A stretch of 64,000 nucleotides of DNA from assembly GCF_020520425.1 (NCBI RefSeq), contig NC_079492.1, positions 117,959,157 through 118,023,156 of the forward strand, read 5' to 3'. Below, piece after piece: positions 1-64,000 of the stretch. Both the position numbers and the translations under genes were made by a program. The first letter of the stretch is position 1. The number at the start of each line of letters is the position of its first letter. Origin of the DNA: Spinacia oleracea. Taxonomy: Eukaryota; Streptophyta; Magnoliopsida; Caryophyllales; Amaranthaceae. The notes beneath the pieces are model-generated. The model worked only from the letters and a program-made list of their open reading frames with translations, made no database searches and had not been told where the DNA came from.

Positions 1-889
1 CATGAATTGGTTGCACATGTAGGCGACTTTGGGCTAGCCAAGATACTCATACAAGGCATAAACAATAGCTATGCTGATCAATCTACTTCAATTGGAGTTA
101 GAGGAACTATTGGTTACACTCCTCCAGGTAACTTCATCCACGTTTTCATCATAAAAATATTGATATTTTGATATTACATTTTAAGTTTCAGGTTTTTGTA
201 TTTTACTACTTTATAAATTTTAATTTCATATTTACGACCTTAATTTTATGAATTATTTTATATTCTCAATCTCTTAATGAATTTCATCTTAGAGAAGCTG
301 GTTAAGGGAAGTCCATATGGACCGGAAATTAAATTGGATGTGTTAAAAAGTGGTGAATACAAAATGTTGCATAAATTAAACTTATAAATATAAAATTACA
401 TTTGATAAGGCGGTAACTACAAAAACCTGCAACTTAAAATGTGGTAATTATGAAAAAGCCTAAAAATAATAACATGATATGAATGCAGAATATGGTTTGG
501 GAAATGAGGTGTCTACAACAGGCGATGTCTATAGTTTTGGAATCCTTTTACTAGAAATGTTTACCGGAAAGAGGCCGACTAATGACATGTTTAAGGGGAG
601 CCTTAGCCTGCATAGCTTTGCGAAAAAAGCTATACCCAACGAGATCACGACAATTGTAGATAAAACTCTTATGGAAGACATAGACAAAGAGGACAAGACA
701 ACTAAGAATGTGATGTTGGAGGTCTTAATTTTAATACTTGGAGTAGCAATTTCCTGCTCAACAGATGTACCACAAGAAAGGTTAGACATGAGTGATGTTG
801 CGGCTAATCTGTCATTAATCAGAAGCAAGTTTCTTGACAACGACGGAGATTTCAAGCAGGTAATAATGAATCAAAGACTGGTCATTTAA
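1..889 (+). CDS. LRR receptor-like kinase, C-terminal part of the kinase domain (partial)
   Basis: This is the 3' end of a plasma-membrane LRR receptor-like serine/threonine kinase of the Xa21/EFR/At3g47570 type; the 5' part lies outside the window. Exon 1 (1-127) reads [14 protein letters not shown], the DFG activation segment, and runs to GTIGYTPP. A 361 bp intron (128 GT to 488 AG) splits the next codon, and exon 2 resumes at 489 with [20 protein letters not shown], completing the APE-like motif (here PPE) and subdomain IX with its conserved [15 protein letters not shown] is characteristic of this subfamily. The last exon either ends at 889 or splices at 859 to 951, which would end the protein with one valine and TAG at 954. 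No disruption is visible in the part present. The family senses extracellular ligands through the LRRs; the ligand cannot be inferred. Confidence 0.85.
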
Positions 890-1939
890 AAATAAAGTAG
901 ATGATTTTTATTTGAAGGTAAATGTGGTTTTTATTTTAATTCGGTTATAGGTGTAGGAACACATCAGGACAAGTTGAAACATCAAGTGGATAGATTTCGA
1001 AGATTTGTTGTTATAAGAATTAAGAGCATTTAGGATTTGGGCCCCCGCAAATGCAACACCTTGTCACTGATGAAATGTGGTACATGTTGTCACTATTTCC
1101 TCTACGATGCTTGAGTGACCGGGTTATGAGATAGATGAAGATGAGAGTATCACCTTCTGTTAGAAAAAATTAAGACATGATAGAAATCATAGAATACTTC
1201 TTCCTTCATGTTTATTTTTTTTTGTTTCTCAATGGATCTCAAAGACTCAAATGTAATGTAATTATATATGTAATGTGAAATCTTACTTTATCTTTCCTCA
1301 ACAATTAAAACATTTTTCGTATATTGCTTATTACTCTTATCATTGCAACAACTAATAAAAGAACATTAATTTCTCTCTCTTAAAAAATGATAGAGAGAGA
1401 AGCTCTTAATAAAGGAGGATTTCTTCCTAAGTTCCTCCACCTTTATTCATGTCAAAAATGAACCTCCCTTCTATCTTTGTTTATGTGCCTCTTATGAGCT
1501 ATTGTTCCTTTGAATAATCATGTCATATTGTTCCGAATTTAAGCAAGCTTGTTCTTGCTTTTTGGCCCTGCATTGCAAGATGCCTATGACAAATTTAAGC
1601 ATTGTTCATAATTTTCATCATTATTTCATTGAACATTGTTTTTGGATTTGGTACTTCTTATTGTTTATGTCTCTGCCTATTGCTTGGATAATAATTTGAG
1701 TAAAGAAATAATTAATCTATATCATTGGATCTTTAATGTTTTGAAAGGATTTTATATCCCTGTCCATGGCTTTTGAGGCTTAAATGAAACTTTGTGGATA
1801 TTTTGTCTATGTCATCTGAAAGGCTTTAGTTGATTTTTTTTCTCCAGGAAATTTGTTGTTTTGGATTTATGTTTGGATCGTTAAATCAGGGTTTTAGTCA
1901 AGCTTTTTACTTTGTGTTTTTTACTTGACCATTTAATTT
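890..1939. other. Gene-less T-rich stretch downstream of the kinase
   Basis: This holds the likely 3' UTR of the kinase and AT-rich DNA. I see no coding region, inverted repeat or RNA gene. A possible final 6 bp coding piece of the kinase (GTG TAG, 951-956) lies at its start. Confidence 0.5.
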
Positions 1940-1961
1940 TTGTGGGTGATGTTCAAAGTCC

Positions 1962-2390
1962 TTGGATCTTGGTCATCTTGCTCTATCTTTCTCGCCGATG
2001 GTGGGTCGTCACTCTACCCCTCCAGCTTCGCCGGCCAACCCCGTGCCTCTTCGACACAAGTCGTCGTTGATTTGTCTCCGCCGCGTCCTCGTCTCCAATT
2101 GTTGTGTGTGCTCTTTCAATTCGTTCTCGCCTGGTGGTTTTTGTCTAACAGAGATGAATAATTTTGGATGTCATATTTGTTATCAGTCGAAATTTTATAA
2201 GCTTCCTTTTCCTAGAAGTGACAACAAAGCCAAACATAATTTTCATTTAGTGCAGATTGAACTATGGAGACCTTTTAGAGTTGCTGCTCTCAATGGTGCT
2301 TCGTATTTTTTTACCATCCTAGATGATAATAGTAGAACCACATGACTTTTTTGTTACATAAAGAGTCAAGTATACTGGTGAGCTAATACA
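1962..2390 (+). mobile_element. Decayed Ty1/copia integrase fragment
   Basis: From about 2150 the reading frame gives NNFGCHICYQSKFYKLPFPR and then a stretch with LRPF..ALNGASYFFTILDDNSRTT. This matches the zinc-binding CxxC end and the start of the integrase core (the W/LGPy...yFltivDDhSR signature, first catalytic Asp) of copia polyproteins. A stop at about 2343 is followed in frame by LFCYIKSQVY, which continues the copia similarity, so the copy is dead. The reading frame upstream of 2150 is proline- and leucine-rich and not recognisable. Only about 240 bp of pol is left, and no LTRs could be paired with it. Confidence 0.7.
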
Positions 2391-4259
2391 GTTTTGATGA
2401 TGACAAACAAAAGTAATCAACTAACATGATTTTCAAGTTTATGTGTGCAAGGATCATTAATGAAAGGTTGTGCTAACATCATCAATAATAGATCTTATTG
2501 GAGGTTAATGATAGTGAGATGCTAATAGAAAAGAAGCATATAATCCCGAGCTGGATTTGCAGAGAAGTTCCTAATAATTATGAACTCTAGACAAACTAAA
2601 AATTACAAAGTTCATGCGGAGGAACTGGAACTCCAGACGAGGTAGAGGAACTCCTAAAGAGAAGGAGCTGTTCCCGAGAGAGAACTCAAAGAAAAGAAAT
2701 CTGAATGTATGAGTTTACATTCCAGGCTTCAATGTGAGAAAACAAGAACTGAGTGTTGCAGAACTCGTGTCAGTGGAACTCGTGCTGCAGAACTCGTGCC
2801 AGTGGAACTCAATCTAGAAATTTAGTCTGCATCCTAAAATCTAAGAGTCAAAAACGTTAATATTTATTCATCTAGTTGTCAGTTAGTTTATGATATAAAC
2901 ATGCATTTTGGATTTATTTGAGAGTTTTACTTTGATTAAAAGTTTTATAATAAATAGTAATTGACTAAATCTAGGATTCTTTATAAGATAAAATTAGATT
3001 TAGATTTTAGAATAAATTCATTAAATTAATTAGTTAATTAGAGTCCTATAAATTTGGGAATTCTAGGTAGTCAAAGCTTAATATAGGTAATTAAGTAAAT
3101 CAATCAGTTAGGTTCCTAATTGCTTGGGAATCCTATTGAGTCATTAATTAATTCATGTTGCACTTAACTGACATATTAGTGGGTTGGTTTTAGGAACATG
3201 GAGATCATGCTTAGAGATTTTCTTGTATCACATGTAGTGGTTAAAATCATGGAGTAATGACCAGTTTCATTCATTCCAAATTGTATGACGTCACAGTCAT
3301 TCCACAAAGGGTATGATTCACGTGAAAGGTCTTTTAAAAAATATATGTGTTACACGAGTCACAACATTGAAAGTTTCACGTTCCACTGAAAGTTTCAGTT
3401 CCTTATGTTCTTGTGCGTTTCACATATTGTATCAAGTTTGGGGTGAGTGAGCTCCTGTTGTATTTGGAAAAACATGGAGATAAGTCTTGCGAGAGTTTTA
3501 GGTTCAACTGAGCGTGAAGGGTATAACTTAGGTTGATCGAGTTTCTATTAAGTTGTAACAAGGTCGTTAGCTTGATGAATGGAACTCATCGTTAAAATCT
3601 CATTTGGACGTGGTTTTATCTTCTTGATAATTTTCAAGAATATTTCCACGCTAAAATTTCTTTTGCATTACATTCCTTTGGAGATTTTTTTTTAACGGAG
3701 TATTATGCTTTTTTGGGGGAATTATTAATTAGGTTTAAAATATATTTATGACATCATCATCCGATTGTTTTAGCCGAAATACGATATCGGGTTGTAATTT
3801 AAAGTACAGGATTAAGTTTGAAGTTGTAATTCGTAAAAGTTTGAGGTTGTAATTCGTCAAGTAAAAACTTTATTAGGTTGTAATTGGCAAATTTTACTTT
3901 ACTTATTGATAAATCAAATATATTAATGTTTGGAGATGGGGTTTGTCAAACGCAATAAAAGAAAATTGTGAATTACTAGTGTTGTTGTCTTGTATAGTTG
4001 TATGGTTGTATTGAAATAAATGATAAATAGTGTTGTTATCTTGTACGGTTGTAGTGATAATGTTGAAAACCTGTATTTCACTTCCTTTCATTTACTTTGT
4101 TTTGCATCAAATTTGAAGGAGTCAATTCTTATTGTGTGGTTGGAAATGCGAGATGTCATATCTAAATATGGCTCAGCTAGTCAAGTCGTCTCTAAGACTC
4201 AGCTAGTCAAGTCGTCTCTAAGACTCTACCTGCTCGAAACAACATCAGTTATTTGTAGG
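2391..4259. other. Gene-less region with degenerate GGAACTC repeats
   Basis: No gene is recognised. At 2560-2825 the word GGAACTC/GAACTCGTG recurs about ten times (for example two copies of AACTCGTGCCAGTGGAACTC-like sequence near 2765-2812), giving a degenerate minisatellite. The stretch from about 2380, starting near TTTTGATGATGACAAACAAAAG, resembles sequence seen in some copia LTRs, but no second LTR copy is visible. At 4183-4222 a 26 bp unit (AGACTCAGCTAGTCAAGTCGTCTCT-like) is repeated twice in tandem. Confidence 0.4.
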
Positions 4260-4268
4260 GTTTGTGCC
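4260..4268. repeat. 9 bp target-site duplication, left copy
   Basis: GTTTGTGCC lies immediately outside the left terminal inverted repeat and is identical to 29832-29840. A 9 bp duplication is the classic length for Mutator-superfamily insertions. Confidence 0.9.
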
Positions 4269-4316
4269 GAGGTTGTCTAAATCGATACTGGGTATACCAT
4301 AACAATGGTATACTAG
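4269..4316 (+). repeat. MULE left terminal inverted repeat
   Basis: Begins GAGGTTGTCT and contains ATACTGGGTATACCAT and AATGGTATACTAG. It aligns without gaps to the reverse complement of 29784-29831 with 37 of 48 positions identical by hand. Its inner half is itself nearly palindromic (GGTATACCAT ... ATGGTATAC). Confidence 0.88.
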
Positions 4317-5415
4317 GGACATGTTGGTAATTTTAAGTGGAGTAAAGGTGGGTGGCCCACCATTAAGTACAACTTCTGATTTTTTCAACTTCTCTCTCTA
4401 AAAATCTGTTCCAAAATTTGAATTTCAAATTTTTGTTAATTTCAGTTTTTCTTTTATTTCAATTTTATAATTTACTGATTATTAATTTAATGTAATGTAA
4501 AAAATCAGGTGGGTTTCATTTTTACAGTTTATTTCCAAAATACGGTTCTTTCGTCTTCTTCCTCCTTGCGTGCTCTCCCGCTCAATTGTTCTCCCTTCAA
4601 ATTCTCCGGCAAGAACTTCCCAAATTGTCAGTCTCTCGTTAGAAGGTTAGCCACTTCGTGACCGGTTTCCAATTCATACCTTCCAAAAAGGGTGTTTGCC
4701 AGGGCGATTATAATCGGTGATATTTGTTAACTAACGAACTGCTCAACTTTTCCAGGTGAAGTTAATTTTTTTCTGTATGAATTGATGTTTAGTTCTTGTT
4801 TTGGTAATATTTTATGTTTTCACAGTTTTTTGGGGCTGATTTCAACTTGAGTTTTTCCATTTCCTTTTTCTTTTTCTAATGTTTCACCATTTTGTTTGAC
4901 AATTGTGTTGCTGATGAATTGAAAGTGAATTTTTTTCACAATTATGTTCTAATTACTTGAAGTAGCTCTTGTTATGGAAATTTAAGTGTGTATCTTTAAT
5001 TTAGTGATGAAGTAGCTATTTTTATGGACTTTTCATATTTTGGGGTTAATTAGTGGTTAATTTGTGGTTATTATGCGAATTTTATACTGTGATGTTTGTT
5101 GTTGAATTACTTTCCTAGTCGAATTAAGTAATTTGATAAGCCTTCGTTTAGGTAAAGTTAAACTGATATGAAGCGGTGCCTGATTAATGTTTAATTCGTG
5201 TGATGGCATGCTTTTAAAACTACCTTTGTTTGTTTTATTGTTGTTTGATACTTGATCTGGTACCAAATGGAAAATATTACATATTTTGGTACATTTAGGT
5301 AAAGGATATATGATTTGGTATTTTCTTTGGTACCAAACCTAAATTACCAATGTGTTTTCTACTGTTATATCGAAGGTATGCATGGTATAATGATTGGTTA
5401 AATTGTATTTGTAGG
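4317..5415 (+). promoter_or_regulatory. Left subterminal region, promoter and 5' noncoding exon of the Ulp1-like gene
   Basis: There is no coding sequence. A pyrimidine-rich segment at about 4550-4755 looks like a 5' untranslated exon; a good donor (CCAG|GTGAAG at 4755/4756) and a good acceptor (TTTGTAG|G at 5414) bound a 659 bp intron that ends one base before the start codon. Three copies of the element's TTTGGTAC motif sit in this intron (5260, 5285, 5326), one of them the full palindrome. The transcription start is inferred, not seen. Confidence 0.5.
5326..5337. promoter_or_regulatory. Perfect palindromic copy of the dispersed motif
   Basis: TTTGGTACCAAA is a 12 bp perfect dyad; nearly all other sites match one half of it plus the central GTAC. 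This is the best single candidate for the full binding site of a dimeric protein. Confidence 0.6.
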
Positions 5416-8400
5416 ATGGTTATCAAGGGACAAAGTGGTAGCAGCAGCAAACCTAGGGTGAGTGTCACTGCTCATTTTATGAGTGTATCGTATTTGATGA
5501 TAATTGATAGTATGTATATTGTTATACGTTTATTAACAAGATATGTATTTCAATATTGTTTTTAAGGAAAAACGCGTGGAAGTTGCTCGGAATAGTAAGC
5601 TAAAGGGCAAAGACCCTGTCGTCGATGAAGAAATGGAAGAAGATGAGGAAGGGCGATCGCTGTCTGGGGATGACAGTGAAGAATCTATTTTTGACGGGGA
5701 TGCATATGAAGATGTTGAAGATGATGAATATGAGGATGAGATATATGAGGACGAAGAATTCGAGGATGAATTATGCCAGAGAACAGTGAAACGTGCGCCA
5801 AAGAAAAGGCAATTTGCTAAAAGTAGGAGGGTTATTGAAGTAGAGGAGGAAGAAGATATAGAAGACGAAGACGGTGAATATATGGATGGTGGGTATGAAG
5901 ATGAAGGAGAGGATGTTGTTGTTCGCGTTCAGAAAAGAGGGAAGAGTTGGAAGGAGGTCGGGCAGAATGCTTTGAAGAAGAAGGCACATCTGCAGATGAT
6001 GCGGAAGAGGCGTAGAGAGGATTATGATGATGTTGACGAGGGAAGGAGACCTGTGAAGAAGACGATACTTCCTGCGATGAAGCAGATGGGTAGGAAGTTT
6101 GATGAAACAGGGGTAGCAAAAGGAAAGCCCCCTACAAAACAGAAGGCAATCAGAGGGAATAACAGGAGGATGTTTGTGCGGGTATATAATTTTGAAATTT
6201 ATTCATTGTTTTTAAGGATTTTTATGGTATAATAATGTTTTTTCTACGTAGTTGATGCTAATGTTTTTTTCATATTTAGGTATCAATTCCCAAACATCCT
6301 ATGTCTAGGGGTGAGTATGTGAAGTTTCACGGCGTGGTAGTTGCTACTCAGCGGGCTAATTGTGGCCGGAAGGTACTATTGATCCTTTATTTAAAGATGA
6401 ATTGTGTATTTTGATTAGGTTTTGTCAGTTGATAATTTCAATTTTTCACTTAAACTATTATGTGTAGCAACCAAGCGTTATCTGTCGCACGGATGCATTT
6501 TCTAAGATTATTGCTGCTTTTGATGAGTCAAGGAGAAGTTGCGTTAGGAAAATGGGTTTCGGGGGGATGTTGGATTTGAAAATATCCAAGCTACCTAGGC
6601 AGCTGTGCTACTGGCTGATGTCCCGGTTGGATGGGGGTAACAGTTACCTTGTTGGAGGGGACGGCCATGTGTTGCCGATAACTGCTTCCCATTGGGAATA
6701 TGTATTCGGATTCCAGAACAGCGGTCTTCCGGTGCCAGTGAAGGAGTCTGATCTTCCTCCAGGCACCCTTAAAGCGATGGCCCTCAAGTATGGTGAAAAG
6801 AATACATCAACCTCAAAGAGCACAATAATCATAGCAAAATCTGTAAAGGAATTGGCAGGGCCGGTTGACGGTGAAGGAAAGATAAAGCCCCTGGCTAATC
6901 AGCGTGATAGGGCCTCGTTCATGGAAAATTTCATGATTGTGTTGCTGGGGCAGATTTTATGTCCTTCTACCGATGGGGGTAACATGTCTTTAAAATTGCT
7001 AGGTGCAGTTTCCGTGGCAAAGAATGCATCACTGTACAATTGGTGTGAGTTTTGTCACACATGGCTTTTAGACTACGGAGACGCTTGTCAGCGGAAGATA
7101 GACCATCAGGGGTATGCCGCTGGGACTGGTGGTTGTGTGTTGTTTTTGCTGGTGCGTCTATCTTACTGAAATATTTAATGTTTTAAATTATATAAAAGGT
7201 TAATACTGTTATTGTTGTGGTGTTAGTATCCTGTCTTATATTACAGTGCCTTACCTGAAAGTGGATTTGTTTTACAGATTTTCTACCTAGACCATTTATG
7301 CAGGCATCCTGTGAGATGGGATGAGTTTCCCAGGATCAAAGTCTGGACACAAGACGAAGTGGATGAGGCCAAGAATCGGGATAGGAAAGCGAGTGAAGAT
7401 TATGGAAGGATTACGGTGGGTAACTGGTTGTTAGTCGGTCGTATTTGTCATATTAAATTTTGTATTATCTAATCTGACTGAAATCTATTCCTTTTATAAT
7501 CTTTCCAGACTGTTGATGTTGTGTACGAGGATCCTCATCCCCTTTACGGCAGGGAGGGTAGACGGTCTCCCGCAGTAGAGGTTGCTGAGATGGTAGCACA
7601 GATGACTTCTTCAGAATGGAGACGCACCCTAGCTCAGGAGGTCACAGAGATGGTATGGGAAGTTAAACGCTTTCCTCAATTTTATGTTGATGTTAGTGAT
7701 TAATAGCCATAAATGTTTTAGGGTTTCAAATAGTACTCATAAATGTCTTTAGGTGTACCATATGAATGATATTGATGTTGTTTGGTACTCTCTGTAGTGG
7801 GATAATTTTCAAATATTGAGTGTTAGTGATAAACAGGCATACATGTTTAACTAGTAAAAAATAGTACTCATGTCTGTGTGTATGAATTACTTTACCTTTT
7901 TTTCTGTTTAGGTTATGGGGCAGCTTGCTCCATTATTGCAAGATCGCCGGGGCGTATCCCGTGAAAGAGGAATGAGGTCATATCATGCTACCGATCATTT
8001 GACGATAGATGTTGATGGTGTGGCTATGCCGTTGGACAAGTCTGTCAATAAGGTGCTTACAGAGTTGGATGCCGATGACGATTTCGATGTGGAGTTGCAA
8101 CCGTCTGATGGGGGACGTGTATTTGTGGGCCCTCATGGGAGTGTGCCAGTTATGAATCCCCTAGACCCGGTCAGCCACGGTGATGTACCTTTGGTCCACA
8201 CTGCTGTCAGCCACGGTGATGTACCTTTGGTCCACACTGCTGTCAGCCACGGTGATGTACCTTTGGTCCACACTGCTGATGATGTTGGTGTAGTAGCAAC
8301 TGAGCCAGAAACAAGCAAGCACCCGGTCGACCAAACACATCAGCACGGACAAGTTCAAGCTGGTGACGGGCCACCTTCAGATGGAATGTCATCGGAGAAG

Positions 8401-10331
8401 GTGGGACAGCTGGGTGTAGTTGAAGACAAAGAGGATGATGAAGACAAAGGTGAGGAGAATGTTGAGGAGCCGGAAGAGCAGGATGGTGGCGTCAAGGATG
8501 GGGGGCCGAATAACAGGGATGATGACGATGATGAGGGACCGGCTAATGGTCCTGTGCAAGGAACGGTTGCAGCATCGCCCTTGGAGAACATCGCTCAAGA
8601 GAACCCCTCTGAAGATAAGAACAGTGAAGAGAACACCAGTCAAGATAACCCCACTGAAGGGAAGACCACTGATGAGAATCTCCAAACTGATGACCAAGAA
8701 CGACCACGGGAGAAATTGATCCTAAGGATTCCGAGAACAAACCCAAAAACACGCTATCGGCAGACGCGAGTACGAATGACAAAACTTGAGAGTGACGTAG
8801 TAGCTTATGTGGAGTCATACAATCCTAAAGGGAAAGAGCAGTACGTTCTACAACTTTTACTCATGTAACACTTCAGTACGTTGTATACACTAATGTACGT
8901 TGTACATTTATGTAATGATAATCACTTGTATCTGTATTTTATGTTTGCAGGGGGGCCATGCTTATCGAGTGTGATGGTAATGATGCAAATCGGATGATGT
9001 GCTACTCGGTTGTGCGTCCTAGGGAGTACGTGCATTCCCAGTACGTTCGGGCCGTTGCAAACATATACAACAGGGAATGGGCTCTGGAATACCCAACGAA
9101 TTCTCGCAGAATCATGCTGGACTCCTCATTTGCGGTATGTTCTCCTAATATTCACCATTAATGAAATCAATAAAGTAAGCGTACGAGGTTTCTTAGTTTT
9201 TGGTTGTTGTGCTTTACAGTATCAGAAATTAAAGACGAGGGAAACATATGCTGGTCTGCTGAAGAAGTGGTTCACCCCTCTCCAGAAGATTGTGTCAGCT
9301 GATATATCCGTGGTAAGTCTAATTAGTCTTTTTACTCCATGTTTAGATGTCTGATTATACGCCAACAACATGTGTCTGACTATTTTCGGACTAATAACTG
9401 AGTGATGAGGCCGTATTTTAAGGATTTGGAAATAAGTTCCTACATGCCTTTTACGTTGAATGATTGCTCTCTATTTGGTCAGTTCGGGATTTGTCTTCTT
9501 TTTGAGGAACGTCCTTGTACAATTTGTTATTTTAGTTTTTGGTGTATTAATTGTCCGCGACACACAGGTATGCGATTTGTAAGAATTTGTAATTATCATG
9601 TCCAGGTCTATGTTCCAGTTGTGGACAACGGACATTGGTGGTGAGTTGCTTTTGCACTGAAAGAACAGAAGATATGGTTCATTGACAGCATGTATACTAA
9701 TCCTGCTTCCGAGCATTCTGGGGATGTTAAAAAATTGGTATCTAATCATGTGATATGTAGTTTTTACTTAGTTTTTACTTAACCTGGTTTGGTGGGAGTT
9801 TAAGAACATTGACTTCACTCATTTTATTGTACTCACATAATACGGTCTCCTCATTCCAGATAGCAGCTGTGGAGTACGTTCTACATTGGAGGGACACGCA
9901 GTATAATACAGCTCCTGTTTGGAAGTTGAAGCAAATGCATACTTGGCCCTTGGACTCCATTAGCTTCCCTGACTACAACGACAAGTACTGTTTATGCTAC
10001 CTTTTCATCGTCGAGTAACCACCTTAAGTCTTACTGATATGTTTTGTTTGGCTTTGTAGTCATGCGTGTGGAATAGTAATGCTTATGGCTATCCAGGAAA
10101 GTGCAAGGGCATTTACAAAGATGATGCAAGTGGTAAGTCCTCTACTACTGTAACTGTAAGTGCTATACCCCCACACTATAAACTTACAGTTGTCTTTTCA
10201 AACTTGTTTTGGGACAGGGGGACATCAATGTAGCTCGGAAGGCACTGTTTTTGTCTCACTTGAATTCAGATTTCAACTCCTGCCGCCCGCTTCTTCCCCA
10301 AATCGTTGCAACCCACTGCCCAGTTCGTTGA
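5416..10331 (+). pseudogene. Ulp1-like (C48) cysteine protease gene of the MULE, one stop codon
   Basis: Thirteen coding exons can be joined in frame through canonical GT/AG sites: 5416-5457, 5567-6181, 6280-6372, 6468-7151, 7278-7415, 7509-7652, 7912-8840, 8951-9134, 9220-9312, 9606-9737, 9860-9984, 10060-10132, 10218-10331, about 1,121 codons. The N-terminal 200 residues are acidic (EDDEYEDEIYEDEEFEDE) then basic. The fourth exon holds the plant mobile-type domain usual in Ulp1 MULE proteins (LPRQLCYWLMSRLD ... LPITASHWEYVFGF), followed by IFYLDHLCRHPVRWDEFPRI. The protease core is at the C-terminus: VYVPVVDNGHWW (catalytic His), KIWFIDS (Asp) and NHACGIVML (Cys). Codon 9642-9644 directly after HWW is TGA, although the protein similarity continues at once (VAFALKEQKIWFIDS). 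So this copy carries a nonsense mutation, unless that base is a sequencing error. Such proteases remove SUMO-like peptides; in MULEs their role is unknown. Confidence 0.82.
8170..8277 (+). repeat. Three tandem 36 bp coding repeats in the Ulp1-like gene
   Basis: The 12-residue unit VSHGDVPLVHTA occurs three times in a row with near-identical DNA, in the acidic linker between the N-terminal domain and the protease. Being in frame it changes only linker length. The near identity says the expansion is recent. Confidence 0.95.
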
Positions 10332-11748
10332 TGTTTGGTCGTGCTTCATCTGCTAACGTTTAGGGTTTTTAACTGAGAAAACAATTGCACACTTATCTGG
10401 TCATTTTTTGAAATGTGATTAACGCGTGAACTAAATCATAGTTGTTGTCTTTTGATACTCACGTTATTCCTAGGAGATGGGATTCATTGCTTGCAGGTAT
10501 GTTTTGTAAGTTTTGTGGTATGCTTTGTATCGTGCATTAAAGATTTACAATACGAGTTTGGTACGTGTTGTGGTACTTAATAGGTTGTTTGGTACCGTTA
10601 TTAGAAAAGTTTGGGTACAATCTACGAGTTTGGTACAGCCTGAACTTTGTTCCGGCTTTGCATGGTACCAAGCATAAATTGAGTACCAAACAAGATCAGA
10701 TATGTACCACACGAACATTAGTAATTGTTGCTACAAAAGTTGGATGATTAAGAGTTAGACAAAATAGTACGAAAACACGGTGACCTCAGTAATCAAAATT
10801 TGCGGTGTTTATGAATTTAGTCAATAACTATTTTTCATTTCAGCAGTGTTTATTGTTATAAAGGATAAAAATGTTATATCAGGTCCTAAGTCAGGTCCGA
10901 TCCGTTCGACAGGCTGGTAATTTTGTATCGAAATACAATTTTGACACATTAGTTTTTTTAGATACATAAGTACTGGCACACGAGTTGAGATATTAAGAGT
11001 GAAATTAACGGTTGCTACAAAACATTAAGTACTGGCACACGAGTTGAGATACATAAGTACTGGCGCACGAATTTCTACATTTTGTATAATTCATCCTGAA
11101 ATCCATCCAAAAAAACAAGAGCATTATATATATGTTTATGCAGATCGTGTGAAGTAGTTTCCATTATTAAGTAGTTTCCATTATTTAAAGCGAAGAGGGT
11201 AATACGAATCATGGATTACATTATCCCCCGTTACCATTGGGTAATATGATTCTGGACGGTTCTTTGTAAATGAACTATTTAATTTTCGGTAATATTAATC
11301 ATATGTTATAAGGGTTACAGTTTGGTATACCTCTTCTATTTGATTCGGACTCATCTGATTACTAATATGAGATAAAAACGTACAATACCTTGGTTTGGTA
11401 CATTATCAGCCGTAAATTATCACCCGTTTGGTATCAAGTTCGGTAGTTGGGTTTTTATTGTGGTTAATTCTCGTTAATTTGAATTTGAAAATTGAAAAAT
11501 GTGATCTTTTGTATGGTTTGTAGAGTAATCTGGAATCAACACATAAACATATGTTTAAACTAACCAAATCACACTTTTACATTCACACTAACCAAATCAA
11601 AGGAAATATTATGCTGAAGGAGGATGTCAAACACACAGGGTAATTAAAAAAATAACTAAAGCAATACATTTGTGAAATATGAAACAATCACCCAGCTAAC
11701 ACTATGGCATTGAAATAATAGTATGCAAATGGCCAGACTTCCAGGACA
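10332..11748. other. Intergenic DNA between the protease gene and the tandem gene pair
   Basis: No gene is visible. It is the densest patch of the element's motif: five TTTGGTAC/GTACCAAA cores lie at 10557-11401, four of them within 134 bp (10557, 10588, 10629, 10683), with near-misses at 10570 and 10658. At 10967-11070 the phrase ACTGGCRCACGAGTTGAGATA is repeated about three times. A duplicated segment shared with 12777-12835 starts at about 11560. Confidence 0.6.
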
Positions 11749-12324
11749 TTACATGCCACCACACTGAATCCTCCAACTGTAGTTTGCATTCCCCACACTT
11801 GTGTCGAAATTATTGAAATCAATGTCACTCGGTACATTAAGTAGTGGTTCCCTAGGGTTCAAGGTATTTGACCCTTCCCTCCACAGGTCACAGACGCACT
11901 TATATTTAAACCTTGTGTAAGTGCCATTTGTTTCTTTGTACTCTAGGGTTTCATAGTATCGAAAATTAAGGGTACGTACTCTTTCGGAGAATTTCCAATC
12001 AAAGTCGGGGCGGTAGTATTGATTGATCAATTCCATGGCCCACTTCTTGCATGCGAACACTGAATTAGCCCTAGTTGGCTTGTCCATCTTAGACCATATA
12101 ACACCCATTATATTAGCATCTCCGGCAACAATTTCGACGCTCTTGGACTTCGCACATCCGTGTTGGTCTGGTTCAACATCCGCATAGCCATACTTTTCCG
12201 CGAGGTCGATCTCGAATTGTTGTATGAGGTCGTGTTTGCGAGCAGTTTTGTGTTGTTCCGTATAATCGAAACGGTAACGGTGGTTAGGACAGACTCTGGG
12301 GTAATAATTGGGCGGAATTTCCAT
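11749..12324 (-). CDS. Unknown 191-residue protein, tandem copy 1 (single exon)
   Basis: I do not recognise this family. The start is put at MEIPPNYYPRVCPN because the neighbouring copy has the same start context and both then give exactly 191 codons; an in-frame upstream ATG at 12354 would add ten residues. Visible features are CPNHRYRFD near the N-terminus, a conserved FEIDLAEKYG segment, WSKMDKPTRANSVFACKKWAMELINQYY in the middle (likely helical), an aromatic and basic segment FRYYETLEYKETNGTYTRFKYKC, and a C-terminus YSWRIQCGGM. Spaced Cys and His residues exist but no clear zinc finger. No signal peptide or membrane segment is seen. Being intact inside a MULE with a decayed transposase, and duplicated, it is a candidate for an element-maintenance function such as DNA binding; that is inference only. 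Confidence 0.75.
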   Translation of the reverse strand: MEIPPNYYPRVCPNHRYRFDYTEQHKTARKHDLIQQFEIDLAEKYGYADVEPDQHGCAKSKSVEIVAGDANIMGVIWSKMDKPTRANSVFACKKWAMELINQYYRPDFDWKFSERVRTLNFRYYETLEYKETNGTYTRFKYKCVCDLWREGSNTLNPREPLLNVPSDIDFNNFDTSVGNANYSWRIQCGGM

Positions 12325-12967
12325 TTTCTCGAATGAAATGGTTTGTGAAGACAATGAAGTTTATGGAAATGCTTTGTGAAGACAATGAAGTTTATGGAAA
12401 TAACCCTCACATGAAGTGTTATTTATAAAGCGCCTGTTTTAACCGTCACATAACTGCCACCTTATCCATTTAATAACAAAAAACACCCATATTTCGTTAT
12501 GCTAACCTTACACTATTCCTTTAATTTGAAAAAATTATACCGTTGGTACCTCTGTCGCAATATAAACAGTACCAAACATGTGTTGTTCATTGGTTTGGTA
12601 CTACTTTACTCAATGGTACCATATGCCTACGGAATAAGGGTGATCGTAGACCATTCGACGAAATTATAACATGACCTTAGAAACTGTTAGTGTTATTTGT
12701 CGTTCGTTATTGAAAACCTAATTACCATTATACAAATTTTAAAAAAATACTTCATTTTAGCAATCATAGTTATTAAACCAAATCACACCTTTACATTACA
12801 ATAACATAATCTAAAGGAGGATGACAAACACACCAAATCACACTTCACACTAGGGCATTTAAATAAAATTAAGCAAAACATAAGATGAAAAGAAAACAAT
12901 CACACACCTAAAACTATGACATTAAATAACATAACGAAAATGGGTAGAGAATTCCAATTCCAAGACA
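12325..12967. other. Spacer between the tandem copies
   Basis: Contains the shared promoter side of copy 1 and the 3' flank of copy 2. Two motif cores lie at 12569 and 12594 with GGTACC copies at 12545 and 12615. Its end (12777-12840) repeats the sequence found at 11560-11640, so the duplicated unit is about 1.2 kb and includes flanking DNA. Confidence 0.55.
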
Positions 12968-13543
12968 TTACATGGCACCACACTGAATCCTCCAATTGTA
13001 GTTTGCATTGTTCCCACTTTGATCGAAATTATTGAAATCAATGTCACTCGGTACATTGAGCAGCGTTTCCCTAGGGTTGAAGAGATTTGATGATTCCTTC
13101 CACAGGTCATAGACGCACTTATATTTAATCCTTGTGTAAGTGCCATTTGTTTCTTTGTACTCTAGGATCTCATAGTATCGAAAATTAACGGTACGTACTC
13201 TTTCGGAGAATCTGCAATCGAAGTTGGGGCGGTAGTATTGATTGATCAGTTCCATGGCCCACTTCTTGCATGCGAACACTGAATTAGCCCTAGTTGGCTT
13301 GTCCATCTTAGACCATATGATAGCCATTACATTATCATCTCCTGCAACAACATCGACGCTCGTGGGCTGTTCATCACCGTGTTGGTCTGGTGCAACCACC
13401 GCATGGCCGTACTTTTCCGCGAGGTCGATCTCGAATTCTTGTATGAGATCTGGTTTGCGAGCAGTTTTGTGTTGTGCGACATGATCATAACGGTAATGGT
13501 GGTTAGGGCAGACGTTGGGGTATGCATTTGGTGGAATTTCCAT
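12968..13543 (-). CDS. Unknown 191-residue protein, tandem copy 2 (single exon)
   Basis: A paralogue of the gene at 11749-12324, with the same length and strand and a repeat spacing of 1,219 bp. The starts (MEIPPNAYPNVCPN) and ends (NYNWRIQCGAM) correspond. Most of the sequence is identical by eye, and the differences are concentrated around residues 45-60 (DLAEKYGHAVVAPDQHGDEQ against the other copy's YGYADVEPDQHGCAK). Both frames are open throughout, so both may be functional. An in-frame ATG upstream at 13612 would give 214 residues but is not conserved in the other copy. The function is not recognised. Confidence 0.75.
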   Translation of the reverse strand: MEIPPNAYPNVCPNHHYRYDHVAQHKTARKPDLIQEFEIDLAEKYGHAVVAPDQHGDEQPTSVDVVAGDDNVMAIIWSKMDKPTRANSVFACKKWAMELINQYYRPNFDCRFSERVRTVNFRYYEILEYKETNGTYTRIKYKCVYDLWKESSNLFNPRETLLNVPSDIDFNNFDQSGNNANYNWRIQCGAM

Positions 13544-14293
13544 TTTGCAAATGAAATGCTTTGTTGTGAAGAGATGTGAAGAGAGAATAAAGTTTTTGAA
13601 TATCTCCCTCATACTAAGTGTTATTTATAGAGGATTTGATGTAACGGTCACAAAACTGCCACCTCTTCGGTTTTATATTATTTAGATAATCAACCGTCAC
13701 AATATACTCACACTTATTGACGCCAACATTTACACTTAAGAAACCTTATATCTTCTTCAAACTTTATATCTTCTTCAAACTGCTGACCTTTGTTGTCAGT
13801 TATGATATTCAATTCGCGCGATTTTCAACCTAATACGCTTTAATATTTCAGCTTTATTAAAGACCCCCAAAGAAATTACCAGACAGCGTCCCTTCGTTAC
13901 ACTAAATGTTGACGAAAAAATAGGATTGTCGAGTATTAAGTAGCCCGTATGAAAATTTAGCGTAGTCGAGTACAAAGGCGTTATCGAAAATTACAATAAA
14001 ATTACCCACAAATGGTAATTACACAATATGGTTCATTAAATAGTTGCAAACACTTAACATACTTGCAATCACTTATCATAAGACACACTTACACACATAT
14101 GCAAAGCCTAATTTCATAAACAAAAAGACGCACTAACATTACACAGTTGTACACAATGACATCAATTTTTAAAATAACATTTACAACTTACACTGCGTCA
14201 CACTAACTTACTATTAATATGTACTACTTATAATGCTTCACACCTTACTTTAGCAAACATACGGAATTGCGTTAACGAAGGGAATAATCAGTC
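13544..14293. other. Intergenic DNA
   Basis: The 5' flank of tandem copy 2 and AT-rich sequence. I see no gene and none of the motif cores here. A short repeat ACCTTATATCTTCTTCAAACTTTATATCTTC is present at about 13742-13775. Confidence 0.45.
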
Positions 14294-14764
14294 TCACGGA
14301 GCAAGCGTAGGGGACTTGATACGCTCAATTCCTATATTAAGATCAATCACCCTTTGTTCTGCGTCGTCATATTGCTCAATGATTTCTTTCATATGGTCAC
14401 AAAGATCCCCATGACCACCGATACGCAACGCCTGGTGTAGCGATGTAAAGAAATGACGTTGCATGGATTTGAGTCGATGTATATGTTCTTTGCAATTTCG
14501 TATCCCATTCTCCATTACCTTGTTCATTTCATCAACGCCTTGCTCCACATCGTCATACCTCTGTAGCAAATCCTTGAAAAGGGTCTCAGCCCGATTATTC
14601 CCTTCCCACCTCATTCTTATCATTGTTGATTTTATGCAGTCACGTTGAGTTATTTTCGCTTCCTTGATTTGTTGCACCTTTGCATTAATTTCTTCCATGG
14701 CACGTTCTTCCGCCGTGGGTCTATGAGGGACGCCACACCATCTTGAGTTTGCGGACGATGCCAT
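14294..14764 (-). CDS. Small coiled-coil protein, unknown function
   Basis: A single-exon gene of 156 codons if started at MASSANSRWCGVPHRPTAEE (an upstream in-frame ATG at 14794 adds ten residues). After a short N-terminus the protein is almost entirely charged helix: EERAMEEINAKVQQIKEAK, then two related heptad-like segments, QRYDDVEQGVDEMNKVMENG and EQYDDAEQRVIDLNIGIERI, about 55 residues apart, which suggests an internal duplication and a two-helix coiled coil. No enzyme motif, membrane segment or zinc site is seen. It lies in the same orientation as the two 191-residue genes. A structural or dimerisation role is inferred from composition alone; no family was recognised. Confidence 0.65.
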   Translation of the reverse strand: MASSANSRWCGVPHRPTAEERAMEEINAKVQQIKEAKITQRDCIKSTMIRMRWEGNNRAETLFKDLLQRYDDVEQGVDEMNKVMENGIRNCKEHIHRLKSMQRHFFTSLHQALRIGGHGDLCDHMKEIIEQYDDAEQRVIDLNIGIERIKSPTLAP

Positions 14765-15456
14765 TTTATTATCGTATTTCTCCAATACATGCACTCTATA
14801 AACGTGAATGTGTTCTCCTTTTTATAGAAGACGATCCCTGGGTCCGTCCTTATCCAAATAATGTGGAAATGAATAACTACCTTTATTATTATAATGAAAC
14901 TTCCTTTCTATATGTAACTACCCATCGGGGGTATGGTGCGCAATACCCGCCTACCAAACTTAAAAACTACCACGTCAAGTTTGTCATTGTTTTATCCCCA
15001 TAAAGTACCATTCCCAAAGTTATGCTGTCTCAACCTCCTAAATACAGAGTCCCAAACAATCCACACTCTCAACGATTGTTTATTAACTAAACCTTTTGTA
15101 TAACACATATATGTTTCATGTATTTATGGTCCAGGTGTGATACGGAGTATTTGTAAGTGTGTATATAAATAAGTTATACCGGTTTAAAAAGTATACGGGA
15201 ATAAATCATCGTATAACAAACCTAGTTAATTGGTAGTTTGGGGTTCCAAACGTAAAGATTTGAAGTTCATTTACTAACTTATGTAAAAACGTTGGGAAAT
15301 GTGAGTCACATTAATTACTTTCAACCACTGTAAGTAATGGCTATCAACTACCTGTTCTAGTATAACTTCATTTAATCTTCTCCCTTTATACAAACTTATA
15401 GCCATAAGTATTTTCCCCCTCACTCAAAAGCCAACTTGTCATTACTACCTTTTAGC

Positions 15457-16876
15457 ATGAAGAAACTGAAGTCGATTTCCAGTAGGGTTGCGCAAAACCA
15501 GGTCTCTGGGACTTGCCAAAATTACCTTTCACATCCAAATTGTGTTTTTTATTTCCATCCACCAAAATCAACAAACGTCCCTGAGTTGGACTACAACAAC
15601 ACCTCGTACTACGTCGGCATAGAAGACTTAGAAATGCTTTTTCCGTTAGATGAAGCAATTAAGACGGACTTGAATTTTCAAGTTACTGCTGTCATGGACA
15701 AATTGTCGTACACCCATGAAAATTTCCCTTGTGCCATCATGGCAACAACTGAAGGGAATGCTGCTGCAGCTCACCGTCCTTTAATCAGAGACCAACCGCA
15801 CATGCATTGAGGGAACAACTTGACTGGAAGTTGTACCCAACGGAGCTTCTTGCACTCGTTGACCACGTCCCATACATAGATGTCCAGGATCTACCAATTT
15901 ATAACATCCCCGCCTTTGACGCACACATTTTCATTGCATCCTACTCAGACACTATTCACATTATGAGGGCGGAGGACTTTTTCTATAGCCTAAATGTCAG
16001 AGTGAGCCGGCGATTTTTTTGGGGCATGTCTCGTGCCTACACAGAAATTTCTGTTGAGGGACAAAAGAAATTTGAGGGGGTACCAAATACGATCCCGCGC
16101 GGTTTGATTGTGTCAATATGGAACGCTAAGTCCATGACAAGGCCATCATTCAAGGCGACATTCTTGGAACTGTTTGCAACCCACCACCCGGCTCTCTTGA
16201 TTGTCACTTAAGCCAGGATAAGCGACGAACACTGTCAGGAACTGATAACTACCCTACCAGGAAAGTACGAGAGTGCAGTGTTCGATAACATAGATCAGTG
16301 TGGAGGGGTGGTTCTTATGTGGCGCGTTAACGATCTATTCGTATCTTACAAAGAAGATGATTCCACGGCAGAAAGCGGCTTGTTCAACTTCACATTTGAG
16401 GTAAAAAGCGTACAACACCCCTCTTTCTACATACTCTACTTAGATTAAATGCCCTTTGAAACGACATTGATTACTTTTACATGAAATTTGACCTTCATTT
16501 GAGAGTTTAGTACCGTAATAAGGTCGAAAAGGGTTCCATTCCCGTGCATGTAGTTGTACCTTTCTACTACTTTTCTTAATAACTTTTACGAATGTGGTAC
16601 CAAACACAAACTACACTAGTATCATCTTTGCAATCCACCTTAATATTTCTGGACACTTTTAGATTGTGCGATGGCCTCTCCAAATTAATGTTGTGGGTAG
16701 GTAGCTAAGTAAGTACAAGAGTATATAAGTTCAAATGAGGACGCACCCAATTATATTCAATACGTTTCCTAATTCGACGTCTACTATGTAACTCATACTT
16801 ACAATTTTGTGTACAGCCGGTGGTTTACGTGTCAAGAAAGAAAAAAGTAGCCCGTACGTCGGAGTTGGGTCTATGA
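15457..16876 (+). pseudogene. Nuclease-lobe family gene 1 (broken copy)
   Basis: First of three paralogues in the element (others at 18997 and 22816). Exon 1 runs 15457-16400 and exon 2 16817-16876 (CAG acceptor at 16816, ending TGA), the same two-exon plan as its sisters. The N-terminal domain matches gene 3 residue by residue (FYFHPPKSTNVPELDYN, AIKTDLNFQ, DLPIYNIP). Two lesions break it: a small deletion with frame change just after HMH at about 15808, removing the segment that reads LGFWAYLDW in gene 3, and TAA at 16209 in place of the expected Glu codon after LLIVT. Beyond the stop the similarity goes on (ARIS ... CGGVVLMW). The exon 2 tail is basic (SRKKKVART). Function as for gene 3; this copy is probably dead. 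Confidence 0.75.
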
Positions 16877-17405
16877 AGATGGCAAGGATTGAGGGTGAGT
16901 CAACTACAACAATTATAAACAACTAGGGTTCATATTATATTGGTTTGTATTCGTAGTCGGCTATATTCTTATAATCAGTGTTGTGTAAGCTGAAGAAATA
17001 AATTCCTTAAGTGTTGTATTATGATATATAATGTTAGAATTTGTATTAAATTGAACATGGTTTATTTATTAGTAATGCTAGACTATCATGACAAATGTAA
17101 TGTTAATAACATATTAATTGTGAACTCATATAAATTCACATAAAGTACGAATTGGCTATTTGGTACTACCGTGTGTACCAAATACCGATTACATAGTACA
17201 AATACAGTCCTAGGGCCTTACTGAAAACGACCAAAAAATACAAGCTTTTGGGAGAATTTTGCAAACCTCCTAGGGCTAAAATAATAACACTTTCAGAATA
17301 AAAAAAACATAAACTTACCGAGGACACACCGATTACGTAATGTTTGTGTATCCCAAACCGCATCATTTGGTACCCATATTAGCGAAGTGTAGGTACCAAT
17401 TAGCA

Positions 17406-18533
17406 TCAAATTTCTTCACTTGCGTCGCTGTTAGAACTATCGTACTCATCAGCTGAGTCAGGGTGAAAGTACACCATGTCCTCGTCGTGATAATATATCT
17501 TAGAACATCTCGAAGCGTAGGCCAGTTCCATCTGCTGATCGTAATGAGCAGGGTAGTTATGCGTAGAGTAAAAAGGGTTTTCAAGGAGTAAATCCAACTC
17601 ACTCATCGTCTCCAACCCATTCAGATCTATCATTTCGTTCTTGAAATGGAGGTAGTTGTCTTCATCGTAAGAGATCGAGGTAGTAAAAAAGATCCTCGTT
17701 TCCGAAATTCATCCACTCGAACGTGGTCTCCCTTTCTTTGAAACCCATGTATTTCCGACCAAGCACTAGTAGGCCGAATGGACCCGACTCTGTCTCATGT
17801 ACCTGTAACCTGTAATTGACCTCATCCAACCACCCTTTCAAGGGCTTGAACATCTCAAAGAATTTGACAAGATAGCGGTAGAAAAGATCATTTTCCATGC
17901 ACTTAAGGATGATTTTTTTAAGTTTGTTCAGGTTAAAACTAAAAGCCATCTTATACGAATCTAGTAATTAATATAAAAAACAGTATGCCTCTTTCCTGAA
18001 GCGTCTTGCACTAACTATCTTGAGAGGTGTGAGGTACGGCCATTTAGGGTTGAAGTCTATTCCACCTATGGCTTCATCCCCGTTCCTGGACACAGCTGCC
18101 AGAAGGTGGGGGAAGACAAGGCTTTCAGCCCTTTTACGTACCGTGTGGATCCTGACGACGTCCTTTACGTCGCGTTGGCTGGAATCAGCCATGACCTTTA
18201 ACACTTCGTCACTATCCATTACCTTGGCCTTTCCCTTCTCCCTGGCTGTATACCTCCTAGTCCTTGGTGTTTCTTCCTGTTCAGCTGCCTTGCCTTTTCC
18301 ATGACTGCAAATATATTTACACAAATGTACCATACCAAGAGATTTAGTACACACTCCGTATTAGTAAAGTACGATCGACATTAATAAACTAAAATAAATA
18401 GATGTCAATGGTGTAATATAAACATAAACACACAAAAAAGCGGTATTTATCACATATTTGTCTTTAACAGAACAAGGTCATACATTAGCAGAAGTTACCT
18501 TTTATTTTCTTTCCGAGTAGGACCACCCGCCAT
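17406..18533 (-). pseudogene. Unknown basic-to-acidic protein gene, two exons, broken
   Basis: Exon 1 is 18533-18499 (MAGGPTRKENK, donor AAAG|GTAAC); a 194 bp intron ends TTTGCAG at 18305; exon 2 starts at 18304 with SHGKGKAAEQEETPRTRRYT. Reading continues to a TAA at 17970-17968, and seven codons later, in the same frame, comes MAFSFNLNKLKKIILKCMEN. That frame ends at TGA near 17662, while the neighbouring frame carries on (YDEDNYLHFKNEMIDLNGLE) to 17406 with an acidic tail (DSADEYDSSNSDASEEI). The simplest reading is one gene of about 360 codons with one nonsense codon and one single-base insertion. The alternative is three short genes. The domain is not recognised; the middle (WPYLTPLKIVSARRFRKEA) looks globular. 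No membrane segment is seen. Confidence 0.5.
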
Positions 18534-18996
18534 GACTGGAAGTAGTTTCTTGTTAAATCTCTATAGAAAGTTGGATGCAAAATGAAATAAAACCTAGGAA
18601 TGCCTCATTTTAATTATAGAAGTACAGGATAAGGAATGCAACAATGAATGATTACCTTTGTTGGTGGTTGGGGTTTAAGTCCAAGTACAACTTTAGTAAA
18701 GGGTAGTTGGCGTAACTATAGTATATTAATGAAAAGACATAAAATAAACTTACTTGTGTAATGTACTATTCACAAAAAATACGAGGAAAAAATACAAGGT
18801 CAAAGTATCTGAATTTGTATTGTTTATGTATTATAAAATTTTAAGGGGAAATGCAATAACTACAACGTACTTTAACACCAACGTCCGTAATTAAAGTTAC
18901 CAGTTGCCCTATTTATCACTAACGACTGACTGACTTGAGGTCCTCCCCTACAATCAAACCCGAAGTCCCCCTATACTGTTAATCAAAGGAAGCCTA
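18534..18996. other. Divergent intergenic region
   Basis: Lies between two divergently oriented genes and so probably holds both promoters. No motif core and no other structure was found. Confidence 0.4.
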
Positions 18997-20372
18997 ATGC
19001 CAAAATCACCAACACAAAACGTTTTAAAACAATGTGTAAGCAATGAAACGTCCCCAACCAGGAACCTCCTATACCATCCTCGCGAAGCAATGTACTTCTC
19101 CCCGGCTGCGGGTATGCGATATGAGTTGGATATAAATCGGACCTTTTACTTTCAGACCTATGACGAAATCATAGGGGAAGAGGAGTGGAACCCCGTTGAT
19201 AGGGACACTATCGTACGGGCAATATTTTCAAAAACATCGGACAGAGAAGGATTTCTCGGTAGATTCATGGTAACGGAGAACAACCGTGTATTACCATTCC
19301 ACCTCCCCACTCCCGAAGACTCGGGTGGTCGTATTCCAGCTGGTTTGTTAGCTTACATAGAGTGGGAAGCTAGGAGTAGGGCCGAGTTTGAGGCGTTTGA
19401 GGTAATCCCTTATAATTACTTACCTTTCATTGATCCCATTCCAGTACTACATATTGACCAAACACCGGTATACACTGTACCAATCAAAAAAACCCCTATA
19501 TTTTTTGGTTCTTACACCGTTGGACTTCATGTCATGAAAAACTCTAACTACATTCACTCAATTGACGTTGATGTCTTCTACTGTGAAGGGAACCTGTATA
19601 AAAAGGGTTACAACCATATTCACCTGGGATCAACAGAACAATACGTCGGTCATACAACACCGACACTACTGGCAAAGGGAATGTTAGTGGTCATTTGGAA
19701 TGCTAGAGGTGTAACCAGGCCTTCGTTCAAGGAACACTTCTATCGCATATTTTCCCAACTTACACCGTCCATTATCATCGTGACCGAGTCAAGAATAAAT
19801 GAACCTCAACTACTGCTTATCGCACAAGCACTGCCTGGGACGTACCAACATGACTTATTCGGTCCCGAAGGACGAGCCGGGGGTGTTGTTATGTTTTGGT
19901 CTGTCAACCAAGTCCAGCCATCGATTACGTACCGGCATGATCCCGTTTGTCAAATGGGGGGAGCAAAACCTAAACACCTTGCGTCGTTACAATTTCATGT
20001 AAGTGTCTTCCGTTTTACATAGACATATAGTATGAGATAAGGTTCCAAACGACGGTTTGGTACACAAACAATAACTACATGGTGTACCAAACCATTCAGT
20101 TTCGGCCATGCATTTTCGATCCATATAAAACTGATTTGACCGAGAAAACACGTATTTTCGGGTATTACTATACCAAACGAGGGCATATAAAACACCAAAT
20201 GTTTGATAGTGTACAAATGGGGGTTACAAGGGATGAATGAATGTATGTTTTTGGTTCATTGTAGCTCAATAATGTTTGATAAAACATATAACAATTTGTT
20301 CCTTTTATTCGTACGTAGGCTGTGATCCCGGGAACGACTTTCCGAGCAAAACGGCGTCTATTGATGTGCTAA
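18997..20372 (+). CDS. Nuclease-lobe family gene 2 (intact, divergent)
   Basis: Exon 1 is 18997-19998 (334 codons, donor CAT|GTAAGT) and exon 2 20319-20372 (acceptor TAG at 20318, ending TAA), 351 residues. The first 230 residues form an unrecognised, probably beta-rich domain (NLLYHPREAMYFSP, YELDINRTFYF, LAYIEWEARSR). The last 100 residues read MLVVIWNARGVTRPSFKEHF, then PSIIIVTESRI and GGVVMFW. This is the pattern of the start of plant LINE endonuclease domains (exonuclease-endonuclease-phosphatase fold): WNxRG carries the catalytic Asn, TExR the metal-binding Glu, and GGxxxxW the next strand. The second half of that fold, with its GDFN and SDH motifs, is absent, so a nuclease is unlikely; a binding or structural role is more probable. 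The exon 2 tail is basic (RAKRRL). The frame is intact. It has diverged strongly from genes 1 and 3. Confidence 0.72.
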
Positions 20373-20582
20373 GCGTTGCAGATGGACAGACCCAATGAAA
20401 GGTAATATTAGCTTTCCCTAATCCATAATAACTAAAAACAGCCCCCCAATTAACGCGAACAAAACTTACGGGAATACGACACACAGATGTAATTTACATA
20501 CGAAAGATATTGATGAAATAGTCCAACTCTTAAAATACGCTTTTTATTGATTATTACGATCTATTACAAAGGAAACGTCGAT

Positions 20583-20951
20583 TTACTTTGGGAGGAGAAA
20601 ATACACAAAAACTATAAGACAAACGACGAATAATTTATACAACATCCAAATGCATGATTCAATCTTGTCGAGGCGGTGGAGGACGCGGTCCAGCCCAACA
20701 TCAACAAGACGCGATGGCAGCATGTTTTCCTCTGTTATTAAATTGTGATCTTCAACCCACCGGAACCACCCACAAAATCGACATTTAAAATATAATTTAT
20801 GTGGATTTGTGGTTGTTTGTGAAATCCTTAGTTCAGTTATGCAAGTGATGCATGTTGGACAACTAATCGTCTCGCACCAGAGCATCTTCCGGCCATCTAC
20901 GCATCCCACGTTTGCCGGCGGTGACCTTAGGGAATTAGAACTATGAGACAT
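20583..20951 (-). CDS. GRF-like zinc-finger protein with C-terminal membrane anchor
   Basis: A single exon, 122 residues. After a serine-rich start (MSHSSNSLRSPP) comes CETISCPTC, then TTTNPHKLYFKCRFCGWFRW. The arrangement C..C, T.NP...yFkC..C..F.W is the plant zf-GRF signature, a small zinc-binding, possibly nucleic-acid-binding domain common in plant transposon-associated genes. The last 20 residues (WMLYKLFVVCLIVFVYFLLP) are strongly hydrophobic and followed by one Lys, typical of a tail anchor. So the protein is probably held in the ER or nuclear membrane with the zinc finger in the cytosol or nucleus. Similar GRF-plus-tail-anchor small proteins are widespread and uncharacterised in plants. 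The spacing of the first Cys pairs is somewhat unusual for the family. Confidence 0.7.
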   Translation of the reverse strand: MSHSSNSLRSPPANVGCVDGRKMLWCETISCPTCITCITELRISQTTTNPHKLYFKCRFCGWFRWVEDHNLITEENMLPSRLVDVGLDRVLHRLDKIESCIWMLYKLFVVCLIVFVYFLLPK

Positions 20952-21205
20952 TAGCCTGAGTTATTTGATTTTAAATTATTTAAAATGAGCTAGGAAGTGG
21001 CCAATTACTTGTGGCTTATATAGCTGTGGTGGTCAAAGTCAAAGATTCTTTGACAAGCTTCCAACACTTTTGAATTTTTACTGAGGGAGGCGGGAAAATT
21101 CCCGCTCAATGTTTCAAATTAAGTTTGGAATTCTCCTATTACTACGTTGTTTGGGATAGGCCATTTCGTACGTTTGGGACCTTAATTTAAATTTAGTTTT
21201 TAATG

Positions 21206-21296
21206 TATCGTATTTGTTATTGGTTAATTAATCGTATTGGTTAATTAATCGTATCGGTTAATTAATCGTATTGGTAAATTATTCGTATTGGTTAAG
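21206..21296. repeat. 17 bp tandem repeat
   Basis: About five copies of TATTGGTTAATTAATCG, with small variants. Confidence 0.85.
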
Positions 21297-22046
21297 GGAC
21301 TGAATGTGTACCCGGTCGAGAAGTCGCCCCAATCTCATTTGGGTCTAGGGTTGAAAATCTAACCAATGACGGTATAAATCCGACCACGCTCACAAACCTT
21401 AGTAGTGTTAAGAACCCGATAGTTGATTTCAAAAACCCATTCAATCCGATTACCTTAGATTTACCTAATTCATTCACGTAGGAGGTAATTATCATTTTAT
21501 AACCACATATGTATATAATTATGTAGTAATAGTCTTACTAAGTGTAATGTATGGTCGTATGCGTACAGATCGTGGTCATCATGAAATCATAAAATTTCAA
21601 TTTTCGTATTTGCATAAATTAATAACACTTGATATTTTGAATATAAATATCAGGATAACATCATCGAACATCATAACATACGTAAATTAAGACCACCATG
21701 TAATCTTACATTGTTATATTGTTACGTAAACACATTTTATTCTAAGACGTGAGAATTTTCAATTTTAAACACATATTGTAAGACATAAACACATTATATT
21801 GTAAGACGTAAACAACCTATTAATGAGGTACTAATACTAATAAAAGTTCACAAATGTAATCATTACATTTTATTACTAATATTGGGTTTGGAGTCATTTC
21901 AAATATGAGTTAACAATGATCGGACACCCTAGTGTCGAATAGGTCACGGCAAATTACAGACCTATAATATCCGACTTTTAACACATTAAAGTACCCTACA
22001 CCCTTTACCTTCAAACATATCACTAACTATTACATAACCCTAAATT

Positions 22047-22430
22047 CCGATTCTTAGTAGTCTACTGTTCCATACCGACAATATGAGTGTGCCAAACTAC
22101 TTATGATAACGAAACCACATTTCCCTAAAATCCAATTCTTAGTGGTCTACTTTTACATACCGACAATATTAGTGTCCTACAAGTCATAGTAACTAACCCT
22201 AAAATCCGATTCTTAGTAGTCTGTTGTTCCATACCGACAATATTAGTGTCCCAAACTACTTATGATAACGAAACCACATTTCCCTAAAATCCAATTCTTA
22301 GTGGTCTACTGTTACATACCGACAATAATAGTGTCCTATACAAGTCATAGTAACGACAACACATAACCCTAAAATCCGATTCTTAGTAGTCTGTTGTTCC
22401 ATACCGACAATATTAGTGTCCCAAACTACT
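22047..22430. repeat. Higher-order tandem repeat, about 160-170 bp made of two 75-85 bp half units
   Basis: The half unit CCGATTCTTAGTAGTCTRYTGTTCCATACCGACAATAT starts at about 22047, 22206 and 22376, and a variant CCAATTCTTAGTGGTCTACT at 22132 and 22291. Half units alternate A-B-A-B-A, a higher-order repeat structure like that of satellites. It lies between genes, in the middle of the MULE. Confidence 0.88.
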
Positions 22431-22815
22431 GAATCAAACGAAAACATCACCAAAGTCGGATAAATTGTGTTCAACATTCAACTATTGATTTCACTCAACA
22501 ATAAGAACAATTATGCAGATAACGTTAAATTGCAGTAGTTTGCATTTACAGGAAAAGTACTCTGGAGCGGTACCAAGTAATAAGATCAGTAAACCTGGTG
22601 GTACCAAACGACGTAATAACTTTTTAACCCACCTAGGTTGTTAGGAATTTATTTCACTACGTTTTTCCACCTACAACTTTAGTGTAGTATTCACTTCCCT
22701 TTATAGTTGACAACCTCCTTCCAGTGGGGACTCCTCAAACCAACCTACTTGTTTCTCCTTCTAGCTGTTCAAACCCTAATTGTTTCCAAATTCTCCACCG
22801 GCAAACCTGCCAAAA

Positions 22816-24114
22816 ATGGACAAAGGCAAATCTATCCTTGTTTGTGATAGCAGCCGAACACTACTCTGCCACCCAAAAGCCATAATGTACTTCGAGCAGC
22901 CAAAATCTTCAAACGGTCCTGAATTGAACTACAACACCACTTACTACTCCATCGACGTCGAAGACGCAGAAAAGGGTCTCCGTGTGCCGCACGCAATCAA
23001 AACTGACCTGAATATCCAGCTTTATTGTGCCGTTAGTAAGTTGCCTTACCACCCTGTTATGTTCCCTTGCTCTGTGATGGTCACCTCTGCAGGTAAAATC
23101 CTGCCTGCACACCACCCTTTAATTACGGACCACCCTAATATGCATCTAGGGTTTTGGGCCTACTTAGATTGGTGTTCCAACCGGCTTGCTGCACAAGGGT
23201 CGTGGTTGTTGTACCCGAACAACCTCCTCGCTGTGGTAGACCCTAGACCAGCTGTAGTTGTGGACGACCTCCCTGTGTACAATTTCCCTGATTCCAGGAG
23301 CCACGTTTTCATTGCATCCAACGCTCATGCTATTCATGTTATGAGTGTGGAACATACGTTTACTGGGGTGGAAATTACTGTTGTTCCAAGGTATTTTCAG
23401 ACCAAACGACGGGCTTACACTGAGGTGTGCTTAGAGGGAAAGACTATGGTTGGGACGGAGGTTTCCGCCTTCATACCACGAGGTACGGTGGTCGTTGCAT
23501 GGAACGCCTTATCCATGACCAGACCCTCATTCAGAGCCACCTTCTTTGAGATGTTTGCAAGGCACCATCCATCACTCATGGTCGTTACTGAAGCCCGAAT
23601 AAGTAACAACGACTGCAGGGAGCTAATTAGCAACTTACCAGGAGAATATCAATCCAAATGGTTTGAGAATCAATGCGGAGGGGTAGTCCTTATGTGGCGG
23701 GGAAACGACTTGTTACCAAACTACAATGAATCTGATTTGGGTTCGGCCAACCTCCTGTTTACTGTCTTATTTGAGGTACTTCATTTAATTTCTTATTTCG
23801 GTTCCCAACGCTTTGTTTTACACCGTCTGGTACTTCCAATAGGGTACCAAACATGTATGCTTAGTGCATTGGGTTGACTCCATAGTACCAAACAGGTGTA
23901 CATAGTACTGCATTACAATGCATACCGGTATTTTATGGGTGAGTATGGTACCGTTATGGGTGAGTATGGTACCGCTACCGCTATTATTATGTCTCATACG
24001 AACTATGTGATGTAGAGAATTAGAAAACATTTAAGTTGATTGTAATCGTTTATTTGATTTATGCAGTCGGTGAAGCTCCAGAAGCAACCACTTGCGCTTA
24101 AACTGGAACTGTAA
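22816..24114 (+). CDS. Nuclease-lobe family gene 3 (intact)
   Basis: Exon 1 22816-23775 (320 codons from MDKGKSILVCDSSRTLLCHP, donor GAG|GTACTT) and exon 2 24067-24114 (acceptor TGCAG at 24066, ending TAA) give 335 residues. The N-terminal 220 residues are an unrecognised domain shared with genes 1 and 2 (MYFEQPKSSNGPELNYN, DLPVYNFP, HAIHVMSVEH, RRAYTEVCLEG). The C-terminal part, VVVAWNALSMTRPSFRATFF, LMVVTEARI and CGGVVLMW, corresponds to the first lobe of LINE endonucleases with the Asn and Glu positions kept (RG of the usual WNxRG is LS here). The catalytic Asp and His half is missing. The intron holds two exact motif sites (23844, 23885) plus a pair of TATGGTACCG copies at 23945 and 23966. 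The intact frame beside a dead sister copy suggests it was still selected recently. Confidence 0.72.
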
Positions 24115-24926
24115 GCGCCAGAGTCTGGAGCTATTATACACAATTTTCCCCATCAGTGTGTGTGTAGTACTTATTATGTAGGGTGGTTTTTACCTATAGT
24201 ATAAGAACTTAGTTAGGTACTAGCTTAACTACGGCGTAGTATTTTTCGGCATAGTATTCATCACCATGACGTATTTAGTTATTAGGTTTGGGTAGATTTT
24301 TCTATCCTACTTCTATGGCGTAATAGTAACAGGTAAGTTATTTGTTGTTGTTCAGACATTGCCTACCTTTAGCTCGTCGAAAATGTAATAGGTGTATTTT
24401 ATAGTTTCAACCTAGGCGGCGCTGCCTTCCATGTAATATTTTGCGGATGATGCTTTTCGTATTACTAGTCTTATTCTTATTCTTCATACGTATTATTCGT
24501 CTTTATTTTTTTAAAAAAAGTGTTGGTGTTACGACAAGATGTAGTACCCCTATAACTTTAACAAATAGTCGTTCTATAACAGATACCGCAAAAACACTAA
24601 CACAAATACTGTAAAACATAGCAAACACGAAGTAGGGTACCAAATTACCGAATTATACATGGTTTAGTACATAGCAAACACGAAGTAATTCAGAGTTCTG
24701 TGTCAATTATGAAAATTCAGTTTACGATAGTATCTAAAGAAACCTTATTTAAGTTACGACATCCTGTAAACCCCAAATTGGGTTACAAATTGAATCATAT
24801 GCTTACAGAGGAATGCACATATGGTAACACGCCATAATTCAAACTTATTGGATGAAAGTCAATCAACTTCAAATAACGTACCACAAAGGTAGATTTATTG
24901 GGTGGATTTCACCATGGAAATCAATT
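24115..24926. other. Intergenic DNA between convergent genes
   Basis: The 3' flanks of nuclease-lobe gene 3 and the transposase. One exact motif site lies at 24637. A duplicated phrase, ACATAGCAAACACGAAGTA, occurs at 24616-24634 and 24670-24688. No gene is visible. Confidence 0.45.
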
Positions 24927-27900
24927 CTAATTCTTCGTAAGGTCATGACAACCGAGCAGGTCTTGAGTGAATACTGGATTACCACTGGCGCCATGTATAG
25001 AATGCGTTCCACACCCACCCTCATTGACTAAAAAACCCGGATTGGACTGCAACAAGTGTTTAGTAGTTGGTTGATAACTACGGTGATCCCCATGGGGGGT
25101 TTCGTTCACAACCTGGAAACTATGCCGGTGCTGGTTATGATTTGCAGGCATACAATGAGTCCCGGCCTCTTGATAATTTCCACCTCTGCTGCTGCTGTTA
25201 CTGGTGAAGTAACGAATGGAACCAGCATTCTGGGACATTTGCGACATCTGAGATATTTGCACTACACTCAAGTTTTGCGACATTTGCACACCATTAATGT
25301 TCTGGGACATGTGTAAACCGGATATGTTTTGGGAAATTGGACCACCAGATATGTTTTGTGACATTGATATACCACAACGGTCTTGGGACAAAAGTACGTC
25401 ACCACCCTCCGGGGTCATACGAATCCCACCCATAGACATGCGAATTTCTGTCTGTCCTGAGGGAAACAAATTTGTGGCAACAACTCCACTTACTCTTCCA
25501 GATGACTGTATACATGTCAAACGCTAATAAATACAAGCTAAATGTTGTTGACGGTTAATAAACATTTAATAACATGAGTGGTACAAAAGGACACGAAAAA
25601 AATCACCTGAAACTGTTGATCAGATACCCCATTGTTGTAGTTCTGCTGAGGGTATACCATAGTCCCCCTTACTTGCCCAGCCATTTGAGGCGGGTAATCA
25701 GCACTATACCCCTGGAAATATCACAAACTCAAATCAATATTTGTTTAAATAGAATATCACAAACTCACAAACTCACATCAATATTTGTTTAAGTTTAATT
25801 TGTAGCGTATGTGATTCACTCACATATTGATCGTGGGATCTCCAACCAGGATGGAAGGTGTTTGGCGGCTACACGTAGTTGTGTTGAGGAAGGCAAGTGT
25901 TCTGACAATTGCTGGTTTCTGGAAAGTCTTGTGGTACAACACTCTTGTTTTTCCAGACTTGCTTCCTTGCGGGGTTTTTATTCTCACCTGGTTGTAAAAA
26001 TCTTTTTTCACGAGTCCTGTGAGCCTTTAAACCACCGCGCGGAACAGGATATTTAACCATAACAGGGGGTAAGTGTGGTAGTATCATCCCCAACGCTGTT
26101 TGGAGGTTTGTTAACGGAGCCTGGTGTCGTAGGACCAACAATCGCCATCCTGTTCCCCCCGGAAGTCAGTGCACCAGCTTCGTTATCACCAACTGCTGAA
26201 AGAGCATCACTCTCATCAAGACGTAACACAATATTCATAATACCTTCTATGACCAAATCCAACTTCTGCTCGGAAAGTGATCCACGGAGGGCAGCAGGTT
26301 CCACCGCATTCATAATCCGGTCATAGCGCTTAACTTCTTCTGATTTCTCGAGATCATGATAAGCAACCTTCACAAAAGTGTGCTTGCGTTGTATATCTTT
26401 CCTCCATCGGTCAACTATATATCCAGCAGGCACATTTTCCACATCCTCCACGTCCAACACCTTAATGATGTGCCTACACATAATGCCGTGGCACTCGAAA
26501 TCTTTGCGGTCACACTTTACAAACGAGGTCTCCTTGTTGAACATCACGACGTATATACGCTTCCGGCCTGCCAAAGATATTTCCTTTCTCAAGAACTTGG
26601 ACCATACCCATACTTTGTCAGACACCGTATGCTCAACCTCCACATCAGAAACTACTTTCGAAGTAATAGGTGTTACGTAACATACCCGCATACATTGGAT
26701 CTGGACTTCAACGAACTTCGCATCCGTATATAGTTTCTGGAACTTCCTCTCCACAGCAAACTCTCCAACCAAGACCGAGTAAAACGACAGCAGTTCACAT
26801 CAGCAGCTTTTTCATCATTGGCCCTACTTTCCATGGCCTTGCAGTACCTAGGAGCAAACTGATATAATCTCGTATTCTTCTTCAAGTACCCGTCGAAGAA
26901 ACTGTTAATACTCTCAACCCTCTGAGTCGTCTGCATCCCCGCCCAAAAAATATGCTTCACATATGCAGATATCCACATTTCTCGCTGATTATACAACCCT
27001 ATACATTTAAAATAGGTCATTAGGTAAATTAACAACAAAGGAATTGAACATGAAAGACATTCTCACCAAAGACAATGCCATATATGAAATACCTACCACA
27101 TTGCACATGTAAATCAAATATTTATTGCAGTTTGGTACATAATTAAATGAAAACGTGTACCAATCCAAAATGTTATCGCGGTTTCGTATGATGTATACTT
27201 TACCATATCACGATTAGAATTAAAAGTAGTACCAAACCATGATAAATACCTACTAGCCACTTGTAGCTTTCCTTAGCCTCCTTCAGCTTGAAAGTTTCCA
27301 CCACTTCAGCCCAACCTTCTTCGAATTCAACAGGGGTCAAACTGTTGTATATGACATTCTGTAGGGCAACTTTTATTTGGGGAAAATCAGTCATCGAACC
27401 CAATTTTCGGCTGAACTTCTGCATAATATGCCACATACACCAACGATGTCTGGTTTTAGGCATTGGCATTGCTATTCTAATTGCCTTCCTCATAGCCGCA
27501 TCCTGGTCGGTCATAATAGCAGCGGGAGCTTTACCCCCCATACAAGACAACCATGCCCTAAAGAGCCAAACGAACGTTTCCGCGGTTTCATGAGACACTA
27601 ATGCACATCCAAGCAAAATTGTTTGCCCATGGTGATTCACCCCAACAAAGTTCGAAAATGGCAACTCATACTTGTTTGTCAAGTACGTGGAGTTAAAACA
27701 AACCACATCCCCAAAATACTCATACGCGGTCTGCTACGAGCATCAACCCACATTACATCCTGCAACTTCCCTGTTTTATCAAGCCGGTGGAGATGGAAAT
27801 TTTTTTTATTATCCTTTGTCATTTTATCTAAATAATTTATCATTGCAACAGCATCCCCATCTCGTAGCCTCAATCGCATCCTCCTATTCAAAATATTATG

Positions 27901-28844
27901 CACGTCTTTCTTCGTAAAACCAATATTTTCTACACCATTCCTTCTTCCCGCTAAGTTATTGAAAATCTGAGCCACAGGTGCACCTGAATCGTGATCATTT
28001 TCAATCTGTTTCAGGATTGTCTGAGTTATTTTCCTAACCCGGAACATGGAAATATGGTTGGACTTGGTAGGAGTGGAATGTGGTTCAAATGTTCAGTAAC
28101 AACACTCTTCACAACCCATAAATTCTCTTTGGTCCGAGCCCCATATAGCATAACAGGGCAACTACACTTCTTCGTCTTCCTCTTAAGAATTGGTTCCTCT
28201 GCGCAGGTAACTACCCTGCCATTCACCATCCGCCGGTATTTTGGCCTTCCATGACACTCACACCTCCAAACATAGGTCCTCAGGGAATTCGATTTGCCCG
28301 TTTCACTGTCTTTCACCCCGCTCTTATTCCCTCCCATACACACTACACCAAAACCTTGTTGCTCCCCATAGGATCGAAAATAATTATTCAATGCTTCCCA
28401 ATTAGCAAAAGACATTCCAATAGAAGGGGTCGGTAGAACGGGACCTTTGTTCCGCTTCGTAGGAGTTGTATACATATCTGCGTTAATGGTTGAAACCCCA
28501 TCTCCATCACCAGGGCCGCCAATGTCTCCATCCTCCATACAAGTAGTGTTTCGCCCCACTCCCATTTCTCCGGATTCATCATAATTATCATCATTAACCT
28601 CATTCAGGTCATCATCATTTTCAATACACAATTCTTCATCTAATTCATCTCCTTCATCTAATGCTTCATCATAATCATCCACAACATCATCCTCGTCATC
28701 TTCCCAACGTTCTTCACCAACTTCTACCTCCCCAACTCCCCCATCTTCAGACTCTACACCATCACCTACTCCATCATCTTCGTCAAACCCATCATCACTA
28801 CAATATTCCCCTACATAATCCAACAACTCTTCCTCCCCATCCAA
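24927..28844 (-). pseudogene. FAR1/MULE transposase gene (disrupted)
   Basis: Four exons on the minus strand: 28844-27250, 26998-25824, 25711-25607, 25505-24927, joined by canonical splice sites, about 1,150 codons. Order: acidic N-terminus (MDGEEELLDYVGEY), FAR1 DNA-binding domain (FANWEALNNYFRSY ... RTYVWRCECHGRP), the MULE DDE core (STYLTNKYELPF, GVNHHGQ, MTDQDAAM with the second Asp, RWCMWHI, TQRVESINSFF with the Glu), a SWIM-type zinc finger (FECHGIMCRHI) and a long polar tail with a MSQNI/SQN repeat. Lesions: the reading frame jumps, each time as if one base were missing, near 28085, 27726, 26793 and 26067; the first catalytic Asp is Asn (27693-27695, CFNSTY); the second SWIM Cys is Arg (VKCDRKDF). 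All four frame jumps go the same way, so assembly errors deserve checking. Intron 1 carries two motif sites (27131, 27229). Confidence 0.85.
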
Positions 28845-29783
28845 TTCAAGATCCTACATAATGAAATTTATTGTGTTTAATTTGGAGTATGGTACAGGCT
28901 TCCGATACCAAACCTTAAAAATGTTTACCAATGAGTTCGTGTTCCCCATTGCCTTTTCCTCTTTTAACAAAATGTTTTCCGTAATTTCACAATTTATCAA
29001 TAACAATACCCTAAATTTTATTCCAATCATCGTTGAGATCCTAATTATTATCCCAATCATCTTTATCCTAATTTTTTCCCCCATATTTCGTAACCAAATT
29101 CAAACCGTAATTTCAACATTACTCAAATTTATAACATGGATAATAAAAAAATTCATACCATAACTAATTCTCAGTCTCTACTCACTGAATTGAATGACCT
29201 CGTTTTAATAAATATTTCGAAATTATTTTCCAACAATAATTGTTGAATGCATTTATTGTATGAAAAAATGAAATATTTGGTTTATTTACAACTAATTACG
29301 GAAACTTGGAAACATACCTGGTTTAATTGCAACCTACTTTTGCTTCCAACCACTCCTTCACCCTCCTTAGAAGTTCTCATTTCCGGCGCCTACCAATTTT
29401 TGGCCAACTTATCCACGCCTACTTCATGACAAACACCATACACAAGGTGAGCCCAGCTTCCACATTCGAGGGCTTCATTCAAACTGATTTCAAAAATTTA
29501 ATCAAACAAACCAGATCTGAAAGATAATTATGAAATTGGGGGAAGAAATTGGGGGAAGAAATTAAACAGAATAGAAATTAAAGTTTACGGGAAAAAAATT
29601 ATGCAAATAATTTCACCATTTTTGCCGCCTAAAATTTCAGCATTAACATTGGCGCAATTGGGGAAATTTTCACTCTCTCTCTACAATTTCACCAAAATTC
29701 CATGGCGCTAAGAATTAACCCCCATTTCCTTTTTCTTTTCTAACTAAAATGACCCCACTTCTGATTTTAGTATTATTCTATTG
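28845..29783. other. Transposase upstream region and right subterminal DNA
   Basis: Probably contains the transposase promoter, read leftward. A near motif GTATGGTACAGG ... GATACCAAACC lies at 28888-28913. A small plus-strand frame at 28861-29163 encodes very hydrophobic AT-driven residues and is not accepted as a gene. The tandem pair AATTGGGGGAAGAAATTGGGGGAAGAAATT is at 29533-29562. Confidence 0.45.
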
Positions 29784-29831
29784 CTAGTATACCATTTAAA
29801 TGGTATACCTAGTATACACAAAGACTTCCTC
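29784..29831 (-). repeat. MULE right terminal inverted repeat
   Basis: Reverse complement begins GAGGAAGTCT and includes ATACTAGGTATACCAT and AATGGTATACTAG; pairs with 4269-4316. Confidence 0.88.
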
Positions 29832-29840
29832 GTTTGTGCC
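29832..29840. repeat. 9 bp target-site duplication, right copy
   Basis: GTTTGTGCC, identical to 4260-4268. Confidence 0.9.
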
Positions 29841-30159
29841 ATATTTATTTCAACTAGTGTTTCTGTAGCGTGCAGTTTTCCAGGTTAGTAAAAAAAATTT
29901 GTTGAAATGAATAAATTATTATTATTATAATTGTAATAGTCGGATAGTTTCCTAGGTCTGCTAGTTCAAAGGTTCAAAAGTTCGGTGGATCCGGAATCAG
30001 AGGCTAGCAAATCGGAGTTGGAAGAGTAGTCGGACTCTAATATTGGGTTCATTTATTGATTGGTTCGGATGCAGATCTTGTTAGGTCTGACCCGTTGTCA
30101 TCCCCAGTGGCAAGGGAGGTGTCTAAACATAGGACTAAATTAGTAAATTGTACCCCGTA

Positions 30160-30427
30160 CACTACAAGATTTTGATTCTTTAACGACAACCTAATTACGA
30201 CGGGTCAAAAATCCCGCCGCAAAAGCCTTTTGCGACGGGGCTAACAACCAAACAATGACGAATTAACCGTCGCAAATGTCTTTTACAACGGGTTTACGAC
30301 GGGATTTTCTATTAACGAAGGCCCCATTTTATGACGGGTTCGCGATAGGAAATCCCGTCGTTAATCAATGATTATTGGCCTTTCGCTACGGGATTTCCCG
30401 TCGTTAATAGTACAATTTCTTGTAGTG
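30160..30427. mobile_element. 268 bp CACTA-type MITE
   Basis: Starts CACTACAAGA and ends TCTTGTAGTG, with 3 bp duplications GTA on both sides (30157-30159, 30428-30430). The inside is made of CGACGGG / CCCGTCG words on both strands, the usual CACTA subterminal transposase-site pattern (GACGGGATTT and its complement). It is too short to code for anything. Confidence 0.9.
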
Positions 30428-32246
30428 GTAATTGAAGTGTGTAAGGGGAAATCCGATAATACACTATTGTTCTTAAGAGAATTTTGAATCTTTCAAAGAA
30501 AGTTTTTTTTTTGGCAAATTTTTTCAGAGAAAGTTTTTAGGGGTAAGGCTGTCAATTCATTGTCGCAAAGAGCAACTTCTTTCTTTTTGAAGGGTTTATG
30601 ATACATTCGCAAATCAACTTCCATATAAATTATTAGAAGCACTTTTCTAAACTATGGAGCATAAAATTGTATATAACAATGAGTACAGATGAAAATATTG
30701 AAATTACTATATTACTTATTTTCAAGAAAATTTTAAGTTGAAGTTATTATTAGATTGACCCGTTACTTTATTACAGTCTTACTCGAAAAGTAAATTTTGT
30801 ATAAGACCGTAAGTTTGGGATGAAGAAAATTATATCACCTGAAATTTGATTTGTGATGTTATTGTGCACGTAAAAAAATGAAAATTGATTCTATTCAAAT
30901 TCGAACAACTTTTAAGTTATTGGGCCGACGTCAATCCTTTTTTTTACCAGACCCATCTAAATACCGTGACTGCTATGAATAATTTGGTATGCAGTAAATA
31001 TAATGAGAATTATTAAAATCTTAGCTTGTATCAGTTGTATACTTGAGGCATGAGAAAATTTAATTAGGTGGCAAGTGACAAGGAAAAAGGCGGGCAAACA
31101 TACTTGGCATGGAAAAAAATAAATTTGGCAAGGAACGGGGGGTTAAAGTGTAATTGAAGTATGTACGGATAATTCAATAAAAATACTATTCTTAAGAGAA
31201 AATGGAATTTTTCAAAGTAGGATTTGAGGGGTTAAACGTAATTCCACTGTTACAAAACGTATGTCCTTGCTTTTAAAAGGATTAAGGATAAAGGGCCCGA
31301 AGTATATTTTAAATCAAAAAGAATTAACAATCGAGAAAAAATAATTCCCCTAGCTCGAATTAAAGGGCGATGAATGACTACCTTGGAAAAAAGGTAACCC
31401 TACCGCCTCCTGTGGTCGAATTTCCGATAAGTATGGCAGAGATATACTCTTGAAGACGAATACTCAAATTTGAACCTGAGGAGAATGACGTGGTGGATTT
31501 CGGAAGGCTGCATGTATCAAAAACTGTAGACACCTAAAAAATGCGTGTCTCCCCAAAAGTGTCCTATGATCGGACTTAATTTAAGATTGTTTACATGGTC
31601 TGACTTTAATCATGTGGGTCTGCACCCAAGAAAAGGGTTGAAATGTCATTTCACTTCTTCATTAATAATCAAACAATTTTCATAAAAAATTCAAAAAGCT
31701 TACGTGCTCGATATGTACCTAAAGCCCTAAACCCAACACTTTAGTAACCAGATATATTAAACCTAATTTCATCCACCGTTATTAATATTCTGCAAAATCT
31801 TCAAATTATTTCGAATAAGTTCTAGCGGCTTGCATTGGGTTCCAGCGAAAATCACTAGAATCCGACAGCTACCGCTGGACCCATCAGTCAGACAGTCACT
31901 GGCTCACTGCTGTGAGTCTTGAAGGAAAATTCATTTTAACCTAATTCTACTATTTTCCTATACTGAGAATTGACCCATCTCCAGCCCAGACTTGATATTT
32001 TTTATGGAATGTTGAATTAGAAGAAAAGAAAAAGGAGCAGAAGTAGGGAAGTTATGGAGTCATATGAAATTGAGAAGTTAGTTTTGTAAGATAATTGACA
32101 ATTACTGAAAAGAACATTTTTATTTTTTCTGTAAAACAATAAGTTTAATAAAAGATTCTATATTTAATCCGTTGATCGGAAAATAGAAAAATTAACTTTA
32201 AGCTACCTTGAAGTAATTATGGAAACGTGAGACCACCTCTGTGTAA
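30428..32246. other. Gene-less region with a diverged direct repeat
   Basis: A segment beginning TAATTGAAGTGTGTAAGGGG (30429-30560) recurs in diverged form at about 31151-31290 (TAATTGAAGTATGTACGG, CTTAAGAGAA, TTTCAAAG, AGGGGTTAA), about 720 bp away. It may be two ends of an old unclassified element. No gene is visible. Confidence 0.45.
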
Positions 32247-34300
32247 TCTCTATTATATAAAGGAAGAGGGGAGGGACATTTTAGTAACACTACTTTTCGT
32301 GTCCCCCTAAGAATATACCACAATACCCCTATCCCTCATCTAAACCCCTACCTGTCATTCCAAACCCTAAAAATCACTGAGTTTGAGTGCACAAACCCTC
32401 TTCCTCTCAATTCAACCGCTCTTCATCCTCTCCCTTTCTCTCTCCTTTGTTCTGATTCATTTTTATTTCATTTTTCTCCCATTCTCCCTCATCAAATTAT
32501 GATTTCATTAAAAAGCTCTCCCTCTATCTCCTATTTCTTCTCGCTCGAATTCTTCGTATCGATCTTGGCTATTGATTTCGATCTCAAATCCTAGCTATGG
32601 GCGACCGCATTTACGATTTCGATCTGAACTCACGAAGGTAAATCCTAGCATTTATCTCTTTTTTCGTCTTTAATCTTCATTTTCCTCCATTTTTATTTCC
32701 AAAACCCTAATTGTTGATTCTTTGTAACAGAATACGAGGTGTCTGCGGTGGTTTCGGTAGGAGAGATAAATCTGATGGTGGTTAGGCTCTCCCTCTCTTC
32801 GAAATCGTCGCCGCCGTCATGAATGAAGGGAAAAAATCTGCAATTTGAAGGAGCTGTAAATGAAGGAAATCGAGGGCAAAAAATCTCCAGACTCCCAGGT
32901 ATTAATATTTTTAATTATTAGTAAGAATAATAATTAATTTGTTAATTTTAACGTTATTAGGATATTATGAATATAATTGCTTCATTAATTTGTTGATTTT
33001 GATTAAATTGAAGCATTAAGTAGTGTTCTTTTTTCGTTTGAGCGGTAGTATTTTAATTTCTTAATTTTGATTAAGTAGTATTATTATGTAGCACAGTTGA
33101 TTAATCTGTTATTTTATTAAATTTAAGGGAGGATATTGGATTATAGCGATGCGGATGTAGCTGTTGATCAATACCATATATTCAGGGTAAATTTTGTCAA
33201 ATTTGGGATTGTTTCGTTTTTTTATGTTTAAATTTAGTTTTCTTTGTTAAAAACAGAGTACCCCCATCGTAATGTTTCATTGTCGCCGCCATCCTTGAGT
33301 AAGTCCTGAATTGAAACCTAACATCAGTACTCGAAAGATAGTAGTAGCTATGGGGTCCTGAATTGAAACCTAACATTAGTACTCGAAAGATAGTAGTAGC
33401 TTTGTTTCTTTTTCTGCTTTATGGTAGCTTTGTTTACGATTTCTGATTTAATGGGTATAAACGACAGGTTTTGAATTCAAATGGGGTCGTTTTGGTGGAA
33501 TTTTATGCGCCATGGTGTGGTCATTGTCAATCTTTAACACCAGTATGGGAGAAGGCGGCATCGATCTTGAAAGGCGTGGCTACGGTGTACGGTTGCAACA
33601 CTTGATGCTGATGCCCACAAATCCCTGACTCATGTTTGTCTTTAGATAATTATCTCAAGTTATTGCCATTTGTGGTTGTTTCTGCGGCTGATAGTAATTC
33701 AGTGTCTAATAGTTCAACTGTGGAATTTGCTCTCCAACAGGTTATTAATTTTCCTTAGTAGTTGCTTTGTGTACATCCAGTTGTATGGCTCTTTAATTGT
33801 GTATTAAGTGCTAATGGAAATCAGACAAACAGTCAAACCAAAACCCTTTGTAATTGGATATATTTTGTGTGGGATGTGGATCAATTGTGGGATGGAAATA
33901 TGGGAGCTATATTATGCAAGCTGAAATTCTATTATTTCTCATGTAAAGTACGGTTGGGCAAATTGTATGCCAGTTTAGTTACTGTTGTGGGATGTCATTC
34001 TTTTAGGAGAATGCCCATGAAAAGAGCCAGAAGTACAAAGAAGAGAAATCCGTTTTATTAATCATATTTGTATCATTCTTAGCAAATTGATTTTTTTTTT
34101 TTTTTTGTACTAAGATTTATATTTTTTCATGTAAAGGCACGATTACTCTGTTTCACTATTTAGATGTGTGATTGTATAGTATAACCTTGATTTTTTTAAA
34201 ATATGAATTTTGTGAACAGTTTTTTTATCTAATATTTATATTTAGTGCTAATAGTACAATTTTAAGTTTTTATGTAATCGCTAAGACTAGTTTCTTAATA
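32247..34300 (+). mobile_element. Probable Helitron 5' end with captured gene pieces
   Basis: TCTCTATTATATAAAGGAAG at 32247, preceded by A, is typical of plant Helitron 5' ends. Downstream is a gene-like 5' region: CT-rich leader (32400-32590), ATG at 32597 (MGDRIYDFDLNSR) with donor at about 32637, an acceptor-like CAG near 32730, and further on a PDI exon (33468). A 51 bp direct duplication (CCTGAATTGAAACCTAACAT...) is at 33305-33402. No convincing CTRR end with a hairpin was found; a CTAG at 34288-34291 is one possibility. So the extent is uncertain. Confidence 0.4.
33468..33635 (+). pseudogene. Captured protein disulfide isomerase exon (PDIL2-like)
   Basis: After the acceptor CGACAG the frame reads [20 protein letters not shown], the thioredoxin-fold active site of plant PDI-like 2 proteins, then [18 protein letters not shown]. 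At 33587 the frame breaks: GTGTACGGTTGCAACACTTGATGC appears to be a short insertion or duplication, after which LDADAHKSL can be read in another frame. PDIs form and rearrange disulfide bonds in the ER; this single broken exon cannot. The surrounding sequence has no other PDI exons that I can recognise, which suggests capture by a transposon rather than a decayed full gene. Confidence 0.75.
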
Positions 34301-34871
34301 TCTCAAGTCACCTAAGTGATTATTACCCTAAATAAATTATAATAAAATGATATTTGAAAATAATATACTATGTACATTGATATGAATCAAACAATATAAC
34401 ACATGACTACATTTTTCTTTGGAGTTTTGGTAAAAAAGAACCTTTAAAGTCCAAAAATTGTGACAAAGGACCTTATAAAAAAATTACTGTGAAATGGGAA
34501 CTAAAGTTGATTTGTTGTTGTGAATTGAGACCTTTACCCAATTTTCGGTAGTTTACTCCAATTTTATTAGGAGTCACATGTTGACCGGCACGCGTATTAA
34601 GGAGGGAGAGTTGCATCTAATAAAAATAATAAGCAAGTGGGAGAGGGAGTAATAAACAAATAGAAAAAGATGATGAGAAATGTTACAAAGTAAAGAGAAA
34701 CTTTATTGTAGTGGAGGTTCCTAGAGGAAATTAGATACTCATTAGAAGGTGATGTAAAAAAGTTAATAAAAATAGAAGGTGATGTAAAAAAGTTACTAAA
34801 AATAAAAGTATAACTCCTAATAAAATACAGCCAGGAATGATAAGTCATAAGTGTGACTCCTCAAAAAAGTA

Positions 34872-35245
34872 TTTCCTCCGTTTCTTTTTGTTTGTTACGT
34901 TTGGACTTTTGCACGTTTATTAACGTATAATAAAACTTCTTTTTCTGTTTTATTTTAAATGCTTTAGATTCCATCATTAATCCTGATTTCATTTTCCCAA
35001 AATCTGACATTTATCATCTCTTTGAATATAGCTTTTATTTTTTATTAAAAAGAAATAAACCCAGGTAAAACTTGGGAAATTGTAAAGAAATTTAATGAGT
35101 TAAAAAAATTGGACCAATTAAAATTAAGAGTTGACACAAAAAATGACAGTATAATAAGTTTATAAAAGGAAAGATTTTCTCACGAAAAGAACATTGTGAA
35201 ACACCCTTAAAGGAAAACGCAACAAACAAAAAGAAATTGAAGGAG
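34872..35245. mobile_element. Stowaway MITE (374 bp)
   Basis: Ends TTTCCTCCGTTTCTTTTTG and its inverted partner at the right (CAAAAAGAAATTGAAGGAG), with TA duplications. Related in sequence to the MITE at 60346-60700 (TTTTTGTTTGTTACGTTTGG). Confidence 0.85.
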
Positions 35246-35322
35246 TAATAGAGTAAAAATTCAAATGTTGCAATATTTGGCCGGAGAACAAGGAATGTAT
35301 ATCATTTCAACAAACTTTATTA

Positions 35323-35639
35323 CTCCCTCCGTCCCGGAATACTTGAACTGGTTTGACCAGCACAGAGTTTAATACAAAATAATTGACTTATAACGGATTA
35401 TTTAATTAGATCGTACGGAGTAGTTGATAGTGAGATTTTTTTTAATATATATAGGAATATGTGTCAACTTTTTAAATGAGGTAAGGGAGTAGGGGGAGGG
35501 GGCATGGGACCACAAAATGACATGTGAAGGGGATATTTGATATAATATTAATAAAAATTTACCATTTATAGAAACGTTGCAAGTAATTCGGGACGACTTT
35601 ATAAGGAAATTGGTTCAAGTATTCCGGGTATGGGGGGAG
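35323..35639. mobile_element. Stowaway MITE (317 bp)
   Basis: CTCCCTCCGTCCCGGAATAC at the left, TATTCCGGGTATGGGGGGAG at the right, flanked by TA. Confidence 0.88.
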
Positions 35640-35811
35640 TATTGTAATACGATAAGGGGAAAGACTCAATGACCCTGATTGTTTATTAGTCTTGTATTCG
35701 TGGTCCATAGATTTAAAAGCAGAGGGTGAAAGTTTAGAAAGATTCAAACATCAAACCTTTGAGATGTGCGATAAAAACATTACCATGTGGCGTTCTCTCT
35801 CAACCACACAG

Positions 35812-35822
35812 GAGGCTATAAG
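35812..35822 (+). promoter_or_regulatory. TATA box of secreted proline-rich gene 1
   Basis: GGCTATAAGTA about 60 bp before the start codon at 35882, a usual plant spacing once a short leader is allowed for. The paralogue has CTCTATAAACTA at a comparable position. Confidence 0.5.
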
Positions 35823-35881
35823 TATATGTTTGTCTCTTGGCATTCTCATCGAACTTAAAATCAAAATAAAAATACTTAAAG

Positions 35882-38800
35882 ATGGCCTCTTCAAAAGCTT
35901 TAGTTCTTATTGGCATTATTTTTGCAATTACTCTTCTTATTTCCTCCGGTGTTTCAGGCTCAGCTAGATTCCTAGTTGACTCTAACTCAACTCAAACCAC
36001 GGGTGAGTTATTTTTATACTTTTATTTTCTATAATATTACGGATTGCCCCGTTTCAAATAACTTTTACACTTTCTGTTTTAATCTGTTTCATAATTACAC
36101 TCTCAATTCCTTTATGTTCTTCCCGATTGGAATCGAAGAGGGCATTAAGAAAAATGGAATTTTAATATTATTGAGTGTAAGAATAATGATTGTGTGTAAG
36201 ATATTCTACTTTTTGGAATAAATGAAAGAGAGTGAAAATAATAAAGAAAGGAAAGAAAGATGTTTTATTACAATAATCATAAAATAAGAAGGGTGAATGA
36301 ATTGGTGGTTGTGAATGAATTAAATAATGTGGGTCGAGAAATCAATGAGAATAATGAGAATAATTGGGTAGGTGGATGTAATAAAAGTAAGATATGGTAG
36401 AAAATTAAATAGTAGAACGAGGGTATTTTGGGAAAAAAATGTGGCCAAAAATAATATAGATTTCAACTGGTAACAACATTTAGGGAGAAACTTTTGTGTG
36501 AGACCGCCTCACAGGAAAGACCGCTTGTTGGCAGTCTTGCTGGCAGCCCCGTTGGCAGCCATGTTGGCGCATGTGCTGACGTCAGCATGTAAAATTTTCA
36601 AAAAAAAATAATTCAAAAATTTTTTTGAAATTTTTTTTTTCGAAATTTTTTTTTCGATTTTTGTTTTCAGGCTTAACTAATTGGATTTCAGACTTAACTA
36701 ATTGGACTTCAAGCTTAACTAATTGGATTTCAGGCTTAACTAATTTGATTTCAGGCTTAAATTATTATTTTTTTATTCAAATTATTTTTTTTAAAAAAAT
36801 TTGAATTTTTTTTTTCCAGGCTTAATTAATTGGATTCCAGGCTTAACTAATTGGACTTCAGGCTTAACTAATTGGACTTTAAGCTTAACTAATTGGACTT
36901 TAAGCTTAACTAATTGTATTTCAGGCTTAACTAATTGTATTTCAGGATTAATTTTTTTTTTCGATTCCAATTTTTTTTTTCAAAATTAAAATTTGCAATT
37001 TTTTTTGGGGTACTAACTAAACTAGTGTAAAACATAACTAAAAGTAATAAAATCATAACTAATTGAATAACAAAATAGTTAAGGTATAAAAACAAATAGT
37101 TAAACTTATGAGTCGAATAGTTATTAAGTTTAAACAAACTTATTATTAACTAAAACTCATAAAATCTTAACTAATTAGTTGCAATGCTTAACTAATTGAT
37201 TTCATTGCTTAACTAATTGGTTTCAGTGCTTAACTAATTGGTTCATTGCTTAACTAATTGGTTTCAGTGCTTCACTAATTAGTTTCCTTACTTAACTAAT
37301 TGAATCTTTAACTTAACTAATTAATTCCAGTGGTTAATTAACTTAATTAAATCTAGTGCATAACTAATTGCTTCCAGTGCTTCACTAATTGGTTTCAGTA
37401 CTTCACTAATCAGTTGCATGGTTTAACTAATATGTTACATTACTTAACTAATTTATTACATGGTTTAACTAATTGGTTCCGAAGCTTAACTTATTAGTTT
37501 AATTTTTTAACTAATTAATTCAATTGCTTAACTAATTGGTTTCAATGCTTAAAATTTTGTATCTTAACTAAAACTCTGAAATTCGTTATCTGAAACTCAA
37601 AAATACATAACTAAAACTCAAAAAATCTTAACTAAAACCAAGAAAATCGTAACTTAAACTGGTAAAATAATAACTAAAACTCAAAAAATCATAACTAAAG
37701 CCCTGAATAGAAAGTCAAAAATACGTAACTAAAACTCAAAAAACCTTAACTAAAACCCAAAAAATCGTGACTAAAACTTAAAAAATCATAACTAAAACAT
37801 AGAAAATCAGTCCAACAATTCCACTAAGAAGACCATTATTTCAGAATTATAACTAAAACTAAAACATAATTATTCTTAACTAAATACAAAAAAAGTGTAA
37901 CTAAAACATTACGATTCTGAACTAAAACTAAAACGAAACTAAAACAACTAAAATCTGCAGTTTGCAGCGATTCTGTCGCAAGAGTTGACCTAATTTCTCC
38001 TCAAATCTTCACCGGCAGCAGCGAAGGCCTCCACTATCACCGCCATCGAATACTCCTCCTCCGCCTCCTCGTCCTTGACCTCCACTAGCTCATCTCCAAC
38101 GAAGAAGCCTCGCCTACGCATATGTAACGACACAATCAAATTAAATCAAAACACAAAATCGAAACCAAAATCAAACCACAAAACATATTCGATTAACATT
38201 TGAATGATCAAACAAAATTGAAATCAAAGCAAAGCAAAACAATTTTATTCAAACCTGTATCAACTAGATCTGGCCTTCACCGACGGAATAAACGCCTTCG
38301 ATTTGTTTCTCAATTAGAGCGGCGACAAGGCCTAAAAAGTCAAAAACCTAAATCGATTGAAAAAATCAATCGAACATCGACCATAAATCCAAGTCACACG
38401 ATCTCCTTCCTTCGCCGCTGCATCTCCTTCGTTCGCCGGCTACCACCGTAGAATGTCATCTCCGCTCCCTTCGAACAAGGTCTTAGGCGTTTCACATCAA
38501 TTCGCTTCATCGGAAAAAATTAAATTTAAATTCTAAAATCAACAAAATTAATTAAAAAAACTGAAAAATCTAAAACCTAAAACAATTAAAGAATAACGGA
38601 GGAGAGAGGACGGATAATGGAGGAGAGAGATGGAAGAGTTACCTATTCCGATGAAGAAGACGACAAGGTCGAGACGACGGCGACGAGGTATTAGCGGCGC
38701 CAAGGTACTAGCAGCAGCGCACGGTGTTCTGCAGATTGAAAGTGGAATAGAGATAAAGAGGAGAGAGAAAATAGAGGAAGTAGTCGGCGACGAGGAGGAA

Positions 38801-41800
38801 AAGGATGAAAGTTGTCGGCGACGCCATGAGAGGAGTTGATGGCTACGGCAGAGATGAGTACCAGAGGAGAGCAACGACGGTGGCGAGAAGTTGCTGGCGG
38901 CAAATGCTCAACGACGGCGGCGAGAAGTTGCTGGTGGTAGATGATAAACGACGGCGGCGAAGAGAGAGAATGAAAACCCTAATCAGCGCAAAACCCTAAT
39001 CTAATGAAGGAGGAAGAGAGAGAAAATGTTTGAAAGAAATGAAAGTGAAAATGAAAATAAAACATAAAAATGTTATATATATTTTCTTTTATTGATGCTG
39101 ACGTCAGCAATTTATGTGGCAGCTTGTGTGGCAGTCTAGTTGACAACAAGGCGGTCTTTCCTGTAAGACCGTCTTTTACAAAAGTTTGTAACATTTAGGA
39201 ATGCCAAAAATAAAAATGGGAAGAAAATGTAGGAACAAAGAGAGTATCTTTTTTCTTTTTTTTTATTATATTTTTGAACATGGAAATTTATTACATACCC
39301 TTTTTCTTATCCACAATATTTAGAATTCTCCACTTACTATTTCTTACTTTTTTCATTTTTTCTTACACCCACCGCATTTTTACACATTTATCTTACTCTA
39401 TCCATATTTTAATATTTTCAACCTAGACCTGATCAAAAGGCAGGCCGGGCCGAGGGCATAAAAATCTGGCCATTATGTCGGGCCGTGCCGAACCAGGCCA
39501 AACTTCGGGGCAATTTTTTGTGCCCAAAACCCGCTATTTTGGGCCAAATTATTGGGCTTTTCGGGCCATTTTCGGGCCGGGCAAAAATTATAAGTAAAAT
39601 TGTTGTTTTAAGTTGGCCAAAGCCCGCAAAATTTATAAATAGTTGGGGTCGGGCCGTGCCCGAAAACCGACCCGAAAAGTCTGTCCAAAACCAGATAATT
39701 TTCGGGCCGGGCCGACATTGATCAACTCTATATTCTCAACCAACTTTTTTATTTTTGTCTAATATTTGTGCAAATAGTAATCGTAAATATCTTTGCGAAA
39801 CAGAGGTAGTATGTGTTTTCTAACTAATTTAATATTGCCTAATTTTCCAATCATCTTTTAAAAGTTAGACATAGACATATACGAGCAGCAAACCTTGAAT
39901 CAATGGTGGAGTCAAGATTTTTGAATCGGATGATCTACATGTTAATAAAAAAAATTATTTAATTCATATTAATTTACATTTTCTTATAAATATAAGGTAT
40001 GAACGTTACTCTTTACAAAATTTGGTGGGCGGTGTCACTGTGGAATGGTTGTGTACATTAAGGTTACAGAGTACTTACATTTAAGCATAAACAATGATAA
40101 TACATTTATTTAAATTCACAAGCAATATTTTTATAATCACATATGTGAAACGTAAAATTTAGTTTTGATGATGCGCATAGGGGCTGACCCATAATTTCAT
40201 ACCTCGCACTTGGTGGATCACCATTCTATACAACTTTAAAATCTGATTGCTTTTTTCTCAATTTTTTTACATGTACATGTAGTATAAAAATAACCTAAAT
40301 TCATAATGATAATCGATAGATAAAAATGTATTGATATATAGTTGCGAAATAATTCAAACCATGCAATGCGATTAAGTTGAAGATGCAAATAAAAATTACC
40401 AAGAAAATAAGTTTATTAATCAAAGTCATTCACTTATTTTTAATTTTCGTATCACAAATCGAGGAAAGTTTTATAAAAATAGTGAGAGCAAACAAAGAAA
40501 ATGTTGTATTTATATCAAAGTTAACAGGGTACTTTTTTGAAAACTGTTTGCAGCACAAATAGGGGGAAGTTTAATCAAAGAAGAAAAGTAGGAAAAAAAG
40601 CAAAGCAAATATGATTGGGCTGAGGATAAAACATGAGATCAATGGGCTTGAGTATATAAGTCATTGCCCAATTTTGTTTTTCTTATATACTCCGTAAATT
40701 ATAGTTGGGCATAATGCCCCACCATGCCCAACGCTAGATCTGCCTACAGATGGACATACCTGATTTATCAAATACGGTATGGGCGCGTCCTTTATCAAAA
40801 GAAAAAGTACACGTAACAAGTCTAAAGGAGGTTTCACCTTAAAATCGATCATATGACAATGATAAAGATTAGGGGCGAAGCCAGAATTTTTGTACAAGGG
40901 GGGCCGAAATTTGTACAAGAATACTTGTTTAATTCTCTAAAAGAAAATACTAAAGTTTCAATATATCAAACCAACTTTTTTTTTTGTTGTTGTTTAGTAC
41001 TGTAGAATGTAAATTGACCTAAAATTCTTAATATTTTAAAATACTAACACTAAAATAACTACACTTATTAAAAGAAAGTTTCAAGTGACACCTGCTTAGT
41101 ACCGTTAAATATAAAATATCAGGTAATAACAGTTAAATAACATTAAATATTAAATATTTACTTTGTATATATTTTGTTGGACAACATAACTTATTCTCTA
41201 CTTCCATACTATAACAATAAAAGTAATGAAAATTACTCAAAGACAATAAAACATGTTTGAAAAATGAATATAAGTCCATAATGGGTTTCGTAAACAAGGA
41301 ACAATAGATGTATGAAATTAAAAATAAAAATGCTAGGATAAAAGAGCCTAGCTAGCAATCGAACCTGCAACTAGCAACATGACAGCTTTTTATCACTACC
41401 AACTCAGCTAAATGAAATGGATAGTTTATATTTGCAACTTTAATTATATATCTACAATTCCGGGGGGGGCCATGGCCTACCAAGGCCCCCATATAGCTTC
41501 GCCACTGATAAAGATAGTAGCATTTTAGTTTTATTAAGTGATTAACTATCTCATATCTTATTAATGTAAGACACCTACATGTGTTGCTTGCAAATTAAGG
41601 TTACACTTCAACACTCTCTTTCACTTGTGAGGTCCTTTTCTAGTTCGGTCACGTGTGTTGCTTGTTGGGTTCAGTGGCAGACCCACGTTGGGGCCGGGGG
41701 GGCACGTGCCACCCCCGGAAAAAAAAAAACTTAAAATGTTATAAAAACAATTAAGACAAAGAATATATACACACTCGCAAATAAGACTTATAAATAGGTC

Positions 41801-42730
41801 CTGTTGTAGTGGTCAGTATAGTGAGTTACAAATGAGAATCCCTAGATGCCGCGAGATCTGGGTTTCGATTCCCTGCAAATGCAATTTTTGTTTCTCATCC
41901 ATTGCACATTTTATTTGTCTCTTTTCTAATTCTTTTAATCGTTTCTAATCAAATCATTGTTTGTATTTTCCAATTTTGTTTCTCCTCCATTTGCACATCG
42001 TATTTGTCTTTCTTTTCATTTTTTATTAATCGTATTTTTGGATCGATTCTTTTAATTGTTTCTAATAAATTCATTGTTTGTATCTTTAATTTTTTTATCT
42101 TCTTAAATTTCTACACAAATTAAAGCATTTTTTCAGTCCTTCATATTCAGTTGGACTACACTTAAAAGAAAATTTTGTTTCGACCAGAACAAAATAAAAT
42201 ATCTTCGACTTGTAGCTAAAAAAATTCTTTATGATTCTTTTACTTTTTTTGAACTTATAGCGAAATATTTTTAAAAAAAATTCTCAATTAACTTGAACTT
42301 TGAGCGATCTACCATCTATATATTGATACAAAATTAACATCGTAAAAAATATCTTCAACTTGTAGCTACAAGTTACCCTCTCTTCGTAACTACACTCTAT
42401 TCCAAAACGTACAACAATATTTTTGTATATATTCTATAACTACGAAATACTTGTCTAGTTGTCTACTTTTGTGCCACCCCTTACCCAAAATCCTGATCCG
42501 CCACTGGTTGAGTTAGGACTTAGGACGCGTTTCTCGACATGAATGAAAACAAGTATTATCATTAAATTTTTTTGGTAAAGAGATTACATACAATAACCAT
42601 AATGTTACGTTTTGTAGATTATGAAGAGGAGTCAAATTCTGGTGGTTTGCATAAACGATGGCCTCCAGAACAACCAGAATTTTCTCCTGTTGAGAGAGGC
42701 GCTCCAGCCGACGGGGGCGATTATCCCTAG
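35882..42730 (+). CDS. Small secreted protein gene 1 (two exons, 6.6 kb intron)
   Basis: Exon 1, 35882-36002, encodes a signal peptide MASSKALVLIGIIFAITLLI and SSGVSGSARFLVDSNST. The donor is GG|GTGAGT. Exon 2, 42618-42730 (acceptor TTTTGTAG), continues DYEEESNSGGLHKRWPPEQP and ends GGDYP at TAG, 77 residues in all. The call rests on the paralogue at 48799-59943, which has the same 121 bp first exon, the same intron phase and a matching start of exon 2 (PPEQP.(Y/F)SP). So the intron is real although it contains a 2.7 kb MULE and two hAT elements. The mature product would be a 50-residue acidic peptide, with DY motifs that could be sulfated. The family is not recognised, and a signalling peptide is only a guess. 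Confidence 0.72.
36475..36484. repeat. 10 bp target-site duplication of the 2.7 kb MULE (left)
   Basis: AACATTTAGG, identical to 39190-39199. Confidence 0.85.
36485..39189. mobile_element. Non-autonomous 2.7 kb MULE with subterminal repeat arrays and captured gene pieces
   Basis: Left end GAGAAACTTTTGTGTGAGAC with CACAGGAAAGACCG; the reverse complement of the right end reads ACAAACTTTTGTAAAAGACG with TACAGGAAAGACCG. A 10 bp duplication flanks it. GCTGACGTCAGCA occurs near both ends (36577 and 39095). The left half is a long degenerate CTTAACTAATTGG array. The right half (37960-39005) is GC-richer, gene-like DNA with arginine-rich frames, for example around CGACGGCGGCGAAGAGAGAG, probably a captured 5' gene region. 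There is no transposase. It lies inside the intron of secreted gene 1. Confidence 0.85.
36660..37560. repeat. Degenerate about 21 bp tandem array, CTTAACTAATTGG unit
   Basis: More than twenty copies of a unit like CTTAACTAATTGGATTTCAGG, interrupted at 36760-36820 and 36950-37130 by A- and T-rich DNA. It is followed to about 37900 by a second, related word series TAACTAAAACTCAAAAAATC. These sit next to the left end of the MULE. Confidence 0.85.
39190..39199. repeat. 10 bp target-site duplication of the 2.7 kb MULE (right)
   Basis: AACATTTAGG, identical to 36475-36484. Confidence 0.85.
39425..39725. repeat. GGGCCGGGC-rich degenerate island
   Basis: About 300 bp with repeated GGGCC/CGGGCC and CCCGAAA words (GGCCGGGCCGAGGGC, TCGGGCCATTTTCGGGCCGG), sharply GC-richer than its surroundings. 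The open frame here is a by-product of the repeats. A sister island built on AACCCGAACCG lies at 49770-50170 in the other gene's intron. Both are of unknown origin. Confidence 0.6.
40870..41507. mobile_element. hAT-type non-autonomous element 1 (638 bp) with tRNA-like core
   Basis: Ends TAGGGGCGAAGCCAG at the left and, reversed, CAGTGGCGAAGCTAT at the right, with a perfect 8 bp duplication ATAAAGAT (40862-40869, 41508-41515). The inside at 41337-41420, on the minus strand, holds TAGCTGAGTTGG and GGTTCGATTGC, matching the A and B boxes of a tRNA promoter about 45 bp apart. It codes for no protein. Confidence 0.85.
41672..42506. mobile_element. hAT-type non-autonomous element 2 (835 bp) with tRNA-like core
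   Basis: Ends CAGTGGCAGACCCACG and, reversed, CAGTGGCGGATCAGGA, with 8 bp duplications GTTGGGTT / GTTGAGTT differing at one base. GTGCCACCCC occurs inverted at both ends. At 41800-41880 the plus strand has TAGTGGTCAGTATAG and GGTTTCGATTCCC, again tRNA-like A and B boxes. Confidence 0.85.
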
Positions 42731-43029
42731 AATCTATCCCCATTACTGAGAGAAGGAACATCGTAATTATATACTCCGTATTGGATGACCCGTATATGGT
42801 CTTTATACCTTATTTCCTGGCCTCTTTTATCATAAACCTTAGCTTCTACATGGTATTGTTAGTAAATATTTACTGTTGGGGCTTTCATCGGATTTAGTTA
42901 TTTTCCAAATTAAAAAATTTATTTATAGTTTTTATTTTAATAATTTGTAACTCTATTATCTTTATTTTATTTTATGCAAAAGAGAGGCAACATCCGAGCG
43001 ATTTCCTTCAATAATGCTTGAAGATGCAT

Positions 43030-43340
43030 TCACGAGTAGAAAAAACATCAAAGGTGGCGCATAAAATAGCGGTATAAGTGACGCTTTTCAAGTGCATCAC
43101 ATGGCCATGTCACATTTGGGAAAATCACAAAGTGGCACTGAAAAGCGCATCAGTTGAAACACAAAGGTGGCACTTATTTCCAACAAGCGTCACCTTTGTG
43201 ATTTAGAGGATATGCTTGTTGGAAACAAGCGCCACATTTGTGATTTACAAATGATGCGCTTGTTGGTAATAAGCGCCACCTTTTTTATTAACAAAGGATG
43301 CACTTATTACCAACAAACGCCTATGCAATATATATTAATT
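43030..43340. repeat. Fragment of CACTA-like subterminal DNA
   Basis: GAGTAGAAAAAACAT is followed by many copies of AAGCGCCACCTTTGTGA in both orientations (43055-43320). This is the look of CACTA subterminal transposase sites. No matching right end was found, so only a fragment is claimed. Confidence 0.5.
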
Positions 43341-43589
43341 TGTAGGAGACCCTTTCACCAAACATCACCTTGACATAAATCAAATGTAATTAAATCAATA
43401 AATAACAAAGTAATTTTAGAGTCACGGATAACTACTAGCTTGTTCTATTTACAAAGAGGATATTCACAATCGGTGAAGTAAGTAACCCACTTGTCTCGAA
43501 CTTCATGCATCTCCTCCTTGGTAATGAGCCTCTCTGTAAGAGTATTGAAAACCTTTAAAAGAACAACATGCAAACCAATAAAATTAAGT

Positions 43590-44715
43590 TAAATATAAGA
43601 TTAGTTGAGAGTTGGGAGCGAAAATAACTTTTATAGTAAAAATATGTCATATAACGATCAAATGAGCCTCAAATAAGCATAACTTGACCAAAGTAGATGA
43701 GAATGAGTATTTACAACCTAATAATAAGTATATTAAATATGTAAAGGGTTAAGAATTCCTATTTTGGTTCATTAGATGAGAGTTGGGAGCGAAAACGGCT
43801 ATTTTAGTCAAAATATGACATATAAAGATCAAACGAGCATAAATTGACCAATTAAAGTAGATGAGAATGAGGATTAACAACCTAATACTAAGTGTATTAA
43901 ACATGCACATGGTTTAGAATTCCTATTTTGGTTCATTAGTTGAGAGTTGGGAGCGCAAACGACTATTTTAGTTAAAATATAAAATGTAACGATCAAACAT
44001 GCCTCGAGCGAGCATAAATTGACCAAAGTAGATGCGCATGATGATTGGAATTAAACCTAATACTAAGTATTTTAAACATGTAAAGGGTTAATAATTTCGA
44101 TTTTGGTTCATTAGTTGAGAGTTGGGAGCGAAAATGATTATTTTAGTCAAAATATGACACATAATGATCAAACGAGCCTTAAATGTGCATAAATTGACCA
44201 AAGTAGATGAGGAGGATTGAAAACATAATACAAAGTGTATTAAACAGGCACGTGGTTTAGAATTCCTATTTTGGTTCATCAGTTGAGAGTTGGGAACGAA
44301 AAAGGCTATTTAAGTCAAAATATGACATATAACGATCGAACGAGCCTTAAATGCGCATAAATTGACCAAAGTAGATGAGAATGAGGATCGGAAACCTAAT
44401 ACAAAGTATTTTAAAAATGTAAAGGGTTAAGAATTCTTATTTCGGTTCATTAGTTGGGAGTTGGGAACCAAAACGACTATTTTAGTCAAAATATGACACA
44501 TAACGATCGAATCAGCCTTAAATGTGCATAAATTGACCAAAATAGATGAGAATGAGGATTGACAACCTAATACTAAGTGTATTAAACATGAAAAAGGTTT
44601 AGAATTCCTATTTTGATTCATTAGTTGAGAGTTGGGAGCGAAAACGACTATTGTAGTCAAAATATGACATATAACGATCGAACGAGCCTCGAACGAGCAT
44701 AAATTGACCAAAGTA
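43590..44715. repeat. About 170 bp tandem array, seven copies
   Basis: A unit containing GAGAGTTGGGAGCGAAAACG, TATTTTAGTCAAAATATGAC and CATAAATTGACCAAAGTAGA starts near 43608, 43779, 43943, 44118, 44286, 44457 and 44628. Copies differ by substitutions and small indels. The unit length is in the satellite (nucleosome) range. Minus-strand open frames here are artefacts of the repeat. Confidence 0.88.
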
Positions 44716-45239
44716 GATCCGAATGAGGATTGGATCCGTTGCATCCGTTGTGTAGGCGGGGAAATGGAACGTTGCTCATGCCCCACTGCTGCCACGCATG
44801 CTCTATGTGGCATACGTGCACCATGTCACCAGGAGGGTATTTCCCCCCTAATAGTAGGCATCAAAATTGAGGATTACATCTTCAAGAATCCCCAAAACAC
44901 TGTGGCAAAGCCTCAATATGCGCCCAGAAACAACACGTACAAGAAAGGCGAATCATCCCAAGCGCAAGAAGTCCACGTTGTTGAGGGAAATCCTCCAAGG
45001 ACTAAATGTTGGGTTAGAGACCGGAAATTCACCCCACGGATTGGAAAGAGTGGTCACATTATAATCTTTCTCAATGCATAGACTGGAAAGTGTTATTTAG
45101 TATAGCTATTTGGCATATTTGAATGTCTCGAAATAAAGTAGTCTTTGAACTAAAAATGTAAAGCTATTTTCAGTGCAGAATTCCTTCTTTGTGGATTATG
45201 GTTGTACTAAACAAATTTTACAAGGAAGAGAAAAGGAAG

Positions 45240-45745
45240 TTGTTAAGAAGCAGATTATAGCCTGGTCTCCTCCAGCTTTTTACTACCTTAAATTAAATAT
45301 TTATGGTAGCTGGAAAGAACAGAATGATGCAGGAGGAGGGGGAGTTTTCATAGGTGTCTCTGGCAACTAGTACATGAGTTTTTCTAGAAAGTTCAACCCC
45401 ATTAACCCCCTTGCAGCAGAGCTATATGCAGTGCGTGAAAGACTAATGGTGGAGGTAGACTGTGACATTAAGGATCTTGAATTGGAAACAAACGCTCAAT
45501 CTCTGGTAACCATGTTGGGATCAGTGGATAACACCTATCACCACGAGCTTTCAGCTGTTAACAATGATGTTGACTGTCTAAGGACTAGGTTCAGTTCTTT
45601 AGTCATCAAACACATTCCCCGAGGTAGCAAAAAGGTGGTCCATTGCCTTGCTCAATATGCCATGAGTATGGCGGTTGGCCACAAGATGTTCATGAATCCA
45701 CCCCATTTCACAAGAGTTGCTTACCAGGATGACATAGACAGATGA
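45240..45745 (+). pseudogene. LINE-type RNase H remnant
   Basis: WSPPAFYYLKLNIYGSWKEQ, then GGGGVFIGVSGN, a stop, and MSFSRKFNPINPLAAELYAV, then an E.D.Q.L / LVIKHIPRGSKKVVHCLAQY pattern: the plant RNase H-like domain found at the 3' end of L1-type LINE polyproteins. The first catalytic Asp (KLNVDGS in the family) is Tyr, and a stop interrupts it at 45368-45370. It stands alone, with no zinc-binding or RT region upstream. Confidence 0.75.
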
Positions 45746-46068
45746 CTGCAAGTGAAGATCCACTAGCTAGAGGAATCAATTCAGCAGCATGAAGAGACAT
45801 CAGTGATAGATTTGGAAGCAAGTTCATCATCAACAACTTCAATCTCAAATAGTTACTACCAAAATCGTGTTCGGAACTATTCCCACCACATGTGAATATT
45901 TCAGTTTCTAACATTAAGAAGAAGGGCAGCTCAAGGAAGGAGTGCATGGATAACAATGCCCATGATCAAGCAGGTTAGACTAGCAAGAAGATTCCGTTCT
46001 CCAGCTTGGATGTTGAAGACCAAGATGAATCAAGTAAAGCTAGAAGACCCTTTTGATTTATATTGTGT

Positions 46069-48035
46069 ATTTTTTTTTTTGAGGAAAAACGGACGGTACC
46101 GTTAACGATTATCATTAATAAGGCAAAAATCGGAAGCTATTACATCATCTAGAATACCCGGGCATCCACCAATCCACACTCTTGTAGAGTAATCGAGTGG
46201 GGTTAGATGAGCCATTGTATGGGCCGCCAAGTTGGCCTCTCTAAATACATGAGAAAATTTAATAAACTCAAAAGAACTAGCTATCGAAATAATTTCCTTC
46301 ACCATCATACCCAGATGCGTACCATCGCAACGAACGCCATTGATGAGCTCAATTACCAGCTTATTGTCGCTTTCCACCTCCACCTTGTTCACGTTTCCCT
46401 GCAGCGCAAGCTTCAACCCCAGCGCAATTGCCTTTGCCTCCACTACCGCCACATCACATTGGTGTTTCACCTGTTGGCACGCCACCCGTAGCACTTCCCC
46501 TCCACTATCTCTCAGAACCACCCCCATACCAACCCCCTTCTCCTTGAACGTAGCCCCGTCAACGTTCACTTTAACCACCCCCTCGCACGGTGGCTTCCAT
46601 ATGGCCTCACCACGCAAATGGGCTCCGCCTCCCCTTCTACTTTCTTCGCCCCTATTCCCCTTCCAGCCCAATTCACCAGCCTCCTTTGCTTCCAGAAAGG
46701 CGTTTAACATCGAGATCGCCACCCCAACAACCTCCTCTGGCAGTTTAGCCTCACCACCGTGAATCACCCTATTTCTTTCGTTCCAACACATCCACGCCAC
46801 CATGGCCACCCTACCTCTATCCGTTCGTGTCGTATGCAGTCTCTTACACTACCCACCCTAGGGCAATCTAAGACACAACTCACCTCATCCATCTCCCATA
46901 TGCTCGCCACTTTCGTGCATAATCGAACTGCATGGAGTTCGTCCTCCTCCCTTCTCCCACACCGTTGGCACACAGCATCGATGCCCTCAACCCTCCGGTG
47001 AAGACCCATTGAAGTAGGCAACGCCCCTCTACATAATCTCCATATGAAAACTCGAACCTTCGGTGGCACCTCCAAGGACCAAATCTGGTTCCAGAACTTG
47101 GGCACGTCCGAACTACCCCCTGCACCCTCGACCGCCCCTTTATAGAAATTGATAAACCTATACCCTGTCCTCACAGTGTATTCCCCCGATTTATCGTAAC
47201 TCCACACCCTTTCATCATCAACTGGGACCGATGGTATTGGTATGACAAGAATTTCATTTGCTTCAAAAGGTAGAAAGTTGCTAATGACAGCCTCCTCATT
47301 CCAACCACCCCCCTCCGTCGCGATGAGGTCTGACACCATCTCGCAGCAACTCCCCTCCTTTTTCTTCGAGATAACTCTAAAGGCAGGTGGTCTACTAACC
47401 CAAGGATCCTTCCATATGTTCACACTCCTCCCGTCCCCAATAACCCATTTGCAACCCTTTTCCAAGACCCACCTACTCCCCCATATACTCCTCCATACAT
47501 AGCTTGGGCGGTTTCCCACTCCCGCCCCGAGGAAGGTCGATGACGGAAAGTATCTGGCTCGCAAGATTCGAGATGACAGAAGGTCCGGCATACTCATTAT
47601 GCGCCACCCTTGTTTGGCTAAGAGGGCCTCGTTAAACTCCGTTATCCTCCTATATCACATTCCCCCATACGTCTTATGCGAACACATCTTTTCCCATGCA
47701 ACCCATGAGATTTTTGTTGCTTCATCCTTGCCCCCCCACCAAAACCGTGCCATCATTCTTTGGATATCATGGCAAAGGCCCAAAGGTAACCGAAACAAGC
47801 TCATTATGTAGGTAGGAATCGCTTGGACAACCGCCTTTAAGAGAATTTCCCGACCCGCGAACGATAAGAGTTATTGATTCCACCTTTTATCCTTTTCCAG
47901 ACCCTTTCTTTCAAGAACTCAAAAGCACGAGTTTTAGACCTTCCAATACCAGTCGGCATGCCTAAATATTTGCCGTGAGTATTAACCAACTTTACCTCTA
48001 GACCCTCCATTTTGGGTAGTTCTTAACGTAGGAAG
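46069..48035 (-). mobile_element. 5'-truncated L1-type LINE
   Basis: Read on the minus strand from about 48035: end of the RT region (REILLKAVVQAIPTYIMSLF, FWWGGKDEATKISWV), a stop at about 47645, then the zf-RVT region (47597-46764; KFWNQIWSLEVPPKVRVFIW, CQRCGRREEDE) and, in an overlapping frame, the RNase H domain (46809-46102; GVVKVNVDGATFKEKGVGMG, EAKAIALGLKLAL, REANLAAHTMAHL). A T tract at 46069-46080 is the poly-A tail seen from the other strand. Total 2 kb, so it lacks ORF1, the endonuclease and most of the RT, as usual for 5'-truncated insertions. The frame shift near 46800 and the stop make it dead, but the RNase H keeps its DG Asp. Confidence 0.85.
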
Positions 48036-48219
48036 TTATTTTGTAATTTTGGGGTGAGAAGCAAGTCTTTGGCAACAAGCTTGTTTAATATGTACTATAA
48101 TCTTCGATTTTGCGTTAAAAAAATTAGTGTATACTCGACGTTTTGAAATGGTTGTGTTACGTTGTACGTCAACATTCTTTTTCAGCATTATTATAATATT
48201 ATATCAAACTTACTTATTA

Positions 48220-48506
48220 CTCCCTTAGTATTTTAATATGAGTTACAATTTCATATCGGCATGGAGTTTTAAGAGGGTAAATTGATTTTATTAAAATAAG
48301 ATGGAAGTGGAGTAGTGGGGTTATTATTTATTGTAAGAAATTGATAGTTGGTGGAAAAAAAAAGATGTGAATAAGTACGAATAGGAGTGAGACAAAGATT
48401 AATATAATTAGGAGTTGGAACCATGACATACCAAAAATAAAAGTGTAACTCATATTAAAAATTTAAAATATGACCACTTTTAAAAAGTTTAACTCATATG
48501 GAGGGA
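48220..48506. mobile_element. Stowaway MITE (about 287 bp)
   Basis: CTCCCTTAGTATTTTAATATGAGTTA at the left (key words CTCCCTTAG and GAGTTA), AACTCATATGGAGGGA at the right, TA at the left border. Confidence 0.75.
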
Positions 48507-48716
48507 ATATTCATTTGTAGAAAGCTTGAAAATGAGTGAGAAGACCTGGTTGTATGATGGAAATTTTTGCAATAGGCGGATAAATTCAGAATGCCGAAAC
48601 TATTGTATTTTAATTTAATTTTGTGGAATTCTTTGACTAATTAATTATGATGGCTAAAGCTAATTTGATATGGAGTAGTTAAGCACACGTAGTTACGGAG
48701 TACATAGAAAGCTTCT

Positions 48717-48728
48717 TCTCTATAAACT
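48717..48728 (+). promoter_or_regulatory. TATA box of secreted proline-rich gene 2
   Basis: TCTCTATAAACT about 80 bp before the ATG at 48799. Confidence 0.5.
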
Positions 48729-48798
48729 ACCTACAAATAGAAAGTATATTGGCATTATTAAATGGTAGCCCAAAAACACAGTTTTACAGAGAACTTAG

Positions 48799-59943
<11,145 letters not shown>

Positions 59944-60185
59944 TAAATATCTCAATGGGTCTTCTATGATTTTATAAAAGATGAAAAAAATAATTTTATG
60001 TTACTCTATGTTCTTTTTTCATATATGTATAAGGTGTTTCGGTGTACAATTTTTATGATTTGGTGTGTTCTGAATATTTTTGTCTGGTCTTGTTTAATTT
60101 GATCTGATATTTTTATTTCACTTAACTTATATTGTTTTGTTGGTTAGTTTATAAGAAAACTTTATCAAGTGGGTCTTGTTAGATA

Positions 60186-60335
60186 CTCCATCCGTCCCAA
60201 TGTATAGTATTTTTCTTTACTAAAACATGAGTTTTAAGAAAATTGGAATATACTATGTAATACAATGATATTAATTTGTATGAAAAAAATGGAATATAGT
60301 ACATGGAAAAAAGGAATATGGTACATAGGGAAGTG
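60186..60335. mobile_element. Degenerate Stowaway-like MITE
   Basis: Left end CTCCATCCGTCCCAATGTAT after TA; the right end is only weakly inverted (GGAATATGGTACATAGGG). Confidence 0.5.
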
Positions 60336-60345
60336 TAAAATATTA

Positions 60346-60700
60346 CTCCCTCCGTCTCTTTTTGTTTTTTACGTTTGGTATTTTTCACGCATTTTAACGA
60401 TTAATTAATATGCGTTGAGATTCCTCTACTTTTTAATTTAAACAAGATAAATTACGTTTATTTATAATGTTTTCACTTTTATCAAAATCCTGATATTGGG
60501 AATATGAGAAAAATTTAATGTCCCAATGAAAAAGTGTGAGAGTTTAAATGACTCAGTGAATTTAATTGGTTAAAATAATTATTGGACACGGATTTTGATT
60601 GAATGTTAAAGCATTTATGAGATAATATAAAAAGAAATGTAAATAACATTTTAAAACACCCAAAAAGGAAAATGTAAAGAACAAAAAGAGACGAGGGGAG
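60346..60700. mobile_element. Stowaway MITE (355 bp)
   Basis: CTCCCTCCGTCTCTTTTTGT at the left, ACAAAAAGAGACGAGGGGAG at the right; TA duplications at 60344 and 60701. Confidence 0.92.
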
Positions 60701-60702
60701 TA

Positions 60703-61578
60703 CATTATACTAAAGCAGACACCAAAAATAACACATGTCACTTCGTGGTACCAAAATTTTCCTGCCAAAATATTTTTTTTTTTAAAAATCTTTATTTTTT
60801 TTCCATCTTTTATAATAAATTGTTTATATATGGAAAAAATTATTTGTTTATAAATTATGAAAATAATATATCCCACATAATAATTTGCTAAAATAATTTT
60901 TGTTATGATTTTAGTAAATCGTTTTATTAATAATGGAAACTATATCTACTTAGTATGTGGTCAAATCAGCATATTAGTATATCAAATATTTTAGCGTGTC
61001 AAACATATAAAATACTGATTATGTAATACGTAGTAGGAAAAAATTACATACTCTGTAATATGATTAAATGAGCATGTTCAAGATTTGTTAATTATGCAAT
61101 AATTTTAGAGAGAAAAATATTTCAGTCTAATATTATTATTCCCTCCGTTTCTAAAAGTTCTTCCTGTTTTCTTTTTTGGCGTTCCTAAAATTTCTTTTTG
61201 TTTCTATTTTTAGACATGATTTTTGTCAAAAATGCCTTTATATTTCAACTTAATTACACACAATACCTAAGAATCTTTTCATATTCTACAATCAACATCA
61301 TCACTTATTTAATTCATTTACATTTCCCCATTCACCCACCCAACCCCATTTTTATGATTTTTTATTACTTTATTAAAAATATCTTCTCTCTCCTTCTTTT
61401 CTTTATTACTCTTTTCTTTATTACATTCTCTTACACCCAATCATTACAAGATTTTATTTTCTTAATTTTCACCCCCAAACCTCCAATAGGAAGAACTTAA
61501 AGGAACAGATGGAGTAGTATTAAATAAAACTGGTCAAATAATTTTAGAATATCCATGCATGCACGGGATCTAATCTAG
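60703..61578 (+). mobile_element. Helitron-like segment with a recognisable 3' end
   Basis: Ends CATGCATGCACGGGATCTAA then TCTAG at 61578, followed by T, a Helitron 3' terminus with a short hairpin. The start is unclear: TATACTAAAGCAGACACC at 60707 looks like a Helitron 5' region whose first bases were displaced by the MITE at 60346-60700. It contains another Stowaway. Confidence 0.5.
61139..61514. mobile_element. Stowaway MITE (376 bp)
   Basis: TTCCCTCCGTTTCTAAAAGT at the left; GGAAGAACTTAAAGGAACAG and ATGGAG at the right; TA at both borders. Confidence 0.85.
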
Positions 61579-61629
61579 TATTGTAAATGGGAAAGTTTTT
61601 TTGTGTTTTCAATGCATTTTTAATTAATA

Positions 61630-63132
61630 CTCCCTCCGTTCCTAAATACATGTCCAGTTCCCATTTATAGTGTTCCCTTTTATGTGTCCACTTTCCATTT
61701 TTGGACATAAAAACTTTACCAATATACCCCTTAAATTCTAAACAATTACACACAATACCTAACTCTCCTAATTATTTATGCCCATAAAATATTAAAATAA
61801 TGAAAAAAAAGATTTTTTTTTTAAAGGAGGGGAAGTCAGATTTGGGGAACCCAAACCCACGTTACTTCCCCTCTCTCTCCTTTAATTTTTTGTTTCATCT
61901 CCTCTCTCTCCCTCTCCTCCATTTCTCTGTTTCTTCTTCTTCATCTTCTTCATCTTCATCTTCTTCATCTCCTCTCGTCCCTCCCCGTTTCTTTCTTCCT
62001 CCATCTTCGGCCCTCTCTGATCTATCTCCCATCATCTCTTTCGTCTCCCTCTCTCTCCAATTTCACCCACAAAATTCTAGATTTTGTTTTAAGTGGTGAA
62101 ATTTGACCATGAAAATTTCAGATCTGAAGTTTTCATGGTCAAATTTGACCTTTTAAAACTCGAATATGGCTTCGGATTACTAGGTATTTTGAAATTTTGA
62201 ATTTTTTTTAGTTTATTTTGGTTTAATGACGATTTCTGGGTTTGTTGGTGATTTTTTGTGATTTAATGGGTATTTTTTTTTAAATTTTTCTGGATTTCTG
62301 GAAGGTCTAGGGTTTCTGGGTTATTTGGGTAACTTTTGTGATCTGAGTTTTCAAAAAAGTGTTTGCATGTGCGTTTTTTTGGGTTTTGATTGAGTTTCTG
62401 GGTTGAAGATCTTGATTCTTTGGTTGAGTTTCTGGGTTTTTCTAGGTTTTTTTCGACTCTTGTTGAGTTTCTGGGTTTCTGGGATTTCTGGGATTTTTTG
62501 GTTGGAGATCTGGAAGATCTAGGATTTCTGGGTTATTTGGGTAACTTTTGTGATCTGAGTTTTCAAAAAAGTGTTTGCATCTGCGTTTTTTTGGATTTTG
62601 ATTGAGTTTCTGGGTTTTTCTGGGTTGAAGATCTTGATTCTTAAGGGTTTTTCTGGGTTTTTTTCGACTCTTGTTGAGTTTGGGTTTAGTTCCAATTTTT
62701 TGTTGTTCGAATTTTTTGATTATTTTAGTTTAGTTCGATTTTTTTTGATAATTAATCTTAGTTTTGTTCTATTTTTTGATGTTTTGTTTTGATAATTATG
62801 GGTTTGGTAATTTTCCTGGGGTTGATAATTATTTTTGATAATTTTTGTATGGATAATCCGTGAATCTATGTGATTGTAATTCTATTGGTTGATGGATTTT
62901 TTTGGTGTAATTTGATTGGTTGCTTTGGTTGGTAGTGGATTGATGATATGGTATTATGCTTGTTTTTCTGATTTTTCTCTCTTTTCTTTTTGTACTTTTA
63001 ACATTAAACAATTATCTACTTTTTCCTTTCCCCAAAAAAACCATTCCCAATCATTACCTCTTTCACACCATTTAATTTAATTAATTACCGTGCAAATGTC
63101 TAAAGTTGACACATATTTAGGAACGGAGGGAG
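61630..63132. mobile_element. 1.5 kb Stowaway-ended element with captured gene 5' region
   Basis: CTCCCTCCGTTCCTAAATAC at the left is matched, inverted, by ATATTTAGGAACGGAGGGAG at the right, with TA duplications. At 1,503 bp it is several times longer than a usual MITE. The interior starts with a pyrimidine-rich leader-like stretch (61860-62080, CTCTCTCC and TCTTCATCTTC) and continues as a T-rich, intron-like region with a 212 bp direct repeat. No mariner transposase is seen. Confidence 0.85.
62300..62645. repeat. Direct repeat, period about 212 bp
   Basis: TTTCTGGGTTATTTGGGTAA through AGTGTTTGCAT to TTGAAGATCTTGATTCTT occurs at about 62313-62420 and again at about 62525-62642, with minor changes; inner words TTGAGTTTCTGGG add further local repetition. 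Confidence 0.85.
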
Positions 63133-63329
63133 TATAGTATATGGGAAAGTGGAGAAATTAATGGTAAAAGTTAGAAACATAACTACAATTTTGGAACGCC
63201 TAATTAGAAAAACAGGACTACAAATATGGGATGGAGGAAGTAAGGCTTAATATTTACTTTTCAAATATTTGAATTTATAATTTTTAAATATCTAAATTTC
63301 ATAATCTAATCTAATATAATATAGTAGTA

Positions 63330-63330
<1 letters not shown>

Positions 63331-63394
<64 letters not shown>
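63331..63394. repeat. (TCTA)n microsatellite
   Basis: About 16 copies of TCTA. Directly followed by TCTATATATTAAAAGGGGTA, a possible Helitron 5' end. Confidence 0.92.
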
Positions 63395-63395
<1 letters not shown>

Positions 63396-63561
63396 ATATT
63401 AAAAGGGGTAGAGACAAATCGATGTGGAGCTGACAAATGTCGTTCTCTGATTTGCGTCTCATAATTAACCTATAATAAAATAATTAATGTACTTCTTATA
63501 TTATTTTTTTAAAGCCAAAACCTTATAATTACTTATGGTAATATATTATACTATACCAATA

Positions 63562-63690
63562 AGGTCTTGGCATATTGGTTTAGACTGAGAGTCTGTGTAC
63601 GATATATCTCAGGTTCGAATGCTCCATCCCTTATTTGTAATTCTACTGCCCTTCAATTCGTGGCTCATTCGAACCAAAAATAAATTAATT
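63562..63690 (+). mobile_element. Possible tRNA-derived SINE
   Basis: TGGCATATTGG (A-box-like) and GGTTCGAATGC (B box, 63613-63623) are about 35 bp apart, the arrangement of a tRNA-type Pol III promoter. No cloverleaf with a sensible anticodon stem was found. The 3' end is unclear. Confidence 0.4.
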
Positions 63691-64000
63691 AATCTATGAA
63701 ATACGAAGTACTTATTTAATAAGGAAAATTTATAAAAAATAATCCTACATTTGGCAGGTCTTCTAAAAACAGTACCACATTTGATTAATTCGGGAATAAC
63801 TTAAGCTTTAGGGGGTATTTTTCCAAAACAATCATTTTTACCTATAATCTAAAGAGCAAGTCATGTTTTTTTTGGCAAGTAAGGTAAAAGTATATTGCTC
63901 AGAAAAAATGATTACAACCTTGAACTTTATAGGCAAGGGAAAACCTTCTAGGAAGGACTCCACTCAAACACCTAAAGCTTTCGAACAAACTAGGCACAAA
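63691..64000. other. Window end, no gene
   Basis: AT-rich sequence. 63860-64000 (GATTACAACCTTGAAC, AAACCTTCTAGGAAGGACTC) resembles the 3' part of plant retroelements read backwards, but this is not supported by any coding sequence here. Confidence 0.3.

Follow-up and report, generated by a model that had tools for sequence, protein, structure and literature searches.

Sequence-specific anti-silencing by transposons has, in the literature surveyed, been dissected in Arabidopsis, and helical phasing of VANC-system sites was reportedly described by Sasaki in 2022. The binding sites of the Spm protein TnpA lie at the element ends, and transposases of the VANDAL clade feature a DNA-binding domain different from FAR1. 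The systems of VANC21 and VANC6 from Arabidopsis VANDAL elements involve a short, family-specific word located in introns as well as in intergenic and terminal non-coding DNA (PMC5735166, PMC10398659), VANC proteins contain a variable region with tandem peptide repeats (PMC5735166), and VANDAL elements are flanked by 9-bp target duplications (PMC6446971). Some Arabidopsis VANC genes are described in a review to carry an Ulp1 domain and to act on KIU-carrying VANDALs (PMC13317346). Spm TnpA and maize MURA are further element proteins associated with hypomethylation of their own family, the MURA sites being located at the element ends (PMC10398659).

Here we describe a transposon, assigned to a family termed A, within a 64-kb stretch of the Spinacia oleracea genome (the window), for which a sequence-only reading had proposed a VANDAL-like system of independent origin. 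The dispersed, family-specific motif in non-coding DNA is indeed as in VANDAL elements, but an independent origin, though conceivable, is unnecessary since VANC genes with an Ulp1 domain, as cited above, exist in Arabidopsis. In our best reading, the locus would represent a VANC/KIU-like sequence-specific anti-silencing system that varies in motif, architecture and carrier.

The family A element and its genes

The element spans positions 4269..29831 of the window (25,563 bases, 25.6 kb). In the window copy, it is flanked by the 9-bp target duplication GTTTGTGCC (4260-4268 and 29832-29840) and ends in terminal inverted repeats at 4268-4316 on the forward and 29784-29832 on the reverse strand, the 49-nt arms of which are 78% complementary. 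Together with the MULE transposase domain PF10551, matched at 1.8e-32 in the window copy and also present in families D, E, F and H, the duplication and the inverted repeats identify a Mutator-like element. This domain is part of a MURA transposase gene (26053..28853, reverse strand), whose core is open over 177 aa in the window copy vs 551 aa in many copies. In profile searches of families A, D, E, F and H, the transposases matched FAR1, with a value of 9.9e-6 for the window copy, which is below the curated cut-off that was passed in H alone.

A Ulp1-protease gene (5416..10331, forward strand) was modelled with 13 exons and contains one in-frame stop in exon 10. The Ulp1 domain PF02902 (Peptidase_C48) of the window copy, split by this stop, was matched at 0.13, and the family B counterpart passed the cut-off at 2.2e-8. 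The variable middle of the protein holds three 12-residue repeats in A and acidic octads in B. Pfam searches with the N-terminal regions of the A, B and H proteins gave no hit to DUF1985 or DUF287, even when E values as high as 5 were allowed, and a PDB sequence search with the N-terminal exon yielded two matches (E 0.09 and 0.34) and no convincing relative.

The element additionally carries two genes for 191-residue proteins (copy a, 11749..12354, and copy b, 12968..13612, both on the reverse strand), a coiled-coil-like reading frame with sub-threshold matches only (14294..14794, reverse strand), a nuclease-like trio on the forward strand (member 1, 15376..16448, with an interrupted frame; member 2, 18997..20022, Exo_endo_phos E 0.16, below cut-off; member 3, 22780..23877) and a GRF-like zinc ribbon reading frame (20583..20960, reverse strand; Zn_ribbon_GRF E 0.66, below cut-off). 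Pfam searches gave no match above cut-off for the Ulp1 N-terminus, the 191-residue proteins or the trio. CpG and CHG depletion, assessed as a footprint of past methylation, was 0.79 in the element and 0.56 to 0.93 in the flanks, showing no clear difference.

Motif sites in family A and across the genome

The 8-mer TTTGGTAC was found 29 times in the window, with 25 sites inside the element and four in the other 38 kb (1647, 53100, 58242 and 60748). Dinucleotide shuffles predict 3.7 sites per whole window and none of 100 shuffles reached 29, while a second-order Markov model predicts 2.35 for the element, which corresponds to an approximately tenfold excess. The longer word GTTTGGTAC, occurring 17 times in the element (0.48 expected) and never in the remaining 38 kb of the window, emerged unsupervised as the top 9-mer of the element from k-mer listings that considered only k-mers present in at least four separate places (at least five in another survey). 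All but one of the 25 TTTGGTAC sites lie outside modelled exons (P = 1.4e-6, with 12,431 of the 25,563 bases taken as coding and with hand-set and partly approximate exon ends). A motif strewn through the non-coding DNA of the element, as proposed by the sequence-only reading, was thus confirmed, as were its 17 copies of GTTTGGTAC and the single full dyad; its counts of 24 sites inside and two outside had to be corrected to 25 and four, and its expectation of 0.8 was too low. The designation as a palindrome holds for the GTAC core but not for the 8-mer itself.

Four sites are clustered at 5260..5337 in the leading region of the Ulp1 gene, among them the full dyad TTTGGTACCAAA (5326-5337), followed by a forward-strand site in an Ulp1 intron (7781..7788), a second four-site cluster 3' of this gene (10557..10690) and another forward-strand site at 11394..11401. 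An inverted pair at 12569..12601, with a start-to-start distance of 25 bp, precedes one of the 191-residue genes by about 245 bp, and further inverted pairs were found at 17159..17182 and 20056..20091. Single sites are present at 16080..16087 (reverse strand, the sole one in modelled coding sequence), 16597..16604 (reverse), 17366..17373 (forward), 22601..22608 (reverse, upstream of trio member 3) and 24637..24644 (reverse). Two same-strand sites 41 bp apart occupy 23844..23892, and two sites in a transposase intron (27131-27138 and 27229-27236) complete the array.

Spacing preferences of the sites are moderately supported. Individual spacings of 41-42 bp on the same strand, 24 for diverging and 16-17 for converging sites had made a common lattice attractive. 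Among same-strand pairs with a flank identity below 0.45, pooled from A, B and E, 7 of 27 show the 41-42 bp spacing, which was chosen post hoc and for which jitter predicts 1.0. A global 41.5-bp lattice of sites was rejected, as it was not significant in A and B (P 0.30 and 0.14; E 0.01). With a fixed period of 10.5 bp, P values of 0.0055 (A), 0.09 (B), 0.10 (E) and 0.07 (F) were obtained; leaving the period free between 9.5 and 11.5 gave 0.045, 0.053, 0.12 and 0.013, respectively. Families A, B, F and E scored best at periods of 10.5, 10.75, 10.25 and 14.25, respectively; taken singly, only A reached significance, joined by F when the period was left free, and the 10.5-bp period is strong in A only.

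Genome-wide, GTTTGGTAC occurs 6,422 times in 894 Mb (7.2 per Mb) vs 10,374 times for the reversed word, so that it is not a common word in this genome. The sequence-only reading largely withstood its own check for an equal density in unrelated DNA. Among the first 100 places listed, on C1 up to 13.25 Mb, 43 form three dense clusters of 19, 15 and 9, one at each of the transposase places listed for that stretch, but 57 are scattered elsewhere, and pairs of the word also turned up in two further classes of repeats. Inverted pairs of the type GTACCAAAC-N5..35-GTTTGGTAC were found 105 times vs once for the control. The gap is 15-16 in 35 of the 50 distinct pairs listed and 6 or 9 in the other 15; as judged by eye, each of the 35 has a listed match to the transposase, the 191-residue protein or Ulp1 no more than 12 kb away (34 of them no more than 2 kb), and none of the 15 does. 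Direct pairs of ATTTGGTAC, a word of the related families described below, were located by listed elements in 56 of 100 listed cases and away from them in 44 (by eye), indicating that words other than GTTTGGTAC are less specific.

Related families and the make-up of family C

In the sister family B, GTTTGGTAC is again the top 9-mer with 14 occurrences vs 0.37 expected. When 19 B sites were mapped onto A by weak local alignment, 17 had no aligned position and the other two fell into a weak alignment made by the motif pair itself. Families E and H contain ATTTGGTAC and ATGGTAC and lack GTTTGGTAC, and F contains ATGGTAT and AAATGGTA, so the words of A/B, E/H and F feature different flanks around a common TGGTA core. 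Related elements devoid of enrichment had been named by the sequence-only reading as evidence against it; those examined are enriched. Family D has one GTTTGGTAC in 10 kb (0.13 expected) and a weaker set of TGGTA-type words than E, H and F. Its transposase and Ulp1 exon are about as close to A as those of B, and motif type therefore does not simply follow Ulp1 identity.

All families examined were found to share two genes, one for the transposase and one for the Ulp1 protease, the latter being absent from the candidates of the sequence-only reading. Family places were assigned by eye among the candidates scored (transposase 150 of 1303, 191-residue protein 150 of 163, trio 112 of 447, Ulp1 150 of 765 with A and 144 of 859 with H), and family counts are consequently lower bounds. 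As far as its sequence was read, family C is a chimaera in which a transposase core resembling that of A is combined with a Ulp1 gene and motif sequence resembling those of E. In five copies, its transposase core is 81-87% identical to that of A (E 66%), while the Ulp1 exon of the same copies is 85-86% identical to H vs 43-45% to A. All five also contain a piece 86-90% identical to the motif-rich leader of E, and one copy shows ATTTGGTAC pairs at C1:70595220-70595317. The make-up of C and the two genes common to all families point to the Ulp1 gene, which we regard as the best candidate for encoding the putative motif-binding protein.

Candidate binding proteins and relation to known systems

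The explanation we favour, which we give about an even chance of being correct, is that the motif is the binding site of an element-encoded protein, probably the N-terminal part of the Ulp1 gene product, that would keep only its own family demethylated. This part would bind the dispersed motif, the protein may occupy numerous intronic, promoter and intergenic sites, possibly in a cooperative manner, and once bound it would keep just its own transposon family free of DNA methylation; the proposed methylation removal is drawn in analogy to the roles reported for VANC and Ulp1-carrying VANC (KIU) proteins in VANDAL elements. Directly observed support comprises the enrichment, the non-coding bias, the family specificity, the word being kept at places that do not align, fewer substitutions in the motif at four sites, the preferred inverted spacing, and the joint presence of E-type motif and E-type Ulp1 in C. 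The points counted against it are the missing DUF1985 and DUF287 match, the lack of a convincing PDB relative for the N-terminal exon, the poor fit of family D to the Ulp1 rule, the lower specificity of the words other than GTTTGGTAC, the failure of the lattice in A and B, the restriction of a strong 10.5-bp period to A, the lack of a CpG footprint and the disregard of shared ancestry in the substitution test. A more far-reaching version, tentative and somewhat unlikely in our estimation, would treat the Ulp1 gene and its matching motif array as an exchangeable anti-silencing unit, swapped between FAR1-type MULE families as C suggests, with drifting flanks around the TGGTA core, an origin or arrival in these elements independent of the VANDAL lineage, and recognition of inverted pairs with a set spacing in place of tandem arrays.

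It is fairly unlikely that the sites are bound by the FAR1 domain of the transposase, be it as internal binding sites or in an anti-silencing role of its own like that of maize MURA, which is reported to lower methylation at terminal repeats (PMC10398659). A transposase is present in every family examined, and TGGTATAC, which is a single step away from TGGTAC, occurs in both inverted repeats of A. However, TTTGGTAC is absent from both repeats, which makes terminal transposase sites a poor fit, as the sequence-only reading had judged; sites spreading from the ends were rejected as the main reading for the other word carried there. TATACC inside A is moreover near background (23 vs 19 expected), the FAR1-region piece of A has only 49% identity to that of B, the family with the same word, and 55% to that of D, a family that does not share it, and in C an A-like core of the transposase goes together with motif sequence of E type. 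We also deem it unlikely that the sites are merely cis-regulatory, serving a transcription factor, of either the element or the host, that activates the element genes with no role in methylation. The inverted pairs recurring in many copies in non-coding DNA adjoining 191-residue genes and the site-packed transposase leader of E would suit such a function, but numerous sites are intronic or located in 3' regions, and a host factor would not predict flanks that differ family by family.

The sequence-only reading had named the 191-residue pair, the trio, the coiled coil and the GRF-like protein as binding candidates, a proposal for family A that now appears very improbable. Homologues of the latter three kinds are present in B, which shares GTTTGGTAC, but 26 kb of B yielded no 191-residue pair, and in 10 kb each of D, E, F and H no homologue of any of the four kinds was found, even though E, F and H are enriched in TGGTA-type words and D has a weaker set; by eye, none of the listed matches to the 191-residue protein or the trio is closer than 100 kb to the D, E, F and H copies. 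That composition or local duplication spread the word without selection is extremely improbable and was largely refuted, since, despite three same-strand pairs with 95-100% identical flanks in B and tandem arrays in F, merging sites less than 60 bp apart leaves 11 separate places in A and 10 in B (0.48 and 0.37 expected), no A pair has flanks more than 59% identical, and copies compared at four sites show substitutions in 5/864 motif vs 265/12,949 flanking bases (P 9e-4 in a test that ignores shared ancestry).

Returning to the Ulp1 gene product as the putative motif reader, a single genome here offers multiple families whose motif codes are related yet different, numerous young copies and, in C, a naturally occurring chimaera in which transposase and Ulp1 gene are uncoupled, which makes both the motif-reading protein and the change of its code directly testable and provides candidate proteins for targeted demethylation. 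A literature search for the motif word returned only a paper on an artificial transactivator, and nothing was found on MULE transposons with Ulp1 and DUF1985 or on spinach Mutator-like elements with Ulp1.

Compared with TnpA and MURA, whose sites are at the element ends, the sites described here are absent from the inverted repeats. The locus differs from VANC in its motif, the missing DUF1985 and DUF287 match, the FAR1-type transposase and a 25.6-kb element with many extra genes. VANC21 sites share one orientation and form tandem repeats, whereas the A sites occur in both orientations and partly as inverted pairs, with 0 of 25 found in tandem arrays; B has three near-identical same-strand pairs, and arrays are present in F. 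In common with VANC are the dispersed family-specific word, other words in related families, tandem peptide repeats and 9-bp duplications. Carrier families and motif set the locus apart from KIU (Kaonashi), a comparison based on the review PMC13317346, and like KIU it is a MULE that encodes an Ulp1 protease besides its transposase and bears its motif in non-coding DNA.

Distribution of the motif in the window and the genome

The giant Mutator-like element of the window (family A, 4269-29831) is flanked at both ends by the 9-bp duplication GTTTGTGCC and carries inverted repeats of 49 nt with 78% complementarity. The window contains 29 occurrences of the word TTTGGTAC, 25 inside the element, while shuffling the whole window gave a mean of 3.7 and none of 100 shuffles reached 29. 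This confirms the enrichment described in the sequence-only reading, whose 17 long words and one dyad were also recovered, although its 24 sites inside the element and two outside become 25 and four. An unsupervised k-mer scan ranked GTACCAAAC first among the 9-mers of the element (17 vs 0.48 expected), and the window's other 38 kb contain none. The sites avoid coding sequence: with exon limits drawn manually, one of the 25 overlaps a modelled exon (P 1.4e-6). The element also holds a tandem repeat of about 159 bp (22032-22446; 2.4 copies, 92% matches) upstream of the third member of its nuclease-like trio. Just beyond its right end, a short repeat at 30150-30432 with CACTACAAG-like inverted ends (by eye) looks like a CACTA-type miniature element, and minus-strand frames at 46102-47597 matching RVT_3 (6e-28) and zf-RVT (2.9e-14) suggest LINE-like retroelement remains.

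The window is C6:117959157-118023156 of a genome of 894 Mb in 242 contigs, across which GTTTGGTAC occurs 6,422 times vs 10,374 for the reversed word. Among the first 100 listed places, which cover C1 up to 13.25 Mb, 43 fall into three clusters at 3.242-3.264 Mb (19), 4.364-4.383 Mb (15) and 12.970-12.983 Mb (9), which coincide with the three transposase places listed there; the remaining 57 are dispersed, a few of them in twos or threes. Genome-wide, 105 inverted pairs GTACCAAAC-N5..35-GTTTGGTAC were counted vs 1 for the reversed control. The gap is 15 or 16 in 35 of the 50 distinct pairs listed, and every one of these 35 has a transposase, 191-residue or Ulp1 match from the lists close by (by eye; at 2 kb or less for 34, at 12 kb for one). 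Inheritance alone does not explain the fixed gap, as the 35 pairs go back to some four unrelated insert sequences. The remaining 15 pairs, with gaps of 6 or 9 and none within 250 kb of such a match, form a second class from the genome search, GTACCAAAC-N6-GTTTGGTAC (one N9), outside listed MULE places and frequently having TATGTG or TATGTT in the gap (C1:6442188, C2:5875359, C2:71464519, C3:154032588 and 11 others); loci L001-L003 resemble it, and it is possibly another repeat sharing the word.

Retention, variants and spacing of the sites

In the related family B (L064-L066; transposase core 84%, trio members 43-56%) the same 9-mer ranks first (14 vs 0.37 expected), and 26 kb contain 19 TTTGGTAC, 17 of which have no aligned position in A; the remaining two lie in a weak match produced by the motif pair itself. 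Four sites were compared across copies of A and near relatives, two of them in a transposase intron and two upstream of a 191-residue gene; the motif bases differ in 5/864 comparisons and the flanks in 265/12,949 (P 9e-4, ancestry ignored). Ten more distant 191-residue loci (L054-L063) hold three sites per 3.6 kb in two cases and 4-5 in eight, nearer loci 2-3, numbers that indicate turnover with retention.

From families D (L069), E (L067), F (L068) and H (L070), 10 kb each were compared, H belonging to the same broad family as E (terminal regions match by about 88-96%). Observed vs expected counts in E and H were 7/0.2 and 8/0.3 for ATTTGGTAC and 14/1.5 and 13/2.1 for ATGGTAC, with no GTTTGGTAC in the 10 kb of either. 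F shows ATGGTAT (12/4.1), AAATGGTA (8/1.7) and arrays of AATACCATTTT-like units, with no TTTGGTAC excess in its 10 kb (1/1.1), and one of its transposase introns is filled by a 13-bp tandem array with CTGATCAG (unit ACTGATCAGGTGC, about 26 copies, L068:6126-6466). D shows ATGGTAC (9/2.0), GTTTGGTA (6/0.6) and GTTTGGTAC (1/0.1). Judged from these words, a TGGTA core is common to the families and the flanks are family-specific.

Same-strand distances tend to helical-turn multiples; of the periods from 8 to 16 bp, the best fit is 10.5 for A (P 0.0055 at 10.5), 10.75 for B (0.09) and 10.25 for F (0.07), and E prefers 14.25 (P 0.10 at 10.5). Letting the period vary from 9.5 to 11.5 gives P values of 0.045 for A, 0.053 for B, 0.013 for F and 0.12 for E. 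A full lattice of site positions is unsupported. Direct pairs of ATTTGGTAC number 186 genome-wide vs 13 for the control, and the 100 listed, many of them duplicates of a handful of sites, peak at 32 (10), 42 (32) and 51-52 (38) within the allowed 29-57. By eye, 42 lie in E/H-type elements, two in the chimaeric family C and 12 in A/B-type elements. The other 44 have no listed element around them, and 31 of the 44 belong to loci with mostly 51-53-bp spacing. The pair search gave loci with pairs about 52 bp apart (five helical turns), more than 100 kb away from any transposase or Ulp1 match on the lists (judged by eye), at C1:15616493-15620122, C1:85702144-85705542, C1:95171491-95174891, C2:297220-300620, C2:100570451-100573826 and C3:64585798-64586722; at the first, AATACCATTT-like words stand between the pairs in the sequences shown.

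Candidate readers of the motif

A transposase (in A at 26053-28853, minus strand) is present in all of D, E, F and H. The Ulp1-type gene (in A at 5416-10331, plus strand) was seen directly in the DNA compared for B, D and H; for E and F, whose main exons lie beyond the 10 kb compared, there are matches at C3:66646919 and C4:178788208, respectively. The protease part of B's protein passes the Peptidase_C48 cut-off (2.2e-8). The window copy is unlikely to be autonomous, as an in-frame stop breaks its Ulp1 gene and its transposase frame spans 177 aa, against 551 aa in many other copies. Among the matches listed, A's Ulp1 exon (6468-7151) is 74-75% identical to 13 full-length B-type matches, 72-73% to two more, 70-73% to D-type, 41-44% to E/H-type and about 36% to F.

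The two candidates, transposase and Ulp1 gene, part ways in family C. Among the matches listed, five C copies have a transposase core with 81-87% identity to that of A (E reaches 66%) but a Ulp1 exon that resembles H (85-86%) far more than A (43-45%). Each of the five also contains a stretch with 86-90% identity to the motif-rich leader segment of E, and one has three ATTTGGTAC in 100 bp, about 3 kb from its own Ulp1 exon. This combination of A-like core, H-like exon and E-type motif piece, drawn from those parts and the ATTTGGTAC locus, indicates that the motif sequence seen in C goes with the Ulp1 gene and not with the transposase.

The likely reader is thus the Ulp1 gene. That its product, probably through the N-terminal part, would bind the motif and keep the family unmethylated we consider an even bet. 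A more tentative proposal, which we hold rather unlikely, is that Ulp1 gene and motif array would be an exchangeable module swapped between FAR1-type MULEs, of origin independent of the VANDAL lineage and with inverted-pair binding. Both estimates were lowered slightly because of the E-type pairs outside listed elements. The linkage in C could also stem from recombination of neighbouring DNA, and D is a counter-case to the Ulp1 link, its exon being almost as close to A as B's, yet with hardly any GTTTGGTAC. The cargo proteins favoured by the sequence-only reading are unlikely readers: B has homologues of the coiled coil, trio, GRF-like protein and a three-exon gene but none of the 191-residue pair, and D, E, F and H have no cargo homologue in 10 kb of each (E up to 1e-4), nor any listed 191-residue (143) or trio (112) match within 100 kb of their copies (by eye).

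Sequence matches also revealed a diverged second Ulp1-N-terminal exon (40-41% to H) near E/H-type elements, oriented opposite to the first (C1:117005234, C1:117021976, C2:75886990, C5:108247113, C4:9039689, C4:33075559); the opposed exons are perhaps a VANB/VANC-like pair.

Comparison with VANC and KIU systems

According to PMC5735166, VANC21 binds YAGTATTAY and VANC6 acts via AGTTGTCC/AGTTGTAC, each in non-coding DNA of its target family; the target sites form tandem arrays of a single orientation, and the VANC proteins contain variable regions in which peptides repeat in tandem. Likewise, the variable middle of the Ulp1 gene has tandem peptide repeats, three of 12 residues in A and acidic octads in B. 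A review (PMC13317346) describes certain VANC genes with a Ulp1 domain (KIU), which act on elements that carry KIU. As far as sequence can tell, the system appears VANC-like in its working, which partly supports the initial interpretation; its candidate proteins give way to the likelier Ulp1 gene, which it had passed over, and its independent origin stays conjectural. Sasaki et al. (2022) reportedly found VANC systems across eudicots, with motifs showing helical periodicity. If so, the present case would belong to that class, and what is new about it would be its motif, the arrangement in inverted pairs, carriers of the FAR1 type and the chimaera.
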